64,000 nucleotides of DNA from Oxalobacteraceae bacterium OTU3CAMAD1 (GTDB taxonomy: Bacteria > Pseudomonadota > Gammaproteobacteria > Burkholderiales > Burkholderiaceae_D): NCBI GenBank assembly GCA_024123915.1, contig CP099650.1, positions 6,448,001 through 6,512,000 of the forward strand, given 5' to 3'. A program made the translations under genes and the position numbers. The stretch's first letter is position 1, and every line of letters starts with the position of its first letter. Under the pieces are notes generated by a model. It searched no databases, had not been told where the DNA came from, and worked only from the letters and a program-made list of their open reading frames with translations. Positions 1 to 64,000 of this stretch are shown in pieces.

Positions 1-944
1 CGCCCAAGAAAATCCGCGCGACGATGGTCACGCTGATGTTCAGCGGCTACGCGGTGGGCGGCATGCTCGCCGCGCTGCTGGGCAAAGGCATGCTGGAGAG
101 CTACGGCTGGCAATCGGTGTTCCTCGCCGCCGGCCTGCCGGTGCTGCTGATTCCGTTCATGATGAAAAGCCTGCCCGAATCAATGCCCTTCCTGATCCGC
201 GAACAGCGCCTCGACGAACTGAAGGCCATCGTCACGCGCATGTCGCCGGGCTACCGCGCCGACGCCGGCGACCGTTTCGCCCTGCCCGTCAAGGATCAAG
301 CCGGCGGTGCGCCGATCGGCAAGCTGTTTCAGGAAGGACGCGGCTTCAGCACGGTGATGTTCTGGGTGGCTTTCTTCATGTGCCTGTTCATGGTGTACGC
401 GCTCAGCTCGTGGCTGACCAAGCTGATGGCCGGCGCCGGCTACAGCCTCGGCTCGGCGTTGACGTTCGTGCTGGTGCTGAACTTCGGCGCGGTGATCGGC
501 GCGGTCGGCGGCGGCTGGCTTGCGGACCGCTTCCACATCAAATATGTGCTGATCGGGATGTACGCGCTGGCGGCGGTGTCGATCACCCTGCTCGGCTACA
601 AGGTGCCGACCGAGGTGCTGTTCGTGCTGGTGGGCCTGGCCGGCGCCTCGACCATCGGCACGCAGATCGTCACCTACGCCTACGCGGGCCAGTTCTACCC
701 GATGGCGATCCGCTCGACCGGCATCGGCTGGGCGTCGGGCGTGGGCCGCAGCGGCGCCATCCTCGCGCCGATCGCGATCGGCACCCTGGTCGGCATGGCG
801 CTGCCGCTGGAGCAGAACTTCATGGCCATCGCGATACCGGCGGTGATCGCGGTGGTGGCGGTGTCGTTGATCAGCCATGGCCGCTCGGCGTCGGCGGCGC
901 AGGTGGCCACCGGCAGCGCCGCACCGGTCGCGGCGGGTAGTTGA
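1..944 (+). CDS. MFS transporter, aromatic acid:H+ symporter (AAHS) type, 3' part
   Basis: The reading frame is open from the left edge (first full codon at base 3) to a TGA at 942-944, so the 5' end lies outside the window. The visible ~313 residues begin in the conserved cytoplasmic loop after helix 4 (PKKIRATMVTLMF) and contain about eight hydrophobic helices. A second MFS signature, GGGWLADRFHIKYVL, marks the second six-helix half. The RATMVTLMF loop and the FYPMAIRSTGIGW stretch are typical of aromatic-acid symporters (PcaK/MhbT/BenK group), which import hydroxybenzoates with protons. The substrate cannot be told from sequence. A hydroxybenzoate would fit the gentisate genes elsewhere in the window, but the two are 14 kb apart. 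Confidence 0.85.
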   Translation, partial: PKKIRATMVTLMFSGYAVGGMLAALLGKGMLESYGWQSVFLAAGLPVLLIPFMMKSLPESMPFLIREQRLDELKAIVTRMSPGYRADAGDRFALPVKDQAGGAPIGKLFQEGRGFSTVMFWVAFFMCLFMVYALSSWLTKLMAGAGYSLGSALTFVLVLNFGAVIGAVGGGWLADRFHIKYVLIGMYALAAVSITLLGYKVPTEVLFVLVGLAGASTIGTQIVTYAYAGQFYPMAIRSTGIGWASGVGRSGAILAPIAIGTLVGMALPLEQNFMAIAIPAVIAVVAVSLISHGRSASAAQVATGSAAPVAAGS

Positions 945-1086
945 CGGCCTTCGTTCAAGCGCCCTAAGCTCCGGCCAAGGGCGCGCGTGCCGTGCAACGG
1001 ATAATACAGACCCAGCGGCACCACGACAATCAGTGCAGCATGCAACGCACACTCCTCCGAAATCGGTCATTTCCGCTTCGACGGTT

Positions 1087-1100
1087 TACGCTTAAGCGTA
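1087..1100. promoter_or_regulatory. Perfect 14-bp palindrome upstream of the XRE-type regulator
   Basis: TACGCTTAAGCGTA reads the same on both strands and ends 33 bases before the ATG of the small helix-turn-helix gene at 1134. A second, weaker inverted repeat (CGTAT-5-ATACG, 1109-1123) follows. Position and symmetry suit an autoregulatory operator. This is inference only. Confidence 0.4.
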
Positions 1101-1133
1101 ATATTCTACGTATCTTTTATACGAGAGCATAAA

Positions 1134-1448
1134 ATGACCGTCTTCGAGCAACTACAGCGACGACGCGGCCACTTGGCAAAAACCCTACAGCACCTCGCCA
1201 AGTTGACGGCCATGAGCGTACCTCAAGTCAGCAATGTACTCAGCGGCAAGGTAGATTCCAGACTTAGCACCTGCGAAGCGCTGGCCGACGCCATGGATGC
1301 CAGCCTGGTTCTAATTCCCAAGCATCTGTTGCCGGAGGTTGCACGTCTCCTGTCCGGCAAAACCATCGGGCCAGATGATGTCCCATCGACAGTTAATCGA
1401 CTACTGGCAGAGGCTTATCCGGCTCAAAAGAAATCATCAAATCGATAG
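1134..1448 (+). CDS. Small XRE/HipB-like helix-turn-helix DNA-binding protein
   Basis: This is a 104-residue soluble protein. Residues about 15-60 form a Cro/C1-type helix-turn-helix: LAKLTAMSVPQVSNVLSGK is the turn and recognition helix, followed by LSTCEALADAMDASLVLIP, the usual helix plus beta-strand end of HipB-like antitoxins. A GAGAG ribosome-binding site lies six bases before the ATG. No toxin (HipA, HigB or RelE type) is adjacent; the next gene is tRNA-Pro. It may be a stand-alone regulator or an orphan antitoxin. A palindrome at 1087-1100 is a likely self-regulation site. Confidence 0.6.
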   Translation: MTVFEQLQRRRGHLAKTLQHLAKLTAMSVPQVSNVLSGKVDSRLSTCEALADAMDASLVLIPKHLLPEVARLLSGKTIGPDDVPSTVNRLLAEAYPAQKKSSNR

Positions 1449-1474
1449 AGCTGTGACGCGCGGGTAACACGCGG

Positions 1475-1503
1475 TTGAAGGCGGTTTGAAAATCTGCTGT
1501 AAT
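1475..1503 (+). promoter_or_regulatory. Putative sigma-70 promoter of tRNA-Pro
   Basis: TTGAAG (1475-1480) and TGTAAT (1498-1503) are separated by 17 bases, with TGC just before or overlapping the -10. The tRNA starts 12 bases downstream. The match to consensus is moderate. Confidence 0.4.
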
Positions 1504-1515
1504 ACCACCATGAGT

Positions 1516-1592
1516 CGGGGTGTGGCTCAGCCCGGTAGAGCGCTGCGTTCGGGACGCAGAGGCCGGAGGTTCGAATCCTCTCACCCCGACCA
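1516..1592 (+). tRNA. tRNA-Pro(CGG)
   Basis: This is a 77-nt cloverleaf with an encoded CCA end. The acceptor arm pairs CGGGGTG (1516-1522) with CACCCCG (1582-1588), followed by discriminator A and CCA. The anticodon stem pairs CTGCG (1543-1547) with CGCAG (1555-1559) around the loop TTCGGGA, giving anticodon CGG (1550-1552). GGTTCGAATCC is a standard T arm. It reads CCG proline codons, which suits this GC-rich genome. Confidence 0.97.
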
Positions 1593-1606
1593 GCATTTAC
1601 AGACGC

Positions 1607-2308
1607 CTATACCCGGGTTGTCAGATGTAGTTTGAGCACCTCGATCTGATAGATGTAATGCCGTAAGCGGTAATTCGACGCCACCGCGCCGGCGACTAAT
1701 CCGATAATAAAGGCGACCACCGTCCATATAATCAGTTGAGCGAAGTAATCCCAACTACCTACCGCCTCCAGCTTGAAAGAGACGATCGCCGGCACTTCTT
1801 TGTACAATAGCCAGGCTCCACCAAAGATCGCAAGCAATGCTATTTTGTCCGGCCCGCCGATGAACAGCTTGATACGCTCGTGCACGCGAGATGTCTTGAG
1901 TTCAAGGAATTCCAGTGCCCGCATCAGGTCGTGTTTGTCCAAACTGTCCAGCGTCGCGGCTTGCGACAGATCCCAGTCCACCTCCTGTAAAAAATCGCGG
2001 GACTGGTTTCTCATGATGTCGACTATGGAAGCACCCATTTCGACACAAATTGACACCATCGACAGCAGCCCCAAAAGACTCGCGGTAACCGCGAATGTGA
2101 GGGGGACGTCAATGGCAATGGGGGGAAGAGTGACGACAAAGATATGGAAAGCCGCGAACAAGAGCGTCAATGCCATAAATACGATAGAAATTAGTTGGCA
2201 ATACACTGTAACCCGGTGGGCCTTTAGCTCAAGCCCCGCACGCCGTGAAGGACGCCGCCGCTGTAATTTATGAAGAACTTCGAAGGTGGTGGTTAGAGAA
2301 GGTGACAT
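1607..2308 (-). CDS. Integral membrane protein of unknown function
   Basis: This is a 233-residue protein with about four hydrophobic segments (roughly 36-58, 67-88, 150-168 and 185-208). They are arranged as two hairpins around a charged central region (about 90-145) with a LDSLDKHDLMRALEFLELKTSRVHERIKLF helix-rich stretch, likely cytoplasmic. I do not recognise a family. It ends 15 bases from tRNA-Pro, convergent with it. The surrounding 1.1-3.3 kb is visibly less GC-rich than the metabolic genes to the right, consistent with acquired DNA next to a tRNA. It lies in the same direction as the membrane protein at 2535-3302. Confidence 0.6.
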   Translation of the reverse strand: MSPSLTTTFEVLHKLQRRRPSRRAGLELKAHRVTVYCQLISIVFMALTLLFAAFHIFVVTLPPIAIDVPLTFAVTASLLGLLSMVSICVEMGASIVDIMRNQSRDFLQEVDWDLSQAATLDSLDKHDLMRALEFLELKTSRVHERIKLFIGGPDKIALLAIFGGAWLLYKEVPAIVSFKLEAVGSWDYFAQLIIWTVVAFIIGLVAGAVASNYRLRHYIYQIEVLKLHLTTRV

Positions 2309-2528
2309 AAAGTAATCGATGAGTTTGAGGAGGACTAATTATGCGAAGGTCGAAGATTGAAGCCTTGCGCTGGATCAATACCCCTACACCGGTCGTGTTG
2401 TCATCGACCAACACGCGTGCGGCAGGACCACCGGCGGATGCGCGCCGCACCGCCTGTTCTGCTGTCGAATCGCCCGGTGGCGCCGGGATCGTCCCTACGC
2501 CTGCGCATTCGTCCACCGCGCGCGTCAT
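2268..2528 (-). CDS. Doubtful 86-codon ORF or gene remnant
   Basis: A GC-rich frame runs between the two membrane-protein genes and overlaps the start of the downstream one by 41 bases. Its first ~65 residues (for example RVLVDDNTTGVGVLIQRKAS) look protein-like, while the tail in the overlap does not. An overlapping plus-strand frame exists (2341-2604). I recognise no domain. It may be a decayed fragment or a chance ORF, and is listed so the 226-base gap is accounted for. Confidence 0.2.
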   Translation of the reverse strand: MTRAVDECAGVGTIPAPPGDSTAEQAVRRASAGGPAARVLVDDNTTGVGVLIQRKASIFDLRIISPPQTHRLLYVTFSNHHLRSSS

Positions 2529-2534
2529 GCGTTC

Positions 2535-3302
2535 TCAAGAAACCGGACTGAACTTGCCATCAAACATTTTTAATGCGGGCTTGGCGCCATCCTCCCAACT
2601 GTAGCAAGGGATACCCCAGCGCGCCGACAAAGCCGACAAGCAAGCGAAAGCCTCCTTGCTGCTTTCATCCGAATAGATTCGATTCAGGCATGGCGGCCCG
2701 TTGCCCCAAGGTAGCTCACCTACGCAGTCGCTCAGTTTGCAGATTGCAATCTCATATTCGATACCTTGCTCCCAATTTCTGTAAAAGCATAATAGGGCCA
2801 GTTCGTCAAAAGCAAGACGCTCCCTGACGTCGAGTTTGCGTTTTTGTTCGTAGGTTTTGCGCGAGTACCAATGGCGATCGGTGAAGTCGAGCCATTGGGT
2901 CTGTTCGTAAAAGTTTGATCGCTTGAAATATGCCTTCCACAGGACATACAGCACCGGGCCGGCGACGCCACCCAGCCCCACTGCCAAGGCGGTGCCAGGG
3001 TCAACACGAAACTTGTCCAGCAGGAGAAGCCCCACGAGCCCTGCGGGAATCGCCGACACCCAGGCAAAGAAAATCGCATCCGCTTTGGCAAAGCTGATCT
3101 TTACAGCGCGGGTGAACTCGGAAAAAGATACGAGCAACCGGTCAGGCAAGTGCGCACTTCCTTCGAGCACGCCAGGATACAACATGCTCACATTCCGGCG
3201 CTGGCGTGCCCGCACGTGGCCTAGCGTGATATCGCTGAGCGAACCATCTGGATTCACTTCGGGCAGTTCGAGTGGGAACCCGTAAGTATCGGAATCTTTC
3301 AC
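2535..3302 (-). CDS. Membrane protein of unknown function with a large cytoplasmic domain
   Basis: This is a 255-residue protein. A polar N-terminal part (1-72) precedes two hydrophobic segments at about 74-98 and 104-124, and a soluble C-terminal half (125-255) is rich in W, Y and charged residues (LDFTDRHWYSRKTYEQKRKL). There is no signal peptide. I do not recognise the family. It lies upstream of, and points the same way as, the other orphan membrane protein (1607-2308), separated by 226 bases. Both could belong to one small accessory unit. Confidence 0.55.
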   Translation of the reverse strand: MKDSDTYGFPLELPEVNPDGSLSDITLGHVRARQRRNVSMLYPGVLEGSAHLPDRLLVSFSEFTRAVKISFAKADAIFFAWVSAIPAGLVGLLLLDKFRVDPGTALAVGLGGVAGPVLYVLWKAYFKRSNFYEQTQWLDFTDRHWYSRKTYEQKRKLDVRERLAFDELALLCFYRNWEQGIEYEIAICKLSDCVGELPWGNGPPCLNRIYSDESSKEAFACLSALSARWGIPCYSWEDGAKPALKMFDGKFSPVS

Positions 3303-3364
3303 ACAGACCTGTCGAGATGGAGGAAATGAGCAAGTCTAGCACTTCATGCCATCTACCCCGCCGC

Positions 3365-3787
3365 CTAAACAGTCAGATCGAACGCGACCTCGATATTGCC
3401 GCGCGTCGCCTTTGAGTACGGGCAAGTCTGATGCGCCGCCTCGATCACGGCCTGCGCGACCGCACGTTCGACGCCGGGCATATTGATGCTCAACCGTGCC
3501 CGCAAAAAGTAGCCGCCTTCCCCATGGCACAAGTCGATTTCGGTATCGATCGACAATTCAGGCGGCAACAACACCTTCAACTTGCCGGCCGCCAGCCCCA
3601 TCGCGCCGATGAAGCAAGCCGACCAGCCCGCCGCCAGCAATTGCTCCGGATTGGTGCCCGTCCCGGCCGAGCCTGGCGAAGACAGTTTGATGTCCAGGCG
3701 TCCATCCGTACTGCGGGCCGCGCCGTCGCGGCCGCCGGAGGTGGTGTGGGTGCTGCCGGTGTACAGCGTTTTTTCAGTGTGGTTCAT
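3365..3787 (-). CDS. ohr: Organic hydroperoxide resistance protein (Ohr/OsmC family)
   Basis: A 140-residue OsmC-fold thiol peroxidase that reduces organic hydroperoxides, drawing electrons from lipoylated proteins. The family's two active cysteines are present: C58 in GWSACFIGAM and the second in AHQTCPYSKATRG (about C122). The catalytic Arg (GGRDG, R20) and Glu (NPEQLLAAGWSAC, E48) are also there. Length is normal for Ohr. It lies 38 bases downstream of the epoxide-hydrolase-like gene on the same strand, so it may share that transcript. No OhrR (MarR) regulator is adjacent; the nearest regulator is the two-component system at 6.3 kb. Confidence 0.92.
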   Translation of the reverse strand: MNHTEKTLYTGSTHTTSGGRDGAARSTDGRLDIKLSSPGSAGTGTNPEQLLAAGWSACFIGAMGLAAGKLKVLLPPELSIDTEIDLCHGEGGYFLRARLSINMPGVERAVAQAVIEAAHQTCPYSKATRGNIEVAFDLTV

Positions 3788-3825
3788 GATCGTTTCCTAG
3801 GTATGTGAATAAATGTGTGTGCGGC

Positions 3826-4845
3826 TCAGTTCAACTTCGCCACATCGAGAATGGCCCGGGCGAAGGCCTGTGGCGCTTCCTGCGGCAGGTTGTGGCCGAT
3901 GCCGCCGGTCAGCAACCTGTGTTCATACTTGCCCTTGAATTTCTTCGCGTAGTTCTTTGGATCGGGATGCGGTGCGCCGTTGGCGTCGCCTTCCATCGTG
4001 ATGGTCGGCACGCCGATGTCGGGGAAGCGCGCCAGTTGCCGCTCCAGATCGTCATAGCGCGCTTCGCTTGGCGCCAGGCCCAGTCGCCAGCGGTAGTTGC
4101 CGATCGAGATGGCGACGTGATCCGGATTGTCGAGCGACGCGGCCGAGCGGGCAAACGTCGTATCGTCGAACTTCCATTGCGGCGAGGCCAGCTCCCAGAT
4201 CAGGCGCGCGAACGCATGGGTGTTGGCGCGGTAGCCCAGCTCGCCTCGTTCGGTGGCGAAGTAATACTGGTACCACCATTGCAGCTCGGCCTTGGGCGAC
4301 AGCGGCGCGCGGTTCGCTTCCTGGCTGCCGATCAGATACCCGCTGACCGACACCAGCGCGATGAAGCGTTGCGGCCACAACCCCGCCAGGGTGCCGGCGA
4401 TCCTGGCGCCCCAGTCGAAACCGGCGACGATGGCCTGGTCGATCTTCAGCGCGTCCATGAAGGCGACGGCATCGGCGGTGAAGGTCGCCTGCTGGCCGTT
4501 GCGCGGCGTATGCGGCGACAAAAACCGCGTGCTGCCATAGCCGCGCAAGTGAGGAATGATTACGCGGTATCCCGCCGCGACCAGGATCGGCGCCACGTCG
4601 ACGAAGGCATGGATGTCGTAGGGCCAACCGTGCAACAGCAGTATCGGCATGCCGTCCGACGGCCCCATGTCGACGTATCCGACGTCGAGCAGGCCGGCGT
4701 CGATCTGCCGGATCGCGGGGAAGGCGTGCGCCGGCGACAGCGGGGCGGCAAAGGCCCCGCCCGCATAACCGATCTGGCTCGCGGCCAGTCCCAGCGCGGC
4801 CGTATTCAAAAAGCCACGGCGTTTCATGTTGGTGAGTTCAGTCAT
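3826..4845 (-). CDS. Exported alpha/beta hydrolase, epoxide hydrolase-like
   Basis: This is a 339-residue protein. The start at 4845 is chosen over an upstream in-frame start because of a GAAAGGAAG ribosome-binding site and a Tat-like signal (KRRGFLNTAALGLAASQ, then AFA). The hydrolase domain has the epoxide-hydrolase oxyanion motif HGWP (LLLHGWPYD), the nucleophile elbow GFDWGAR with Asp as nucleophile, and the catalytic His in GGIGHNLPQEAP. It therefore belongs to the Asp-nucleophile epoxide hydrolase/haloalkane dehalogenase branch, and export suggests a periplasmic role. The substrate is unknown. It follows the thioredoxin-like gene by 29 bases and probably shares the redox operon. Confidence 0.8.
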   Translation of the reverse strand: MTELTNMKRRGFLNTAALGLAASQIGYAGGAFAAPLSPAHAFPAIRQIDAGLLDVGYVDMGPSDGMPILLLHGWPYDIHAFVDVAPILVAAGYRVIIPHLRGYGSTRFLSPHTPRNGQQATFTADAVAFMDALKIDQAIVAGFDWGARIAGTLAGLWPQRFIALVSVSGYLIGSQEANRAPLSPKAELQWWYQYYFATERGELGYRANTHAFARLIWELASPQWKFDDTTFARSAASLDNPDHVAISIGNYRWRLGLAPSEARYDDLERQLARFPDIGVPTITMEGDANGAPHPDPKNYAKKFKGKYEHRLLTGGIGHNLPQEAPQAFARAILDVAKLN

Positions 4846-4874
4846 GATGCTTCCTTTCGATGTATGAATACGAA

Positions 4875-5411
4875 TTACTTGGACGCGACCGCCGGCTCGG
4901 CCAGCAAGGTGCGGATCTTTGCCTCGGTCGCCGCGTACGCGCCTTCGCCGAAGTGCTGGTAGACCACCTTCCCCTGCTTGTCGATCAAGTACACGGCGGG
5001 CCAATACTGGTTGTTGTAGGCGCTCCAGGTGGCGTACTTGTTGTCCTGCGCGACCGGATACGTGATGCCGAAGCGCTTGATCGCGGTCTTCACGTTGTCG
5101 GTCGAGCGCTCGAACGGATACTCCGGGGTGTGCACGCCCACCACCACCAGGCCCTGGTCTTTATATTTCTCGTGCCAGCTCTTCACATAGGGCAGCGTGC
5201 GAATGCAGTTGATGCAGGTGTAGGTCCAGAAATCGACCAGCACCACCTTGCCGCGCAACTGGCCCATGGTCAGCTGCCCGCTATTGAGCCATTGCTGGAT
5301 GCCGGTGAATTCAGGCGCCATCGTGGGCGTCGGCGCCGCTGTTGCTGCCGCAGCGAGGGTGGCGGTCGATAAGACGATAGCGGCCAGCGTGTTGTTGAAG
5401 ACGGATTTCAT
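4875..5411 (-). CDS. Periplasmic thioredoxin-like protein (TlpA/DipZ C-terminal type)
   Basis: A 178-residue exported protein: signal peptide 1-25 (ending in ATAAP), then a TlpA-like thioredoxin fold with the active site WTYTCINCIRTLP. The WTYTCINC form is the one found in the periplasmic domain of DipZ-type proteins, where CcdA and thioredoxin are fused. Here the two are separate genes two bases apart, with the membrane part (5414-6130) first. It would receive electrons through the membrane partner and reduce periplasmic disulfides. The start at 5411 is fixed by the signal peptide; a longer open frame upstream is the complement of the ccdA-like gene. Confidence 0.88.
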   Translation of the reverse strand: MKSVFNNTLAAIVLSTATLAAAATAAPTPTMAPEFTGIQQWLNSGQLTMGQLRGKVVLVDFWTYTCINCIRTLPYVKSWHEKYKDQGLVVVGVHTPEYPFERSTDNVKTAIKRFGITYPVAQDNKYATWSAYNNQYWPAVYLIDKQGKVVYQHFGEGAYAATEAKIRTLLAEPAVASK

Positions 5412-5413
5412 GT

Positions 5414-6130
5414 TCAATATCCTTTCAAGGTGGGGAAAAAGTCGGCAAGGGCCGCGTAAATCACAACGTCGTACTGGAAGTAGATGGCGAAGCCGGTCAG
5501 CAGGATCAGCACACCGAATACCTGGATCAGGCGATGGGAATGGCGCGCCAACACCCGAACCCGCGTCGCCATGAACTGGCCGCCGTAGGCGATCACCAGC
5601 ATCGGTATGCCGGCGCCGAGGGCGTACATCACCAGCAGCGTGGCCGACCAGCCGATGTCCTGCGCCTTGGCGACCAGCACCAGGATCGACGCCAGCACCG
5701 GACCGGCGCACGGCGTCCACACGGCGCCGAGGGACATGCCGAGCACGAAGCCGCCGGCGTTGCCGCTGCTGCCGTCCGCCGACGGGCCGGCGCGGTGCAG
5801 GAAACCGCCCATGCGGGCCATCAGCCATTCGTAGGGCTGGCGCCACAGCATCAGCAAGCCGGTCAGCATCAGCATGGCGATGCCGGCCAGGCGCAGCGTC
5901 TCGTGGGCGACGACGACGTGTTGCGACGCGCTGGCCAGCAACATGCCCAGCGCGGCGAAGGTCAGCACGAAGCCGGCCACGATGAACAGCGGGCGGCTGC
6001 GGTTTGTGTGCTGGTTCGTACCCTGCAACGTGCTGCCCAATACGATCGGAAGGATAGGCAGCACGCAGGGGGAGGCGATGGTCAGCACGCCGGCGAGCGT
6101 CGCCAGCGGCAGTTCGATAAGGTTGTTCAT
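5414..6130 (-). CDS. CcdA/DsbD-beta-like thiol-disulfide transmembrane transporter
   Basis: A 238-residue inner-membrane protein with about six helices. The two family cysteines lie in pseudo-symmetric helices, in IASPCVLPILPIVLGS and GAVWTPCAGPVLASIL. Such proteins carry reducing power from cytoplasmic thioredoxin to the periplasm. The start at 6130 is preceded by a strong AGGAGGA ribosome-binding site; an in-frame ATG ten codons upstream is not. It is the first gene of the run ccdA-like, thioredoxin-like, epoxide-hydrolase-like and perhaps ohr, and is divergent from the two-component system at 6293. Confidence 0.9.
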   Translation of the reverse strand: MNNLIELPLATLAGVLTIASPCVLPILPIVLGSTLQGTNQHTNRSRPLFIVAGFVLTFAALGMLLASASQHVVVAHETLRLAGIAMLMLTGLLMLWRQPYEWLMARMGGFLHRAGPSADGSSGNAGGFVLGMSLGAVWTPCAGPVLASILVLVAKAQDIGWSATLLVMYALGAGIPMLVIAYGGQFMATRVRVLARHSHRLIQVFGVLILLTGFAIYFQYDVVIYAALADFFPTLKGY

Positions 6131-6233
6131 GGCTTGTCCTCCTGTTTTGGAAGACTCCATTTAATCGGTGCGGTGTGTATCGGCTGTGTCCAAAACCCCG
6201 GCTTTTGCAATGTTGTGTGTACAGGGTCGATCC

Positions 6234-6250
6234 GGATACACTGGGATACA
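6234..6250. promoter_or_regulatory. Direct repeat GGATACA at 10-bp spacing, candidate response-regulator site
   Basis: GGATACA occurs at 6234-6240 and again at 6244-6250, one helical turn apart. A related inverted copy (TGTATC) lies at 6176-6181. OmpR-family regulators usually bind such direct repeats. The site sits between the divergent redox operon and the response-regulator gene, so it could serve both. Confidence 0.35.
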
Positions 6251-6292
6251 AAGCGGGCGATGACGCCCTCTTTCACAGGTTAAGATGCGTCC

Positions 6293-7030
6293 ATGGAAAA
6301 TACAGACCACATCCTCATCGTCGACGACGACCGCGAAATCCGCGAGCTACTGGCCGCTTATCTGGAAAAGAACGGCATGCGCGCCACCGTGGCGGCGAAC
6401 GGCCGCCAGATGCGCGCGCTGCTGGAACAACAGAACTTCGATCTGCTGGTGCTGGACCTGATGCTGCCCGGCGAGGACGGCCTGACCTTGTGCCGCGAAC
6501 TGCGCGCCAGCAAATGGCGCGCCCTGCCGGTGCTGATGCTGACCGCGCGCGGCGAGGAGACCGACCGCATCGTCGGTCTGGAAATGGGCGCCGACGATTA
6601 CCTGACCAAGCCTTTCGCGGTGCGCGAACTGTTCGCCCGCATCCGCTCCGTGCTGCGCCGCGCGCGCATGCTGCCCCCGAATATGCAGGTCGACGAGCCG
6701 GGACAGTTCATCACCTTCGGCGACTGGAAGCTGGACACCGTCGGCCGCCACCTGCTGGACCGCGCTGGCACGGTGGTCTCGCTGAGCGGCGCCGAATACC
6801 GGTTGCTGCGCGTGTTCCTCGACCATCCGCGCCGGGTGCTGACGCGCGACCAGCTGCTCAACCTCACGCAAGGGCGCGACGCCGACAGCTTCGACCGCTC
6901 GATCGACCTGCTGGTGAGCCGCCTGCGCCAGCGCCTGCTGGATGACGCGCGCGAACCGCGCTACATCAAAACCCTGCGCAGCGAAGGTTATGTGTTCTCT
7001 TCCGAGGTCGATCTCGGAGGCGTGGCATGA
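6293..7030 (+). CDS. OmpR-family response regulator
   Basis: A 245-residue two-domain regulator. The receiver domain (1-120) has the acidic pocket VDDD (11-13), phosphoacceptor D55 (LLVLDLMLPG) and the DDYLTKPF lysine. The C-terminal winged helix (about 145-235) ends in the usual RYIKTLRSEGYVFS. The stop overlaps the kinase start (ATGA), so the two are translationally coupled. Divergence from the ccdA/thioredoxin operon suggests it senses envelope redox or oxidative stress. That role is inferred from position only. Confidence 0.93.
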   Translation: MENTDHILIVDDDREIRELLAAYLEKNGMRATVAANGRQMRALLEQQNFDLLVLDLMLPGEDGLTLCRELRASKWRALPVLMLTARGEETDRIVGLEMGADDYLTKPFAVRELFARIRSVLRRARMLPPNMQVDEPGQFITFGDWKLDTVGRHLLDRAGTVVSLSGAEYRLLRVFLDHPRRVLTRDQLLNLTQGRDADSFDRSIDLLVSRLRQRLLDDAREPRYIKTLRSEGYVFSSEVDLGGVA

Positions 7031-8355
7031 CCCGGCTGCACTGGCCACGCACGCTGTTCACGCGTCTGACGCTGATCCTGTTCATCGGACTGGCGGCGGC
7101 CCACGCGATGTCGTACTGGCTGATCGTCAGCGAGCGGCGCGAAGCGACCACCGGTTTGATGCTCGGCTATCTGGAGCAGGACGTCGCCAGCTCGGTGGCG
7201 TTGCTGGACCGTCTGCCCGCCAGCGAACGCGCCGAATGGTTGCCACGACTGGAACGCCGCAGCTATCGATTTTCGCTGGGACCGGGGGACACCGGCCACG
7301 CGCCCGACAGCGATCTGTCGAAGCGGGCCGCCGAATCGTTCGTCAAGTCCATCGGCAAACAGTACCCGGTCACCGCCAGCGCGGTGCCGGGCCACCCCAA
7401 CCGCGTCCAGGCGCGCGTCACGCTCAGCGACGGCGTCACACTGGTCATCGACATGCGCCCTACCGGCCTGCCGATTCCGGCATGGCTGCCGGCGGTGCTG
7501 CTGTTGCAGCTCGCGTTACTGGCGGTGGTCACGTGGTACGGCGTGCGGCTGGCTACCCGCCCGCTGGCGCAACTGGCCGACGCCGCCGACCGGCTCGGAC
7601 CGGACCTGGCCTCCGACCCCGTTCCCGAAAGCGGCCCGCTGGAGGTGGCACGGGCCGCGCGCGCCTTCAACGCCATGCGACAACGAATCGCCGCCCACCT
7701 GGGCGAGCGCACGCAAATCCTGGCGGCGATTTCCCATGATTTGCAGACGCCGATCACGCGCATGCGCATGCGCGCCGACATGATGGACGACGACATCCAG
7801 CGCGAAAAAATGAACCGCGATCTGATCGAGATGGAAATGCTGGTGCGCGACGGCGTGGCCTATGCGCGCACCTTGCACGGCACGTCCGAGGAGGCGTGCC
7901 GCGTTGATCTGGATTCGCTGCTAGGGAGCCTGGTAGGGGATTATCTGGATAGCGGGCAGTCGATCAAGCTGGATGGCCAAGCCGGGGCGCCCGTGGGCAC
8001 GCGCCCGCACGCGCTGCGCCGGGTGCTGGGAAATCTGATCGACAACGCCATCAAGTATGCCGGCTCGGCGGAGCTGCACGTCGGCGCTGCCGCTGGCCGG
8101 GTGACCATCCGAGTGCGGGACCACGGACCGGGGATTCCCGATTCGGAGCTGGACAACGTGATGCAACCGTTCTATCGCCTCGAAGCCTCGCGCAACCGCG
8201 ACACCGGCGGCACCGGACTGGGGTTGGCGATCGCGGCGCAACTGGCGCAGGCCATCGATGCCACGCTCAGCCTGCGAAACCATCCCGACGGCGGGCTGGA
8301 AGCCAGCCTGACCTTGCCGGACGGGGAACGCAATGCTGTCATCGGCCACGCGTGA
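7027..8355 (+). CDS. Sensor histidine kinase (EnvZ/OmpR-partner type)
   Basis: A 442-residue inner-membrane kinase. TM1 is at about 13-31 and TM2 at about 148-172, flanking a periplasmic sensor region of ~115 residues, followed by HAMP (about 172-225). The HisKA box has H237 in AISHDLQTPITRMR. The HATPase domain shows the N box (NLIDNAIKYAG), G1 box (DHGPGIPDSE), F box (QPFYRLEAS) and G2 box (TGGTGLGLAIA). All catalytic motifs are intact. It is cotranscribed with the response regulator. The sensor region has no family I can name. Confidence 0.93.
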   Translation: MTRLHWPRTLFTRLTLILFIGLAAAHAMSYWLIVSERREATTGLMLGYLEQDVASSVALLDRLPASERAEWLPRLERRSYRFSLGPGDTGHAPDSDLSKRAAESFVKSIGKQYPVTASAVPGHPNRVQARVTLSDGVTLVIDMRPTGLPIPAWLPAVLLLQLALLAVVTWYGVRLATRPLAQLADAADRLGPDLASDPVPESGPLEVARAARAFNAMRQRIAAHLGERTQILAAISHDLQTPITRMRMRADMMDDDIQREKMNRDLIEMEMLVRDGVAYARTLHGTSEEACRVDLDSLLGSLVGDYLDSGQSIKLDGQAGAPVGTRPHALRRVLGNLIDNAIKYAGSAELHVGAAAGRVTIRVRDHGPGIPDSELDNVMQPFYRLEASRNRDTGGTGLGLAIAAQLAQAIDATLSLRNHPDGGLEASLTLPDGERNAVIGHA

Positions 8356-8391
8356 GCCGGCGGCGCAGGCACGGCCGATGACGCTTACGCC

Positions 8392-8856
8392 CTACTTTCC
8401 GTACACCCCGCTCAGGACGATATAGTCACCCACGCGTTCCAGAAACACCGAGCGGGGCTCCATCTTTTGGCTCACCGGATTGTTCCAGTGGAAGTCGACC
8501 CAGCCACTGCCCTTGGTCTTGGCCACTTCGACCTGCTCGCGCACGAAAGCCTTGCCATGCATGTCCTTGATGTCCATCAGGGATTTTCCGATGAGTTTGG
8601 GGTTGGTGCCATGGGCCAGCACGGTGCCGTTCATATCCAGCACCACAATGTAAAGCTCGCGGTCGACGAACTTTCCCTGTGGTGCGTTGAAATCGGCGAA
8701 GGCTTTATCCTTGCCATTCTGGCGCAAGTAATCGATCGCCTTCTTGACCATGGCGACGGCTTCGTCCTTGCTTGCCCGTGGTTCGGCCGCCGGAGCGCCG
8801 AACGACATGGCCAGGGCCAGGAACGCGAAGACAAGTTTAAGTATGTGTGCACGCAT
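8392..8856 (-). CDS. Periplasmic single-Cache-domain protein
   Basis: A 154-residue exported protein: signal peptide 1-24 (ending in GAPAAEP), then one small Cache (sCache_2-like) domain with VDRELYIVVLDMNGTVLAHGTNPKLIGKSL and a GSGWVDFHWNNP strand. Cache domains are usually the sensory part of receptors, but here the domain stands alone with no membrane anchor or output. It is the last of a run porin, Cache (8876-9337), Cache. It is about three-quarters identical to the Cache protein at 12935-13399 and more distant from its own neighbour. It may be a small-molecule-binding accessory to the porin; the ligand is unknown. Confidence 0.75.
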   Translation of the reverse strand: MRAHILKLVFAFLALAMSFGAPAAEPRASKDEAVAMVKKAIDYLRQNGKDKAFADFNAPQGKFVDRELYIVVLDMNGTVLAHGTNPKLIGKSLMDIKDMHGKAFVREQVEVAKTKGSGWVDFHWNNPVSQKMEPRSVFLERVGDYIVLSGVYGK

Positions 8857-8875
8857 GATAAATATCCCCTAGCTA

Positions 8876-9337
8876 TTATTTTTTGTAGATGCCGCAGCCC
8901 ACGACGATGTCGCCGACCTTCTCCACATACAGCGACTTCTGTTCGATCTCCTTGCTCACCGGGTTGGGCCACTTGAAGTCGACCCATCCGCTACCCTTGG
9001 ATTGGCTGAACGCCAGATACTCTTTCACAAAGTACTTGCCCTCGGAATCCCTCAGTTCCATCAGGTTTTTTCCGATCAGCTTGGCATTCGCTCCATGTGC
9101 CAGCATCTTGCCCGTGAAGTCCATCGCCACGATATACAGATCGCGGTCCTTGAAGCCTGCGTTGGGATCATTGAACGCGGCGAAAGCCTTTTCCTGGCCG
9201 TTGGCCTTGATAAAGGCAGCTGCCTTTTTCACTTGGGCCACCGCCTCGTCGGCGCTTCCCCTGTCGCTGGCCAGGGCCGGATCGAGCAGGGCGAAAAAGG
9301 AAATAAAGACGAACAACAGTTTACGTAGGAGCTTCAT
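8876..9337 (-). CDS. Periplasmic single-Cache-domain protein, second paralogue
   Basis: A 153-residue exported protein. The start at 9337 has GAAAGGAT upstream and gives a signal peptide (KLLRKLLFVFISFFALLDPALAS); a longer frame to 9397 lacks one. The Cache core carries FKDRDLYIVAMDFTGKMLAHGANAKLIGKNL and KGSGWVDFKWPNP, as in the other three family members in this window. It lies 28 bases downstream of a porin gene and 19 upstream of the next Cache gene, so the three probably form one transcript. It is the most divergent of the 8-14 kb Cache proteins. Confidence 0.75.
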   Translation of the reverse strand: MKLLRKLLFVFISFFALLDPALASDRGSADEAVAQVKKAAAFIKANGQEKAFAAFNDPNAGFKDRDLYIVAMDFTGKMLAHGANAKLIGKNLMELRDSEGKYFVKEYLAFSQSKGSGWVDFKWPNPVSKEIEQKSLYVEKVGDIVVGCGIYKK

Positions 9338-9365
9338 AAATATCCTTTCGAGGCTGTGCCTGCTA

Positions 9366-10466
9366 TCAGAACGTGTGACGAACGCCGGCCGACACACCGG
9401 ACTGGCTCAGCCCTGGCCCTACTGTGCCGCCGGCATCGAGCGAGATCGCGGCCAGGCCGGAGTTCTTCATGCGGCCCAACGAGCTGTAGACCGCCGTGCG
9501 CTTGGACAGGAAGTACGTCAGCCGCACCGCCGTCAAGGTGGAGTCGTTGTCGCTGTTCTTGATGTCGTGGCGCGCGACTTGCGCGTCCAAGGTGAGCATC
9601 GGCATCAGCGGATAGCTGGCGCCCAGGTAGTACAAATTCGATTCCAGATCGTTGACGGGGGCGGCTGCATCCTTCTTGCGCGCCATGACGCCGGTTCCGA
9701 TACGGAGCTCGCCCGCCATCGCATACGCGTTCAACGTGGTGCGGCGGTCGCTGCTGTCGCTGGTGGTCAGTCCCGCCGCCGCGCCGGTGTTGCCGTACAT
9801 AATGTCGTAGCTCGCGGTGACGCCCAGGCGCTTGTTGTCATAGCCCAGCAAGCCGGTCACCTGGCGGCAGGCCTTCGAATTGCCGGCCACCTCGCCGGCA
9901 CAAGCGGTAGCGGCCGGGCCGCCTGCGGCGGACGCGTCGCGCCCGAAGCTGTAGGTGGCGCCCACCGTGAAATCGGAGAAGGTGCCGAGATAGCCGATCG
10001 CATTGTCGCTGCGCGCATTCGGGATGTACCCATCGATGCTGGACATGCTGAACAGGTTTGGACCCATCACGTCCGACTTGAGCGACGACAGGAACGTCAT
10101 GTTGATCTGCCGGCCCAAGGTCAACGTGCCGAACGCGCCTTTCAGGCCGACGGACGCCTGGCGGCCGAACAGCCGGTTCCCCTGCCCCATCGTCCCGGTG
10201 TCGACATTGATGCCGCTCTCCAGCGTGAACACGGCCTGCAGGCCGCTGCCGAGGTCCTCGACGCCACGGAAGCCGATGCGCGACGGCAGGCTGCCCGTCA
10301 GGCCGGGCACCTTGACGACCGAGTTGCCGGCCGCGTTGGCGTTGGTGGTGTAGACCACGCCGCTGTCGAGAAGGCCGTATATCGTCACGCTGCTTTGCGC
10401 CATGGCGCCGTGGGTGGCGAGGCTGCCGAGGCAGGCGATGGCGCAGGCGTATGCTGTCTTCTTCAT
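9366..10466 (-). CDS. Outer-membrane porin (Gram-negative porin family), copy 1
   Basis: A 366-residue trimeric-type general porin: signal peptide 1-23 (HGAMAQ), first strand SSVTIYGLLDSGVVY, the typical PSRIGFRGVEDLGSGLQAVFTLESG segment, and a terminal strand ending in Phe (VSAGVRHTF), as needed for outer-membrane assembly. It is about 93% identical by eye to the porin at 13436-14536, so one arose by recent duplication. Its upstream gap (10467-10759) holds a 28-bp inverted REP-like pair. Downstream are two Cache-domain genes in the same direction. Confidence 0.93.
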   Translation of the reverse strand: MKKTAYACAIACLGSLATHGAMAQSSVTIYGLLDSGVVYTTNANAAGNSVVKVPGLTGSLPSRIGFRGVEDLGSGLQAVFTLESGINVDTGTMGQGNRLFGRQASVGLKGAFGTLTLGRQINMTFLSSLKSDVMGPNLFSMSSIDGYIPNARSDNAIGYLGTFSDFTVGATYSFGRDASAAGGPAATACAGEVAGNSKACRQVTGLLGYDNKRLGVTASYDIMYGNTGAAAGLTTSDSSDRRTTLNAYAMAGELRIGTGVMARKKDAAAPVNDLESNLYYLGASYPLMPMLTLDAQVARHDIKNSDNDSTLTAVRLTYFLSKRTAVYSSLGRMKNSGLAAISLDAGGTVGPGLSQSGVSAGVRHTF

Positions 10467-10654
10467 CAGGTGGTCTCCATGCTTTGGGTGGGGCGACGGG
10501 CTAACTTGTTCTTATTTGCTCCCACTTATTCTCTGCCAATTTTTCACTGGCTTGCCATTTATCAACCAATTGATTGCCGAACGGACACTCTTCCTACTCA
10601 TATTTACCACTTGCGCGCTATTAACTCGCTGTCCATGCGCCGCTCAAACATCAT

Positions 10655-10741
10655 CGGGGTCAGGTCCGACATTCGGACACGAGCTCTTGCGTAAACTGAT
10701 ACTAGGGATGGGATCGTGTCCGAATGTCGGACCTGACCCCG
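10655..10741. repeat. REP-like inverted pair with 28-bp perfect arms
   Basis: The arm at 10655-10682 is the exact reverse complement of 10714-10741, with a 31-base spacer. Each arm starts with CGGGGTCAGGTCC and contains an internal hairpin GTCCGA-CAT-TCGGAC, so each arm can also fold alone. This is the layout of paired REP elements mobilised by REP-associated tyrosine transposases. It lies between the porin start and the 3' end of the tartrate dehydratase gene, where it could also end or insulate transcription. No transposase gene is in the window. Confidence 0.75.
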
Positions 10742-10759
10742 GGGGTTTGGCAGCGGAGC

Positions 10760-11926
10760 TTAATCGGCCAGCTTGACCATCTCGCGGTACAGGTCGGCCT
10801 TGCCTTCGAAGCCGATGCCCGGCAGTTCCGGCAGCATGATGTGGCCGTTCTCGACCTTCACGCCGTCAGGGAAGCCGCCGTACGGCTGGAACAGATCGGG
10901 GTAGGATTCATTGCCGCCCAAACCCAGGCCGGCGGCGATGTTCAGCGACATCTGGTGGCCGCCGTGCGGGATGCAGCGCTTGGCCGACCAGCCGTGCTCG
11001 CGCAGCATGTCGAGCGTGCGCAGGTATTCGACCAGGCCGTAACTGAGCGCGCAGTCGAACTGCAGCCAGTCGCGGTCGGCGCGCATGCCGCCGTAGCGGA
11101 TCAGGTTGCGCGCGTCTTGCATCGAGAACAGGTCTTCGCCCGTCGCCATTGGATTCTTGTAGTAGTTGCGCAAGGTCGCCTGCAGTTCGAAATCCAGCGG
11201 GTCGCCCGGCTCCTCGTACCAGAACAGGTCGTACTGCGACAGCGCCTTGGCGTACTGGATCGCGGTGTCCAGGTCGAAGCGGCCGTTGGCGTCGACCGCC
11301 AGTTTCTGGCCGTCCTGCAGCACGCTTAGCACCGAGTCGATGCGGCGCAGATCCTCGTCCAGCGAAGCGCCGCCGATCTTCTTCTTGACCACGGTGTAGC
11401 CACGGTCGATGTAGCTGCGCATCTCGTCCTTGAGCTTGTTGTGGTCCTGGCCCGGGTAGTAGTAGCCGCCGGCGGCGTAGACGAAGATGTTGCGGTCGGC
11501 CTTGCCGTCGCCATAGCGGTCGGCCAGCAGCTGGAACAGCGGCTTGCCTTCGATCTTGGCGACCGCGTCCCACACCGCCATGTCGATGGTGCCGATCGCC
11601 ACCGAGCGTTCGCCGTGCCCGCCCGGCTTTTCGTTGGTGAACATGCAGTTCCAGATCTTGTGCGGGTCCAGATTGTTGCCGCTGTCGTCGACCAGGCTTT
11701 GCGGATCGGCCTCGAGGATGCGCGGGATGAAGCGCTCGCGCATCAGCTTGCCTTGGCCGTAGCGGCCGTTCGAGTTGAAGCCGTAGCCGATCACCGGCTT
11801 GCCGTCGCGGATGACGTCGGTCACCACCGCCACCAGGCTCAAGGTCATCTTGCTGAAGTCGATGTAGGCATTGCGGATCGGGGAGCTGATCGGGACGGTT
11901 TTTTCGCGGATTTCAACAATTTTCAT
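10760..11926 (-). CDS. tarD: D(-)-tartrate dehydratase (enolase superfamily)
   Basis: A 388-residue member of the mandelate racemase/muconate lactonising branch. It closely recalls the Bradyrhizobium D-tartrate dehydratase: PISSPIRNAYIDF near the N-terminus, GYGFNSNGRYGQG, and NEKPGGHGERSVA. The acid-base Lys is in VVKKKIGG (about 182-186), metal ligands are in AVDANGRFD, WYEEPGD and ATGEDLFS, and the catalytic His is in CIPHGGHQM. It turns D-tartrate into oxaloacetate and water. A LysR gene is divergent from it (12032). No tartrate transporter is adjacent, but porins flank the unit on both sides. Confidence 0.88.
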   Translation of the reverse strand: MKIVEIREKTVPISSPIRNAYIDFSKMTLSLVAVVTDVIRDGKPVIGYGFNSNGRYGQGKLMRERFIPRILEADPQSLVDDSGNNLDPHKIWNCMFTNEKPGGHGERSVAIGTIDMAVWDAVAKIEGKPLFQLLADRYGDGKADRNIFVYAAGGYYYPGQDHNKLKDEMRSYIDRGYTVVKKKIGGASLDEDLRRIDSVLSVLQDGQKLAVDANGRFDLDTAIQYAKALSQYDLFWYEEPGDPLDFELQATLRNYYKNPMATGEDLFSMQDARNLIRYGGMRADRDWLQFDCALSYGLVEYLRTLDMLREHGWSAKRCIPHGGHQMSLNIAAGLGLGGNESYPDLFQPYGGFPDGVKVENGHIMLPELPGIGFEGKADLYREMVKLAD

Positions 11927-11999
11927 GGTAGGTCTCCTGGGTGTGGGGCGCTGTGCTCAGCCAATGACCAAAGCTTACTCTTGAATTTAACTGCTAAAA

Positions 12000-12036
12000 T
12001 TCACTTAAATTGAAACCTTTATTCACTTTAAATGAA
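12000..12036. promoter_or_regulatory. Two tandem LysR-type boxes TTCA-N7-TGAA in the tarD/LysR gap
   Basis: TTCACTTAAATTGAA (12000-12014) and TTCACTTTAAATGAA (12022-12036) share the same TTCA-N7-TGAA symmetry, which is the T-N11-A type bound by LysR regulators. They are 22 bp centre to centre. The second overlaps the start codon of the LysR gene (ATG at 12032), so binding there should repress the regulator's own expression. The sites lie 74 or more bases upstream of the tarD start codon. Confidence 0.6.
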
Positions 12037-12922
12037 AATTGAAACCGCACCCGACCTGGCGTTTTTCGTACTGCTGGCGAAATTGGGCAGCATGTCGGGC
12101 ACCGCCCGCGAGCTGGGCGTCACGCCGCCGGCCATCACCAAGCGTTTGAGCCTGATGGAGCAAAAGCTCGGCGTGCGGCTGGTCAACCGCACCACGCGGC
12201 GCATCAGCCTGACCCAGGAGGGGGAGACGTACCTGGCGCAGTCGACGCAGATCCTGCACCAGATACGCGAGATGGAGGAATCGATTTCCAGCGGCCGCGC
12301 CGCGCCCAAGGGACTGCTGCGCGTGAACGCCACGCCCGGATTCGGCCGCACACGGATCGCGCCGATTGTCTCGCGCTTCGCGCACGCGTATCCAGAGGTG
12401 GAGGTTGAACTGCACCTAACCGACCGCCCTATCAGCCTGGTGGAGGAAGCCTACGATCTGGCGATCCGCTTCGGCGAACTGCCGGATACGCGCCTCACCG
12501 CGCGCAAGCTGATGCCGAATAAGCGGTTTTTGTGCGCGTCGCCGGCGTATCTGAAAAAAGCCGGCGAGCCGCAAACGCCGGCCGAGCTTCACCGGCACCG
12601 CTGCATCCTGCACCGTCAGAACGACGACGTGTACGGCACCTGGCGGCTACAGAAAGGAAAATCGGTGGAGCTGGTGAAGGTGCGCGGCGCCGTATCGAGC
12701 AACGACGGCGACATCGTGATGAACTGGGCGCTGGACGGTCACGGCATCGTCCAGCGCTCGGAGTGGGATGTGGCGAAGTACCTGGAGAGCGGCCGCCTGA
12801 AGGAAATCATGAAGGACTACAGGCTGCCGGACGCGGACCTTTATCTGTACTACCTTAGCCGCAGCAATCTGCCGGCCAAGGTCCGCGCCTTTATCGATTT
12901 TCTCGCCGAGGAATTCCGCTGA
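12032..12922 (+). CDS. LysR-family regulator, probable activator of tarD
   Basis: A 296-residue LysR regulator. The winged helix-turn-helix (1-65) shows SMSGTARELGVTPPAITKRLSLMEQKLGVRLVNRTTRRISLTQEGETYL, and a periplasmic-binding-protein-like effector domain (about 90-295) follows. It belongs to the DmlR/TtdR-like branch (RINLTTRRISLT type), which often controls hydroxy-acid dehydratases. It is divergent from tarD with a 105-base gap that carries two matched LysR boxes, one over its own start codon. D-tartrate is the natural guess for its effector. Confidence 0.88.
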   Translation: MKIETAPDLAFFVLLAKLGSMSGTARELGVTPPAITKRLSLMEQKLGVRLVNRTTRRISLTQEGETYLAQSTQILHQIREMEESISSGRAAPKGLLRVNATPGFGRTRIAPIVSRFAHAYPEVEVELHLTDRPISLVEEAYDLAIRFGELPDTRLTARKLMPNKRFLCASPAYLKKAGEPQTPAELHRHRCILHRQNDDVYGTWRLQKGKSVELVKVRGAVSSNDGDIVMNWALDGHGIVQRSEWDVAKYLESGRLKEIMKDYRLPDADLYLYYLSRSNLPAKVRAFIDFLAEEFR

Positions 12923-12934
12923 AGTTTGCGTGCC

Positions 12935-13399
12935 CTACTTTCCGTACACGCCGCTCAGGACAAAGTAGTCGCCCGTGCGCTCGAGATACGTCGAGCGGGG
13001 CTCCATCTTCTGACTGACCGGATTCACCCACTCGAAATCGACCCAGCCGCTGCCCTTGGTCTTGGCCACCTCCACCTGCTCGCGCACAAACGCCTTGCCA
13101 TGTACGTCCTTGATCTCGAGCAGCGACTTGCCGATCAATTTAGGATTGGCGCCATGGGCCAGCATCACGCCATTCATATCCAGCACCGCGATATACAACT
13201 CACGGTCGACGAACTGCCCCTTAGGCTTGCTGAATTCAGCGAAAGCCTTCTCCTTGCCATTCTGTTTGATGAAGTCGACCGCCTTCCTCACGAAGGCCAC
13301 CGCTTCATCCTTGCTGGCCCGTGGATCGGCCGCCTGGACGCCGAACGACATGGCGATGGCGGCGAACGCGAAAACGATTTTGAGCAGGTAGGCACGCAT
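12935..13399 (-). CDS. Periplasmic single-Cache-domain protein, third paralogue
   Basis: A 154-residue exported protein. The start at 13399 is chosen so that the signal peptide (RAYLLKIVFAFAAIAMSFGVQAAD) begins normally; an in-frame ATG 11 codons upstream adds charged residues. The Cache core is VDRELYIAVLDMNGVMLAHGANPKLIGKSL plus GSGWVDFEWVNPVSQKMEPRS. It is closest to the Cache protein at 8392-8856, although its position next to a porin matches the one at 8876-9337. It lies 36 bases after porin copy 2 on the same strand. Confidence 0.75.
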   Translation of the reverse strand: MRAYLLKIVFAFAAIAMSFGVQAADPRASKDEAVAFVRKAVDFIKQNGKEKAFAEFSKPKGQFVDRELYIAVLDMNGVMLAHGANPKLIGKSLLEIKDVHGKAFVREQVEVAKTKGSGWVDFEWVNPVSQKMEPRSTYLERTGDYFVLSGVYGK

Positions 13400-13435
13400 G
13401 ATAAATATCCTCTTGAATGGGAAAGAACGCAACGA

Positions 13436-14536
13436 TCAGAAAGTGTGGCGCAAGCCGGCCGACAAGCCGGATTGGCTCAAGCCCTGGCCCACCGTGCCGC
13501 CGGCATCGAGCGAGATCGCGGCCAGGCCGGAGTTCTTCATACGTCCGAGCGAGCTGTAAACCGCCGTGCGCTTGGACAGGAAGTACGTCAAGCGCACCGC
13601 CGTCAACGTGGAATCGTTGGCGCTGTTCTTGACGTCGTGGCGGGCCACCTGCGCGTCCAGCGTGAGCATCGGCATCAGCGGATAGCTGGCGCCCAGGTAG
13701 TACAAATTCGATTCCAGATCGTTGACGGGGGTGGCCGCATCCTTTTTGCGCGCCATGACGCCGGTGCCGATACGGAGCTCCCCCGCCATCGCATATGCGT
13801 TCAACGTGGTGCGGCGGTCGCTGCTCTCGCTGGTGGTCAGCCCCCCCGCCGCGCCGGCGTTGCCGTACATGATGTCGTAGGTGGCGGTGACGCCCAGGCG
13901 CTTGTTGTCATAGCCCAGCAAGGCTGTCACCTGGCGGCACGCCTTGGAATTGCCGGCCACCTCCCCGCCGCAACCGGTGGCTGGCGGCCCGCCCGCCGAC
14001 GAAGCGTCGCGCCCGAAGCTGTAGGTGGCGCCCACCGTGAAATCGGAGAAATTGCCAAGGTAGCCGATCGCGTTGTCGCTGCGCGCGTTCGGGATGTACG
14101 AATCGATGCTGGACATGCTGAACAGGTTAGGGCCCATCACGTCCGACTTGAGCGACGCCAGGAAGGACATGTTGATCTGCCGGCCCAGCGTCACGGTGCC
14201 GTAGGCGCCCTTCAGGCCGACCGACGCCTGCCGGCCGAACAGCCGGTTCCCCTGCCCCATCGTCCCTGTGTCGACATTGACGCCGCTCTCCAGCGTGAAC
14301 ACAGCCTGCAGGCCGCCGCCCAGATCCTCGACGCCCCGGAAGCCGATGCGCGACGGCAGGCTGCCCGTCAAACCGGGCACCTTGACGACCGAGTCGCCGG
14401 CCGCGTTGGCGTTGGTGGTGTACACCACGCCGCTGTCGAGAAGGCCGTATATCGTCACACTGCTTTGCGCCATGGCGCCGTGGGCTGCAAGGCTGCCAAG
14501 GCAGGCGATGGCGCAGGCGTATGCTGTCTTCTTCAT
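13436..14536 (-). CDS. Outer-membrane porin, copy 2
   Basis: A 366-residue porin of exactly the same length as copy 1, with about 25 scattered substitutions. Signal peptide 1-23 (HGAMAQ), first strand SSVTIYGLLDSGVVY and C-terminal Phe (SAGLRHTF) are intact. The DNA is nearly collinear with copy 1 over the whole gene, with many differences silent, so selection has kept both copies. It is followed at 36 bases by a Cache gene. The porin-Cache pair appears twice, once on each side of tarD and its regulator. Confidence 0.93.
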   Translation of the reverse strand: MKKTAYACAIACLGSLAAHGAMAQSSVTIYGLLDSGVVYTTNANAAGDSVVKVPGLTGSLPSRIGFRGVEDLGGGLQAVFTLESGVNVDTGTMGQGNRLFGRQASVGLKGAYGTVTLGRQINMSFLASLKSDVMGPNLFSMSSIDSYIPNARSDNAIGYLGNFSDFTVGATYSFGRDASSAGGPPATGCGGEVAGNSKACRQVTALLGYDNKRLGVTATYDIMYGNAGAAGGLTTSESSDRRTTLNAYAMAGELRIGTGVMARKKDAATPVNDLESNLYYLGASYPLMPMLTLDAQVARHDVKNSANDSTLTAVRLTYFLSKRTAVYSSLGRMKNSGLAAISLDAGGTVGQGLSQSGLSAGLRHTF

Positions 14537-14566
14537 TACTAGTTCTCCGTTATAGTTTTAGTTGTT

Positions 14567-14593
14567 GCTACGGGTGCTATGGGTGCTACGGGT
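14567..14593. repeat. Short tandem repeat, 9 bp x 3
   Basis: GCTACGGGT, GCTATGGGT and GCTACGGGT follow each other directly in the 90-base gap between the porin and the maleylpyruvate isomerase gene. Further related GGGTAC words follow. It is not part of a gene I believe in. It could vary in copy number and sits in the upstream region of porin copy 2. Confidence 0.5.
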
Positions 14594-14626
14594 ACTTCTG
14601 CTGCTTCGCTACTCCTTGGGTACTAC

Positions 14627-15295
14627 TTACTCGCTGTCCGGCTGCCGCCCGGGGTGCGCCAGCTCGAACGCGGGCAATTCCAGACAGGCCGCCTCGATGG
14701 CCAGCAAGGTGGGGAAAGGCGTCATGTCCATGCCAAAGCGGCGCGCCGCGAACAGCTGCGGAACCAGGCAGCAATCGGCCATCGTCGGCGAATCGCCGAC
14801 GCAGTAGCGGCCCCGCTGCGCATCGCGCGCCAGTTCCGCCTCCAGCGCCGTCAGGCCGATGCCGTGCCAGTGACTGATCCACGCATTCTTCGCGCCTTCA
14901 TCAAGGCCCATAGGACCGGTCAGATACTTCAGCACGCGCAAGTTGTTCAACGGGTGGATATCGCACGCCATGGCCAGCGACAGCTGGCGCACCCGCGCAC
15001 GCCCCTGCGCGGTCGCCGGCATCAGCGGCGTGGCGGGATGGGCCTCGTCCAGATACTCGATGATGGCCAGCGACTGGCTGACATCGAATTCGCCGTCGCT
15101 CAGCACCGGCACCAGTTGCTGCGGATTGCGTCCGCTGAAAGCCGGCTTGAACTGTTCGCCGCCGTCACGGTTCAGGTGCACCGAGACATAATCGAACGGC
15201 AGGCCCTTCAAGCCCAGCGCGATGCGCACGCGATAAGCCGACGAACTGCGGAAATAGTTATGCAGCAGAAGCTGCGGACTGGATGCATCCATCAT
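14627..15295 (-). CDS. nagL: Maleylpyruvate isomerase (zeta-class glutathione transferase)
   Basis: A 222-residue GST-fold enzyme that isomerises maleylpyruvate to fumarylpyruvate in the gentisate pathway. The N-terminal thioredoxin-like domain has the zeta-class active-site stretch FRSSSAYRVRIALGLKGLPFDY, followed by NPQQLVPVLSDGEFDVSQSLAIIEYLDE. The C-terminal helical domain includes CVGDSPTMADCCLVPQLFAARRFGMD. A maleylacetoacetate isomerase would look alike; gentisate dioxygenase and fumarylpyruvate hydrolase in the same operon favour maleylpyruvate. It is the last gene of the salicylate operon and its ATG overlaps the livF-type stop (ATGA). Confidence 0.88.
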   Translation of the reverse strand: MMDASSPQLLLHNYFRSSSAYRVRIALGLKGLPFDYVSVHLNRDGGEQFKPAFSGRNPQQLVPVLSDGEFDVSQSLAIIEYLDEAHPATPLMPATAQGRARVRQLSLAMACDIHPLNNLRVLKYLTGPMGLDEGAKNAWISHWHGIGLTALEAELARDAQRGRYCVGDSPTMADCCLVPQLFAARRFGMDMTPFPTLLAIEAACLELPAFELAHPGRQPDSE

Positions 15296-16010
15296 GAGAC
15301 TCCCATATATTGCTGAACGATGGCGGGGTCGGCGCGCAGCGCGTCCGAGCTTCCCTGCCAGACCACTTTGCCTTTTTCCAGCACGAAGTGCCGGTCGGCG
15401 AACTTGAGCAAGGCGCCCACGTTCTTGTCGATGACGATTTGCGACAGCCCCTCCGCCTTCAACGCCGCCAGCGCGGCCCAGATCTCGGCGCGGATGATGG
15501 GCGCCAGGCCTTCCGTGGCCTCGTCCAGCACCAGCAGCAGCGGATTGGTCATCAGCGCGCGGCCGATCGCCAGCATCTGCTGCTCGCCGCCGGACAGCTG
15601 CCAGCCATGGTTGCCGCGTCGCTCCTTCAGGCGCGGGAAGAAGCGGTAGACGCGATCCAGCGTCCAGGGCTGCAACTGCGGCTGCCGGTGGCGAGGCGCG
15701 CGCGCCGTCGCCACCAGGTTCTCCTCCACCGACAGATTGGGGAACACCTGCCGCCCTTCCGGCACCAGTCCCAATCCAAGCCGCGCGATGTGGTGCGAGG
15801 CCATGCCGGCCAGCGGCCGTCCGTCGAATGCGATGGCGCCGGATTTCGGCTGCAACATCCCGAACAGGCACTTGATGGTGGTGGATCGTCCCATGCCGTT
15901 ACGTCCCAGCAGGGTCACCACCTCGCCGGCGCGCACGTCGAAACTGACGCCGAACAGCGCCTGCGCGTGGCCGTACGAGGCGTGCACGTCGCGTACCTCC
16001 AATAATGTCG

Positions 16011-16014
<4 letters not shown>
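15292..16014 (-). CDS. ABC transporter ATP-binding protein, LivF type, with altered Walker A
   Basis: A 240-residue ATPase of the branched-chain-amino-acid/aromatic-acid (HAAT) family. The signature LSGGEQQMLAIGRAL and Walker B LLLVLDEATEGLAP are normal. The Walker A reads GRNGMGRSTT, with Arg43 (CGA codon) in place of the invariant Lys. Such a change usually weakens ATP use, though arginine variants occur in some LivF relatives and LivG next door is intact. It forms the transporter with 16011-19886 and probably powers uptake of salicylate or a related acid. It overlaps LivG by 4 bases. Confidence 0.9.
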
Positions 16015-16759
<745 letters not shown>

Positions 16760-16763
<4 letters not shown>

Positions 16764-17791
16764 GCGTGTTCTCCCAGGACGTGGTTGGCCGGTGCGGCGG
16801 GTGCCGCGGGCGCGGTTGCGGGCACCGGCTGCGGCCTGCGCCCGCCCAGTTTTTCGAGCAGGCCGGCCAGGCCGGCCGTGCGCAGCATCGCCACCATGAA
16901 AATCGCCAGGCCGAAGATCGCCGGCCAGTACTCGGTGACCATCTTCAGCAGCTCCTCGGCGCCCAGGAAGGCGACGGCGCCCAGCAAGGGACCGAACACC
17001 GTGCCCAAGCCACCCAGCACGATCATGACGATCAAGTCGCCGGAGATGATCCAGCTCAGCGTGGCGGGCGAGGCGAATGCCGTCAGGTTAGCCAGCAGCA
17101 TCCCGGCGATGCCGCACAAAACGGCCGACATCACGTACGCCACCAACTGATAGCGCCTGGCCTGGAAACCGACCGCGTTGACGCGGCGCGGATTCTGGCG
17201 CGCCCCGCGCAGCACCATGCCGAACGGCGAAACGCGCAAGCGCGCGGTCCACCACAGCACCAGGCAAAGCAGCACGAACGCCACGCCGTAGACGACCAGC
17301 GGCTGGCCCAGGTCTTGGCCGAAGAAGCGGCTGGTGGCGGTGATCGGCGTGCCGTCGTCGCCGCCGTAGTGTTTCAGGCTGACGAACACGAAGTAGCCCA
17401 TTTGCGCGAACGCCAGCGTGATCATGATGAAGCCGATGCCGGTGGTGCGCAGGCTGATGGCGCCGGTGAACAGCCCTACCAGGCCGCACGACGCGATGCA
17501 CACGGCCAGATGCACCCAGCCACTGTCGATGCCATGGTACGCCGGGATCGCGACGCTATAGGCGCCCATGCCCAGGAACAGCGCATGGCCCAAACTCACC
17601 AGGCCACCGAAGCCCAGCGCCACATTGAGCGCGCTGGCGGCGATCGCATAGATGATGATGCGGGCAAAGAACGCCACGTAGAACGGCTGGTCGGCCAATC
17701 CGGCCGCCAGCGGCACAAGCGCCAGCAGGAGGAGCAGCAACAGCGGCACCAGCGTGGCCGGCTTGCGCAGGATGTCGAAGAATGTCATCAC
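16760..17791 (-). CDS. ABC transporter permease, LivM type
   Basis: A 343-residue inner-membrane permease with about nine helices and the family sequence GLGTVFGPLLGAVAFLGAEELL near the C-terminal third. SLGHALFLGMGAYSVA and GDLIVMIVLGGLGT are standard BPD_transp_2 motifs. The last ~25 residues are Ala/Pro-rich (QPVPATAPAAPAAPA) and likely a disordered cytoplasmic tail. It forms the membrane channel with the LivH-type protein and overlaps both neighbours by four bases. Confidence 0.91.
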
Positions 17792-18708
17792 GTCCTCCCG
17801 GCGGGAAACAGGCCTTGCGGGCGTAGCGCCAGCACCAGCGCCATGAGCAGATACACCAGCATCGACGCCAGCGCCGGTCCGGCGGCGTTGGCGGTGTCGC
17901 GGCTGGCCAGTTCACGCAGCAGCGTTGGCAGGAAGGCGCGGCCCAGCGTGTCGGCGATGCCGACGATGAGCGCCGCGTAGAAGGCGCCGCTGACCGAGCC
18001 GATGCCGCCGATGACGATCACCACCAGCGCGGTGATCAGCACCGGCTCGCCCATGCCGGTCTGGATCGAGTTGATCGGACCGGCCATCACGCCGGCCAGT
18101 CCCGCCAGCGCGGCGCCCAGCGAGAACAGCACCGCGTTGAGCAGCTTGATGTCCACGCCCAGCGCCGACACCATCGCCGGATTGACGGCGCCCGCGCGTA
18201 TCAGCATTCCCAGGCGCGTCTTGTGCATCAGCAGATGCGCGCCGACAGCCACCGCCAGGCCGACCACGATGATGGCGAAGCGGTAGCTCGGATAGGTGAT
18301 GCCGAGCAGGTCGACCGTGCTTTCCAGGAAAGCGGGCAGCGGCAGGAAGTACGGCTGCGGACCCCAGATAATGCGCGTGATCTCGTTAAAGAACAGCACC
18401 AGGCCGAAGGTCGCCAGCACATGGTCGAGGTGATCGCGCCCGTACAGCCGCGAGATCGCCACCCGTTCCAGCGCGAAGCCGAGCACCACGCAGCCGGCGA
18501 CGGCGGCCAACACCGCCAGTCCGAAGGAGCCGGTGTGCTGGTAGGCCGTAGCGGCGAAGTAGGCGCCCAGCATGTACAGCGAGCCATGCGCCAGGTTGAC
18601 GAAGCTCATGATGCCGAACACCAGCGTCAGCCCGGCCGCCAGCAGGAACAGCAGCACGCCGAACTGCAGACCGTTGAGCAGTTGTGTGAGCAGGAGGTTA
18701 AGGGTCAT
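17788..18708 (-). CDS. ABC transporter permease, LivH type
   Basis: A 306-residue permease with about eight helices. It shows the LivH motifs MSFVNLAHGSLYMLGAY near the N-terminus and VIVIGGIGSVSGAFYAALIVGI near the C-terminus. The substrate-binding-protein gene lies 11 bases upstream and the LivM-type gene overlaps its stop. In this operon the transporter genes replace the downstream naphthalene genes of the Ralstonia nag cluster, which suggests an aromatic acid as substrate. Confidence 0.91.
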   Translation of the reverse strand: MTLNLLLTQLLNGLQFGVLLFLLAAGLTLVFGIMSFVNLAHGSLYMLGAYFAATAYQHTGSFGLAVLAAVAGCVVLGFALERVAISRLYGRDHLDHVLATFGLVLFFNEITRIIWGPQPYFLPLPAFLESTVDLLGITYPSYRFAIIVVGLAVAVGAHLLMHKTRLGMLIRAGAVNPAMVSALGVDIKLLNAVLFSLGAALAGLAGVMAGPINSIQTGMGEPVLITALVVIVIGGIGSVSGAFYAALIVGIADTLGRAFLPTLLRELASRDTANAAGPALASMLVYLLMALVLALRPQGLFPAGRT

Positions 18709-18719
18709 ACCGCTTTACC

Positions 18720-19886
18720 TCAGCGCAGCGCGCACTTGGACTGGTAGCTGTCGACGTGCGCCGTCAGCGGCGTGCCGAGCACCTTCACCGTCGGCACGCC
18801 GCCGACATTCGCCACCTGGAAGGCGTAGTAGTTCTGCACCGGCATATTATTTTTGTTGAACTGGAAGGGACCGCGCACCGACTTGAACTCCGAACCGGCG
18901 GCCTTCACGGCGGCTGCCAGTGCGCGCTTGTCGCCCGCCTGCGCGCCCGCCTTGCGCAGCGCCACGTCGAGCAGGCGCCCGGCGTCGTATGCGGCAGCGG
19001 CGTACGCGCTCGGCACGCGCTTGTACTTTGCGTTGAAGGCCGAAACGAAGGCGCGGTTCTCCGGCGTGTCCAGCGCGGCGTCCCACATCGCGCCGAAGGT
19101 GGTGCCGACGGCGGCGCCCTGCAGCGCCGGCATGGTGGTGCCGTCGACCGTAAAGACCGAGAAGTTGGGCAGCTTGGCCAGCATGCCGGCCTGGCTCAGT
19201 TGACGGATGTAGTTGACGCCCATGCCGCCGGGGTAGAAGGCGAACACCGCGTCCGGCTTGGCCGACTGCAGCTGCGCGATCTCCGCCGAATAGTCGGACT
19301 GGCCGACCTGGGTGTAGACCTCGTCGATCACCTCGCCCTTGAAGTAGCGCTTGAAGCCCTGCAGCATGTCCTTGCCGGCCTGGTAGTTCGGCGCCATCAG
19401 GTAGACGCGTTTATAGCCCTTCTCCTGCATGAATTTACCCATGCTTTCGGCCGCGCCGTCGTTCTGCCAGGCCACGGCGAACACGTTGGCCGCGCACAGC
19501 GCGCCGGCCACCGGCGACGGCCCGGCGTTGGTGGAGATGGCGACGGTGCCGGAATCGACGATCACCTTGTGGCTGGCCATCATCACGTTGGAGAAGCCCA
19601 GGCCGACGATGGCGTGCACCCGTTCCTTGTCGATGAATTTGCGGGCGATCTGGTTGCCCACTTCCGGCTTGAGCTGATCGTCCTCCTTCAGCACCGTCAC
19701 GACCTGCCCACCGAGCTTGCCGCCGCCCTGCTCCACCGCCAGCATGAAGCCGTCGTACTGGTCCTGCCCCACCACGGCCACCGGACCGGAAAGGGGCGCC
19801 GAGAAACCGATCTTGATCTGTGCCTGGACCGGGATTTGTGCCGCCAGCAGCAATGCGCATCCGGCGATGATGGTTTTTTTGTTCAT
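18720..19886 (-). CDS. ABC transporter substrate-binding protein (Peripla_BP_6 type)
   Basis: A 388-residue periplasmic binding protein: signal peptide 1-22 (ending in IPVQA), then IKIGFSAPLSGPVAVVGQDQYDGFMLAVEQ, the usual opening of LivK/HAAT type I folds. Two Rossmann-like lobes follow. It captures the ligand for the LivHMGF complex. Its place directly after the salicylate hydroxylase genes and before maleylpyruvate isomerase points to salicylate, gentisate or a similar acid rather than an amino acid. The ligand cannot be read from sequence. Confidence 0.9.
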   Translation of the reverse strand: MNKKTIIAGCALLLAAQIPVQAQIKIGFSAPLSGPVAVVGQDQYDGFMLAVEQGGGKLGGQVVTVLKEDDQLKPEVGNQIARKFIDKERVHAIVGLGFSNVMMASHKVIVDSGTVAISTNAGPSPVAGALCAANVFAVAWQNDGAAESMGKFMQEKGYKRVYLMAPNYQAGKDMLQGFKRYFKGEVIDEVYTQVGQSDYSAEIAQLQSAKPDAVFAFYPGGMGVNYIRQLSQAGMLAKLPNFSVFTVDGTTMPALQGAAVGTTFGAMWDAALDTPENRAFVSAFNAKYKRVPSAYAAAAYDAGRLLDVALRKAGAQAGDKRALAAAVKAAGSEFKSVRGPFQFNKNNMPVQNYYAFQVANVGGVPTVKVLGTPLTAHVDSYQSKCALR

Positions 19887-19912
19887 CTTGTCTCCTTGTT
19901 ATAGTTGTTGGA

Positions 19913-20227
19913 TCAGCCCAGGTCCACGTAGACCCGACCGTTTTCTATCTTAACGGGATAAGTGCGCACCGCCTCGGTCGCGGGCTCGCAGGTGGCGTGG
20001 CCGTTGCGGATATCGAACTTCCCCTGGTGTAGCGGGCATTCGATCTCGTGCCCGTCCAGGAAGCCGTCGCACAGGCGCGCATTACCGTGGGTGCACAGGC
20101 TGGCGGTGGCGAACACCTCGCCGGCCACCCCATACAGCGCCAGCTCCACGCCGCCCGCCGCCACCGACGTCACATCGTCGTCCGGTACGTCGGCTTCGGC
20201 GGCCGCGTCGATCCAGTTGTTTGCCAT
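19913..20227 (-). CDS. nagAb: Rieske-type ferredoxin of salicylate 5-hydroxylase
   Basis: A 104-residue soluble ferredoxin. The Rieske [2Fe-2S] ligands are in CTHGNARL (Cys-x-His) and CPLHQGKF (Cys-x2-His), about 17 residues apart. It passes electrons from the reductase (23872-24858) to the oxygenase (20238-21967). Length and motif match NagAb/NahAb. It starts 10 bases after the small-subunit gene. Confidence 0.92.
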
Positions 20228-20237
20228 GGGTGTCTCC

Positions 20238-20717
20238 TCAGATTGGATAGATCAGCGAATTGGCGATCATCTCGGTGTCGTAAATGCAGTGGCGCTGCTC
20301 GAAGCGCAGCCCCTCGGGGGTGACGCGGATGCGGTCCAGATAACGTCCCACGTTGAACACCGAGCTTTCCTGCGACAGCTTGGTGCGGAACACGGCGTAA
20401 TTCGCCTGGGCCACGATCACGCCATCGGCCACGCTTTCCACCAGCGGCGCTCCGGTCACGTGGCGCTGGTAATAGGGATCATGGAACAAGGTCTCCTTGA
20501 TGCCATAGGCGCGGTCGCGCAGCATGCCCTTGCTGAGCAGCGCCAGCGTGGACAGCGGAAAGCCGCGTTCATGATTTTCGCGCGGCTGGATGCGGTAGTC
20601 GCAAACCTCCACGAACAGGTCTATCCATTTATCCCAGTCGGCGCTGTCCACCGCCGCCGCGTACTCCGCGTACAAGCGATTGAGGGCGAGCCAGGTATCG
20701 AAGTCCAGTGCGTTCAT
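20238..20717 (-). CDS. nagH: Salicylate 5-hydroxylase, small (beta) subunit
   Basis: A 159-residue protein of the ring-hydroxylating dioxygenase beta-subunit fold (SnoaL/NTF2-like cone). The sequence [44 protein letters not shown] is the typical opening. It has no cofactor and supports the alpha subunit. The start (20717) overlaps the alpha-subunit stop by four bases. Assignment as NagH rests on the NagG partner and gentisate context. Confidence 0.88.
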
Positions 20718-21967
20718 ACGTCCATCACCTTTCTCCAGTACTCGTACATGCCGCGTATCAGCGTCTCGGTCACCATGTGGTCGGTGTTCTCGGCGCCATA
20801 GCCGCCCAGTTCCGCGACGGTGCGGTGGTAGGGTTTTTGCTCGAAGCCGTTCTGCGACAGTTCGATCACCTCGCCGTCGTCGGCCGACACGAAACCGGCG
20901 GGGCCGAACAGGTTGGCCTGGATCAGGCGCCGCTTGGTCATCTCCGGCGTGTCGTCCTCGAAGCCGAAGTGGGTCCAGACGAAATCGAAGGAACCCTTGC
21001 CGTTCGGCTGGATGTGGCGGGTGGACACGCTGTTGACCTGCTGCTGGAAGATCACGCTCGGGAACACCGTCATCATCACGGCGGTCGGGCCCTTCCACCA
21101 CTCCTCCGGCACGATGTCGAGCAGGCGCTTGTCGTTGATCTCCATGCCGGCCTTGAAGCTGGTCACGCCGGCCGTCACCTCGCTGCTGGCGGCCTGCTGG
21201 CCACGGGTCGAGATCATGGCCGCGTGGCGGTGGTGCGCGTCCATCTTCAGCTCGGACTTGTTATCGGCGCGCCACAGGCCATACGTGACGAACCACGTAT
21301 GCAGCAGGCCGGGATGGTACGGGTCCTTGATATTTTCCTGCATCAGCTTCCAGTTGCCGGGAATGCGCTGGCGGTTGTAGCCCAGGATGGTCAGCTTGCG
21401 GCCGTTGAACAGGCGGTCGAAGTAGCGACACATGTCGGGGCCGAGGAAGTCCTCCAGCGACTCCACGTCATGGTCGAACGACGCGAACACCACGCCGCCG
21501 CGCACCGCGACCTTAAGCTTGTTCAGGCCATGGTCGGCGGTGTCGAATTCCTTCGGCATGCCGCCATTGACCTTGCCGTCCTGTTTTACGCCGCGCCGGA
21601 AAGGGACGCCTTGCAGGTCGCCCTTCAGCGTGTAGCTCCACTGGTGGTAAGGGCAGACGAATTCCTTCTTGTTGCCGTGACGCTCGCGGCAGAACTGCAT
21701 GCCACGGTGCGCGCAGACGTTTTCCACCACGTTGATGCTGCCGTCGGCGGCGCGCGTGAGGATCACCGAGCGCTCGCCGATGACGGAACGTTTGTAGTCG
21801 CCGGGATTCGGAATCTCCGCCTCCAGGCCGACATAGCACCAGTGCCCTTGATAGAACATGCGTTCCAGCTCGCGCTTGTAGAGCGACTCGTCGGTGTAGG
21901 CCCAGAACGGGATGCGGCTCGATCCCGGCTGGTCCCATATGGGTTTGATTGGAAACACGGCGGCCAT
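20714..21967 (-). CDS. nagG: Salicylate 5-hydroxylase, large oxygenase (alpha) subunit
   Basis: A 417-residue Rieske non-haem iron oxygenase that converts salicylate to gentisate. The Rieske ligands are in VCAHRGMQFC (Cys-x-His) and VCPYHQWSY (Cys-x2-His). The mononuclear iron site is DPYHPGLLH (Asp-x2-His-x4-His). The start at 21967 lies two bases after the stop of the preceding FAH gene; a longer open frame upstream is only the complement of that gene. The YHQWSYTLKGDLQGVPFRRG stretch and the overall length fit the NagG group better than naphthalene dioxygenase alpha subunits. Confidence 0.9.
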   Translation of the reverse strand: MAAVFPIKPIWDQPGSSRIPFWAYTDESLYKRELERMFYQGHWCYVGLEAEIPNPGDYKRSVIGERSVILTRAADGSINVVENVCAHRGMQFCRERHGNKKEFVCPYHQWSYTLKGDLQGVPFRRGVKQDGKVNGGMPKEFDTADHGLNKLKVAVRGGVVFASFDHDVESLEDFLGPDMCRYFDRLFNGRKLTILGYNRQRIPGNWKLMQENIKDPYHPGLLHTWFVTYGLWRADNKSELKMDAHHRHAAMISTRGQQAASSEVTAGVTSFKAGMEINDKRLLDIVPEEWWKGPTAVMMTVFPSVIFQQQVNSVSTRHIQPNGKGSFDFVWTHFGFEDDTPEMTKRRLIQANLFGPAGFVSADDGEVIELSQNGFEQKPYHRTVAELGGYGAENTDHMVTETLIRGMYEYWRKVMDV

Positions 21968-21969
21968 GG

Positions 21970-22671
21970 TTACGCTCCCCGGACCCGTACGGTGATCGGC
22001 GACAGCCCGGCCACTTCGCCGACCATCACGTCGCCGGCCACCACGGCGTTCACGCCTTCCGGGGTGCCGGTCATGATCACGTCGCCCGGCTCCAGCGCCT
22101 CGTATTCGGACAGGTAGGCGATCGATTCGGCCACCGACCAGATCAACTTGGAGATGTCGGAATCCTGGCGCGGCGCGCCGTTGACGCTGACGGCGATGCG
22201 GCCTTCGGACAGGTGGCCGACGTCGGCCACGGTGGAGATCGGCCCGATCGGCGCGGACTTGGCGAAGGATTTGCCGAACTCCCATGGACGACCCTTGTCG
22301 CGGGCTTCGAGCTGGATGTCGCGGCGGGTCATGTCCAGGCCGACGGCGTAGCCGAAGACGTGTTCCAGCGCCCGGGAGACCGGGATGTCGGCGCCGCCCT
22401 TGCCGATGACGGCCACCAGTTCGATCTCGTGGTGGAAGTTGGCGGTTTTGGGTGGGTATGGGATGGTGGTTTCGCCGACGCCCGCTTGCACGGTGGCGTT
22501 GGCCGGCTTCATGAAGAAGAACGGCTTTTCGCGGTCCGGGTCGCGGCCCATTTCACGCGCGTGGGCGGCGTAGTTGCGCCCGACGCAGAAGATGCGGTTG
22601 ACGGGGAAGCGTTCGTCGCTGCCGGCGATGGCGAGGCTGTGGACGGGGGCGGGATCGACTGCGTATTTCAT
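21970..22671 (-). CDS. nagK: Fumarylpyruvate hydrolase (FAH family)
   Basis: A 233-residue fumarylacetoacetate-hydrolase-fold enzyme that splits fumarylpyruvate into fumarate and pyruvate. Family motifs are FCVGRNYAAHAREMG, FFMKPANATV, the metal-binding FHHEIELVAVIGKGG (Glu-x-Glu) and GDVIMTGTPEGVNAV. The ATG at 22671 is preferred over one four codons upstream because GGAGA precedes it at good spacing. A 146-base gap with a REP-like hairpin separates it from the gentisate dioxygenase gene. Confidence 0.9.
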   Translation of the reverse strand: MKYAVDPAPVHSLAIAGSDERFPVNRIFCVGRNYAAHAREMGRDPDREKPFFFMKPANATVQAGVGETTIPYPPKTANFHHEIELVAVIGKGGADIPVSRALEHVFGYAVGLDMTRRDIQLEARDKGRPWEFGKSFAKSAPIGPISTVADVGHLSEGRIAVSVNGAPRQDSDISKLIWSVAESIAYLSEYEALEPGDVIMTGTPEGVNAVVAGDVMVGEVAGLSPITVRVRGA

Positions 22672-22718
22672 GGTGGTCTCCAAAATATTGTGATGGACGA
22701 TATGTAGCCGGATTGATC

Positions 22719-22814
22719 ACGTAGGGCGGATTAGGCGGAACGCCGTAATCGGCCATCGATGAGCCGATGGCAACGCATGCATGGCCGATTACGCTGCGCT
22801 AATCCGCCCTACGT
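22719..22814. repeat. REP-like hairpin inside the salicylate operon
   Basis: The outer arms 22719-22733 and 22800-22814 (ACGTAGGGCGGATTA and its complement) and the inner arms 22744-22756 and 22781-22793 (CGTAATCGGCCAT and its complement) are perfect. A 6-bp CCATCG/CGATGG hairpin closes the top. A 26-base core (22725-22750) recurs exactly, inverted, at 31394-31419. It lies between nagI and nagK and could stabilise the upstream mRNA or lower downstream expression. Confidence 0.75.
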
Positions 22815-22817
22815 AAT

Positions 22818-23846
22818 TCAGATTTTTTCTTCGCGCCATAGGCCAAGCACCTGTTGCATCGGGCGGTCGGAGAAGCTGAACAAAATGGTGTCGTCGCCCG
22901 CGCACAGGCGCAGCGTTTGCCACGACGGCACGACGAAGACATCGTTGAGCGCGAAGTCGAAACGCACGCCGCCGATGTCGGCGCTGCCGGCGCCTTCCAG
23001 GCACACGTAGATGGTGCTGTCGGTGCTTCGATATGGCAGCGTCTCGAAGCCGGCCGGCAGCCGCTGCGCGAAGGCGCCGATGGTCGGCATCGGCGAGGCG
23101 CCGGTGGCCGGATTCACGTAACGCAGCTTGTGGCCGAAATGCGCGTCGATGACGCCGCGCGATATGCCCAGCAAGGACTCGCGCGTCTTGGCGAACGGGT
23201 AGACGAACACCTTGGTCGGCTGCGCCGCCGTCTGCGCGAAATCGACCGGCAGCATGTTGTTGCCGTAGCGGGCCAGCGCGTCGCCCTCCGGCCGCGTGGC
23301 CTCCTGCGTGGCCTGCGCGCCATGCTCGGCGAAGCCGGCGTCGAAGAAGCGCACTGTCGGAATATCCAGGCCGTCGAGCCACACCACCGGCTGGTCGCCC
23401 AGGTTGCCGTGGTCGTGCCAGGTCCACGAAGGCGTGATGATGAAGTCTCCGCGCCGCATCGTGGTGCGCTCGCCGTCGACCGCCGTGTAGGCGCCCTCGC
23501 CGTCGAGCACCAGCCGCAGCGCCGACTGCGCGTGGCGGTGCGCCGGCGCCACCTCGCCCGGCATGATCAACTGCAGGCCGGCGTACAGCGACTGCGTGAT
23601 CGACGAGTTGCCGCGCAGCGCCGGGTTTTCCATGATCAGCACACGGCGCTCGGCCTCGGCGGCGGTGATCAGGCGGCCCGCCTCCATGACGTGTTCGCGC
23701 ACGTCGGCGTAGCGCCACAGCGCCGCCTGCAGCGGGCTGGCCGGCTGCTTGGGCACCAGCGCGCCGAGCACTTCCCACAATGGCGTCATGTGATGCTGGT
23801 CGATGCGCCGGTAGAATTCCTGCCGCTCGCCGTTGTCCTTGTTCAT
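22818..23846 (-). CDS. nagI: Gentisate 1,2-dioxygenase
   Basis: A 342-residue bicupin ring-cleavage enzyme that opens gentisate to maleylpyruvate with Fe(II) and O2. The N-terminal cupin carries the metal ligands APAHRHAQSALRLVLDGEG and, downstream, WTWHDHGN. The C-terminal cupin (about 260-335) lacks a full metal set, as is normal. The start at 23846 follows a GGAG site. It is second in the operon after the reductase gene. Confidence 0.92.
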   Translation of the reverse strand: MNKDNGERQEFYRRIDQHHMTPLWEVLGALVPKQPASPLQAALWRYADVREHVMEAGRLITAAEAERRVLIMENPALRGNSSITQSLYAGLQLIMPGEVAPAHRHAQSALRLVLDGEGAYTAVDGERTTMRRGDFIITPSWTWHDHGNLGDQPVVWLDGLDIPTVRFFDAGFAEHGAQATQEATRPEGDALARYGNNMLPVDFAQTAAQPTKVFVYPFAKTRESLLGISRGVIDAHFGHKLRYVNPATGASPMPTIGAFAQRLPAGFETLPYRSTDSTIYVCLEGAGSADIGGVRFDFALNDVFVVPSWQTLRLCAGDDTILFSFSDRPMQQVLGLWREEKI

Positions 23847-23871
23847 ATGGGGTCTCCTCAGTTGGTTATTT

Positions 23872-24858
23872 TTAGATCGCGCTTGCGTAGAAGGCGTCGG
23901 CATACACATGCTCGGGCGGCACGCCGCGCCGCTTGACCAGCATGGCGGCCGCCTCCACCATCGGCGGCGCCCCGCACAGGTAGGCGCGCCAGCCGGCCAG
24001 GCTTGACCAGTCGGCACTGACGGCGGCGGTGACCACGCCGGCGCGCCGGCGCGGATCGTCGTTGCCGGTGCTGACCACCACGTGCAGGTGCAGATTGGCG
24101 TGGCGCTCGCACAGCTGCTCCAGCCACGACAGGCCATAGATGTCCTGCGGCGTGCGTACGCCGAAATACAGGTGGATGGGTTGGTCCATGCCGTCCGCCA
24201 GCGCGGCGCGCACGATCGACAGCACGGGCGCGAGGCCGGTGCCGCCGGCCACGCACAGCATCGGCCCCTGGTGCTTGCGGCGCAGGTAGGCGGTGCCCAT
24301 CGGACCGCTCACGCGCACCGCGTCGCCCACGGCGAGCACGCGGTCGATATGGCCGGTGACACGGCCGTCCGGCACCAGCCGCACATGGAATTCCAGCTCA
24401 TCGTCGCCGGGGACGTTGGCCATCGAATAGGGGCGCACCAGTTCCGGTCCGAATTGGAGGGTGGCGTATTGGCCGGGAGAGAAGTCCAGCGGCTTGGCGG
24501 GCTTGAGGCGCAGGCGGCGGATATCGTGCGTCATCGGCTCGATCGCCAGCACGGTGGCCTTGATGATGCGCGCCGGGTGGACCACCACCTCGTCCGGCTC
24601 GGGCACTTCGACCACGCAGTTGCCGGTCACGCTGGTCATGCAGGCCAGCACGTAGCCCTCGTCATTGGGGGCGGTGATCTTCGCTTCGCGGCCCATCTCG
24701 TGCACGTCGCCTTGCAGCACCTTGCAGCGGCAGGTGCCGCAGCGGCCGGCGGTGCAGCTATAGGAGATGGGAACCTGGTGCTCGCGCAGCGCGGTCAGCA
24801 AATTGGCGCCGGCCTCCACCTGCAGGATGCGTCCCAACGGTTGCACGACTAATTCCAT
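23872..24858 (-). CDS. nagAa: Ferredoxin reductase of salicylate 5-hydroxylase
   Basis: A 328-residue NADH-dependent reductase with an N-terminal plant-type [2Fe-2S] domain (SCTAGRCGTCRC, Cx4Cx2C, then LACMTSV), an FAD domain (RPYSMANV, RxYS motif) and an NAD domain (CVAGGTGLAPVLSIVRAAL). The start at 24858 fits the NagAa N-terminus MELVVQP; 36 further codons upstream have no family character and reach into the LysR gene's promoter. It is the first gene of the operon, 111 bases from the divergent LysR start. Confidence 0.91.
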   Translation of the reverse strand: MELVVQPLGRILQVEAGANLLTALREHQVPISYSCTAGRCGTCRCKVLQGDVHEMGREAKITAPNDEGYVLACMTSVTGNCVVEVPEPDEVVVHPARIIKATVLAIEPMTHDIRRLRLKPAKPLDFSPGQYATLQFGPELVRPYSMANVPGDDELEFHVRLVPDGRVTGHIDRVLAVGDAVRVSGPMGTAYLRRKHQGPMLCVAGGTGLAPVLSIVRAALADGMDQPIHLYFGVRTPQDIYGLSWLEQLCERHANLHLHVVVSTGNDDPRRRAGVVTAAVSADWSSLAGWRAYLCGAPPMVEAAAMLVKRRGVPPEHVYADAFYASAI

Positions 24859-24924
24859 GACTGCTGCCCCATCTGTCGAATTGATGGGCAAAGTATAGAA
24901 ACGCGAGTAATATAAATATATAGA

Positions 24925-24935
24925 ATTCCGCGAAT
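24925..24935. promoter_or_regulatory. Candidate LysR (NagR) box in the nag promoter gap
   Basis: ATTC-CGC-GAAT is an inverted repeat in the 111-base gap between the divergent nagAa and LysR genes, next to an AT-rich TATAAATATATAG stretch that could hold promoters. NahR/NagR sites contain an ATTC half. The arms are only four bases, so the call is weak. Confidence 0.35.
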
Positions 24936-24969
24936 GCAACACATCACTCACAGCAATACTACTCACGCC

Positions 24970-25905
24970 ATGGAACTGAAAGACATCGACCTCAACCTGC
25001 TGCTCGTGTTCAACCAGCTACTCGCCGGCCGGCGCGTCTCGAAGGTGGCGGAGATATTGGGCATGACGCAGCCCGGCGTCAGCAACGCGCTCAAGCGCAT
25101 GCGCGTGCTGCTGGGGGATGAACTGTTCGTCCGCACGGCGCGCGGCATGGAGCCGACGCCCTACGCGCTACGGCTGGCCGAGCCGATCGGCTACGCCTTA
25201 TCGACTATCCACGACACGCTCAACGAGGTGGCGCATTTCGATCCGGCGACGAGCACCCGCAAATTCACGCTGGGGATGACGGACATCGGCGAGGTGTACT
25301 TCCTGCCCAAGCTGATGAAGGTATTGCGCCGGCACGCGCCCGGCATCACCGTCAGCACGGTGCGCAACACGGCGGTCAATCTGCAGGACGAACTGGAGGC
25401 CGGCCACGTGGACCTGGCCATCGGCCTGCTGCCGCAGCTGAAGACCGGCTACTTCCAGCGCCGCCTGTTCCGGCAGCGCTATGTGTGCATGTTCCGCAAA
25501 GGGCATCCGCTCGACAAGGCGTCGATGACGGTCGACGAATTCAGGGACGCCGACCACGTGACGGTGGTATCGAGTGGCACCGGCCACGCCATCGCGGACA
25601 TCGCCATCGAGCGGCAGGGCATCAAGCGCAATATCGGCCTGACGGTGCCCCACTTCGTCGCGGTGGGGCACATCCTGTCGAACAGCACGATGATCGCCAC
25701 CGTGCCGGAGCGCTATGCGATGGCCTGCGTGGAGCCGTTCGGGCTGCGCTACATCCCCCATCCGCTGGAGCTACCGGAGATTAACATCAACGTCTTCTGG
25801 CACGCGAAGTTCAACAAGGACCCGGTCAGCCAATGGCTGCGCAGCCTGATCTTCGATCACTTCGCGGATGGGCGGGCCGATCTTCAGTCCGACGCCGCCG
25901 GATAA
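24970..25905 (+). CDS. nagR: LysR-family regulator, NagR/NahR-like
   Basis: A 311-residue LysR regulator starting MELKDIDLNLLLVFNQLL, the hallmark opening of NahR/NagR/NodD-type members, with the recognition helix in MTQPGVSNALKRMRVLLGDELFVRTARGM. The effector domain (about 95-300) contains FTLGMTDIGEVYFLPKLM, as in NahR, which responds to salicylate. An in-frame ATG 12 codons upstream gives a non-family extension. It is divergent from the salicylate operon and is its expected activator. The last 22 bases overlap the convergent OYE gene. Confidence 0.88.
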   Translation: MELKDIDLNLLLVFNQLLAGRRVSKVAEILGMTQPGVSNALKRMRVLLGDELFVRTARGMEPTPYALRLAEPIGYALSTIHDTLNEVAHFDPATSTRKFTLGMTDIGEVYFLPKLMKVLRRHAPGITVSTVRNTAVNLQDELEAGHVDLAIGLLPQLKTGYFQRRLFRQRYVCMFRKGHPLDKASMTVDEFRDADHVTVVSSGTGHAIADIAIERQGIKRNIGLTVPHFVAVGHILSNSTMIATVPERYAMACVEPFGLRYIPHPLELPEININVFWHAKFNKDPVSQWLRSLIFDHFADGRADLQSDAAG

Positions 25906-26960
25906 TCCGTGTAGCCTTTCGCGCCGGGCGTGTAGAACGTGGCCGGATCGGGGGCGCTCAAGGGTTTATCGGCGCGCATGCGCTCGACCAGGTCGGGATT
26001 GGCGATGAACGGACGGCCGAACGCGATCAGGTCCGCCAGACCGTTGGCGAGCGCCTGCTGCGCGCCGGCCCTGTCGAAGCCACCGGCCAGGATGAACGGC
26101 CCCTTGAACGCGGCGCGCAGAGCGGCCTTGAGCGCGGCCGGCACCGGTGGCGTGCCCATTGCGGAATGATCCAGCACGTGCGCGTACATCAGGCCCAGGT
26201 CCGACAGCTCCTTCACCAGCGCCAGGTACTGCTCGTCGACACCGTCGAACGCGCCGGCGGCGTTGACCACGCCATGCGGCGACAGGCGGATGCCCACGCG
26301 TTCGGCGCCGATCTCCCTGGCGGCGGCGCGCGCCACCTCCAGCACGAAACGGTTGCGTCCCTCGGCGGAGGCGCCGTAGCCGTCGGTGCGCTGGTTGATA
26401 TGCGCGTTCAGGAACTGCTCGAGCAGGTAGCCGTTGGCCGCGTGCAGTTCGACGCCGTCGAAGCCGGCCTCGATGGCCAAGCGGGCGGCGCTCGCGTATT
26501 CGGCGACGGTGGAGGCAATGTCCGCCTCCGTCATTGCGCGCGGCGGCGTGTGCGGCACATCGCCCTTGTCGTCGACGCGCATCACGCCGGGGCACAGTTC
26601 GGGCGACGGTCCCATGACCACGGCGCCGGGCGGCAGGTTGTCCTGATGGGTCACGCGGCCGGTGTGCATCAACTGCACGACGATCTTGCCGCCCTTGGCG
26701 TGGACGGCGTCTGTGACCAGGCGCCAGCCGGCGACGTGGCCGGCGTTGAACAGGCCCGGAATGCGCGGGTAACCCAGACCGTTCGGCGATGGCGAAGTGC
26801 CTTCGGTGACGATCAAGCCGGCGCCGGCGCGTTGCGCGTAGTAGGTCGCCATCAAGGTGTTCGGCGTGTTGTTGTCGACCGCGCGGCTGCGGGTCAAGGG
26901 CGACATGACGACGCGGTTGGCGACATCGACTGCACGCAGCGGGAATTTTTCAAATAACAT
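25884..26960 (-). CDS. Alkene reductase, Old Yellow Enzyme family
   Basis: A 358-residue FMN-dependent TIM-barrel enzyme (NemA/OYE group) that reduces electrophilic alkenes or nitro compounds with NADPH. Motifs: VVMSPLTRSRAV near the N-terminus, VQLMHTGRVTH, FDGVELHAANGYLLEQFLN with the substrate-binding His/Asn pair, and AFGRPFIANPDLVERM. It follows an SDR gene by 45 bases and its 3' end overlaps the LysR gene. A second OYE lies at 54215, also paired with an SDR. Confidence 0.9.
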   Translation of the reverse strand: MLFEKFPLRAVDVANRVVMSPLTRSRAVDNNTPNTLMATYYAQRAGAGLIVTEGTSPSPNGLGYPRIPGLFNAGHVAGWRLVTDAVHAKGGKIVVQLMHTGRVTHQDNLPPGAVVMGPSPELCPGVMRVDDKGDVPHTPPRAMTEADIASTVAEYASAARLAIEAGFDGVELHAANGYLLEQFLNAHINQRTDGYGASAEGRNRFVLEVARAAAREIGAERVGIRLSPHGVVNAAGAFDGVDEQYLALVKELSDLGLMYAHVLDHSAMGTPPVPAALKAALRAAFKGPFILAGGFDRAGAQQALANGLADLIAFGRPFIANPDLVERMRADKPLSAPDPATFYTPGAKGYTDYPAASD

Positions 26961-27005
26961 GTTCGGATATCCTGTGATTGATGAACGAGGGAACGGATAG
27001 GCGGT

Positions 27006-27803
27006 TCAACGCTTTTGCAGATGCGGTGCGACCTTGCCGGTTTGCGCGGCGGTGAACAGCGCGACGCGGGCGGCCTCGTAGCGTTGGAACAAGGCCGTGT
27101 CGGCGACCGACGGCAGGGTCACGCCCTCGCCCAGATCGAGCCCCACCAGCGCCGCGTCCACCATGTTCTCCGCCGTCATGACGGTCTCCGGCGCCAGCGC
27201 GGCCAGCGGCACGCCGGACGGGTCCCACAAGTCGGTGGCGGTGGCCGCCGGCAGCACCGCCTGGACCTTCACGCGGGTGCCTTCCAGCTCCTGCTCCAGG
27301 CCGCGCGTGAACGCGACGACGAAAGCCTTGGTGCCGCTGTAGACGGAACTGATAGGCAGCGTATGCAGCCCCAGTACCGACGCGATGTTGATGATCGTGC
27401 CCTCGTTGCGCTGCTTGAAGCCTGGCAGCGCGGCGCGCGTCAGCTTGGTCAGCGCGAGGATATTGAGCGCCAGCTGCGACGACAGATCCTGCCTGCTGCT
27501 GTCGGCCACCGGCGCAAGGCGCGCGAGGCCGGCGTTATTGACCAGTACCGCGACCGCCGGATTGGTCGACAGCAGCGTGGCGACGCTCTCCTGCCCCGCT
27601 TCGGTGGCCAGGTCGGCGACCAGCGGTTCGACGTTGACGCCATGCGCGGCCGCGAGACTGGCCGCCAGCGATTGCAGACGGTCCGCGCGGCGGGCCACCA
27701 GCACCAGGTCGTAGCCACGTTGGGCCAGGCGGTCGGCGTACACGGCGCCGATACCCGACGACGCACCGGTGACAACAGCGATTTTGCGAGCATTGGTAGA
27801 CAT
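27006..27803 (-). CDS. Short-chain dehydrogenase/reductase
   Basis: A 265-residue classical SDR. The NAD(P)-binding motif TGASSGIGAVYADRL is followed by an ARR basic pair typical of NADP preference, then NNAGLARLAP and the catalytic Ser...YSGTK (Tyr-x3-Lys at about 157-161). The substrate is unknown. It is the first gene of an SDR-OYE unit and its start is 18 bases from a perfect 18-bp palindrome (27821-27838). Confidence 0.85.
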   Translation of the reverse strand: MSTNARKIAVVTGASSGIGAVYADRLAQRGYDLVLVARRADRLQSLAASLAAAHGVNVEPLVADLATEAGQESVATLLSTNPAVAVLVNNAGLARLAPVADSSRQDLSSQLALNILALTKLTRAALPGFKQRNEGTIINIASVLGLHTLPISSVYSGTKAFVVAFTRGLEQELEGTRVKVQAVLPAATATDLWDPSGVPLAALAPETVMTAENMVDAALVGLDLGEGVTLPSVADTALFQRYEAARVALFTAAQTGKVAPHLQKR

Positions 27804-27820
27804 GATTTTTCCTCTATTTC

Positions 27821-27838
27821 ATATGATGATCATCATAT
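27821..27838. promoter_or_regulatory. Perfect 18-bp palindromic operator of the SDR-OYE unit
   Basis: ATATGATGATCATCATAT is fully symmetric and ends 17 bases before the SDR start codon, where a bound repressor would block translation initiation or transcription. A second copy with three mismatches lies at 27887-27904. No regulator gene is adjacent, so the cognate protein must be encoded elsewhere. Confidence 0.65.
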
Positions 27839-27886
27839 TTTTGGTTAAAAAAACCGCCGGGTCGATTTACCCGGAGGCTTTGCTTT

Positions 27887-27904
27887 GCATGACGATCATC
27901 ATAT
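27887..27904. promoter_or_regulatory. Second, imperfect copy of the 18-bp palindrome
   Basis: GCATGACGATCATCATAT matches the palindrome at 27821-27838 in 15 of 18 positions and is 66 bp away. It lies next to the 3' end of the CoA-transferase gene. Two operators on one promoter region would allow cooperative or looped binding. Confidence 0.45.
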
Positions 27905-27914
27905 ACTGTTTTTT

Positions 27915-29132
27915 TCAAGCCTGCACGCGGCCCTCGTTCAACCATTCGTCGAGCACTTCGGAGGTGTGCTCGCCCAAGGCGGGCGGCGCGCGCCGGTAGC
28001 TCACCGGCGACGCCGACATGCGGATTGGATTGGCCACCAGCGGTACCGTACCGGCCAGCGGGTGCGGCATCTCGATGCGCAGCCCACGCGCGCGCACCTG
28101 CGGGTCGTCGAACACCTTGTCCAGCGTGTTGATCGGACCGCACGGCACGCCAGCCGCCTCCATAGCCGCGATCCAGTCGGCCGTGTCACGGCCCGTGGTT
28201 ACGCCGCGTATCAGGCGGATCAAGGTCTCGCGGTGCAGCACCCGCTGCGGATTGGTGGCGAAGCGTTCATCGCCCGCCCACTCGGAATGGCCGGCGGCGG
28301 CACAGAACCTGGCGAACTGGCCATCGTTGCCGACCGCGATGATCATATAACCGTCGGCCGTCGGAAAGTCCTGGTACGGCACGATGTTCGGGTGGGCGTT
28401 GCCCATGCGGCGCGGCGCAACGCCGCCCACCAGATAGTTGGAGGCCTGGTTGGCCAGACAAGCCACCTGCACGTCGAGCAGCGCCAAGTCGATGTGCTGC
28501 CCCTCGCCGCTGCGCTCGCGGTGCGCCAGGGCGGCCAACACCGCCACCGACGCGTAGAGGCCTGTCATGACGTCGGTCACCGCCACGCCCACCTTCTGCG
28601 GTCCGCCGCCCTCGTCGCCATCGGTGCGGCCGGTTACACTCATCAAGCCGCCCATGCCCTGTATCAGGAAGTCGTAGCCTGCCCGCGCCGCATAGGGGCC
28701 GGTCTGGCCGAAACCGGTGATGGAGCAGTAGATCAGGCGTGGATTGAGTGCCTTCAGGCTGGCGTAATCGAGGCCGTACTGCGCCAGGCCGCCGACCTTG
28801 AAATTCTCCAGCAGGATATCGGCCTTGGCGGCCAGGCGACGCACCAGCGCCTGCCCCTCCGCAGTGCCGATATCGATCGCCACCGAGCGCTTGTTGCGGT
28901 TGGCGCTAAGGTAATAGGCCGATTCGGAAGTGGCCTCGCCGTCGACGTCGGCCAGCCACGGCGGGCCCCAGGCGCGCGTGTCGTCGCCGCTGCCGGGGCG
29001 TTCGACCTTGACCACGTCGGCGCCCAGATCGGCCATCAACTGGCCTGCCCAAGGTCCGGCCAGTACCCGCGACAGATCCAGCACGCGCACGCCCGCCAGC
29101 GCGCCGGCCGGAAGAAGCTGGGCGGCCGGCAT
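27915..29132 (-). CDS. Class III CoA-transferase (CaiB/BaiF family), probably glutarate-linked
   Basis: A 405-residue CaiB/BaiF-type CoA-transferase. Family motifs: GVRVLDLSRVLAGPWAGQLMADLGADVVKVERPGSGDDTR at the N-terminus, SANRNKRSVAIDI, the catalytic Asp in AGYDFLIQGMGG, and GLYASVAVLAALAHRERSGEGQHIDLALLD. Its start overlaps the glutaryl-CoA dehydrogenase stop by one base (TGATG). That pairing matches systems in which succinyl-CoA:glutarate CoA-transferase activates glutarate. A longer open frame upstream is the complement of gcdH, not a fusion. Confidence 0.88.
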   Translation of the reverse strand: MPAAQLLPAGALAGVRVLDLSRVLAGPWAGQLMADLGADVVKVERPGSGDDTRAWGPPWLADVDGEATSESAYYLSANRNKRSVAIDIGTAEGQALVRRLAAKADILLENFKVGGLAQYGLDYASLKALNPRLIYCSITGFGQTGPYAARAGYDFLIQGMGGLMSVTGRTDGDEGGGPQKVGVAVTDVMTGLYASVAVLAALAHRERSGEGQHIDLALLDVQVACLANQASNYLVGGVAPRRMGNAHPNIVPYQDFPTADGYMIIAVGNDGQFARFCAAAGHSEWAGDERFATNPQRVLHRETLIRLIRGVTTGRDTADWIAAMEAAGVPCGPINTLDKVFDDPQVRARGLRIEMPHPLAGTVPLVANPIRMSASPVSYRRAPPALGEHTSEVLDEWLNEGRVQA

Positions 29133-30319
29133 CAGAACGCCGCGATGCCGGTGATGGCGCGGCCGAGGATCAGCGCATGCACATCGTGGGTGCCCTCGTA
29201 GGTGTTGACCACCTCCAGGTTGACCAGATGGCGCGCGACGCCGAATTCGTCGCTGATGCCGTTCCCACCCAACATGTCGCGCGCCATGCGGGCGATGTCG
29301 AGCGCCTTGCCGCAGGAATTGCGCTTCATGATGGAGGTGATTTCCACTGCCGCCGTACCCTCGTCCTTCATGCGGCCCAGGCGCAGGCAGCCCTGCAGGC
29401 CCAGGGTGATCTCGGTCTGCATGTCGGCCAGCTTCTTCTGGATCAGCTGATTGGCCGCCAGCGGTTTGCCGAACTGTTTGCGGTCCAATACATACTGGCG
29501 CGCGCGGTGCCAGCAATCCTCGGCCGCGCCCAGCGCGCCCCAGGCGATGCCGTAGCGCGCGCTGTTCAGGCACGTGAACGGACCTTTCAGGCCGCGCACA
29601 TCGGGGAAGGCGTTTTCCTCCGGGCAGAACACCTCGTCCATCACGATCTCGCCGGTGATCGAGGCGCGCAGGCCCACTTTGCCGTGGATCGCCGGCGCGG
29701 TCAGGCCGTGCCAGCCCTTTTCCAAGACGAAGCCGCGTATCTGCTTTTGGTCGTCCTTGGCCCAGACGACGAAGACGTCGGCCACCGGCGAATTGGTGAT
29801 CCACATCTTGGCGCCGCTCAGCACATAACCGCCGTCCACCTTGCGCGCGCGACTCAACATCGAACCGGGATCGGAGCCGTGATTCGGTTCGGTCAGGCCG
29901 AAGCAACCGATCCACTCGCCGCTGGCCAGCTTGGGCAGGTACTTCCGACGCGTGGCCTCGTTGCCGAATTCATAGATCGGCACCATCACCAGCGACGACT
30001 GCACGCTCATCATCGAGCGATAGCCGGAATCGACGCGCTCCACTTCGCGCGCCACCAGGCCGTAGCACACGGAACTGAGGCCGCTTCCGCCATACTGTTC
30101 CGGAATCGTGATGCCGAGCAGTCCCAGCTCGCCCATCTCGCGGAAAATCGCCAGGTCGGTGTGCTCGTTGCGGAAGGCCTCCAGCACGCGCGGTTCCAGG
30201 CGCTCCTGGCAATAGGCGCGGGCCGACTCGCGCACCATGCGCTCCTCCTCGGTCAACTGCTGATCCAGCAGCAGCGGATCATCCCATTGGAAAGCGGCTT
30301 TTTTATGCGGTTGGCTCAT
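29132..30319 (-). CDS. gcdH: Glutaryl-CoA dehydrogenase
   Basis: A 395-residue acyl-CoA dehydrogenase that converts glutaryl-CoA to crotonyl-CoA and CO2 with FAD. Diagnostic stretches: [52 protein letters not shown], and the catalytic Glu in [21 protein letters not shown] (about residue 370). These match the GcdH family closely. It is the final common step of lysine, tryptophan and glutarate breakdown. It is first in a two-gene unit with the CoA-transferase and divergent from a LysR gene. Confidence 0.95.
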
Positions 30320-30390
30320 TCCGAACTCACTCTGTGATTGAAGATGTGCCTAATGTACAATCGCCACAAGCCACCGACAAACGATAAGTT

Positions 30391-30416
30391 CGCACTGATC
30401 TGTGCGTAAAACGCAC
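30391..30416. promoter_or_regulatory. Overlapping inverted repeats in the gcdH/LysR gap
   Basis: CGCAC-TGATCT-GTGCG (30391-30406) and GTGCGT-AAA-ACGCAC (30402-30416) share the central half-site. Such stacked half-sites between divergent genes are typical for LysR regulators. The position is 26 bases from the LysR start and 72 from gcdH. Confidence 0.55.
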
Positions 30417-30441
30417 TTGTTAAACATTTCGAGAGTACGCC

Positions 30442-31356
30442 ATGCGCAGAAAAATTCCTTCCACCGCCGCGCTGTCGGCGTTCGAATCGGCGGCGCGCCA
30501 CCAGAGTTTCACCAAGGCCGCCGACGAACTGGCGCTGACGCAAAGCGCGGTGTGCCGGCAGATCGCGGCGCTGGAGGAGTTTTTGGGCGTCAAGCTGTTC
30601 CGCCGCAGCCGTCGCGGCGTTCTGTTGACGGACGCCGGCGCCACCTACAGCCGCCAGGTGACGGCGCGGCTGGACGAGGTGGAACGCGATACGCTCGATC
30701 TGATGGCCAAGGGCGGCCAGGGAGGCGTGCTGGAACTGGGCGTGGTGCCGACGTTCGCGATCAAGTGGCTGATGCCGCGCCTGGCGCTGTTCGCGCAGGC
30801 GCATCCGGATATCGCGGTCAACCTGTCGGCGCGCACGCGGCCCTTCTTGTTCGACGAGACGCAGTTCGACGCCGCGATCCATGCGGGGACGGCGGTCTGG
30901 CCGGGGACCGAGGGCGTGTTTCTGATGCGGGAGAATCTGGTGGCGGTATGCAGGCCGGAGCTGATCGCGCCGCGCGCGACGATCGCCGCGTCGGGATGGC
31001 AGCGCCTGACGTTGCTGCAGCAAAGCACGCGGCCTTATGGCTGGCGCGATTGGTTCGCGTCGCGCGGGATGCAGGTAGAGGGCGATATGGCGGGGCCGCG
31101 TTACGAGTTATATTCGATGGCGGCCGAAGCGGCGTTGCAGGGCATGGGGGTGGCGCTGATACCGCGCCTGCTGGTGGAGGATGAATTACGGCGCGGCGCG
31201 TTGATCCAGGTCGCGAAACACGAATACCTGAGCGACCGGAACTACTACTTGATTTATCCCGAGCACAACGCCGACCATGCGGCGCTGGGCGTGTTCCGCG
31301 CGTGGCTGGAGGAGCAGGCCCGCGAGTACCGCGAGCCCTTGGGATTGGGGTTGTGA
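30442..31356 (+). CDS. LysR-family regulator of gcdH (GcdR/GcvA-like)
   Basis: A 304-residue LysR regulator of the GcvA-like branch (RRKIPSTAALSAFESAARHQSFTKAADELALTQSAVCRQIAALEEFLGVKLF). The effector domain (about 92-300) includes PTFAIKWLMPRLALFAQAHPDI, common in this branch. Its divergence from gcdH and the CoA-transferase fits the GcdR regulators known beside glutaryl-CoA dehydrogenase genes, which respond to glutarate. That effector is inferred from context. Confidence 0.87.
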   Translation: MRRKIPSTAALSAFESAARHQSFTKAADELALTQSAVCRQIAALEEFLGVKLFRRSRRGVLLTDAGATYSRQVTARLDEVERDTLDLMAKGGQGGVLELGVVPTFAIKWLMPRLALFAQAHPDIAVNLSARTRPFLFDETQFDAAIHAGTAVWPGTEGVFLMRENLVAVCRPELIAPRATIAASGWQRLTLLQQSTRPYGWRDWFASRGMQVEGDMAGPRYELYSMAAEAALQGMGVALIPRLLVEDELRRGALIQVAKHEYLSDRNYYLIYPEHNADHAALGVFRAWLEEQAREYREPLGLGL

Positions 31357-31389
31357 TCGTTGTAAAAAAAGGCGTCGTTGGCGGATCAT

Positions 31390-31419
31390 GGCGGATTACG
31401 GCGTTCCGCCTAATCCGCC
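31390..31419. repeat. REP-like hairpin, same family as 22719-22814
   Basis: GGCGGATTA (31390-31398) pairs with TAATCCGCC (31411-31419). The 26 bases 31394-31419 are the exact reverse complement of 22725-22750. It lies between the convergent LysR and RutE-like genes, where it may act as a shared transcription end. Confidence 0.7.
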
Positions 31420-31453
31420 ATCTACGAGCCGCCGTCGAGATACGAATGGCCGC

Positions 31454-32044
31454 TTACAACAGCGCGCAAACCTGTTCGAAACTCAAACGCGGATGGCGCG
31501 GGAACAGTCCCGCCGGATCGCCATACCCCAACCCGCAAAGGAAATTGACCTTCAATGTGCCTCCATCGAAGAACTCGAGGTTCACGGCGTCCTGATTAAA
31601 CCCCGACATCGGCCCGCAATCCAATCCAAGCATACGCGCCGCCACCATCAGATACGCCCCCTGCAAGGTCCCGTTACGGAAAGCCGTCGTTTCGCGCAGC
31701 GCCGCGTCGCGCTCGAACATCGCCCCCGCCTCCGGCCGGTGCGGGAACAGCTCCGGCAGCCGCGTTTGAAACGCCGTGTCGTAGGCGATCACCGCCACCA
31801 CCGGGGCACCAACCACCTTGTCGACATTGGCCGGCGCCAGCGCCGGCACCAGCCGCTGTTTGGCCTCCGCCGTCCGCAGGAACAGCACCCGCATCGGCGA
31901 ACAGTTCATGCTGGTCGGGCCCCACCGCATTAGCCCATACAACTCGCGCAGCAGATCGTCCTCCACCTCGCGCGCCAGCCAGCGATTCTGGCTGCGCGCT
32001 TCCCGGAACACGAGATCCCGTGCGATGTCATCGGCGACCGCCAT
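31454..32044 (-). CDS. RutE/HadB-like nitroreductase-family oxidoreductase
   Basis: A 196-residue FMN-dependent nitroreductase-fold protein. WGPTSMNCSPMRVLFLRT and LDCGPMSGFNQDAVNLEFFDGGTLKVNFLCGLGYGDPAGLFPRHPRLSFE match the RutE group (3-hydroxypropionate/malonic semialdehyde reductase), where a C-terminal LGYGDP is diagnostic. It would reduce a small semialdehyde. Other rut genes are absent. It is the last gene of the minus arm of the catabolic cluster and follows the cupin gene by one base. Confidence 0.82.
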   Translation of the reverse strand: MAVADDIARDLVFREARSQNRWLAREVEDDLLRELYGLMRWGPTSMNCSPMRVLFLRTAEAKQRLVPALAPANVDKVVGAPVVAVIAYDTAFQTRLPELFPHRPEAGAMFERDAALRETTAFRNGTLQGAYLMVAARMLGLDCGPMSGFNQDAVNLEFFDGGTLKVNFLCGLGYGDPAGLFPRHPRLSFEQVCALL

Positions 32045-32045
32045 C

Positions 32046-32588
32046 TCAAGCCACCATCCGGCTGGCGCCAGTCATCATGAAGGCCACCCGCACCACCTGC
32101 TCGCTGCGGTTACGCCACGCGTGGCGCGTGCCATTCTGCACCACCACGTCGCCGGCCCTCACCAGCTTGACCGCGCCATCGTGCAGCTCGAGCCAGATCT
32201 CGCCACTGAGCACGATCGCGTAATCGACGGTGTCTGTCGTGTGCATCCCCGGCGACGACGGCTCAAAGGTCTCCATCAAGCCGGGCAAGGCCGACAGCAG
32301 TTCGGCGAAACCCGCCGCCGGATCGGCCGCGCCGGCCATCACCGCATCCGGTGGAAAGTCGACCAGCAGCAGGCTGTTGCCACCGTGCGGAGGAATCAGC
32401 GAGCCGCGCGCGGTGGTGGGATCGGCGCCGTCGTGCGGCACCATCGGTGGCGCCTGCGCGCTCCACACCTGCGCCGCCGCGTGTCCCGGAAAATGCGCGA
32501 AGCTTTGCGCGCGGGGCGCGTCGCCGTCCGAGACGAACACCGATTTACCCTGGGCGTCGTGGCCCGTCACTATGCGTCTGATCTTCAT
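32046..32588 (-). CDS. Cupin-domain protein
   Basis: A 180-residue protein; the ATG at 32588 is used because the upstream in-frame codon is a TTG. The C-terminal half is a single cupin barrel: motif 1 in GMHTTDTVDYAIVLSGEIWLELHDG and motif 2 in AGDVVVQNGTRHAWRNRSEQVVRVAFMM. The metal-ligand set is reduced, so it may be a binding or regulatory cupin or a weak enzyme. The N-terminal 100 residues resemble cupins found in aromatic clusters, but I know no activity. The gene starts 11 bases after the alcohol dehydrogenase stop. Confidence 0.75.
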   Translation of the reverse strand: MKIRRIVTGHDAQGKSVFVSDGDAPRAQSFAHFPGHAAAQVWSAQAPPMVPHDGADPTTARGSLIPPHGGNSLLLVDFPPDAVMAGAADPAAGFAELLSALPGLMETFEPSSPGMHTTDTVDYAIVLSGEIWLELHDGAVKLVRAGDVVVQNGTRHAWRNRSEQVVRVAFMMTGASRMVA

Positions 32589-32599
32589 GGCGGAGCCTC

Positions 32600-33709
32600 T
32601 CAAGGACGAATGACGAAGTTACTGAAGCCGCCGTTGCGGTTCTCGATGCCGCCGATCGCCTCGTTGACCTGATCGAGCGGATAGACATGATGCTGGAAGA
32701 TCGACATGTCGACCTTTCCCGCCTCGACCAGATCGGCCATCTCCTGCCCCTGCTTGGTGGTAAACCACGCGGAGCCGATCACGCTGATGTCGTTGTCCAT
32801 GATGTAGTGCAGGTTGATCGGCACATCGCCGGCCACTGCGCCGATGTTGACCAGCTTGCCGCCACGGCGCAACGTCGCCAGGGCGTCCAGCAGCGTCTCG
32901 TGCGGAGCGCCCGGTCCCAGCGCGTCGATCGCCACGTCCACACCCTCGCCGTGCGTCACATCGTCGGCCCAGGCGCGCAGACCGCCGTCGTCGAGCGAAT
33001 GGACCGAGATCAGATCCGGCGCCAGCGCCTTGACGCGTTCGAGCAGCTCGCGATTGCGCCCGGTGCCGAGGATGCGCCGCGCGCCCAGCGCCAGCGCGAA
33101 CAGCGCGCCGCCGATCCCGAGCGTGCCGCTGATGCCGTTGATCAGCACCGTCGATCCGGGGCCGACACCGGCGGTGCGCAGCGCGCGGTAGGCCGTACCC
33201 AGATAACCCAGGCGCGCGGCCTGCTCGAAGCTCATCGCGTCCGGCAGTCGCACCAGGCTATGCTGCGGCGCGTTCATCACCTCGCACAGGCCGCCGAGCG
33301 GATACTGGTCGAAGATGGCCTGCGACTTGTTCGAGAAACCGAAGTAACCGTTGAAGGTGTAGTGGGCGCAGGCGGTGGTATCGCCGGCGCGGCACTGGCG
33401 GCAGGCGCCGCAGAAGCGCGCCGGATTCACGTACACCCGATCGCCCGGCTTGAAGCCGATCACCTGGTCGCCCACCGCCTCGATCACGCCAGCCGGGTCG
33501 AGCCCGAACACCGCCGGCAGCTTGGGCAGTGGCAGGTGCGGGAACCAGTTGCCCCAGTTGCTGAGCACATTGCCAAGGTTGGGCACAATGCCGCACGCCT
33601 TGACGTTCACCAGCACGTCGGTCGCGCGCAGCGCCGGCACTGGAATTTGTTCGATCACCATCGGTTGGCCGACTTCGTGCATCCGTGCGGCGCGCATCAT
33701 TTTAGTCAT
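32600..33709 (-). CDS. Zinc-type alcohol dehydrogenase family protein
   Basis: A 369-residue MDR protein with start ATG at 33709 after AGGAGACGG. The structural-zinc loop ARFCGACRQCRAGDTTAC has four cysteines. The catalytic-zinc first ligand lies in VNVKACGIVPNLGNVLSNWGNW, where the usual Cys-Gly is followed by an unusual stretch, and the NAD-binding loop NGISGTLGIGGALFALALGA replaces the common GxGxxG. It probably oxidises or reduces an alcohol/aldehyde intermediate of this cluster. The substrate is unknown. Confidence 0.82.
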   Translation of the reverse strand: MTKMMRAARMHEVGQPMVIEQIPVPALRATDVLVNVKACGIVPNLGNVLSNWGNWFPHLPLPKLPAVFGLDPAGVIEAVGDQVIGFKPGDRVYVNPARFCGACRQCRAGDTTACAHYTFNGYFGFSNKSQAIFDQYPLGGLCEVMNAPQHSLVRLPDAMSFEQAARLGYLGTAYRALRTAGVGPGSTVLINGISGTLGIGGALFALALGARRILGTGRNRELLERVKALAPDLISVHSLDDGGLRAWADDVTHGEGVDVAIDALGPGAPHETLLDALATLRRGGKLVNIGAVAGDVPINLHYIMDNDISVIGSAWFTTKQGQEMADLVEAGKVDMSIFQHHVYPLDQVNEAIGGIENRNGGFSNFVIRP

Positions 33710-33761
33710 TACCGTCTCCTGATTTATTGTTTTGGTTTGATGTGGATTATGACGCAAGCGC

Positions 33762-34343
33762 TCAGCGCAAGCCGTCGTTGCCTACGACGTCTTCCGCCGC
33801 CAGCCCGCCCAGGCGCGCGTGGATGCGTCCACCGGTGGCCATGGCCAGCCCGAACACGATCTCATCGCGCTTGGGGCCATCCCACAAGGTCATCTCGGCC
33901 GAGCCGAAATGGCTGCGCACATACGCCGCGTGGATGTGCCCGAGCGGGATGATCAGGCGGTCGCCGACGTTACCGATGCTTTTGGCCGCCGGCACGATGG
34001 CCTTCGGCTGCCCCAGCGCCTCGCGCATCGCCCAGCCGCCGGCCTCGTGCCAGACGGCGCCTTGTTCCAGCTCGCCGTCCGAACCGACCAGCGCGCCCTT
34101 GCCGTAGGCCTGCACCACGTCTGGGCCGCCCAGCGCCGCGATCATGCGCGCCGACAGGTCCGCGCCCAGTCCGCGCAACTCCTGCATGAACGGCAGCAGG
34201 TTGTGCTGATAGCGGCCGGCGTAGGGATTCTTCACCACCGCCATCGCCACGGCGATGCGCAGCGGCGTCGCCAGCCTGTCGCCACCCTCATGCCAGCACT
34301 CCTCGACCTCCAACTTGTACTTCCGAATATTCACGAGCGACAT
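33762..34343 (-). CDS. DUF1185 (amino acid synthesis family) protein
   Basis: A 193-residue soluble protein of the DUF1185 family: NIRKYKLEVEECWHEGG opening, AVVKNPYAGRY, VQAYGKGALVGSDGELEQGAVWHEAGGWAMREALGQPKAIVPAAKSIGNVGDRLIIPLGH, and YVRSHFGSAEM. Despite the family name no reaction is established to my knowledge. The start at 34343 has GGAGAT before it. It is the first gene of the minus arm, sharing the 34344-34511 promoter gap with the FAH gene, so it is likely a catabolic enzyme for the same substrate. Confidence 0.8.
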   Translation of the reverse strand: MSLVNIRKYKLEVEECWHEGGDRLATPLRIAVAMAVVKNPYAGRYQHNLLPFMQELRGLGADLSARMIAALGGPDVVQAYGKGALVGSDGELEQGAVWHEAGGWAMREALGQPKAIVPAAKSIGNVGDRLIIPLGHIHAAYVRSHFGSAEMTLWDGPKRDEIVFGLAMATGGRIHARLGGLAAEDVVGNDGLR

Positions 34344-34423
34344 CCTGCATCTCCAGTTGATCAACGTCCGAAACGGTCCGGCGCGGCGCCGGGCCCATGC
34401 AATAAATTATACACAGCCGATCT

Positions 34424-34456
34424 TTTTGTGCAAACTAAATATTTTTATGCACAAAA
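34424..34456. promoter_or_regulatory. Two tandem GntR-type boxes in the divergent catabolic promoter
   Basis: TTTTATGCACAAAA (34443-34456) differs by one base from the 14-bp palindrome in front of the GntR gene (39100-39113). TTTTGTGCAAACTA (34424-34437) is a weaker copy exactly 19 bp away. They lie between the DUF1185 and FAH genes and could control both arms. Confidence 0.7.
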
Positions 34457-34511
34457 TTTAAAATTGATCCTATAATTGTTTCACACCCCCACACCAACAC
34501 GAGGAGACTCC

Positions 34512-35360
34512 ATGAAATTGATTTCGTACCGCCGCGCCTCACGCGCCCACTTCGGCATCGTCACCGACGGCGGCGTGGTCGAGCTGACCGACAAGGTCGC
34601 CGGCGCACCCGACCTCGCCACCCTGCTGGCCGATCCGCATTTGCTGGCGCAGGCGCGCCAGCTCGCCGCCGGCAAGGCCGACTACCCGTTCGACAGCGTG
34701 GCCCTGGAGCCGGTCATCCCCAAGCCGGGCAAGGTGGTCTGCGTCGGCATCAACTATGTCGAGCACGCCCACGAGGCCGGCCGCAAGATCGGCCAGTATC
34801 CGGTGATCTTCCAGCGTTACAGCGAGACCCTGATCGCGCACGGCTCGCCGCTGCTGCGGCCCAAGGCGTCGACGCAGTTCGACTTCGAGGCCGAGCTGGC
34901 GATCGTCATCGGTAAGGGCGGCGCCCACATCGACCCGGCCAACGCCATGGAACACGTGGCCGGCTACACCTGCTTCAACGACGCCAGCGTGCGCGATTGG
35001 CAGTTCCACACCCACCAATACGGCATGGGCAAGAACTTCGCCGGCACCGGCGCGCTGGGCCCGTGGCTGGTCACCAGCGACGACATCGCCGACTACCGCG
35101 AGCTGACGGTCACCGGACGCCTCAACGGCGAGCAGCTGCAATCGGGCAAGCTGTCCGAACTGGCCTTCGACATCCCGGCGCTGATCGCCTACATCTCCCA
35201 GGCGCTGCCGTGGAACCCGGGCGACATCCTGGCCACCGGCACCCCGAGCGGCATCGGCTTCAAACGCACCCCGCCGATTTTCCTGGAGGCCGGCGGCGTC
35301 TTCGAAGTCACCATCGCCGGCATCGGCACCCTGTCCAACCCGGTCGTCGACGAAGCCTGA
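34512..35360 (+). CDS. FAH-family hydrolase/hydratase
   Basis: A 282-residue protein; the ATG at 34512 is preceded by GAGGAGA. The FAH fold shows VVCVGINYVEHAHEAGR, the metal-binding FDFEAELAIVIGKGGAHI, YTCFNDASVRDWQFHTHQYGMGKNFAGTGALGPW and GDILATGTPSGIGFKRTPP. Such enzymes act on ring-cleavage products as hydrolases, hydratases or decarboxylases. It differs clearly from the shorter NagK. As first gene of the plus arm it probably acts after the dioxygenase and dehydrogenase encoded downstream. Confidence 0.86.
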   Translation: MKLISYRRASRAHFGIVTDGGVVELTDKVAGAPDLATLLADPHLLAQARQLAAGKADYPFDSVALEPVIPKPGKVVCVGINYVEHAHEAGRKIGQYPVIFQRYSETLIAHGSPLLRPKASTQFDFEAELAIVIGKGGAHIDPANAMEHVAGYTCFNDASVRDWQFHTHQYGMGKNFAGTGALGPWLVTSDDIADYRELTVTGRLNGEQLQSGKLSELAFDIPALIAYISQALPWNPGDILATGTPSGIGFKRTPPIFLEAGGVFEVTIAGIGTLSNPVVDEA

Positions 35361-35396
35361 TACGCTAGCCGCACAAGACCTATAAAGGAGATACGC

Positions 35397-35948
35397 ATGT
35401 CCAAGCTGCCCCGCATCCAGTTCACCCACACCGGCTTCCACTGCGCCGACCTCGACAACATGGTCGCGTTCTACACCAGCAAGCTCGGTTTCATCGTCAG
35501 CGACCGGGGCGTGGCCTCAACCGGCCACCGGCTGTTCTTCATGACGCAGGACCCGGAAATCCACCACCAGCTGGTGATGTTCGACGGCAAACCGACCGGC
35601 CTGGAGTTCAATCCGATCAACCAGCTGTCGCTGCTGCTCGACTCGATCGACGACCTGTGCCTGTACTACCGCCAGTTGCAGGAGTTCGGCATCGGACCGA
35701 TCGACCAGGTCGACCACGGCAACGCCTGGTCGCTGTACTTCAAGGACCCCGAGGGCAATCCGATCGAGATGTATGTCGACAGCCCGTTCTACACCGCGCA
35801 GCCGTGCCGCGAGCCGCTCGACCTGACGCAGACGCCGGCGCAAATTCTCGAACAGACCGAGGCCATGTGCCGCCGCCGTCCCGGCTTCCTGACGCGTGAG
35901 GAGTGGATCGCCCAGACGCGCGAGAAGATCCGCCTGCAGCGCGTATGA
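35397..35948 (+). CDS. VOC-family extradiol-type ring-cleavage dioxygenase
   Basis: A 183-residue single-module vicinal-oxygen-chelate protein. Likely metal ligands are the first His in FTHTGFHCADLDNMV, a His in EIHHQLVMF, and Glu in GNPIEMYVDSPFY. The fold matches one-domain type I extradiol dioxygenases. The last 40 residues (QTPAQILEQTEAMCRRRPGFLTREEW) form an extra helical tail seen in catabolic relatives. It probably opens the hydroxylated ring made by the monooxygenase at 37401. Its stop overlaps the ALDH start (ATGA). Confidence 0.8.
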   Translation: MSKLPRIQFTHTGFHCADLDNMVAFYTSKLGFIVSDRGVASTGHRLFFMTQDPEIHHQLVMFDGKPTGLEFNPINQLSLLLDSIDDLCLYYRQLQEFGIGPIDQVDHGNAWSLYFKDPEGNPIEMYVDSPFYTAQPCREPLDLTQTPAQILEQTEAMCRRRPGFLTREEWIAQTREKIRLQRV

Positions 35949-37387
35949 GACGCAACCACGGCAACTACATCGACGGCACCTGGATCGACGGCGCCGCCAT
36001 GCGCGATAACCGCAATCCGTCCGACCTGTCCGACAGCGTCGGGTTGTACGCGCAAGCCGATGCCGCGCAGGCGGCGCACGCAGTGGCCGCAGCGGCGGCT
36101 GCCCAAGTCAGCTGGGCACACGGCGGCATCCAGGCCCGCGCCGATGCGCTCGACTTCATCGGCACCGAGCTGCTGGCGCGGCGCCAGGAACTGGGCGCCC
36201 TGCTGGCGCGCGAGGAAGGCAAGACGCTGCCGGAGGCGGTGGCCGAAGTCGGACGCGCCGGCCAGATCTTCAAGTTCTTCGGCGGCGAGGCGCTGCGCCT
36301 GCGCGGCGACCGCCTGGCCTCCGTGCGGCCCGGCGTCGACATCGAAGTCACGCGCGAGCCGGTCGGCGTGGTCGGCATCATCACGCCGTGGAACTTCCCG
36401 ATCGCCATCCCGGCGTGGAAGATCGCGCCCGCCCTCGCCCACGGCAACAGCGTGGTGTTCAAGCCGGCCGACCTGGTACCCGGAAGCGCCTGGGCGCTGG
36501 CCGAGATCATCAGCCGCGCGGGACTGCCGCCGGGCATCTTCAATCTGGTGATGGGACGCGGCGCCGTGGTCGGCCAGACCATCATCGACTCGCCTGCGGT
36601 GCGCGCGATCAGCTTCACCGGCTCGGTCGCCACCGGCCACGCGCTGCTGCAGGCGACGGCCCGGCGCCAGGCCAAGGTGCAACTGGAAATGGGCGGCAAG
36701 AATCCGCTGGTGATCCTCAACGACGCCAACCTCGACACTGCCGTCGACTGCGCCGTGCAAGGCGCCTACTACTCGACCGGCCAGCGCTGCACCGCCTCGT
36801 CGCGCTTCATCGTCGAAAAAGACATCTACCCGGAGTTCGTGCGCAGGACGACGGAAGCGCTGAAGGCGCTGCGGATCGGCCACGCGCTGCGCGCCGAGAC
36901 GCAAATCGGCCCGGTGGCCGACGCCGGCCAACTGGCGCAAAACCTCGATTACGTGGCCATCGGCCGCGCCGAGGGCGCGCGCCTGGCCTGCGGCGGCGAG
37001 CCGCTGCAACGCGACACGGACGGCCACTTCATGAGCCCCGCGCTGTTCGTCGACGCCACGCCGGACATGCGCATCGCGCAGGAAGAGATCTTCGGCCCGG
37101 TCGCCTGCGCGATCCCGGCCGACAATTACGAACACGCGCTGGAGATCGCCAACGGCACACCGTTCGGACTCTCGGCGGGCATCTGCACCGGCTCGCTCAA
37201 GCACGCGACCCATTTCAAGCGGCATATGCAAAGCGGCATGGTGATGGTTAACGTGCCCACCGCCGGCGTCGACTACCACGTGCCGTTCGGCGGCGCCAAG
37301 GGTTCGAGCCACGGCGCGCGCGAACAAGGCGGCTACGCGGCCGAGTTCTTCACCAGCGTCAAGACCGCCTATACCAGCACACAATAA
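35945..37387 (+). CDS. Aldehyde dehydrogenase, ketoglutarate-semialdehyde type
   Basis: A 480-residue NAD(P)-dependent ALDH. Opening RRNHGNYIDGTWIDG, ITPWNFPIAIPAWKIAPALAHGN, catalytic Glu in LEMGGKNPLVIL and catalytic Cys in YSTGQRCTASSRFIVE match the 2,5-dioxovalerate (alpha-ketoglutarate semialdehyde) dehydrogenase group. In this cluster it more likely oxidises the semialdehyde made by extradiol cleavage. It overlaps the dioxygenase gene by four bases, and the monooxygenase gene follows after 13. Confidence 0.88.
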   Translation: MRRNHGNYIDGTWIDGAAMRDNRNPSDLSDSVGLYAQADAAQAAHAVAAAAAAQVSWAHGGIQARADALDFIGTELLARRQELGALLAREEGKTLPEAVAEVGRAGQIFKFFGGEALRLRGDRLASVRPGVDIEVTREPVGVVGIITPWNFPIAIPAWKIAPALAHGNSVVFKPADLVPGSAWALAEIISRAGLPPGIFNLVMGRGAVVGQTIIDSPAVRAISFTGSVATGHALLQATARRQAKVQLEMGGKNPLVILNDANLDTAVDCAVQGAYYSTGQRCTASSRFIVEKDIYPEFVRRTTEALKALRIGHALRAETQIGPVADAGQLAQNLDYVAIGRAEGARLACGGEPLQRDTDGHFMSPALFVDATPDMRIAQEEIFGPVACAIPADNYEHALEIANGTPFGLSAGICTGSLKHATHFKRHMQSGMVMVNVPTAGVDYHVPFGGAKGSSHGAREQGGYAAEFFTSVKTAYTSTQ

Positions 37388-37400
37388 CAAGGAGACAGCA

Positions 37401-39011
37401 ATGGATTTCGATGTACTGATCGTCGGCCTGGGACCGGTCGGCGCGGTGGCCGCCAGCCTGGCAGGCAAATGGGGCCTGAGCGCGCTGGCCGTCGACAAGG
37501 CCGAGGCGGTGTACGACAAGCCGCGCGCCTTCGGCCTGGACCACGAAGTGATGCGCACCTTCGACAACATCGGCATCGCCCAGGCGATCGCCGGCAACGT
37601 CATGCCCTACCGCACCTCCGAATACCAGGCCAAGGGCGGGCGTGTGCTCAAACGCATCGCCCCGGCCAGCGCGCCCTACCCGCTGGGCTGGGCGCCAAAC
37701 TATGTATTCTCGCAGCCGGCCATCGAAGGCGCGCTGCGCGCCAACCTAGCCACGATGAGCGGCGTGCAAACGGAGTTGGGCACGGAGGTGCTGTCGGTCA
37801 CGCAGGACGGCGACACCTGCCGCGCGCTGCTGCGCGACCGCGATGGGCGCGAGCGCCACGTCAGCGCGCGCTACGTGCTTGCCTGCGATGGCGGCACCAG
37901 CCCGCTGCGTGTGCAGCGCGGCATGTCGATGGAAGACCTGCAATTCGACGAGCCCTGGCTGGTGGTCGATGTCATGGTCACGCCGGAGGTGGCCGAGCGC
38001 CTGCCTGCGACCAACATCCAGTTCTGCGAGACCGATCGGCCGTGCACCTATATCATCGGCCCGGGCCTGCACCGGCGCTGGGAATTCATGATCAACGACG
38101 ACGAGACGCCGGCCGGCGTGCAGCAACCGGAGGCGATCGCCGCGCTGCTGGCGCGCTGGATGGCGCCGGGCGAGTACGACCTGTGGCGCGCCTCGGCCTA
38201 CCGCTTCCACGCGCTGATCCTGAAGACCTGGCGCGACCAAAACCTGTTCTTCCTCGGCGACGCCGCCCACATGACGCCGCCGTTCATGGCGCAGGGCATG
38301 TGCCAGGGCATCCGCGACGCCGCCAACCTGATATGGAAACTGGCGCTGGTGCGGCGTGGCGCGGCAGCCCCGACGCTGCTCGACACTTATCAGGCCGAAC
38401 GCGTGCCGCACGTACGCCAGACCACGCTCGTCACGCGCGAACTGGGCCGCGTCATCTGCGAGCGCGACCCGGCCAAGGCCGCCGAGCGCGACACCCGCAT
38501 GCTGGCGGAGATGGCCGCGCAGCAGGCGCCGACGGTGCGGCAGTCGCTGATTCCGGGGCTGTCGGCCGGCCTGCTGGCGCCGGCGCGCGACGAGCATCCG
38601 GACAGCGCGCGCGGCCACCTGTTCCCGCAGCCGGAGGTGGAAAACTCGACCGGCCGCCAAGGCTTGCTCGACGAGTTCACCGGCAACACCTTCCGCCTGG
38701 TCGCCGCGCCCGGCGCCAGCGTGCTGCCGCTGCGCGAGGAGATCCGCAGCTGGGACAGCCTGGAGGCGCTGCCGCTGTCGGTGGTCGCGCTGACCGACGA
38801 CGCGGATGGCAAGCCGCAAGCCTGGCACGCCTACCGCGAGCGCCACGGCCTGCTGGCCGGATGGCTGCGCGGGCATGGCTGCCAGTACGTGCTGGTGCGG
38901 CCCGACCACTACGTCTACGGCGGCGCCGCCAACTTGGCGCAAGCGCTGGAGCTGCTGGCCGAGCTGCGGCTGACGCTCAACGGCGTGCGCAGCGAAGCGC
39001 CGGTGTTTTAA
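37401..39011 (+). CDS. MhpA-like FAD-dependent aromatic monooxygenase
   Basis: A 536-residue class A flavoprotein hydroxylase. FAD motifs: LIVGLGPVGAVAASLAG (GxGxxG, 8-24), the DG motif VLACDGGTSPLR and the GD motif FFLGDAAHMTPPFMAQGMCQGIRDAANLIWKL. It matches the 3-(3-hydroxyphenyl)propionate hydroxylase (MhpA) family in length and layout. It would add an ortho hydroxyl to a phenolic ring, making the substrate for the VOC dioxygenase. None of the MhpB, C, D, E or F partners are present, so the natural substrate probably differs from that of E. coli. Confidence 0.88.
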   Translation: MDFDVLIVGLGPVGAVAASLAGKWGLSALAVDKAEAVYDKPRAFGLDHEVMRTFDNIGIAQAIAGNVMPYRTSEYQAKGGRVLKRIAPASAPYPLGWAPNYVFSQPAIEGALRANLATMSGVQTELGTEVLSVTQDGDTCRALLRDRDGRERHVSARYVLACDGGTSPLRVQRGMSMEDLQFDEPWLVVDVMVTPEVAERLPATNIQFCETDRPCTYIIGPGLHRRWEFMINDDETPAGVQQPEAIAALLARWMAPGEYDLWRASAYRFHALILKTWRDQNLFFLGDAAHMTPPFMAQGMCQGIRDAANLIWKLALVRRGAAAPTLLDTYQAERVPHVRQTTLVTRELGRVICERDPAKAAERDTRMLAEMAAQQAPTVRQSLIPGLSAGLLAPARDEHPDSARGHLFPQPEVENSTGRQGLLDEFTGNTFRLVAAPGASVLPLREEIRSWDSLEALPLSVVALTDDADGKPQAWHAYRERHGLLAGWLRGHGCQYVLVRPDHYVYGGAANLAQALELLAELRLTLNGVRSEAPVF

Positions 39012-39099
39012 GCGGGCAGACAAGACGCGCCGGCGCCATCCGATGGCCCGGCGCGGCCGCACGATTGCCCGATTTGGTTAATAGTTTGCATTATCCGCG

Positions 39100-39113
39100 T
39101 TTTATGCATAAAA
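39100..39113. promoter_or_regulatory. Perfect 14-bp palindrome, GntR autoregulatory operator
   Basis: TTTTATGCATAAAA is fully symmetric and ends 28 bases before the GntR start. A degenerate copy may lie 18 bp upstream (TAGTTTGCATTATC, 39082-39095). Related sites occur at 34424-34456 and 50345-50396. Confidence 0.7.
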
Positions 39114-39141
39114 TGTGATTTATATAACCGGACTGAAAGCT

Positions 39142-39843
39142 ATGGACACCACTCCCATCGAACTGTCGCCAGGCACCTCCCTGATCGACGTCGCGCTGCA
39201 GAAGATGAAGCACGCCATCGTCTGCTGCGAGCTGCCGCCCGGCTTCAAGCTCAAGGTCGACGCCCTCTCCAAGCAGTATGGCATCAGCAGCTCGCCGATC
39301 CGCGAGGCGCTGAACCGCCTGGCGCAGGAAGGTGTGGTCACCGCCAGCGACAACAAGGGCTTCCGCGTCGCGCCGATCACGGTCGAAGATTTTCGCGAGA
39401 TCACACGCGTGCGCGTGCTGCTCGAATGCGAGGCGCTGTCGGACGCGATGAAGTACGGCGACGACGCCTGGGAAGGCGATGTGCTGGCCGCCTTCCACCG
39501 CCTGAGCGTGACCGAGAAGCGCATGGGCCAGGGCCCGGTGGCGTTGAACGACGACTGGGCCGAACGCCACAAGCACTACCACTTCACCTTGTTTTCGGCG
39601 TGTCCGTCGACGCTGCTGCTGTCGATGGTCGACTCGCTGTTCGACCGCGCCGAGCGCTATCGGCGCTTCTCCGCGATGCACCGCCAGACCGAGCGCCACA
39701 AGAGCAACGAGCACCAGATGCTGATGGAAGCGGTGCTCGCGCGCGACCACGACAAGGCGGTCGGCATGCTGCGCCGGCACATCGAGCACACGCAAGATAC
39801 GGTCACCGAAGCAATCCTGCGCCAGCAAGCGACCTTGCAGTGA
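39142..39843 (+). CDS. GntR-family regulator, FadR/FCD subfamily
   Basis: A 233-residue regulator. The N-terminal winged helix (about 12-80) has LKVDALSKQYGISSSPIREALNRLAQEGVVTASDNKGFRVAP, the standard GntR DNA-binding signature. The FCD effector domain (about 90-225) has the metal-site histidines in ERHKHYHFTLFSACPS and SNEHQMLMEA. FCD regulators are usually repressors released by an organic acid. A perfect palindrome precedes the gene, and matching sites stand before both catabolic arms and the transport operon at 50268. The start at 39142 fits the family; nine extra codons upstream do not. Confidence 0.88.
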   Translation: MDTTPIELSPGTSLIDVALQKMKHAIVCCELPPGFKLKVDALSKQYGISSSPIREALNRLAQEGVVTASDNKGFRVAPITVEDFREITRVRVLLECEALSDAMKYGDDAWEGDVLAAFHRLSVTEKRMGQGPVALNDDWAERHKHYHFTLFSACPSTLLLSMVDSLFDRAERYRRFSAMHRQTERHKSNEHQMLMEAVLARDHDKAVGMLRRHIEHTQDTVTEAILRQQATLQ

Positions 39844-40211
39844 CCCCAAACATACCCGCGCTGGAAGCCAGGCGGTGCGCCGCACTGCTCTCGGCCGACA
39901 TCGCCGACTTGACCCGGCTGTTCGCCGACGACATGGTGTGGATACACGGCTCCGGCAAGTCGGACGGCAAGGCCGGCATGCTCGACGCCATAGCCTCGGG
40001 CAAAACCCGATACCTGGACATCGAAAACTCGCGGCAGAACATCCGGTTCTTCGGCCAGACGGCCATCATCGACGGTCTGGTCGACATGCGCTTGAACCTG
40101 GCCGGAGAAGTCAAACAGATCCATAGCCGGTTCACCATCTGCTGGGCCGGGACCGGCGAAGACTGGCAGATCGTCCACTGGCAATCGACGCCGGTGCGCC
40201 AGCCGGCCTAG
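39840..40211 (+). CDS. SnoaL/NTF2-like protein (DUF4440 type)
   Basis: A 123-residue cone-fold protein. It starts with GTG at 39840, overlapping the GntR stop (GTGA); no ATG fits. ALLSADIADLTRLFADDMVWIHGSGKSDGKAGMLDAIASG and the terminal RFTICWAGTGEDWQIVHWQST are typical of NTF2-like enzymes or binding proteins. It may be a small isomerase/cyclase or a ligand-binding helper. Coupling to the regulator suggests a role in the same pathway, but no activity can be assigned. Confidence 0.75.
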   Translation: MTPNIPALEARRCAALLSADIADLTRLFADDMVWIHGSGKSDGKAGMLDAIASGKTRYLDIENSRQNIRFFGQTAIIDGLVDMRLNLAGEVKQIHSRFTICWAGTGEDWQIVHWQSTPVRQPA

Positions 40212-40227
40212 GCGCGGCTTACAAGCC

Positions 40228-41070
40228 TTACTTTGAAGTAGTGGAAGGCGCGCCATGCGCCTGCGCCGAGACATCGGCCCACTTTTCCCATGTAGCCAGG
40301 CGTTCAGCATATGTCTGGCGCGCGATGTGCAGATTCGTCGCGCCGAGGAAGATGCGCAGTGGCGGCGCGTCGGCGTCGACAACTTTCAACACTGCCTGCG
40401 CGGTCGCTTGCGGGTCGCCGAACGACTCGGGCGTGAAGTGCGCCATGACCTGCTGACGAACCGCCTCGTAGGCGTCGATCGGCTGCGAGAAACGCATCGA
40501 AGAGGCGTCGCTGAAGTCGGTCAAGTACGGCCCCGGTTCGATCAGCGTGACTTTGACGCCCATCGCCGCAACCTCCTGGGCCACGCTGTCCATCAAGCCT
40601 TCAAGCGCCCATTTGGAGGCGTTGTACAGCCCGAGGTTGGGCATGCCGACAATCCCCAGCAGGCTGGATACCGATAAGATATGACCGCTTTTCTGCGCGC
40701 GCATGACCGGCAGTACGGCCTGCGTCACCCAAAGCGCGCCGAAGACATTGGTGTCGAACTGGGCGCGCGCATCCGCCTCGCTGAGCTCCTCGACCATACC
40801 CGCCACACCAAAGCCGGCATTGTTGACGACAACGTCGATGCGCCCGAAGTGCGCCTTCGCCTCGGCGACGGCGGCCAACGCGGCCTCGCGGTCGTTGACG
40901 TCAAGGCGCAGCGGAAGCACAGCCGCTCCGTGGGCCTCGGCCAACGGCGCCAGCGCCTCGATGTTGCGTGCCGTGGCGACGACCTTGTCGCCGCGTTTCA
41001 GGGCAGCTTCCGCCCAGAGACGGCCGAAGCCGCGCGACGCGCCGGTGATGAACCAGATTTTTTCAGACAT
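40228..41070 (-). CDS. Short-chain dehydrogenase/reductase
   Basis: A 280-residue SDR: TGASRGFGRLWAEAALKRGDKVVATAR nucleotide-binding motif, VVNNAGFGVAGMVEELSE, and catalytic LYNASKWALEGLMDS (Tyr-x3-Lys). The GFGR glycine motif and longer C-terminus place it with the extended-loop SDRs often called oxidoreductases. It converges on the SnoaL-like gene with a 16-base gap, so it is not part of that operon. Function unknown. Confidence 0.85.
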   Translation of the reverse strand: MSEKIWFITGASRGFGRLWAEAALKRGDKVVATARNIEALAPLAEAHGAAVLPLRLDVNDREAALAAVAEAKAHFGRIDVVVNNAGFGVAGMVEELSEADARAQFDTNVFGALWVTQAVLPVMRAQKSGHILSVSSLLGIVGMPNLGLYNASKWALEGLMDSVAQEVAAMGVKVTLIEPGPYLTDFSDASSMRFSQPIDAYEAVRQQVMAHFTPESFGDPQATAQAVLKVVDADAPPLRIFLGATNLHIARQTYAERLATWEKWADVSAQAHGAPSTTSK

Positions 41071-41339
41071 GATGTTTCCCTTTTTGACGGAAGGAATGAA
41101 GAGGCTTCCATCTTAGGGCGGCCATCACGACGGGCGGTAGCTCGATCCTGTCCAGCTGTTGCCCGATCCTGTCGGACCAAGTGGTAGCTCGCGGTCACAC
41201 GCAGCGCTCCCCATGCCTTACTCAAATCGAACTGGAGACTGCGAGCGTAATCTCGACCGCATCAATGAACAATGAAGTATTATTGAATAATAGTAAACAT
41301 TATATAACTAGCAAACATATAGCTCCTGTCGGAGGAAAA

Positions 41340-42428
41340 ATGATTAACATGTCGTTTGACGACTACGTCTACTTCCCAGCATTGCGAACGCGCCAAGCAG
41401 AGTTAAAGGGCTTGGAGCACCTGTCGACAGATCAGAAGCGGCAAATCCTGCCCATGTTGACACTGGGCCGATGGCCTAAAGCTACCGAGTTCAAGAAGTC
41501 GGCGGAAAAAGCCGCCGAGGCGATGGAGAACCTCCCTCATGTTCTGGACCTGACCAACGATGCGTCACATCTGGGGGAAGAGCAAAGCAAGCTCCGAGAC
41601 TCCACCGATAGTTTTGCTGCATGGCGGGACTTCGCGCTTCAATACCGCAGTGCGATCCCCGTGGTACAACTGGTGCCCGGTTCAAAAGCAAGGGATCAAG
41701 TCCGGCAGGCGACGCTGCTGGAACAGTCCGTAGGTAAAATCGCGTTTCGAATCCGGGACTTTGCGATCGATACGCCGCTGATCATTAACGCGATAAGCGC
41801 GATGGATGATCCCGGCAATGCACTTGTGTACATCGATTGCCAATACATAAGAAGCGCCTTGGCCGCCTACGTCACCGCGACTGTTGCGACCATCAATCAG
41901 TTACGTGCGGAGTTTCCCGAGCTTTTTATCGTCGTTTTGTCGACGAGCTTTCCGCCTTCCGTAATACCGTTCGCGGATACGTCCCAACAACGCGGAGTGA
42001 TCGATATTCAGGAGCGAGATTTGCATTCGCGTATAGGCGGCAGCGCGGTCGCGGCATATGGTGATCATGGCTCGGTACATTCGGTAGTCTACGACGACAC
42101 GAAAATCATGCGCTGGTCGGCAAGGATAGACTATCCCAGGGAACTCAGTTGGCAATTTGAGAGGCGACCAAGAGATCAAGCAGAAGCCGGATATATTTCA
42201 GCAGCGGCCGCAATTTCCGCTACCGATCCCGACATCGGAAAGCGTGACATTTGGGGCGAGGAGATGATCGTAAAAGCAGCGCAAGGTCAACCTCACGCCA
42301 GGGCACCAGCGCCATGGATCGCAGTACGGGTGAACATTCATCTCGCGCGCCAGCTTGCGTTTTCTCAGAGACTAGACGCAGATGGGAATCAAGCTGGCGA
42401 TGACGATGCCGAAGATTTTGACGGCTGA
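41340..42428 (+). CDS. Beta family protein (phage beta-protein-like)
   Basis: A 362-residue soluble protein. The start at 41340 follows a clear GGAGGAAAA site; an upstream frame has none. YVYFPALRTRQAELKGLEHLSTDQKRQILPMLTLGRWP is the characteristic opening of the beta-protein family, followed by the DLTNDAS, VPVVQLVPGS-like and RIRDF patches. The family is named after a phage protein and its activity is not established to my knowledge. The gene is visibly richer in A/T than its neighbours. Its last 40 bases overlap the convergent sce7726-like gene. Confidence 0.72.
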   Translation: MINMSFDDYVYFPALRTRQAELKGLEHLSTDQKRQILPMLTLGRWPKATEFKKSAEKAAEAMENLPHVLDLTNDASHLGEEQSKLRDSTDSFAAWRDFALQYRSAIPVVQLVPGSKARDQVRQATLLEQSVGKIAFRIRDFAIDTPLIINAISAMDDPGNALVYIDCQYIRSALAAYVTATVATINQLRAEFPELFIVVLSTSFPPSVIPFADTSQQRGVIDIQERDLHSRIGGSAVAAYGDHGSVHSVVYDDTKIMRWSARIDYPRELSWQFERRPRDQAEAGYISAAAAISATDPDIGKRDIWGEEMIVKAAQGQPHARAPAPWIAVRVNIHLARQLAFSQRLDADGNQAGDDDAEDFDG

Positions 42429-43075
42429 GGACGCACTCTGGGGGTGGCCGTCAGAGGCTGCTGAGGCAAGGTCGTCAAATAGGTCTCGACGGATAAAGGA
42501 ATCAATGGCTGGTCCCTCCCTTTTTTGCGAACGCGTTCCTGTATGCGTAACTCACGTCTTCGAAGGTAGTCCAGCACATACTTACGTATCGCCTTTAGCG
42601 AAATATCGACAGCTGCGGCTAAGAGGTCATGGCGATGGCGACCAAGCTTGATGCCGTGCGCCTTCAGGATCTTGCGAAGTTCGTCGACAGGTAGAAACGA
42701 AAGCCAACTTTCCAGTGAGTTTTGTTCCAGGTTCTTTGCTTTGCGTACCTTGCGAATTGAACCGTCGTTACCGACAGTCCAAATGCCCACCTCGCTAAAC
42801 GAGTTCGCCGCGACCCCTTCCAAGTGACGCTCCGCGCAAACAACCGTCACCTGCTCAAAGAACCGCGTGTAGGACTTCAATTGGCCATCCAGGCGATTCA
42901 GCTTGTCCCGCTCGCTTTTAATCTCAAACGCGACAAGCTTGTTGCCGGCGACGACCAGGTCTGCTCGTCGCGTGAACTCGTCAACAAACATCTCCGGAAT
43001 AAAGGTCGAGTTCGCCCAGGTCGCGGTACCCGACATCGACGTGATTATGGCGTTCCTGATTTCTAACTCTGTCAT
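42389..43075 (-). CDS. sce7726-like PD-(D/E)XK nuclease-fold protein
   Basis: A 228-residue protein. The N-terminal 75 residues contain a restriction-endonuclease core: TRRADLVV (D39), LVAFEIKSERD (E51-x-K53) and GQLKSYTRFF (Q65-x3-Y69), the QxxxY extension of RecB/Cas4-like nucleases. The middle (about 110-180) is helical and basic, and the C-terminal ~40 residues are Pro/Ser-rich. I place it in the sce7726 family, which is often found beside beta-family proteins. The two genes are convergent and overlap by 40 bases here. Function is not established; defence is an inference. Confidence 0.72.
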   Translation of the reverse strand: MTELEIRNAIITSMSGTATWANSTFIPEMFVDEFTRRADLVVAGNKLVAFEIKSERDKLNRLDGQLKSYTRFFEQVTVVCAERHLEGVAANSFSEVGIWTVGNDGSIRKVRKAKNLEQNSLESWLSFLPVDELRKILKAHGIKLGRHRHDLLAAAVDISLKAIRKYVLDYLRRRELRIQERVRKKGRDQPLIPLSVETYLTTLPQQPLTATPRVRPQPSKSSASSSPA

Positions 43076-43198
43076 TGGCAGTACATTAATAGTTTGGCTG
43101 TTACCGGGAGCGCGCGAAATTCTACACCTTTGAACTCCATTGTGACATTTATATGGACCTGCCGGGACATCAAAAACGAATGCTGCGAAGAAGCGTGA

Positions 43199-43663
43199 TT
43201 AGTTATACACACCCGTCAGCACAATCAACTCCCCCACCTTCTCGAAATACGACGAGCGCGGCGCCATCGCCTTGGTCGTGGGATTGAACCAGACAAAATC
43301 GACCCATCCCGCGCCCTTGCTCTTTGCGATATCCAGCTCCTCGCGCACAAAGGCCTTGCCGTTGACGTCCTTGACATCGATCAACGCCTTGCCCACCAGC
43401 TTGGGCTTGTTCCCGTCGGCCAGCAGCACGCCGTTCATGTCCAGCACCACCACATACAGCTCGCCGCTGACGAACTGCCCCTCGGTCTTGTTGAACTCCG
43501 CCAGCGACTTCTCCGGGCCGTTCTGCTTCAGATAGGCGACGGCCTTCTTCACCATGTCCACCGCCTCGTCCTTGCTGGCCGCGAAAGCGGCCACCGGCGC
43601 CTGGCACACCAGCGCCAGCAACACCGGCGCGAGCCATCGCTTCATACTGATGCTCATATTCAT
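43199..43663 (-). CDS. Periplasmic single-Cache-domain protein, fourth paralogue
   Basis: A 154-residue exported protein: signal peptide to about residue 28 (VAAFAAS), Cache core GELYVVVLDMNGVLLADGNKPKLVGKALIDVKDVNGKAFVREELDIAKSKGAGWVDFVWFNP. Its ATG (43663) overlaps the RND permease stop (ATGA), so it is translated with the transporter. An AAGGAGACTGT site lies upstream. A secreted Cache protein fixed to an export operon suggests it binds the transported molecule in the periplasm. Confidence 0.78.
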   Translation of the reverse strand: MNMSISMKRWLAPVLLALVCQAPVAAFAASKDEAVDMVKKAVAYLKQNGPEKSLAEFNKTEGQFVSGELYVVVLDMNGVLLADGNKPKLVGKALIDVKDVNGKAFVREELDIAKSKGAGWVDFVWFNPTTKAMAPRSSYFEKVGELIVLTGVYN

Positions 43664-46092
43664 ACAGTCTCCTTCAAAGCGTGATTGTGAACGGCCGGCG
43701 CAATGTCCACGGACGCCTTCCGATTGGGGTTCAACAGGAAGTGCGCCAGCGCCGGCAGCAGGATCAGCGCGCCCAGCATATTCCAGATGAACATGAAGCC
43801 CAGCAGGATGCCCATATCGGCCTGGAATTTGATCGGCGAGAAAGCCCATGTCGCCACGGCGATGCCCAAGGTCACGCCGGTCAGCACGACCACTTTGCCG
43901 GTGAATAGAAGCGCCTTGTAGTAGGCCGCCGACAGGCTCGCGCCACGACGCAGCTCCACCATCATCACCGAAACCACATACAGCGCATAATCGACGCCGA
44001 TGCCGACACCGAGCGCGATCACCGGCAACGTCGCGACCTTGACGCCGATACCCAGTCCCACCATCAGCGCCTCGCACAGCACGGACGTCAGCATCAGCGG
44101 CAGCACCGCGCACACCACCGCGCGCCACGAGCGGAACGTCACGAACGCCAGCACGATGACGGCCGCATACACCCACAACAGCATCTGCGTATTGGCCTTC
44201 TTGACGACGATGTTGGTGGCCGCCTCGATGCCGGCGTTGCCGGCGGCCGACAGGAACTGTATATCCTTGCTGTTGTTGGCGGCGGCGAAGGCCTCGACCT
44301 CGCGCACCACCGCATCGAGCGTGTCAGCCTTGTGATCCTTCAGATAGACGTACACCGTCAGCAGGTCGCAATTCTGGTTGAGCAGCTCGCGCGGCGCGCG
44401 CGTGGTGATCGCGTTGAGCATGTCCTGGGAGCGTGGCAGGTCGAACCATTTCAGGCTGCCCTCGTTCATGCCCGCCGACGCACGCTTGCTCAAGGTCGCA
44501 TACGAATTGGTCGACTCGACGCCGGCCAGCTGCTGCAATTTCCACTCCAGCGCCTCGACCTGCACCAGCGTCGCATACGTGGCGCACTGGTACTGAGGCG
44601 TGCGCACCATGACCACGTAGTTGTCGCTGCTGGCGGCGTAGTTGGCGGCCATGAAGGCGCTGTCGCGGTTGTAGCGCGAATCGGCGCGCAGCTCGGGGGC
44701 GCCGGGATCGAGGTCGCCGATCTTCAGATGCGTGCTGACGACGCCACCGGCCACCGCCAGCACCACGCCGACACCGATGGCGATACCGGCCCAGCGGCGG
44801 CCGGTGAAGCGGTCGAGGAAGGCCCACAAGCGGTGCTTGCGCGGCGCGCCGGTGGCATCCGTGCCCTCCTCGTCGCGCAGGCTGCGCTGCGCGGCGGCGG
44901 CGCTGACGCCGGTGTACGACAGCAGCACCGGCAGCAGAATCAGATTGGTGAAGATCAGCATCGCAACGCCGACGCTGGCGGCGATCGCCAGGTCGTGGAT
45001 CACCGGGATGTCGATCACCATCAGCACGGCGAAGCCAACGGCATCGGCCAGCAGCGCCGTCAGCCCGGCCAGGAACAGCCGGCGGAACGTGTAGCGCGCC
45101 GCCACCAGCCGGTGGGCGCCGCGGCCGATGTCCTGCATGATGCCGTTCATTTTCTGCGCGCCGTGGCTCATGCCGATGGCGAACACCAGGAACGGCAGCA
45201 GCACCGAATACGGATCGAGATCGAAGCCAAGCAGCGGCAAGGCGCCCAGCAGCCACAAAGACGCCACCAGCGAACACGCCACCACCAGCAAGGTGCTGCG
45301 CACGCAGCGGGTGTACCACAGCAGCACGCCGGCGCAGATGGCCAGCGCGACGGCGAAGAACAGCAGCACCTGGCGCATGCCGTCGATCAAATCACCGACC
45401 ACCTTGGCGAAGCCCGTGATGTGGATGCGCACGCCCTGCGCCTCGTACTTGGCGCGCAGCTGTTCGAGCCGGTCCGACAGCGCCGCGTAGTCGATGCGCT
45501 GGGCGCCGCTGGTGTCGAGCAGCGGCACGACGATCACGCTGGATTTGAAGTCCGGCGCCACCAGCGCGCCGATCTCGCCGGAGCGCTCGATGTTGGCGCG
45601 CAGCTCGGCGAGCCGTGCGGGCGAGCCGTCGAAACCGTCCGGTATCACCGGCCCGCCGTCAAGACCCTCTTCCGTCACGCCGATCCAGCGCACCGACGGC
45701 ATCCAGATCGATTTCATGAACGAGCGGTCGACGCCGGGCACCAGGAACAGCTCGTCGCTGAGCTGGCGCAAGGTCTCCATGTAGCGCGCGCTGTAGATGG
45801 TGCCGTCGGGGCTGGCGACGGCCACGCGCAGGGTGTTGCCCAGTCCCGCCAGGTCAGCCTTGTGCGCCTGGTAGTTCTGCACGAACGGATGGCGCGCGGG
45901 GATCATGCGCTCGAAGCTGGGGTTGAGGCGCACGCCGAGCGCCTGCCAGCCCAGCAAGGCCGTCAGCAGCACGAACAAGATCAGCACGCCGACGCGGTGA
46001 TTGAACAGCAGCCGCTCGACTGCCGAGCCGGAGCGCGGGTCGAACTGGTCCAGTTGGGCGATCACCGGGTGATCGGGGGTCGGGGTATGCAT
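43660..46092 (-). CDS. MMPL/RND-superfamily transporter permease
   Basis: An 810-residue inner-membrane protein with about 12 helices in two repeats, each with a large periplasmic loop after the first helix. RFTGRRWAGIAIGVGVVLAVAGGVV opens the second half. ALGVGIGVDYALYVVSVMMVELRRG holds the conserved Gly/Asp helix motif of proton-driven RND permeases, and FAIGMSHGAQKMNGIMQDIGRG is the matching region of the first half. It has no periplasmic adaptor partner, as is usual for MMPL/HpnN-like transporters that move lipids or hydrophobic compounds. It lies four bases after the YCF48-like gene. Confidence 0.88.
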   Translation of the reverse strand: MHTPTPDHPVIAQLDQFDPRSGSAVERLLFNHRVGVLILFVLLTALLGWQALGVRLNPSFERMIPARHPFVQNYQAHKADLAGLGNTLRVAVASPDGTIYSARYMETLRQLSDELFLVPGVDRSFMKSIWMPSVRWIGVTEEGLDGGPVIPDGFDGSPARLAELRANIERSGEIGALVAPDFKSSVIVVPLLDTSGAQRIDYAALSDRLEQLRAKYEAQGVRIHITGFAKVVGDLIDGMRQVLLFFAVALAICAGVLLWYTRCVRSTLLVVACSLVASLWLLGALPLLGFDLDPYSVLLPFLVFAIGMSHGAQKMNGIMQDIGRGAHRLVAARYTFRRLFLAGLTALLADAVGFAVLMVIDIPVIHDLAIAASVGVAMLIFTNLILLPVLLSYTGVSAAAAQRSLRDEEGTDATGAPRKHRLWAFLDRFTGRRWAGIAIGVGVVLAVAGGVVSTHLKIGDLDPGAPELRADSRYNRDSAFMAANYAASSDNYVVMVRTPQYQCATYATLVQVEALEWKLQQLAGVESTNSYATLSKRASAGMNEGSLKWFDLPRSQDMLNAITTRAPRELLNQNCDLLTVYVYLKDHKADTLDAVVREVEAFAAANNSKDIQFLSAAGNAGIEAATNIVVKKANTQMLLWVYAAVIVLAFVTFRSWRAVVCAVLPLMLTSVLCEALMVGLGIGVKVATLPVIALGVGIGVDYALYVVSVMMVELRRGASLSAAYYKALLFTGKVVVLTGVTLGIAVATWAFSPIKFQADMGILLGFMFIWNMLGALILLPALAHFLLNPNRKASVDIAPAVHNHALKETV

Positions 46093-46096
46093 GGGA

Positions 46097-47173
46097 TTAC
46101 GGTCCTTCGAGAGGGTTCAGGGCGATGCGGGTGACGCCGCGCACGCCGGAGACGATGACATTGCCGTCGCCGGCCTGCGCCACACCGGTCAGCGGCGTGG
46201 CCGGTCCGCCGCGCATCGGCGCGAAGCGCTTGCCGCCGTCGCCGCTGCGGAACAGGTGGCCCGTTTCATCGGTCAGCAGCAGGCTGCCGTCCTTGAGTCG
46301 GGTGCCGGCCGTGAGCGAGTGTTCGGTGCCGATCCCGCTTTTCTGCCAGGCGCCGCCGTCGGACCAGTAGACGTTGCCGCGCATGCCGAACAACACCGCG
46401 TGCGCACCGGCGGCCAGCGCGCCGAAATAAGTGCCGGCGTAAGGCGTGGCGGAGGTGGCAAACGTACGCCCGCCGTCTGTTGACAGGAACACCGCGCCCT
46501 GCTCGCCGGCGATGACGCAGCGCGCGCCGTCGATGGCGACCGCATACAGATGCTTGCCCTGCGGGTTGTCGAGGCGATCGAGCGCGGCCTGCCAGGTGGC
46601 GCCGCCGTCATCGGTGGCGAACAACAGGCCGAACGCGCCCACCAGCAGTCCGTGGCGCTGGTCGAAGAAGTTGATGTCCAGGAAGGGCTTGCTCGGACCT
46701 TCGGCATGCAGCCGTTCGGCGTCGGCCAGCAGACGGGCCGCATCGGCGCCCGGCGCCACGCGACCCGCCTTGACGGCAGCCAGCACCAGCGCGGCGGCGG
46801 CCTTGCCATCGAGCTGCTTGCGCCAGGTCTGTCCGCCGTCGCTGGTGCGCAGCAACACGCCGCTGTGCCCCACCGCCCAGCCGTCGCGCGGCGTGGTGAA
46901 GCGCGCGCCGACCAAGGACACACTCACCGGCACCTCCGACTGGCGCCAGCTGACACCGGCATCATCCGAGTACACGACGATACCGCGCTCGCCCAGGGCA
47001 ATCAGGCGCGGCCCGGCCTGGGCGATGCCCAACATGACCGACGTGGCGGCCTTGGCGGTGCGCGTGGCGGGCCGCTCCAGCACGTCCGGCTCGGCGCGCG
47101 CCGGCGCCGCCATCAAGGTGGCGGCCGCGCCGAGGACGGCCAGCGCGGCTTGCCCTTTAAGAATGTTCTTCAT
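46097..47173 (-). CDS. YCF48/BNR-repeat beta-propeller protein, exported
   Basis: A 358-residue protein with signal peptide 1-27 (ending in APARA) and repeated beta-propeller blades of the YCF48 type: YSDDAGVSWRQSEVPV, RTSDGGQTWRKQLDG, ATDDGGATWQAALDR and LSTDGGRTFATSATP, plus RSGDGGKRFAPM. The DGGxTW Asp-box recurs five or six times. Such proteins often accompany DUF1302/DUF1329/RND operons, where they are thought to help assemble or link envelope parts. It lies 24 bases after the DUF1329 gene. Confidence 0.85.
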   Translation of the reverse strand: MKNILKGQAALAVLGAAATLMAAPARAEPDVLERPATRTAKAATSVMLGIAQAGPRLIALGERGIVVYSDDAGVSWRQSEVPVSVSLVGARFTTPRDGWAVGHSGVLLRTSDGGQTWRKQLDGKAAAALVLAAVKAGRVAPGADAARLLADAERLHAEGPSKPFLDINFFDQRHGLLVGAFGLLFATDDGGATWQAALDRLDNPQGKHLYAVAIDGARCVIAGEQGAVFLSTDGGRTFATSATPYAGTYFGALAAGAHAVLFGMRGNVYWSDGGAWQKSGIGTEHSLTAGTRLKDGSLLLTDETGHLFRSGDGGKRFAPMRGGPATPLTGVAQAGDGNVIVSGVRGVTRIALNPLEGP

Positions 47174-47197
47174 GCGTGCTCCCCTGATCGCGGCCGC

Positions 47198-48556
47198 TTA
47201 GCGGCTGCCCTTGGCGGCCAGGTTCTCCGGCGTGAAGTAACTGTCGTTCCAGCGCGGCACCTGCTTGTACTGGTAGGCCTTCTCGCCGGGGAAATTGGCG
47301 AACACGTAGGTGTTGGCTAGCAGGTTGTACAGCCCGAAGCTCTGCGACACGGAGCCCGGCACATCCGGCATGGCCATCGGCAGGGTGTAGCCGACGCGCC
47401 AGATCTGGCCCTGGCCATCCCACATGTCCGACAGCACCATGTTGTAGGTGTCCTCGTCAAGGTAGAAGCGGCGTTTGGGCACGGCGTGGCGCTTGCCCGG
47501 CGCAACGGTCGCTTCCACTTCCCACACGCGGTGCAGCTCCCAGCGCACATGGTCCGGATTCACGTGCTGTGGCCCCAGCAGGTCGGCCGGCTTGGCCAGC
47601 CAGGTACGGTTGCTGTTGTACGGCACATACAATTCCTTCTTGCCGATGATTTTGTAGTCGTAGCGATCGAGGCTGCCGGAAAAGCCGAACGCCTCGTCGA
47701 AGTAGAACGCGCCCGAGGCGACGCTGTCGGGCGTGTCGTAGCCGAGGGTCGGCGCCTTGCGGGTGCGGCGCTGGCCGACCAGGTACTGCCAGGCCTGGCG
47801 GCCTTTGCCGGAGTCGACCGAGTCGCGCAGCAGGATCGATTCGCCGGCCTTGAACGGTGGCCCGTAGGTGACCAGCATCAGGTTGTTGTAGTCGCCTTTG
47901 AAGCTCTCCAGCGAACCATCCTTGAACCAGTACGGCGACTGCACTTCGCTCAGGCCGTCCGAGGCCATCGTCAGCTTGCCATCCGACGTGGTGACGAACA
48001 GGCGGAACAGCATCGAGCTGGCCTGGCCGCGCCACGCCAGCAACTGGTTCCACATCATCTCGTGGCCGGTCTTGGCGATCGGGAACGGTACGCCGCCGTA
48101 GCAGCCTTCGAGCGAATTGCCGCCATCGGCGGTCTTGCAGCGCGTGGCGTTCTTCATCGTGTTGTCGTAGGCCCATTGCGGCAGCGCGGCGGTGCGGTGG
48201 CTCGGGTAGACGTCGATGCGGTAGGTCGGGTACTTCTTCATCAGCGCCTTGACGCCCTCGGTCAGCTTGTCGGCGTGCTGGTCCATGTTCTTGGCGCTGA
48301 TCGACAGCAGCGGCTTTTCGCCGGCGAACGGGTCCGGACGCGGGTCGCCGTCCTTGTAGCCTGCCGGCACCTTGGTGGCGCCGCCGTCCCATGCCGGAAT
48401 GGTCCCGGCCTTGTTGCCGGCCTTTTCGGCGCCCATCGGCGTCAATTCGCCCTTGAGTTTGGCGGCCTCGTCGGCTGTCACCGCTGCTGGCGCCGTCTGG
48501 GCCAGGCCGAGCATCAGGGAAGCGAGCGCGGCCCGCTGGAAGGTAGTGGTGGTCAT
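47198..48556 (-). CDS. DUF1329 family exported protein
   Basis: A 452-residue protein: signal peptide 1-25 (QTAPAAVTADEA), then the DUF1329 pattern LKGELTPMGAEKAGNKAGTIPAWDGG, DPFAGEKPLLSISAKNMDQHADKLTEG, QRRTRKAPTLGYDTPD and RRFYLDEDTYNMVLSDMWDGQGQIWRVG. The beta-rich body resembles LolA/LolB-like lipid carriers, so a periplasmic shuttle for a hydrophobic molecule is plausible. The start at 48556 is 17 bases after the DUF1302 stop. Always found with DUF1302 proteins in my experience of such operons. Confidence 0.87.
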   Translation of the reverse strand: MTTTTFQRAALASLMLGLAQTAPAAVTADEAAKLKGELTPMGAEKAGNKAGTIPAWDGGATKVPAGYKDGDPRPDPFAGEKPLLSISAKNMDQHADKLTEGVKALMKKYPTYRIDVYPSHRTAALPQWAYDNTMKNATRCKTADGGNSLEGCYGGVPFPIAKTGHEMMWNQLLAWRGQASSMLFRLFVTTSDGKLTMASDGLSEVQSPYWFKDGSLESFKGDYNNLMLVTYGPPFKAGESILLRDSVDSGKGRQAWQYLVGQRRTRKAPTLGYDTPDSVASGAFYFDEAFGFSGSLDRYDYKIIGKKELYVPYNSNRTWLAKPADLLGPQHVNPDHVRWELHRVWEVEATVAPGKRHAVPKRRFYLDEDTYNMVLSDMWDGQGQIWRVGYTLPMAMPDVPGSVSQSFGLYNLLANTYVFANFPGEKAYQYKQVPRWNDSYFTPENLAAKGSR

Positions 48557-48573
48557 GTGTGTCCCCTGCGAAA

Positions 48574-50268
48574 TTAGAATGTGCTCTGCAGCGAGAACGC
48601 GATGAAGCTGCGGTCCTTGCTGGTCTGCTGGTACTGCAAAATGGTCAGCTGCGGCGGCACGTTCGGCTTGATGAAGGTGCCCTGGGCGCCGAAGAAGTGC
48701 ACCAGGTTCAGGCCGAACTTGAATTGCTTGCGGTAGTCGAAGGTGGCGCCGACGCTGACGTCGCCGCCGTGCTCGGCGCCGCCGGCAAAGCGCAGGCCGG
48801 TCGACGAGCGTCCGCTGAGCGCGTAGCCGACGCCGACCGGCACGCTTAAGTCGATGCCAGGCAAGACCTGGTAGTACTCGGGCGTGAACAGCAGGCGCAG
48901 GCCGCTGGCGTCGCGCGTGCTGTTCGGATCGAGCGCGCCCGGATTGGCAGTCACACTCAGGCGGCGGTTCCAGGCCAGCTCGCCGAGCACGGAGCCGCCG
49001 TCCCACAGGCCGCTGCCGTTGAGCACATAGATCGCCGACAGGTTGGCGTGCGCCGTGTTGCCGACCGCGTAGGCGGCCGAGTCGCGGTTGTTACCAGCGC
49101 CGAAGGCCACCACCGGATCGCTGACCAATGGCGCGTCGCGCCGCGTCGACAGCTCCAGCGCGACGTTGGCGCCGGCGATGGTGGTGCTGACGCTGGCGCC
49201 GAAGGCCTTGATGTCCTCGCCGTAGACCTGGCGGTAGGTGCCCACCGACGGCAGCGCGGGCACGGCGGCCGGCGTCAGGTACAGATTGAAATCCTTGTCG
49301 TGATAGCGGATCAGGTACAGGCCGAACTCGGCGATCTCGCTCTCCGGACGGAAGCGCAATTGCAAGCCTCCCTGCCCGCTGTTCTTAGGCTTGATGTCCT
49401 CGATACGGTTGAAATAGACATGCGCGTCCGAGCCCGGCGCGTAGAAGCGCTCCGCGCCCGTGCCGACGTAATCGGCGAACGAGAAATAGCTGCCCGAGGC
49501 GGGAATGCGGTTGCCGCGCCACTCGAACTGGTAGTAGCCGCCCAAGGTGACATTGGGCATGAGCTGTAGCTGTCCCGACACCTGCGTGACCGGCATCAGC
49601 AATTCCTTGAACTGGGTGCCGGGCACGGATACCAGCTTGATCACGTCCACCGGTGCCTGGCCGGCGGAGATGCCGTTGTCGCCGAAGAACAGCGTCTCGC
49701 CGTACAGCACGGTGTGGCGACCCAGGCGCACGCTGGCGGGCATGTCGCCGATCGGGAAGCGGCTGTAAACGAAGGCGTCGAGCAGCTCAGCCTTCTCGCC
49801 GTGCAGTTTTTTCGTGGCCGACGTGAACTGGTCGCTGGCGACGCTGAGCTGGCTGGCCGTGCCCGGGGAACCATGGTCGTTGGCGCGGTTGTAGACGCTG
49901 TCGTACCAGGCGGCGCCGGAAATGCGCAGGCCCGATTCCTTGTAGCTGAGGTCGAGTTCGGACAGGAGGTCGACGCGATTGTTGATCATGCCGCGCGAGA
50001 AGTTGCGGTCGCCGTCGTCGGTGTTGGCGTCAACCACCAGACCGGGCGACATTTTTTTCAGACGGAAGGCGTTGCTGTACTTGACGGTGTTGTCCCAGCG
50101 GCCCTTGACGTCGGGGTTGCCGGTGTCGAGTTCGATGGCGCCGGCGGCGGGCATCGCACCCAGTTGCACGAAGATGGCTACTGCGGTGGCGGTGGCGACG
50201 TTCAGGCGCCGCCGCCCGGCAGGTGCGTGAGCCGGCCGGCCCCGCCCCTGGGTTCCCTTGGTTGTCAT
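48574..50268 (-). CDS. DUF1302 family outer-membrane beta-barrel protein
   Basis: A 564-residue protein with a long basic N-terminus and signal segment (about 22-44, ending in PAAGAIE), then a barrel-like pattern of alternating strands beginning DTGNPDVKGRWDNTVKYSNAFRLKK and ending with Phe (FIAFSLQSTF), as for outer-membrane barrels. FSRGMINNRVDLLSELDLSYKESGLRISGAAWYDSVYN and GLQLRFRPESEIAEFGLYLIRYHDKD are DUF1302 hallmarks. It is first in the five-gene transport operon, with three GntR-type boxes 77-128 bases upstream of its start. Confidence 0.87.
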   Translation of the reverse strand: MTTKGTQGRGRPAHAPAGRRRLNVATATAVAIFVQLGAMPAAGAIELDTGNPDVKGRWDNTVKYSNAFRLKKMSPGLVVDANTDDGDRNFSRGMINNRVDLLSELDLSYKESGLRISGAAWYDSVYNRANDHGSPGTASQLSVASDQFTSATKKLHGEKAELLDAFVYSRFPIGDMPASVRLGRHTVLYGETLFFGDNGISAGQAPVDVIKLVSVPGTQFKELLMPVTQVSGQLQLMPNVTLGGYYQFEWRGNRIPASGSYFSFADYVGTGAERFYAPGSDAHVYFNRIEDIKPKNSGQGGLQLRFRPESEIAEFGLYLIRYHDKDFNLYLTPAAVPALPSVGTYRQVYGEDIKAFGASVSTTIAGANVALELSTRRDAPLVSDPVVAFGAGNNRDSAAYAVGNTAHANLSAIYVLNGSGLWDGGSVLGELAWNRRLSVTANPGALDPNSTRDASGLRLLFTPEYYQVLPGIDLSVPVGVGYALSGRSSTGLRFAGGAEHGGDVSVGATFDYRKQFKFGLNLVHFFGAQGTFIKPNVPPQLTILQYQQTSKDRSFIAFSLQSTF

Positions 50269-50344
50269 GCTGGTCTCCTTGAAGCGGCTGTGCGCCGCGT
50301 ATCTCGTTATTTTTTAGCCGGTCAGCAAGCGCCGCCTGCGAATT

Positions 50345-50396
50345 CATTATGCATCAAATATTTTTTTATGCATAGTTTATTATTTTATGCATTTAT
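50345..50396. promoter_or_regulatory. Three ATGCAT boxes at exact 19-bp spacing upstream of the transport operon
   Basis: CATTATGCATCAAA (50345-50358), TTTTATGCATAGTT (50364-50377) and TTTTATGCATTTAT (50383-50396) each match 11 of 14 positions of the palindrome at 39100-39113. Their centres are 19 bp apart, as for the pair at 34424-34456. The rest of the 354-base gap (50397-50622) holds nothing I recognise. Confidence 0.7.
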
Positions 50397-50622
50397 AGAG
50401 GATTGGGCGCGACGCGACAATGCCCAAGACGCAGGGAAGGGGTAAACGTAGGGAGGCGATGCGAGGAACAGCTTGGACAGATCGGCGGTAGATCCCGCCG
50501 ATCCGTCAACTACTTAATTCTGGTGGACTATGGGCGATGCTTTGCCCCCCGCTGCTTTTCACCCAGGCTGTCAGCGTGTAGGTCCCGTTCGGCAGCCCAG
50601 TCAAATCCTGATAGCGGTCAGT

Positions 50623-51252
50623 TTAATACCGTGCGAACGCGGCGGAGAACGCCTGCGCGGCGCCGGCCACGCGCACCGCGCCCACGTCGAAGGTGCAATG
50701 GCGCAGCGCGGGAGGCGGCGCCAGCTCCGCCGTGGCCAGCGCCAGTTCGGCCCGCAACGCGCTCAGCATGCCGTCCAACATCACCGCAGGCATGTCGAGC
50801 GCGGCGTTGTCGGTGTGGCCGGCGTCGAGCACGCTGGGCGCGAAGGCCATCGAGCGTGCGCCATGGCGGATCGCTTCGCGCATGGCGACGCGGGTGGCCT
50901 GGCGCAGCCGTTCCGCATCGAGCGTGGCCGGATCGCCCAGCCCGATCACCAGCACGGCGCGCGGGATCATGGCGGGCGGGGGCGACGAGATCAACATGGT
51001 TTCCATCGGCTGCGCGCGGAAGGCGCCGGCCGCGCGCATGCGGGTCAAATGGCCGCCCAGCGCCTCGTCCAATCCCAGCAACCCGCCGGCGATGGGCGCG
51101 TCGCCAACTTCGTGCTCGAACATGCAAGCGACGCTAAAGTCGACGTCGGCATAGGCCGGGCCCCAGGCGACCACGTCGAAGACGACACCGTCGGCGGTGC
51201 CGATCGGCATGCGTACGGGAGTGGAAGCTGCGGCGTGGTCGGTGGCGGTCAT
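50623..51252 (-). CDS. Isolated M17 leucyl aminopeptidase N-terminal domain protein
   Basis: A 209-residue protein that resembles only the N-terminal macro-like domain of cytosol (M17) aminopeptidases: FDVVAWGPAYADVDFSVACMFEHEV, LGLDEALGGHLTRMRAAGAFRAQPMETMLISSPPPAMIPRAVLVIGLGDPATLDAERLRQATRVAMREAIRHG and SVLDAGHTDNAALDMPAVMLDGMLSALR. The catalytic dimetal domain is absent and no open frame for it follows. The frame is intact, so it is a stand-alone gene rather than a fresh truncation. Function unknown; nucleotide-derivative binding is possible from the fold. Confidence 0.7.
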   Translation of the reverse strand: MTATDHAAASTPVRMPIGTADGVVFDVVAWGPAYADVDFSVACMFEHEVGDAPIAGGLLGLDEALGGHLTRMRAAGAFRAQPMETMLISSPPPAMIPRAVLVIGLGDPATLDAERLRQATRVAMREAIRHGARSMAFAPSVLDAGHTDNAALDMPAVMLDGMLSALRAELALATAELAPPPALRHCTFDVGAVRVAGAAQAFSAAFARY

Positions 51253-51357
51253 GACTGGGTCCTCGATATCGGCGAAAGGCCGATCTTACCGCCGCGAGGC
51301 GCGCACCGACCCCGCCAAAAGGCAGGGAGAAGGAAAAAGCTTACGGGCGCCGACGAC

Positions 51358-52371
51358 TCAGTCCCCGACCTTGATGACGATCTTGCCGAACGGGCCGCGC
51401 GCCAGGTGCTCGAAGGCCTGCACCGCATCTTCAAACGCATACACCTTGTCGATGACGGGCTTGATGCCGTGCTGCTCCAGGAAGGGATTCATGCGGTCGA
51501 ACGACGTGCGGGGCGCTACCGCGATGCCACGGATCGTCGTCTGACGGAAAATCACCGGCATCAGCTGGAGTTGCGTGGTCTGGCCGGTCAGGAATCCGAC
51601 CTGCGCGATCACACCGGCGGCCTTGGTCGCCTGCACCGACTGGTTCAGTCCTTCGCCGCCGGCGACGTCGATCGTGATGTCGACGCCTTTGCCGCCGGTC
51701 AGCGCCAGCACCTGCTTTTCCCAGTCCGGATGGGTGCGGTAGTTGACCCCGTCGCTGACGCCCAGCGCCTTGACCTTGTCGAGATTGGCGTCGCTGCTGG
51801 AGGTGGCGATCACCCGGGCGCCGTGGGCGGCAGCGATCTGCGCGGCGAAGATCGACACGCCGCCGGTGCCCTGCACCAGCACGGTCTGGCCTGGCTGCAA
51901 GCGACCGACATCCATCAGCGCATACCACGCGGTCAGCGCGGCGATCGGCAGCGTCGATGCCTCCTCGTCGCTCATGCCGGCCGGCGGGCGCACTGCGCTA
52001 TCCTCGTGGATGATCATGAATTCGGCCAGGCCGCCCGGCAGCGGCATGCCGAAGCAGTATGCCGGCTCGTCCGGGCCGGGCTCGCCGTCGATCCAGCGCG
52101 AATACAGATGCGAATTGACGCGATCGCCGACCTTGAAGCGGGTAACGCCCTCGCCCACCGCGACCACGACGCCGGCGGCGTCCGAGACCGGTATCAGCGG
52201 CTTGGGCACCAGGTGCGGTTCATAGATGCCATCGACGATGGCCTTGTCGCGGAAGTTCAGCGACACCGCGCCGACCTTGACGAGCAATTCGCCGGGCAGC
52301 GGCACCGGGGTCGGTACCTCGCCCAGTTCCAGATTGTTCAAACCGAAATCTTTCAGCAGCCATGCTTTCAT
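51358..52371 (-). CDS. Zinc-free quinone-oxidoreductase-type MDR protein
   Basis: A 337-residue NADPH-dependent oxidoreductase. The active-site stretch GAVSLNFRDKAIVDGIYEP with NFRD in place of zinc ligands, IPVSDAAGVVVAVGEGVTRFKVGDRV and the nucleotide loop VQGTGGVSIFAAQIAAAHGARVIATSSSD place it with zinc-independent NAD(P)-dependent alcohol dehydrogenase/quinone reductase proteins. Likely it detoxifies a quinone or enone. It is divergent from a LysR gene (52503). Confidence 0.85.
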   Translation of the reverse strand: MKAWLLKDFGLNNLELGEVPTPVPLPGELLVKVGAVSLNFRDKAIVDGIYEPHLVPKPLIPVSDAAGVVVAVGEGVTRFKVGDRVNSHLYSRWIDGEPGPDEPAYCFGMPLPGGLAEFMIIHEDSAVRPPAGMSDEEASTLPIAALTAWYALMDVGRLQPGQTVLVQGTGGVSIFAAQIAAAHGARVIATSSSDANLDKVKALGVSDGVNYRTHPDWEKQVLALTGGKGVDITIDVAGGEGLNQSVQATKAAGVIAQVGFLTGQTTQLQLMPVIFRQTTIRGIAVAPRTSFDRMNPFLEQHGIKPVIDKVYAFEDAVQAFEHLARGPFGKIVIKVGD

Positions 52372-52445
52372 GTTTTTCTCCAGGTAGTCGCGAGTACCGA
52401 AGCGGTGCTCAACATGGAGAAAGTCTAATTACTTCCCTGATCTTC

Positions 52446-52469
52446 AGTAAGTAGCTACTATTCCTTACT
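52446..52469. promoter_or_regulatory. Nested inverted repeats in the quinone reductase/LysR gap
   Basis: AGTAAG (52446-52451) and CTTACT (52464-52469) are inverted around the palindrome AGTAGCTACT (52450-52459). The 131-base divergent gap makes this a candidate LysR site. Confidence 0.35.
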
Positions 52470-52502
52470 TTCCATCCCCCCATTCCACAATCAAGGTCCA
52501 TC

Positions 52503-53432
52503 ATGGAAGATCGTTTTGCCGGCATACGCGAATTTGTCCTCGCCATCGACAAGGGGAGTCTGACGGCGGCGGCGGCCCAACTGGGCTTAACCGGCTCGGC
52601 CGTGGGCAAGAGCATTTCCCGGCTGGAGGCCAGGCTCGGCGTGCAACTGCTGCACCGCACCACCCGCAGAATCGATCTCACCAACGAAGGCGAGGCGTAT
52701 CTGCTGAGTTGCCGGCGCATCATGGAGGAGTTGGACCAGACCGAGTCGTTTCTCGCCACCGGACACCGCGAGCCGATCGGACGGCTGCGGATCGATCTGC
52801 CGACCACCTTCGGCCGCCGCCACATCGTCCCGCCCCTGCTGGCGCTCGCGGCCCGTTACGACCGGCTCGACCTGTGCTTCACCTTGCGCGACCGGGCGGT
52901 CGACATAGTCGGCGAAGGCGTCGATCTGGCGGTCCGCATCGGCACGCTGGGAGACTATCCCGATCTGATCGCCCGCCGGCTGGGGGATCAGCACATGGTG
53001 CTCTGCGCGTCGCCCGACTACCTCGCGCGCAAGGGGACGCCGGCGCATCATGCCGACTTGTTCCAGCACGATTGCCTGGCTGGATGGCGACCGACCACCA
53101 AGGCGATGTGGTTGCTAAAAGATGGCAGCGGCGCGATCACGCCACATGAAGTTCCGGTGCGCCATGAGCTGCCCGATGGCGACGCGCTGCTGCAGGCGTG
53201 TCTGGCCGGCTGCGGGCTGGCACAGTTCCCCGCCTGGCTGGCGGGCGACGCCTTGCGCAGCGGCGCGCTGGTACAAGTGCTGGCGAACATCACCGGCGGC
53301 TCGATGCCGATCCATGCGATCTGGCAGAAAACCTGGCACCTGCAGCCGAAGGTCCGGGTCGCCGTCGACGCCCTGATCAGCCTTGCCGAAAGCAGCCCGG
53401 ACGTCTTTGATGCCCAATCACCGGTCGCTTGA
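52503..53432 (+). CDS. LysR-family regulator
   Basis: A 309-residue LysR regulator of the large CrgA/DmlR-like branch: RFAGIREFVLAIDKGSLTAAAAQLGLTGSAVGKSISRLEARLGVQLLHRTTRRIDLTNEGEAYL, then an effector domain with GRLRIDLPTTFGRRHIVPPL. It is divergent from the quinone reductase gene, its probable target. The 3' end converges on the SDR gene, 39 bases away. Confidence 0.87.
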   Translation: MEDRFAGIREFVLAIDKGSLTAAAAQLGLTGSAVGKSISRLEARLGVQLLHRTTRRIDLTNEGEAYLLSCRRIMEELDQTESFLATGHREPIGRLRIDLPTTFGRRHIVPPLLALAARYDRLDLCFTLRDRAVDIVGEGVDLAVRIGTLGDYPDLIARRLGDQHMVLCASPDYLARKGTPAHHADLFQHDCLAGWRPTTKAMWLLKDGSGAITPHEVPVRHELPDGDALLQACLAGCGLAQFPAWLAGDALRSGALVQVLANITGGSMPIHAIWQKTWHLQPKVRVAVDALISLAESSPDVFDAQSPVA

Positions 53433-53471
53433 TTGCGAGGCACCAGAATAAGGCATCGATTTACCCTAACG

Positions 53472-54212
53472 TCAAAACACCTGACGCGTCGGCCGCAGGA
53501 CGATCTCGTTGATGTCGACGTCGGCCGGCTGCTCGATGGCGTAGGCGACCGCGCGCGCCACCGAGGCGGCGGGAATGGCCTGCCTGTAAAAGTCCATCAC
53601 CGTTTCCGCCGCCGTGCCCGAGGTGCTGTGTTTCAGATCGCTGTCGACGGCGCCGGGCGCGATCGACGTCACGCGGATCTGGTCGCCCACTTCCTGGCGC
53701 AGTCCTTCGGTGATCGCCGAGACAGCGAACTTGGTGCCGGAATAAACAGTGCCGCCCGGCGCGAAGACCTTGATGCCCGCCACCGAGCTGAGGTTGATGA
53801 TGTGGCCGCTCTGCTGCGCGAGGAAGCGCGGCAGCACGGCGGCGATGCCGTAAAGCGTGCCCTTCAGGTTGACGTCGATCATTGCGTCCCACTCGTCGGT
53901 GTTCACCTCCGACATTGGCCGGATCGGCATCAGCCCGGCGTTGTTGATCAACACATCGAGCTTGCCGAAATCGGCGACGGCGGCGGCTACCACGGCCTCA
54001 ACCTGCTTCTTGTCGGTGACGTCGAGGCTGTAGGCTTTGGCGGTGCCGCCGGCAGCTTCGATCTCTGCTACGACCTGGTCGAGCTTGTCCTTGCGGCGCG
54101 CGGCGATCGCCACTCTGGCGCCACGGCTCGCCAACAGGCGCGCCACCTCGGCGCCGATGCCGGTGCTGCCGCCGGTGATCAGTACCACTTTGTTTTCGAT
54201 GTTTTCGTTCAT
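53472..54212 (-). CDS. Short-chain dehydrogenase/reductase
   Basis: A 246-residue classical SDR: ITGGSTGIGAEVARLLASRGARVAIAARR (NADP-type basic pair), LINNAGLMPIRPMSEV, and TVYSGTKFAVSAITEGLRQE (Tyr-x3-Lys). It resembles NADP-dependent carbonyl reductases. It is last in the ALDH-OYE-SDR unit, two bases after the OYE stop, and is probably under the NemR-like regulator. Confidence 0.86.
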   Translation of the reverse strand: MNENIENKVVLITGGSTGIGAEVARLLASRGARVAIAARRKDKLDQVVAEIEAAGGTAKAYSLDVTDKKQVEAVVAAAVADFGKLDVLINNAGLMPIRPMSEVNTDEWDAMIDVNLKGTLYGIAAVLPRFLAQQSGHIINLSSVAGIKVFAPGGTVYSGTKFAVSAITEGLRQEVGDQIRVTSIAPGAVDSDLKHSTSGTAAETVMDFYRQAIPAASVARAVAYAIEQPADVDINEIVLRPTRQVF

Positions 54213-54214
54213 GA

Positions 54215-55363
54215 TTATTCCTTGTTGGTTGTGATGGAAGTTGCTCCGGCAAACGCCGGGTAGTCTGTATAGCCCCGCTCCGCGCCGCCGTACATCGTCG
54301 CCGGATCGACCGCGTTCAGCGGCCAGTTGTTCGCAATGCGAGCGGGAAGATCAGGATTGGCGATGAACGGCCGGCCGAAGGCGATCAAATCGGCCAGTCC
54401 GGTTTCCAGCAAGCGCTCGCCGCGCTCGGCCGTATAGCGGCCGGCGTAGACGATGCGGCCGCTGAAGGCCTGCCGCACGTCACGCCGGAATTCCTCCGGC
54501 AGGTCGGGTGCGAGGTCCCAGTCCGCCTCGGCGATCGAAAGGTAGCCAACGCCGGCCTGCTCCAGCACCTTGATGGCCTCGATGTAGGTGGCGTGCGGAT
54601 CGTCTTCGACGAAACCAATGTAGACGCGGTCCTCGTCGGTGCTGGTGAACAGCGGTGTGAAGCGCACGCCCATGCGTTCCGGTCCCACCACGGCGGCGAC
54701 AGCCTCGACCACTTCGCGCAGGAAGCGCAGGCGCTTCTCCAGCGAACCGCCGTATTCATCGGCGCGCGTGTTGGCGTGGCCGGAGATGAACTGGTTGACC
54801 AGGTAGCCGTTGGCGGCGTGGATCTCGACACCATCGAAGCCTGCTTCGAGCGCGTTGCGCGCGGCCTGTGCATACAACCCGACCAGCTCCGCGATCTCGG
54901 CCACCGTCAGTTCGCGCGGCATCGAAGGCGCCACCAATGTGCCGGCGCCGGGACCGGTTTCGATAAAGGCTTTGGCATTCAACGCCGGCAAGGCCGATGG
55001 TGCGACTGGCGCGGCGCCACCGGGTTGCAGCGCCGTGTGCGAAACACGGCCGACGTGCCACAGCTGCGCGAAGATCACGCCGCCTTCGGCATGGACCGCC
55101 CGGGTCACCTTGTCCCAGCCAGCGATTTGCGCCTGGCTGTAGATGCCTGGCGTCCAGGCGTAGCCCTGGCCGCGCGGCTCGATCTGCGTGCCTTCGGTGA
55201 CCATGAAACCGGCGCCTGCGCGCTGGCTGTAGTACTGGGCCATCAGGTCGGTCGGCACGTCACCTTGCGCGGCGCGCTGGCGCGTCAGCGGCGGCAGGAC
55301 GATGCGGTTGGCCAGCTGGTGGCGTCCCAATGTGACGGGTTCGAGGAGTTTTTTATTGTTCAT
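54215..55363 (-). CDS. Alkene reductase, Old Yellow Enzyme family (NemA-like)
   Basis: A 382-residue FMN-dependent reductase: ANRIVLPPLTRQRAAQGDVP, FAQLWHVGRVSHTALQPGG, FDGVEIHAANGYLVNQFISGHANTR and IAFGRPFIANPDLPARI. The start at 55363 gives MNNKKLLEPVTLG; 20 extra upstream codons lack family character. Its regulator is NemR-like, as for nemA of E. coli, which detoxifies electrophiles such as N-ethylmaleimide. It lies 37 bases after the ALDH gene. Confidence 0.9.
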   Translation of the reverse strand: MNNKKLLEPVTLGRHQLANRIVLPPLTRQRAAQGDVPTDLMAQYYSQRAGAGFMVTEGTQIEPRGQGYAWTPGIYSQAQIAGWDKVTRAVHAEGGVIFAQLWHVGRVSHTALQPGGAAPVAPSALPALNAKAFIETGPGAGTLVAPSMPRELTVAEIAELVGLYAQAARNALEAGFDGVEIHAANGYLVNQFISGHANTRADEYGGSLEKRLRFLREVVEAVAAVVGPERMGVRFTPLFTSTDEDRVYIGFVEDDPHATYIEAIKVLEQAGVGYLSIAEADWDLAPDLPEEFRRDVRQAFSGRIVYAGRYTAERGERLLETGLADLIAFGRPFIANPDLPARIANNWPLNAVDPATMYGGAERGYTDYPAFAGATSITTNKE

Positions 55364-55400
55364 TGTGTGCCTTGGTTGTGTGTTGTTTCCGCGCTCGCCG

Positions 55401-56858
55401 TTACAGGCCGCCGAGACTGACATATTTGAGGTGCAGGTATTCGTCGATGCCCTGGGTCGCGCCTTCGCGCCCGATGCCGCTGTCCTTGACGCCGCCGAAC
55501 GGCGCGACCTCGGTCGTCACCAGCCCTTCGTTGACGCCGACCATGCCACTCTCCAGCGCCCGCGACAGGCGGAACACGCGCGACAGATTCTGGCTGTAGA
55601 AATACGCGGCCAGGCCGAACGGGGCGGCGTTGGCCGCGTCGACCGCTTCCTGCTCGTGCCCGAAGCGGAACAAGGCGGCCACCGGGCCGAACGTCTCCTC
55701 GCGCGCGATCAGCATGTCGGCGGTGGCGTCGGCGATGACGGTCGGCTCGAAGAAGGTGCCGCCGAGCGCATGGCGCCGGCCGCCGGACAAAATCCGGCCG
55801 CCCTTGGCCTTGGCGTCGGCGATATGTGCCTCGACCTTTTCGACCGCCGCCGCATTGATCAGCGGTCCCTGCTGGACGTCTGAACTGAAACCGTTGCCCA
55901 CCTTGAGTGCGGCGACACGTTCGGTCAGGCGGCGCGCGAACTCGTCGTAGACGCCGTCCTGCACATAGAAGCGGTTGACGCAGATGCAGGTTTGCCCGCT
56001 GTTGCGGAACTTGGCGGCGACGGCGCCGTCCACCGCGCGGTCGATGTCGGCGTCGTCGAAGACGATGAAGGGCGCGTTGCCGCCCAACTCCAGCGACAGC
56101 TTTTTCATCGTCGCGGCCGATTGCTGATACAGCAGCTTGCCGATCCTGGTCGAACCGGTGAAGGTGAGCTTGCGCACCCGCGCATCGGCCACCAGTTCGC
56201 CGCCGATGGCCGCCGCGTCGCCGGTGACGACATTGACCACGCCGGCCGGCACACCCGCCGCCTCGGCCAGCACGCCCCACAGCAGGCCGCAATACGGCGT
56301 CAGCTCCGACGGCTTGACGACGACCGTGCAACCAGCCGCGAGTGCCGGAGCGACTTTGCGCGCCAGCATGGAGAAGGGGAAATTCCAGGGCGAGATCGCG
56401 CCCACCACGCCGACCGGTTCGCGCGTCACCAGAATTTGCCGGCCCTGCCACGGCGACGGGATGATCTCGCCGTTGATGCGGCGCGCCTGTTCGGCGAACC
56501 ACTGGATGTAGTCGGCGCCAAGCTTGATTTCAGCGCGCGCCTCGGCCAGCGGCTTGCCCTGCTCCAGGGTCAGCATGGCCGCGAGGTCGTCCAGATTGGC
56601 GCGCACCGTGGCGGCCATTTTCTGAAGCACATCGGCCCGTTCATTGGCGGTGGTCATCGACCACGACACGAAAGCCGAGTGCGCGGCGTCGATGGCGCGG
56701 CGGGTGTCGGCCGCGCCGGACCAGGCGATCGTTCCGAGCGCGGCACCGGTGGCCGGATCGTCGACGCCGTTGACGGCGCCGTCGTCGGCGGCGACCCAGA
56801 CGCCGCCGATGAAGTTGGTCTCACGCAGCCAACCCGAGGACTTGATATGTTCCAGCAT
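55401..56858 (-). CDS. NAD(P)-dependent succinate-semialdehyde dehydrogenase-type ALDH
   Basis: A 485-residue ALDH of the GabD group: NFIGGVWVAADDGAVNGVDDPATGA opening, ISPWNFPFSMLARKVAPALAAGC, catalytic Glu in LELGGNAPFIVFDDAD, catalytic Cys in RNSGQTCICVNRFYVQ and terminal GGVKDSGIGREGATQGIDEYLHLKYVSL. GabD fits best by sequence, but its place in a NemR-type operon suggests a wider aldehyde-detoxification role. It is the first gene of the unit; an operator lies 32 bases upstream of its start. Confidence 0.88.
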   Translation of the reverse strand: MLEHIKSSGWLRETNFIGGVWVAADDGAVNGVDDPATGAALGTIAWSGAADTRRAIDAAHSAFVSWSMTTANERADVLQKMAATVRANLDDLAAMLTLEQGKPLAEARAEIKLGADYIQWFAEQARRINGEIIPSPWQGRQILVTREPVGVVGAISPWNFPFSMLARKVAPALAAGCTVVVKPSELTPYCGLLWGVLAEAAGVPAGVVNVVTGDAAAIGGELVADARVRKLTFTGSTRIGKLLYQQSAATMKKLSLELGGNAPFIVFDDADIDRAVDGAVAAKFRNSGQTCICVNRFYVQDGVYDEFARRLTERVAALKVGNGFSSDVQQGPLINAAAVEKVEAHIADAKAKGGRILSGGRRHALGGTFFEPTVIADATADMLIAREETFGPVAALFRFGHEQEAVDAANAAPFGLAAYFYSQNLSRVFRLSRALESGMVGVNEGLVTTEVAPFGGVKDSGIGREGATQGIDEYLHLKYVSLGGL

Positions 56859-56889
56859 CGCATAACCTTTCTGTGTTCAAGAGAATTAG

Positions 56890-56904
56890 TAGACTAGTCG
56901 TCTA
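56890..56904. promoter_or_regulatory. NemR-type operator 1 (ALDH-OYE-SDR promoter)
   Basis: TAGACTAGTCGTCTA has inverted TAGAC/GTCTA arms. It differs by one base from the site at 57655-57669 in front of the TetR-family gene. It is 32 bases from the ALDH start codon. Confidence 0.75.
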
Positions 56905-56972
56905 GAAATCCGTCAAAAAAAAGCAAACTTCAAACCCACCGCGCGTTTGCGATACGCTAGCGCCGCCGCTTG

Positions 56973-56999
56973 GGGGTCGTACCCTGCGGGTACGACCCC
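56973..56999. repeat. 12-bp perfect hairpin with 3-base loop, REP-like
   Basis: GGGGTCGTACCC (56973-56984) pairs with GGGTACGACCCC (56988-56999). No T tract follows on either strand, so it is not a classic terminator. The GGGGTC start resembles the REP arms at 10655. It lies just downstream of the NemR-like gene. Confidence 0.6.
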
Positions 57000-57025
57000 G
57001 CCTGGCCTTGCGGGTTCAAAGCCGA

Positions 57026-57634
57026 TTACCCAACAGGTAAATGCAAAATCTGCTTTGTGGTCCGCAGCGCGGACTCGAACGGGGTGGTGTCCCGCACGAT
57101 CTTCACCATCACGCTGGCGCCCAGCCACAGCTGATACAGGCTGTGCGCCGTTTCCTCGACATCGCCGTCGATGGACAACGATCCCTCGGCCACGCCGGCC
57201 TCGATCGCGCCGGCCAACCTGCCGACGATGCCGGCCGTGCCGCGCTTCAACGACAACCGCATCGCCTCGGACAAGTCCGCCACTTCGGCACCCAGCTTGA
57301 CGGCCAGGCACTTGCCCTGGCAATCGTAGAACGACTGCGAGTTCTGCCACGCCTGCCAGTAGTTCATCAGGCGCTGCGCCATCGTCAAACCGGACTGGCC
57401 GAGCGTCGCGTCCATGTCGGCCAAATAGTCCTCGAAATACGCTTCGAGCATCGCCTCGCCGAACGCGTCCTTCGAACCGAAGTAATGGTAGAAGGAACCC
57501 TTGGGCACCCCGGCCGTGGCGAGGATCTCGTTCAGGCCGACGGCCGAAAATCCCTTGCCCGCCATGATGCGCTGGCCGGTGGCTAGGATGTTCCCGCGAA
57601 CATCGACGTTGTCGGAGGTGTTAGTTGTGCCCAT
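57026..57634 (-). CDS. NemR-like TetR-family redox regulator
   Basis: A 202-residue repressor. The helix-turn-helix reads GFSAVGLNEILATAGVPKGSFYHYFGSKDAFG, very like E. coli NemR. The body shares KCLAVKLGAEVADLSEAMR and LYQLWLGASVMVKI with NemR. C109 aligns with the redox-active NemR C106; a second Cys (C105) stands four residues before it. In E. coli, oxidation or alkylation of this Cys releases the DNA. Matching operators precede its own gene and the ALDH-OYE-SDR operon. The start at 57634 removes a non-family extension. Confidence 0.88.
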   Translation of the reverse strand: MGTTNTSDNVDVRGNILATGQRIMAGKGFSAVGLNEILATAGVPKGSFYHYFGSKDAFGEAMLEAYFEDYLADMDATLGQSGLTMAQRLMNYWQAWQNSQSFYDCQGKCLAVKLGAEVADLSEAMRLSLKRGTAGIVGRLAGAIEAGVAEGSLSIDGDVEETAHSLYQLWLGASVMVKIVRDTTPFESALRTTKQILHLPVG

Positions 57635-57654
57635 GGACGCCACTATAGCACAAC

Positions 57655-57669
57655 TAGACCAGTCGTCTA
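57655..57669. promoter_or_regulatory. NemR-type operator 2 (regulator's own promoter)
   Basis: TAGACCAGTCGTCTA, 14 of 15 positions identical to the site at 56890-56904, lies 20 bases upstream of the regulator's start codon. This predicts autorepression. Confidence 0.75.
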
Positions 57670-57748
57670 CGGTTTTCTTGAGCGGTAACGTACGCAGGGA
57701 TGAAAAGAACCATGATTCAATCGCCGAACACTCAAACAGGGCGGCGAT

Positions 57749-57958
57749 ATGACAAACGAATTGAAGGCAGGCGACAAAGTACAGTGGAACTCGCCCCAGG
57801 GCGTGGTGCACGGCAAGGTCAAAAAGAAGCTGACCTCCCCCACCCACATCAAGGGGCATGAGGTGGCGGCGTCGAAGGATCATCCCGAGTATCTGGTGGT
57901 CAGCGACAAGACCGGCGCCGAGGCGGCGCACAAGGCCGACGCGTTGAAAAAAATCTGA
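57749..57958 (+). CDS. DUF2945 / hypervirulence-associated TUDOR-domain small protein
   Basis: A 69-residue basic protein: LKAGDKVQWNSPQGVVHGKVKKKLTSPTHIKGHEVAASKDHPEYLVVSDKTGAEAAHKADALKKI. The whole length is the single TUDOR-like domain of the DUF2945 family. It is a common stress-related small protein in soil proteobacteria, with no proven activity. It stands alone, 114 bases from the TetR start and convergent with the AraC gene. Confidence 0.85.
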   Translation: MTNELKAGDKVQWNSPQGVVHGKVKKKLTSPTHIKGHEVAASKDHPEYLVVSDKTGAEAAHKADALKKI

Positions 57959-57979
57959 GCGCCGTGAACGGCGTGGAAG

Positions 57980-58900
57980 TCAGATACCGACCTGGTCGCG
58001 CAGCGCGCGCACGTCGCGCATCGGCGACAGGCCGAACACCCGGCTGTATTCGCGATTGAACTGGCTGGCGCTTTCATAGCCAACCTCGAAGGCGGCGCTG
58101 GCGGCGTCCAGGCCATCGGTCAGCATGCGGCGGCGCGCTTCCTGCAAGCGCAGCTGTTTCTGGTATTGCAGTGGACTCATCGACGTCAACCGGCGGAAAT
58201 GGTAATGCAACGTCGACACCCCCATGCCGGCCACCGCCGCCAGGTTCTCCACCCGCAAAGCCTTGGTGAAGTTGGCGCGCACCCAGGCCACCGCCTTGGC
58301 GGTCCGGTGGCTGTGGTCGCCACTGGTGGCGATCGCGCGCAGCCGGCTTCCCGCCTGGCTTTGCAACACCCGGTAGATGATTTCCCGCTGTAGTAGTTCA
58401 CCAAGAAAACGCGCGTCGCCGGGCGTGTGGAGCGCGTCGATCAGCCGGCCGAAGGCGCCAATGATGTCGGCGGTCGCCTCGCCTGTTTCCATACCGAACG
58501 AATCCGCTCCCGCACCGGCGACGGCGGGCTCGGTGTCGGCGATCACCTCGGCCACCAAGCGCATGTCCAGTCCCAGCCGCAGGCACATGTACGGCACCGC
58601 CTCGCTCGCCTCCATCACCTGGCTGGTGACCGGCAGCTCGATCGAGGTCAGCAAAAACCGCGAGCGGTCGTAAATGAAGGTGTTGGTCCCCAGGTGCACA
58701 TGCTTGCTCCCCTGCACCACCAGCGCGATGCTGGGCGTGTAGGTGATCGGCAGCGGCTGCGTCGCGGCCGTGTGGCGGTACAGGGTCAGCTGGGGAATGA
58801 TGGTGGGATTTTCCTTGGCCAATGCGAATGGCGCGCATTTGCGCGCGAGCGCGTCGCACAGCGTGTCGACCGATTTCTCCACTGATGAGCCAGATGACAA
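57980..58900 (-). CDS. AraC-family regulator with AraC_N domain
   Basis: About 306 residues if read from TTG at 58900, which has AGGGAGGATCAC before it; an ATG at 58948 would add 16 residues of no clear family match. The N-terminal AraC_N domain (about 40-190) is followed by two helix-turn-helix units (LRVENLAAVAGMGVSTLHYHFRRLTSMSPLQYQKQLRLQEARRRM and DAASAAFEVGYESASQFNREYSRVFGLSPMRD). It is divergent from the aldehyde oxidoreductase operon and paralogous to the AraC protein at 62932. Either may control that operon. Confidence 0.85.
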   Translation of the reverse strand: MSSGSSVEKSVDTLCDALARKCAPFALAKENPTIIPQLTLYRHTAATQPLPITYTPSIALVVQGSKHVHLGTNTFIYDRSRFLLTSIELPVTSQVMEASEAVPYMCLRLGLDMRLVAEVIADTEPAVAGAGADSFGMETGEATADIIGAFGRLIDALHTPGDARFLGELLQREIIYRVLQSQAGSRLRAIATSGDHSHRTAKAVAWVRANFTKALRVENLAAVAGMGVSTLHYHFRRLTSMSPLQYQKQLRLQEARRRMLTDGLDAASAAFEVGYESASQFNREYSRVFGLSPMRDVRALRDQVGI

Positions 58901-59097
58901 AGTGATCCTCCCTGTTTTCGTTTCGATGATACCGAGTGCGGGTGGCAACTGGCTAGCGGAACATGCTGGAACAGAGTATCAGGCAATTAATCTAGAGGAA
59001 CGGGATACCGTTCAGCTTGGTGAACCGGTCACACTGGTCTGCGCGATCAGGCAATCACGCCCGAACGCGTTTCCGCCACCGACCACGGAGTTTGCGA

Positions 59098-59736
59098 ATG
59101 AAAAGCCTTATCGGCCCCGACGTAACACGACGCACCTTTCTGGTCTCCAGTTCGACGGCCGTGGCCGCGACCATGGTGCCGGGCGCCGCGCACGGCGCGC
59201 CCGCCGCCGCTGCCGCAGCGCCGTCGATGACCACAACCTCGATCGAAGTGAACGGCAAAACGCACCGGCTGGAGCTCGACACGCGCGTCACCCTGCTCGA
59301 CGCCCTGCGCGAGCATCTGCACCTGACCGGCACCAAGAAAGGCTGCGACCACGGCCAGTGCGGCGCCTGCACGGTGCTGGTCAACGGCCGCCGCGTCAAT
59401 GCCTGCCTGACCCTGGCCGTGATGCACGACGGCGACCGGATCACCACCATCGAGGGCCTGGGGACGCCGGCCGAGCTGCACCCGATGCAGGCCGCCTTCG
59501 TCAAGCACGACGGCTTCCAGTGCGGCTACTGTACGCCCGGACAGATCTGCTCGGCCGTCGGCGCCCTGGATGAAATCAAACGCGGCGTGCCCAGCCATGC
59601 CAGCGCCAGCCTGACCAGCATCCCCGTCGTGACGGCGGACGAACTGCGCGAGCGCATGAGCGGCAATATCTGCCGCTGCGGCGCCTACTCCAACATCATC
59701 GAGGCGATCACCGAGGTCGCGGAGGGCAAGGCATGA
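59098..59736 (+). CDS. Aldehyde oxidoreductase, [2Fe-2S] subunit (PaoA/YagT-like)
   Basis: A 212-residue exported subunit with a Tat signal ([17 protein letters not shown], 10-26). The plant-type cluster is [21 protein letters not shown] and the helical-domain cluster is [11 protein letters not shown] plus [10 protein letters not shown]. It carries electrons between the FAD and molybdenum subunits of a periplasmic aldehyde-oxidising enzyme. The stop overlaps the next start (ATGA). Confidence 0.92.
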
Positions 59737-60692
59737 GAGCGTTCACCTATCAGCGCGTGCGCACCCCCGCCGAGGCGGCCGAGGCGGCGGCACGCAACCC
59801 CGGCGCCCGCTTCATCGCCGGCGGCACCAACCTGCTCGACCTGATGAAGCTGGAAATCGAAACGCCGGCCCATCTGATAGACGTCAACGGCATCGGCCTG
59901 GACAAGATCGAGCCGACGCCCGAAGGCGGCCTGCGCGTCGGCGCGCTGGTGCGCAACACCGACCTGGCCGCCGACGCGACCGTGCGGCGCGACTACGCGG
60001 TGCTGTCGCGCGCATTGCTGGCCGGGGCCTCGGCGCAGCTGCGCAACAAGGCCACGACGGCCGGCAACCTGCTGCAGCGCACCCGCTGCCCCTACTTCTA
60101 CGACACCAACCAGGCGTGCAACAAGCGCCAGCCGGGCAGCGGCTGCTCCGCCATCGGCGGCTATAGCCGGCAACTGGCCGTGGTCGGCGCCAGCGACGCT
60201 TGCATCGCCACCCATCCCAGCGACATGGCGGTCGGCATGCGCGCGCTCGACGCCGTCGTCGAGACGGTGCGGGCCGACGGCGCCGGCCGCCGGATTCCCA
60301 TCGCCGACTTCTATCGGCCGCCGGGCGCCACACCCCACCTGGAGAACACGCTGCAACCAGGCGAATTGATTACGGCGGTGGTGCTGCCGGCCCCTGTCGG
60401 CGGACGCCACCACTATCAAAAGGTGCGCGACCGCGCCTCCTATGCGTTCGCGCTGGTGTCGGTGGCGGCGATCGTCCAACCCGACGGTAGCGGCCGCGTG
60501 GCGCTGGGCGGCGTGGCGCACCAGCCCTGGCGCAGCGCGGCCGGCGACGCCGCCCTGCCCCAGGGCGCGCGCGCCGTCATCGCGAGCCTGCTCGGCAAGG
60601 CCGCCCCCACCAAGGAGAACGCGTTCAAGGTCGCCCTGGCCGAACGCACGCTGCAATCGATCATCGCCGATGGCGGAAAGGCCAAGTCATGA
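59733..60692 (+). CDS. Aldehyde oxidoreductase, FAD-binding subunit (PaoB/YagS-like)
   Basis: A 319-residue subunit. FAD-binding motifs are [19 protein letters not shown] and [15 protein letters not shown]. The Cys-rich insertion [26 protein letters not shown] is the extra [4Fe-4S] site known in the PaoB group. No signal peptide is seen, so it would be exported with the Tat-tagged subunit as a folded complex. It overlaps both neighbours by four bases. Confidence 0.92.
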
Positions 60693-62899
60693 AATTCGAT
60701 AAACCCGCCACCACCAATCCCATCGACCAGTTGCGCGTGGTCGGCAAACCGGTCGACCGCGTCGAAGGCCTGCTCAAGGTCACCGGCACCGCCACCTACG
60801 CCTACGAGCAGCACGCGGCGGCGCCCGGCGCGGCCTACGGCTATGTGCTGGGCGCGGCCATCGCCAAAGGCCGCATCGACAGCATCGACACCGCCCGCGC
60901 CCAAGCCGCGCCAGGCGTGCTGGCGGTGGTCACCGCCGACAACGCCGGCAAGCTCGACAAGGGTGAGTTCTATGCCGACCGCGCACTGGCCGGTCCCGCC
61001 GTCGACCACTATCACCAGGCGGTCGCGCTGGTGGTGGCCGAGACCTTCGAACAGGCGCGGGCGGCGGCCAGCCTGATTAACGTGCGCTACACCCGCAGCG
61101 CCGGCGCCTTCGACCTGGAGGCCGCAAGGGACGGGGCACAGCCGCCGAAGCCGGGCAAGTTCCGGCCGCCGGCGCAAACGGGCATCGGCGATTTCGCCGG
61201 CGCCTACGCCGGCGCGGCCGTCAAGCTCGACGCCACCTACACCACGCCGGACCAGGCCCACGCGATGATGGAGCCGCACGCCACCATCGCCGCCTGGAGC
61301 GGCGACCAGCTGACGCTGTGGACCGCGATCCAGCAAGTCAACTGGGGCAGGCGCGACCTGGCCAAGACGCTGGGCATCGAGGTTGAAAACATCCGCCTGG
61401 TGTCGCCGTACATCGGCGGCGGCTTCGGCGGCAAGGGCACGATCTTGTGCGACGCCGTGCTGGCGTCGCTGGGCGCCCGCGCCGCCAAACGTCCGGTCAA
61501 GGTGGCACTGCAGCGTCCCCTCATGTTCAACAACGCCACCCACCGGCCGGCGACGATACAGCGCATCCGCATCGGCGCCACGGCGGCGGGCGACATCGTC
61601 GCCATCGGCCACGAGAGCTGGTCGGGCAACATCGCCGGCGGTCGCCCGGAGGCGGCCACCGCCCCCACCCGATTGCTGTACGCGGGCGCCAACCGCATGA
61701 CGCAACTGAAACTGGCGCAGCTCGATCTGGCCGAAGGCAGCGCCATGCGCGCGCCGGGCGAGGCGCCGGGCATGATGGCGCTGGAAATCGCCATGGACGA
61801 ACTGGCCGAAAAGCTGAAGCTCGACCCGATCGCATTCAGGGTCCGCAATGATACGCAGGTCGACCCGGAAGACCCGAAACGTCCGTTCTCGCAGCGCCAG
61901 CTGATCGCCTGCCTGAACACCGGCGCGGAGCGTTTCGGCTGGAGCCGGCGCCCTGAACGTCCGGCCAGCCGGCGCGACGGGCGCTGGCTGATCGGCTACG
62001 GCGTGGCCGCCGCCATCCGTGGCGCGCCGGTCATGACCTCGGGCGCGCGCGTGCGACTGGACAAGCGCGGCGTGGTGACGGTGGAAACCGACATGACCGA
62101 TATCGGCACCGGCAGCTACACCATCATCGCGCAGACCGCCGCCGAGATGATGGGCGTGGCGCTGGACCAGGTGGTGGTGCGCCTGGGCGACTCGCGCTTT
62201 CCGGAGTCGGCCGGTTCCGGCGGCCAGTGGGGCGCGGCGTCGTCGACGGCCGGCGTTTACGCCGCCTGCGTCCAGCTGCGGGAGGCGGTGGCAAAGCAGC
62301 TCGGCTTCAACGTGGCCGACGCCACCTTCGCCCAGGGCCAGGTCAAATGGGGCGGGCGCAGCGTGGCCTTGCAGTCCGCCGCGCGCGAGCGCGAGCTGGT
62401 TGGGGAGGACAAGATGGAGTACGGCGACCTGGCCCAGCGCTTCGCGCAGCAGACCTTCGGCGCGCACTTCGCCGAAGTGGCGGTGGACGCGTACACCGGC
62501 GAGATCCGCATCCGGCGCATGCTGGCCGTATGCGCGGCGGGGCGCATCATCAATCCGAAGACGGCGCGCAGCCAGATCATCGGCGGCATGACGATGGGCG
62601 CCGGCGCCGCGCTGATGGAAGACATGGTGATCGACAAGCGTGTCGGCTACTTCGTCAACCATGATCTGGCCGGATACGAGGTGCCGGTGCACGCCGACAT
62701 TCCGCACCTGGACGCCATCTTCCTCGACGAGGCCGACGCCACCGCCGGGCCGTTGAAGGCGAAGGGCGTGGGCGAACTGGGGATCAGCGGCGTGGCTGCG
62801 GCCATCGCCAACGCGGTGTACAACGCCACCGGAATACGGGTGCGGGAGTATCCGATCACACTGGATAAGTTGATCGGCAAGTTACCCAAGGTGGCGTAA
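60689..62899 (+). CDS. Aldehyde oxidoreductase, molybdenum-binding subunit (PaoC/YagR-like)
   Basis: A 736-residue xanthine-oxidase-family subunit: [22 protein letters not shown] opening, [20 protein letters not shown] (molybdopterin-binding Gly loop), [20 protein letters not shown], and the active-site Glu in [21 protein letters not shown]. It oxidises aldehydes to acids. The maturation factor (PaoD/XdhC type) is not in the window. A substrate cannot be named; aromatic aldehydes are usual for this group. Confidence 0.92.
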
Positions 62900-62931
62900 A
62901 GCGACGGCGTGTAGCGTGACCACCGCCAGGG

Positions 62932-63861
62932 TTACACTCCGTCGGCGGCCCGGCCGCGCATCACCATGATGTCGCGCTTGGGCGACATTCCGTACAGGCG
63001 GCTGTACTCGCGGCTGAACTGGGACGGGCTTTCGTAGCCCACCTTGTAGGCCGCGCTGGCGGCATCCAGGTCCTCGTTCAGCATCAGGCGCTTCGCTTCG
63101 TTCAATCTGAGCCACTTCTGGTACTGCAAGGGACTCATGGCGGTCAACTGGCGAAAATGCTGGTGGAACGTGGTCGCGCTCATCTGCACCCGCGCCGCCA
63201 GATCCTCGACCCGCAGCGACTGCGTGAAATTCGTTTTCAGCCAGTCGATGGCCTTGGTGATGCGGTGCCCCTGGCTGTCCACCGCCGTGATCCGCCGCAG
63301 GCGCCCCGCCTGATCTCCCCGCAGCAACCGGTAGTAAATCTCGCGCTGTATCAACGGCGCGATCACCGGAATCGCGGCAGGGTCGTCCAGCAATGCCAGC
63401 AGCCGCTCGAGAGGCGCCAGGATATCCGCGGTCGCCATGCCAAGCCCCATGCCGGCGCCGGCGGCCGCCCCGTCCGGTGCCGGCAGCCCGCCCTGGGCGA
63501 TCAGTTCCGCGAGCACCCGCATATCGAGCTTCAACGCCAGCCCCACGCATGGCTGCTCCGCGCTGGCCGTCAGCACCTCCGAGCCGGCCGGCAAGTCCAG
63601 CGACGTCACCAGCAGCCGCGAGCTGTCATACATGTATCCCTCGCCGCCGACCCACAGGCGCTTGGCCCCCTGCGCGACGAACACGATGCTCGGCTCGACC
63701 ATGCACACGGTCGGCGGCGCGGCCTCGTCGCGCCTGAAAAAGCGCAGGTGCGGAATCGCCGTCTCGTAGTCGCCGCTGCCGCACAGCCGACCTTCAATGA
63801 TGCGGGCCAGCGCCCGCTGATGCGCGCCGCGCGGCGCCGCCATGTCGTCTGTCGATCTCAT
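62932..63861 (-). CDS. AraC-family regulator with AraC_N domain, second
   Basis: A 309-residue regulator, read from the ATG at 63861; a longer frame upstream has no family character, and a GTG three codons earlier is also possible. The AraC_N domain (about 30-180) is followed by LRVEDLAARVQMSATTFHQHFRQLTAMSPLQYQKWLRLNEAKRLM and DAASAAYKVGYESPSQFSREYSRLYGMSPKRD. It closely parallels the AraC at 57980-58900. It converges on the aldehyde oxidoreductase operon, 32 bases from its end. Bases 63862-64000 hold nothing I recognise. Confidence 0.86.
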   Translation of the reverse strand: MRSTDDMAAPRGAHQRALARIIEGRLCGSGDYETAIPHLRFFRRDEAAPPTVCMVEPSIVFVAQGAKRLWVGGEGYMYDSSRLLVTSLDLPAGSEVLTASAEQPCVGLALKLDMRVLAELIAQGGLPAPDGAAAGAGMGLGMATADILAPLERLLALLDDPAAIPVIAPLIQREIYYRLLRGDQAGRLRRITAVDSQGHRITKAIDWLKTNFTQSLRVEDLAARVQMSATTFHQHFRQLTAMSPLQYQKWLRLNEAKRLMLNEDLDAASAAYKVGYESPSQFSREYSRLYGMSPKRDIMVMRGRAADGV

Positions 63862-64000
63862 TCCACTCACATCCTCCCTGCACGATTCTAGCTTCCCGGG
63901 CAGGCCGCTGACTACCAAAAGACCGCGCCGCCGCCGAATCAGGCAAGAAATCCGGCGGAACGGGCTACCGATCGAACGCCCAGACACGGAAAATGTCCAT

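Follow-up and report, generated by a model that had tools for sequence, protein, structure and literature searches.

A predicted FCD-type GntR regulon joining hydroxycoumarin-type catabolic genes and an AmeABCD-type envelope operon in Oxalobacteraceae bacterium OTU3CAMAD1

Described systems and the catabolic genes of the locus

Coumarins are plant secondary metabolites, and the locus described here is relevant to the way in which soil bacteria deal with such compounds. The hcd cluster of Pseudomonas mandelii 7HK4 is described, in the parts of the reports available, as serving 7-hydroxycoumarin degradation (PMC7913881, PMC6222606). Among regulators of aromatic catabolism, the predicted regulons of AphS, AphR and AphT each include DUF1302/PF07044/COG1033/COG4447 operons in some species (PMC6449761).

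We analysed 64,000 nt of Oxalobacteraceae bacterium OTU3CAMAD1 (CP099650.1, positions 6,448,001-6,512,000 of the forward strand; GCA_024123915.1), this whole stretch being referred to as the window. The 7.48 Mb genome was scanned with mismatch patterns, and the comparison set consisted of 73 other genomes, five of which, all Duganella, carry a close orthologue of the GntR regulator encoded in the window (Table 1).

Table 1. Features of the locus, in window positions; promoters are predicted and functions are assigned by family
Feature	Position	Strand	Details
Nitroreductase-family protein, in HcdG's place	31454-32044	-	PF00881 38.9 bits; NF003768 malonic semialdehyde reductase 276.5 bits (cut-off 152)
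HcdF-like cupin	32046-32588	-	PF07883 30.2 bits (cut-off 27.2)
HcdE-like zinc alcohol dehydrogenase, candidate hydroxycoumarin reductase	32600-33709	-	ADH_N, ADH_zinc_N (scanned as 32600-33757)
HcdD-like AA_synth (DUF1185), first gene of leftward operon	33762-34343	-	PF06684 207 bits; PDB 3byq E 6e-67
Predicted leftward promoter	34406-34434	-	-35 TTTGCA 34429-34434, 17 bp, -10 TATAAT 34406-34411
Operator 1, TTTTGTGCAAACTA	34424-34437	+	4 mismatches; 19 bp from operator 2 in 5/5 distinct sequences
Operator 2, TTTTATGCACAAAA	34443-34456	+	1 mismatch; conserved
Predicted rightward promoter	34448-34476	+	-35 TGCACA 34448-34453, 17 bp, -10 TATAAT 34471-34476
HcdC-like fumarylacetoacetate-hydrolase (FAH) family protein	34512-35360	+	PF01557 211 bits (scanned as 34476-35360)
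HcdB-like single-domain VOC protein, candidate extradiol dioxygenase	35397-35948	+	PF00903 46.8 bits
Aldehyde dehydrogenase	35945-37387	+	PF00171 517 bits; not in G030 cluster
HcdA-like class A flavin monooxygenase (MhpA type)	37401-39011	+	NF004829 473.6 bits (cut-off 390)
Predicted gntR promoter	39085-39114	+	-35 TTTGCA 39085-39090, 18 bp, -10 TAAAAT 39109-39114
gntR operator, TTTTATGCATAAAA	39100-39113	+	exact match; covers promoter spacer and -10
FCD-type GntR regulator, proposed repressor	39142-39843	+	N-terminal GntR wHTH 52.5 bits (gathering cut-off 27), C-terminal FCD 64.8 bits (24.3); scanned as 39115-39843
SnoaL/DUF4440-like small protein	39840-40211	+	PF14534 62.8 bits, PF13474 40.3 bits; overlaps gntR end
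Cache-domain protein, signal-like N-terminus, last envelope-operon gene	43199-43663	-	PF08269 57.5 bits, PF17200 57.1 bits
AmeD-like MMPL/HAE3 RND protein	43660-46092	-	PF03176
AmeC-like YCF48 protein	46097-47173	-	PF14870
AmeB-like DUF1329 protein	47198-48556	-	PF07044 431 bits (scanned as 47198-49006)
AmeA-like DUF1302 protein, first gene of envelope operon	48574-50268	-	PF06980 426 bits
Operator box 1, CATTATGCATCAAA	50345-50358	+	3 mismatches
Predicted envelope promoter	50346-50374	-	-35 TATGCA 50369-50374 (box 2), 17 bp, -10 CATAAT 50346-50351 (box 1)
Operator box 2, TTTTATGCATAGTT	50364-50377	+	3 mismatches
Operator box 3, TTTTATGCATTTAT	50383-50396	+	3 mismatches; varies most between genomes

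The families of HcdA, HcdB and HcdC (class A flavin monooxygenase, VOC/type I extradiol dioxygenase and FAH-family hydrolase) occur together in the window, and those of HcdD, HcdE and HcdF (DUF1185, zinc alcohol dehydrogenase and cupin) stand in the order of the published names. The VOC protein gives weak matches, under the cut-offs, to HpaD and catechol 2,3-dioxygenase models, and its dioxygenase role is assigned at superfamily level only. Set against the hcd cluster of 7HK4 by family description rather than by alignment, and as far as the available parts of its reports go, six of the seven enzyme families are represented. The seventh is HcdG, in the published account an FMN reductase; here a nitroreductase-type protein stands instead, and this fourth leftward gene, a PF00881 member scoring above the cut-off of the malonic semialdehyde reductase model, falls outside the HcdG family. 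As these accounts, in the parts available, report no activity for HcdG, we did not treat it as essential to hcd membership. According to the same parts, the order of genes A, B and C differs from that in the window, the aldehyde dehydrogenase is an addition for which no hcd counterpart is named, and the envelope operon is joined to the regulon here, unlike in 7HK4 (PMC7913881, PMC6222606).

The gene content varies among relatives. The cupin gene adjoins that of the alcohol dehydrogenase in five of six Duganella loci, our own included, and also in Variovorax, Rhodococcus, Rhizobium and Agrobacterium plasmid loci. The exception is G034, which has no alcohol dehydrogenase there, beside DUF1185, and no VOC protein beside the FAH-family protein; G030 is without the aldehyde dehydrogenase. 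Relatives of the monooxygenase and of the GntR protein appear to be co-located in Pseudomonas and other genomes, as judged from hits to the two on contigs of the same length.

Since six of the seven enzyme families are those of the hcd set, a plant aromatic of the hydroxycoumarin kind, or a compound related to it, is the probable substrate. Whether it is 7-hydroxycoumarin itself is a much closer matter, and we give only slightly less than an even chance to a real regulon serving another phenylpropanoid or coumarin relative. Relatives of the regulator in L089, L090 and L140 adjoin VOC, FAH and DUF1185 genes with no HcdA relative in the stretch read, which would suit such a substrate, as would the nitroreductase-type gene, the aldehyde dehydrogenase unnamed in the available hcd accounts, and acyl-CoA dehydrogenase and CoA-transferase genes, possibly of glutarate type, that adjoin the island in the window, G050 and G047. 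Against it speak the six shared families and the identity of the Pseudomonas monooxygenase relatives, mostly 55-59% among the best 120 matches.

Operator copies in the window and in the genome

The proposed operator is a 14-bp palindrome with the consensus TTTTRTGCAYAAAA. A first-pass annotation of the sequence had listed an exact copy at 39100, a copy with one mismatch at 34443, its weak partner at 34424 and three copies with 11/14 matches at 50345-50396, and all of these were recovered. At up to three mismatches the window contains five places in all (39100, 34443 and, with three mismatches each, 50345, 50364 and 50383), against a mean of 0.39 in shuffled windows; five were reached in none of 100 shuffles.

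Three controls were used for chance occurrence: shuffled sequence, the pattern read backwards and paralogous DUF1302 genes. Single copies at up to three mismatches are not selective, as there are 108 genome-wide and 88 for the backwards pattern. The only two genomic copies with at most one mismatch both lie inside the window. The pair pattern TTRTGCAH-N11-TTRTGCAH at up to one mismatch occurs four times in the genome, each time in the divergent catabolic or the envelope promoter region, and its reversed control once. One of the four, 34407/34426, includes TTATACAC, better read as the -10 element of the leftward promoter. The annotation's view that the motif is hard to explain by chance thus holds for the 19-bp pairs and the near-exact copies and fails for single copies at three mismatches; the genome scan that it had suggested, carried out with mismatch patterns in place of a 14-bp matrix, found near-exact 19-bp pairs nowhere else in the genome. 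Chance matches in A/T-rich intergenic DNA, which the 108 places taken singly would allow, were rejected on the shuffles, the reversed pattern and the paralogue control, and with the near-exact pairs and the conservation of sites in five other genomes (see below) we regard their probability as negligible.

Ten more places in the genome carry copies with two mismatches. The ORF starts adjoining them, read by eye and not by family search, show no recognisable related catabolic gene, and a near-exact 19-bp partner was found at none; the regulon therefore looks local, as judged from places with at most two mismatches. One of the ten precedes a gene whose product looks like a further FCD-type GntR, to which this site more likely belongs.

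The AphS/BphS operator AAATmTCGAkATTT was also considered and rejected: it has four window places at three mismatches where 1.53 are expected, and 10 of 100 shuffles reach four. One place, at 50299, is near the envelope promoter; none of the four overlaps an operator box.

The genes flanking the island in the window encode a CoA-transferase III and an acyl-CoA dehydrogenase that we take to be glutaryl-CoA-dehydrogenase-like, although the nearest glutarate models score under their cut-offs for them. A glutarate link was rejected, as no operator at up to three mismatches lies ahead of these genes in the window. Since, in addition, neither gene was seen in the G030 stretch, read by eye, we treat them as the insertion place of the island, outside the regulon.

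Predicted promoters, conservation and relatives of the regulator

Promoter elements were identified as consensus matches and compared in five distinct sequences, namely the window and its Duganella relatives, G072 being left out because its sequence here does not differ from that of G047 over the stretches read. In all five, predicted -35/-10 elements of the divergent promoters and of the envelope promoter overlap the sites. The leftward -35 element lies inside operator 1, with hexamers and 17-bp spacing identical throughout; the rightward one lies inside operator 2, with identical hexamers and spacings of 17, 17, 17, 16 and 16. The envelope candidate is the only one common to the five sequences and is within the best two of each; G047 is the one sequence where it ranks first by consensus match, and in the window and the remaining three it comes second. 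At the gntR promoter TTTGCA is preserved in 5/5, and the best consensus form differs between sequences. The 19-bp phasing is present between the divergent operators and between the three envelope boxes. It does not extend to the gntR promoter, where the next TGCA core lies 18 bp upstream and is better taken as the -35 element.

Comparison of orthologous upstream regions, as the annotation had advised, showed that all three promoter regions keep sites in each of the other five Duganella genomes that encode a close orthologue of the GntR; the table of collected sites was restricted to GC-centred cores, which makes its invariant GC a matter of construction. A DUF1302 protein of at least 72% identity is encoded in 6 of 74 genomes, the same six that have the close GntR, and on the same contig in each. 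The 19-bp pair stands ahead of DUF1302 in 6/6 orthologues and 0/15 paralogues. In G047 and G072 the region ahead of DUF1302 has no 14-mer at up to three mismatches and keeps the 19-bp core pair only. This genome contains four DUF1302 genes. A Cache relative adjoins MMPL in 6/6 genomes (own included), and the best NCBIfam match of the RND protein is TIGR00921 (HAE3), at 159 bits against a cut-off of 351.9.

The FCD-type GntR identity proposed for the regulator is borne out by both domains, which score above the gathering cut-offs, and CsiR identity was ruled out (NCBIfam equivalog score 138 bits, cut-off 218). Within 220 bp ahead of the GntR gene, the site was found in 6/6 relatives at 75-100% identity, each time with at most one mismatch, and in 8/10 at 45-51%, being missing from that interval in the other two; the figures fall to 2/12 at 36-41%, two that carry the site although the recognition helix differs, and 0/9 at 30-34%. 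The helix SSSP(I/L)REAL is preserved in 12/12 aligned proteins of the TGCA lineage. In the sequences compared, operator presence follows regulator identity. Downstream of gntR, the small SnoaL/DUF4440-like protein has a 54% relative in G034, where it too follows an operator pair.

Binding of the TGCA pairs by a different protein, such as an XRE regulator of the BoxR/BzdR type, is very improbable. Regulators of that type reportedly bind TGCA repeats with gaps of 1, 6 or 15 nt (quoted in PMC6449761); 15 nt corresponds to a 19-bp period. Here, however, TGCA forms part of a longer A/T-flanked palindrome, the site stands ahead of gntR itself in 14/16 relatives at 45% identity or more, from several families and Rhodococcus, and no XRE-type gene is present among the cluster genes scanned. 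The pairs, their conservation, the paralogue control and the tracking of the regulator support the annotation's proposal of one GntR regulon that would join breakdown to membrane transport.

Proposed regulation and comparison with known systems

We consider it fairly probable, from the sequence comparisons, that the FCD-type GntR is a local repressor co-controlling the hcd-type breakdown genes and an envelope operon that we assign to the AmeABCD-type RND systems with an added Cache protein. A GntR dimer would recognise the palindrome. At the gntR promoter it would cover the -10 element and the spacer; at both divergent catabolic promoters, the -35 elements, through a pair of sites with 19-bp spacing; and at the promoter of the DUF1302-DUF1329-YCF48-MMPL-Cache operon, both elements, -35 as well as -10, through three sites in 19-bp steps. 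Adjacent dimers probably bind cooperatively. The overlap of operators with predicted -35/-10 elements is the reason for reading GntR as a repressor. An activator or dual regulator acting at the same promoters, like BphR1/Orf0 for the KF707 biphenyl genes, seems unlikely. BphR1 and BphS are both GntR proteins, the former an activator and the latter a repressor, a difference that the available part of a review ties to operator-promoter overlap; the sites here fall on a predicted -35 or -10 of four promoters, the arrangement described there for BphS.

Under repression by GntR, the aromatic substrate or a pathway intermediate would release the protein, and breakdown enzymes and envelope machine would be made together. 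By analogy with hcd, the zinc alcohol dehydrogenase would reduce the hydroxycoumarin, the flavin monooxygenase would hydroxylate 3-(2,4-dihydroxyphenyl)propionate, and meta-cleavage by the VOC protein would be followed by hydrolysis by the FAH-family protein. For the envelope machine we slightly prefer export of toxic substrate or intermediates over uptake.

More tentatively, and with doubt outweighing confidence, we suggest that a TGCA lineage extending from Burkholderiales to Rhodococcus recognises TTTTRTGCAYAAAA and governs hydroxycoumarin-type catabolism, and that in one Duganella group a five-gene envelope machine was captured by 19-bp-phased operator arrays placed on -35/-10 elements. 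If so, DUF1302, DUF1329 and the Cache protein would be tied to a defined class of natural substrates, namely plant hydroxycoumarins or intermediates derived from them. Little is understood about cassettes of DUF1302, DUF1329, YCF48 and RND genes, of which some genomes carry several copies; one linked by conserved operators to a single aromatic pathway offers a concrete compound class to test. The hcd-type cluster would likewise gain a candidate regulator and operator, of which we found no earlier description in the literature available to us; the available parts of the hcd reports give neither the family of hcdR nor any operator (PMC7913881, PMC6222606).

Among described systems, AmeABCD of Castellaniella defragrans (HAE3 RND) has the same order of DUF1302, DUF1329, COG4447/YCF48 and RND genes (4/4) and also adjoins a catabolic cluster; the Cache protein, the adjacent GntR as proposed regulator and catabolism of an aromatic rather than a monoterpene set our locus apart (PMC6394551). 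NanR of E. coli is a GntR-type repressor of which three dimers bind cooperatively side by side on repeats, comparable with the arrangement proposed here, but it uses GGTATA repeats and an N-terminal extension instead of palindromes at 19 bp (PMC8012715). AphS/BphS of Betaproteobacteria share with our regulator the GntR family, control of meta-cleavage genes, an even palindrome of 14 nt and multiple sites. Their operator is centred on TCGA, ours on TGCA, and they serve phenol or biphenyl pathways with the partner regulators AphR/AphT, in contrast to the other substrate class here (PMC6449761). As AphS, AphR and AphT had earlier been predicted to control DUF1302-type operons along with aromatic catabolism, this type of circuit is not new; what is new relative to them is the operator and the substrate class.

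Operator copies and their proposed regulator

The first-pass annotation had proposed five positions of a 14-bp palindrome centred on TGCA, with steps of 19 bp, and both were confirmed exactly. With up to three mismatches, this 14-mer occurs at five places in the window against 0.39 expected, a number reached in none of 100 shuffles. When the whole 7.48-Mb genome is scanned, near-exact sites and 19-bp pairs are selective, but single copies with up to three mismatches are not: these occur at 108 places versus 88 for the reversed control, so that a lone copy of this quality means little. Strong sites (at most one mismatch) are present at two places genome-wide, both within the window, and the paired core TTRTGCAH-N11-TTRTGCAH (at most one mismatch) at four, all in the divergent and envelope promoter regions (control, one). 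Among 74 genomes of the genus there are 19 exact 19-bp pairs, and 13 of these belong to the present locus in the six genomes that carry a close GntR; in most other genomes, numbers of pairs with at most one mismatch are close to the control. The remaining six exact TGCA pairs, in two recurring sequence forms, lie one each in Duganella genomes that lack a close orthologue of the GntR (G004, G009, G020, G022, G043 and G046).

The occurrence of the site follows the identity of the regulator. We compared 37 GntR loci (all 32 given loci, and five from the 251 matching plasmid records), taking the best 14-mer with up to three mismatches within 220 bp upstream of the GntR gene. A site was found in 6/6 loci at 75–100% GntR identity, 8/10 at 45–51% (including Variovorax and Rhodococcus opacus plasmids), 2/12 at 36–41% and 0/9 at 30–34%. 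By this co-occurrence in sequence, the operator is assigned to the GntR regulator. The two site-less regulators at 45–46% are encoded on a Caballeronia plasmid, where two three-mismatch sites lie elsewhere in the cluster, and on a Rhizobium plasmid, where the cluster has no such site elsewhere either. The two sites in the 36–41% group are TTTTATCGATAAAA, the centre of which resembles AphS/BphS sites (AAATmTCGAkATTT; PMC6449761), and TTTTTTGCAGAAAA. In an alignment of 16 regulators, SSSP(I/L)REAL is conserved throughout the 12 TGCA-lineage proteins; the four others carry VGAGT, VGPSP or VGSSP instead. Helix and site are nevertheless imperfectly separated, because two of these four have TTTTATCGATAAAA or TTTTTTGCAGAAAA.

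Conservation and variation among relatives

A GntR with 75–83% identity is encoded in five of 73 other genomes of the genus, each time with a DUF1302 orthologue (72–83%) on the same contig; a DUF1302 protein of at least 72% identity is found in exactly the six GntR-bearing genomes of 74, the next best reaching 55%. Comparison of five distinct sequences (the window and four relatives; box counts leave out G072, the pairs of which entered the genus-wide scan) bears out the expectation that sites are conserved before orthologous clusters: they are kept while the surrounding intergenic DNA differs. In all five, two boxes 19 bp apart stand in the divergent region, and those of the envelope promoter follow one another in steps of 19 bp; with up to five mismatches allowed, three envelope boxes are visible in four sequences and two in G047. 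The 19-bp core pair precedes 6/6 DUF1302 orthologues and 0/15 paralogues, the latter a sample from eight genomes rather than all existing ones; for the 14-mer with up to three mismatches the figures are 4/6 and 1/15. In shuffled versions of 15 intergenic stretches the observed count was reached in 0–6% of cases, except for the stretch upstream of G047 DUF1302, which has no 14-mer within three mismatches.

The regulon seems to be gaining and losing transport and enzyme genes, as extra pairs occur in two relatives (see the table); in G034 the additional genes directly follow the envelope genes. In a further genome (G055), a cluster with a 47% GntR contains a Cache protein and, in the stretch read, no DUF1302 relative, which suggests an association of the Cache protein with the catabolic regulon. 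Plasmid 7 of Rhodococcus opacus PD630 (L139) unites relatives of GntR, FAH, DUF1185, aldehyde dehydrogenase, VOC, cupin and ADH, and a TTTTGTGCACAAAT site lies in the gap between its gntR and FAH genes; judged by gene content and site, this locus is a cross-phylum version of the cluster.

Predicted promoters and gene content

The rightward, leftward and envelope promoter hexamers are unchanged in all five distinct sequences. For the envelope promoter, four of the five contain equal or better-scoring candidates (TTGTCG-17-TATAAA in the window), none common to all five, and the best-scoring form of the gntR promoter differs between sequences. The predicted layout fits GntR as a repressor, and the 19-bp step would place one GntR dimer on each core promoter element. 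According to a review, the GntR protein BphS, the operator of which overlaps the promoter, is a repressor and BphR1, without overlap, an activator. NanR is known to bind cooperatively, side by side (PMC8012715), and such binding has been suggested for AphS/BphS (PMC6449761).

Features and predicted promoters (window coordinates unless a locus is named)
Feature	Position	Details
CoA-transferase III, acyl-CoA dehydrogenase, LysR gene	27915-31356	flank island
Operators 1 and 2	34424, 34443	divergent catabolic promoter region
gntR operator	39100	
gntR	39142..39843 (+)	FCD-type
'beta' family gene, sce7726/'cll' family gene	41181-43075	both match PADLOC models
Envelope boxes 1-3	50345/50364/50383	
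Rightward promoter (predicted)		TGCACA-17-TATAAT; -35 inside operator 2
Leftward promoter (predicted)		TTTGCA-17-TATAAT; -35 inside operator 1
Envelope promoter (predicted)		TATGCA-17-CATAAT; -35 in box 2, -10 in box 1
gntR promoter (predicted)		TTTGCA-18-TAAAAT; operator over spacer and -10
Extra 19-bp pair, G034	L082:11401-13542	2 mismatches each; before ADH (62%), SnoaL-like and VOC genes
19-bp pair, G030	L086:7667-8984	4 and 2 mismatches; in-cluster, at start of MFS transporter gene (Pfam MFS_1)
Cache protein, G055	L087:2194-2622	Pfam sCache_2

The leftward catabolic operon encodes DUF1185/AA_synth, zinc ADH, cupin and nitroreductase-type proteins, and the products of the rightward operon are a hydrolase of the FAH family, a VOC protein with a single domain, an aldehyde dehydrogenase and a flavin monooxygenase of MhpA type; gntR and a small SnoaL-like gene come next. 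An SDR gene and the two genes matching defence-candidate models separate this cluster from the envelope operon (DUF1302, DUF1329, YCF48, MMPL, Cache); all three are absent at the matching place in G050, where gntR and the Cache gene are directly convergent. The nearest model for the CoA-transferase III is succinate-glutarate CoA-transferase, with a score below the cut-off. By eye, similar-looking genes flank or split the island in G050 and G047.

Comparison with known systems

Pseudomonas mandelii 7HK4 breaks down 7-hydroxycoumarin by means of HcdE (zinc ADH, pyrone-ring reduction), HcdA (FMO acting on 3-(2,4-dihydroxyphenyl)propionate), the type I extradiol dioxygenase HcdB and HcdC, a 31.2-kDa hydrolase of the FAA family; for HcdD (DUF1185), HcdF (cupin) and HcdG (FMN reductase superfamily) the sections available give families and no activity. 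The tested hcd genes, including hcdR, are induced about 1000-fold by 7-hydroxycoumarin, and also respond to 3-(2,4-dihydroxyphenyl)propionate (PMC6222606, PMC7913881). Compared by family rather than by alignment, six of the seven families are present in the window, with a nitroreductase-family protein in the position of HcdG. We consider a hydroxycoumarin a slightly better than even candidate for the substrate.

Four families of the envelope operon recur in identical order in AmeABCD of Castellaniella, the deletion of which lowered monoterpene tolerance (PMC6394551); Tween 20 metabolism in P. putida reportedly requires DUF1302 and DUF1329 genes. We lean slightly towards export as the direction of transport. 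In the open-licence literature (also PMC10866462, PMC4494728, PMC6667623, PMC10282184, PMC8119895), we found no description of this GntR lineage with the TTTTRTGCAYAAAA operator or of joint control of an hcd-type cluster and an Ame-type operon. The kind of circuit is already known, since AphS, AphR or AphT is predicted to control DUF1302/PF07044/COG1033/COG4447 operons together with aromatic catabolism in some Betaproteobacteria (PMC6449761).
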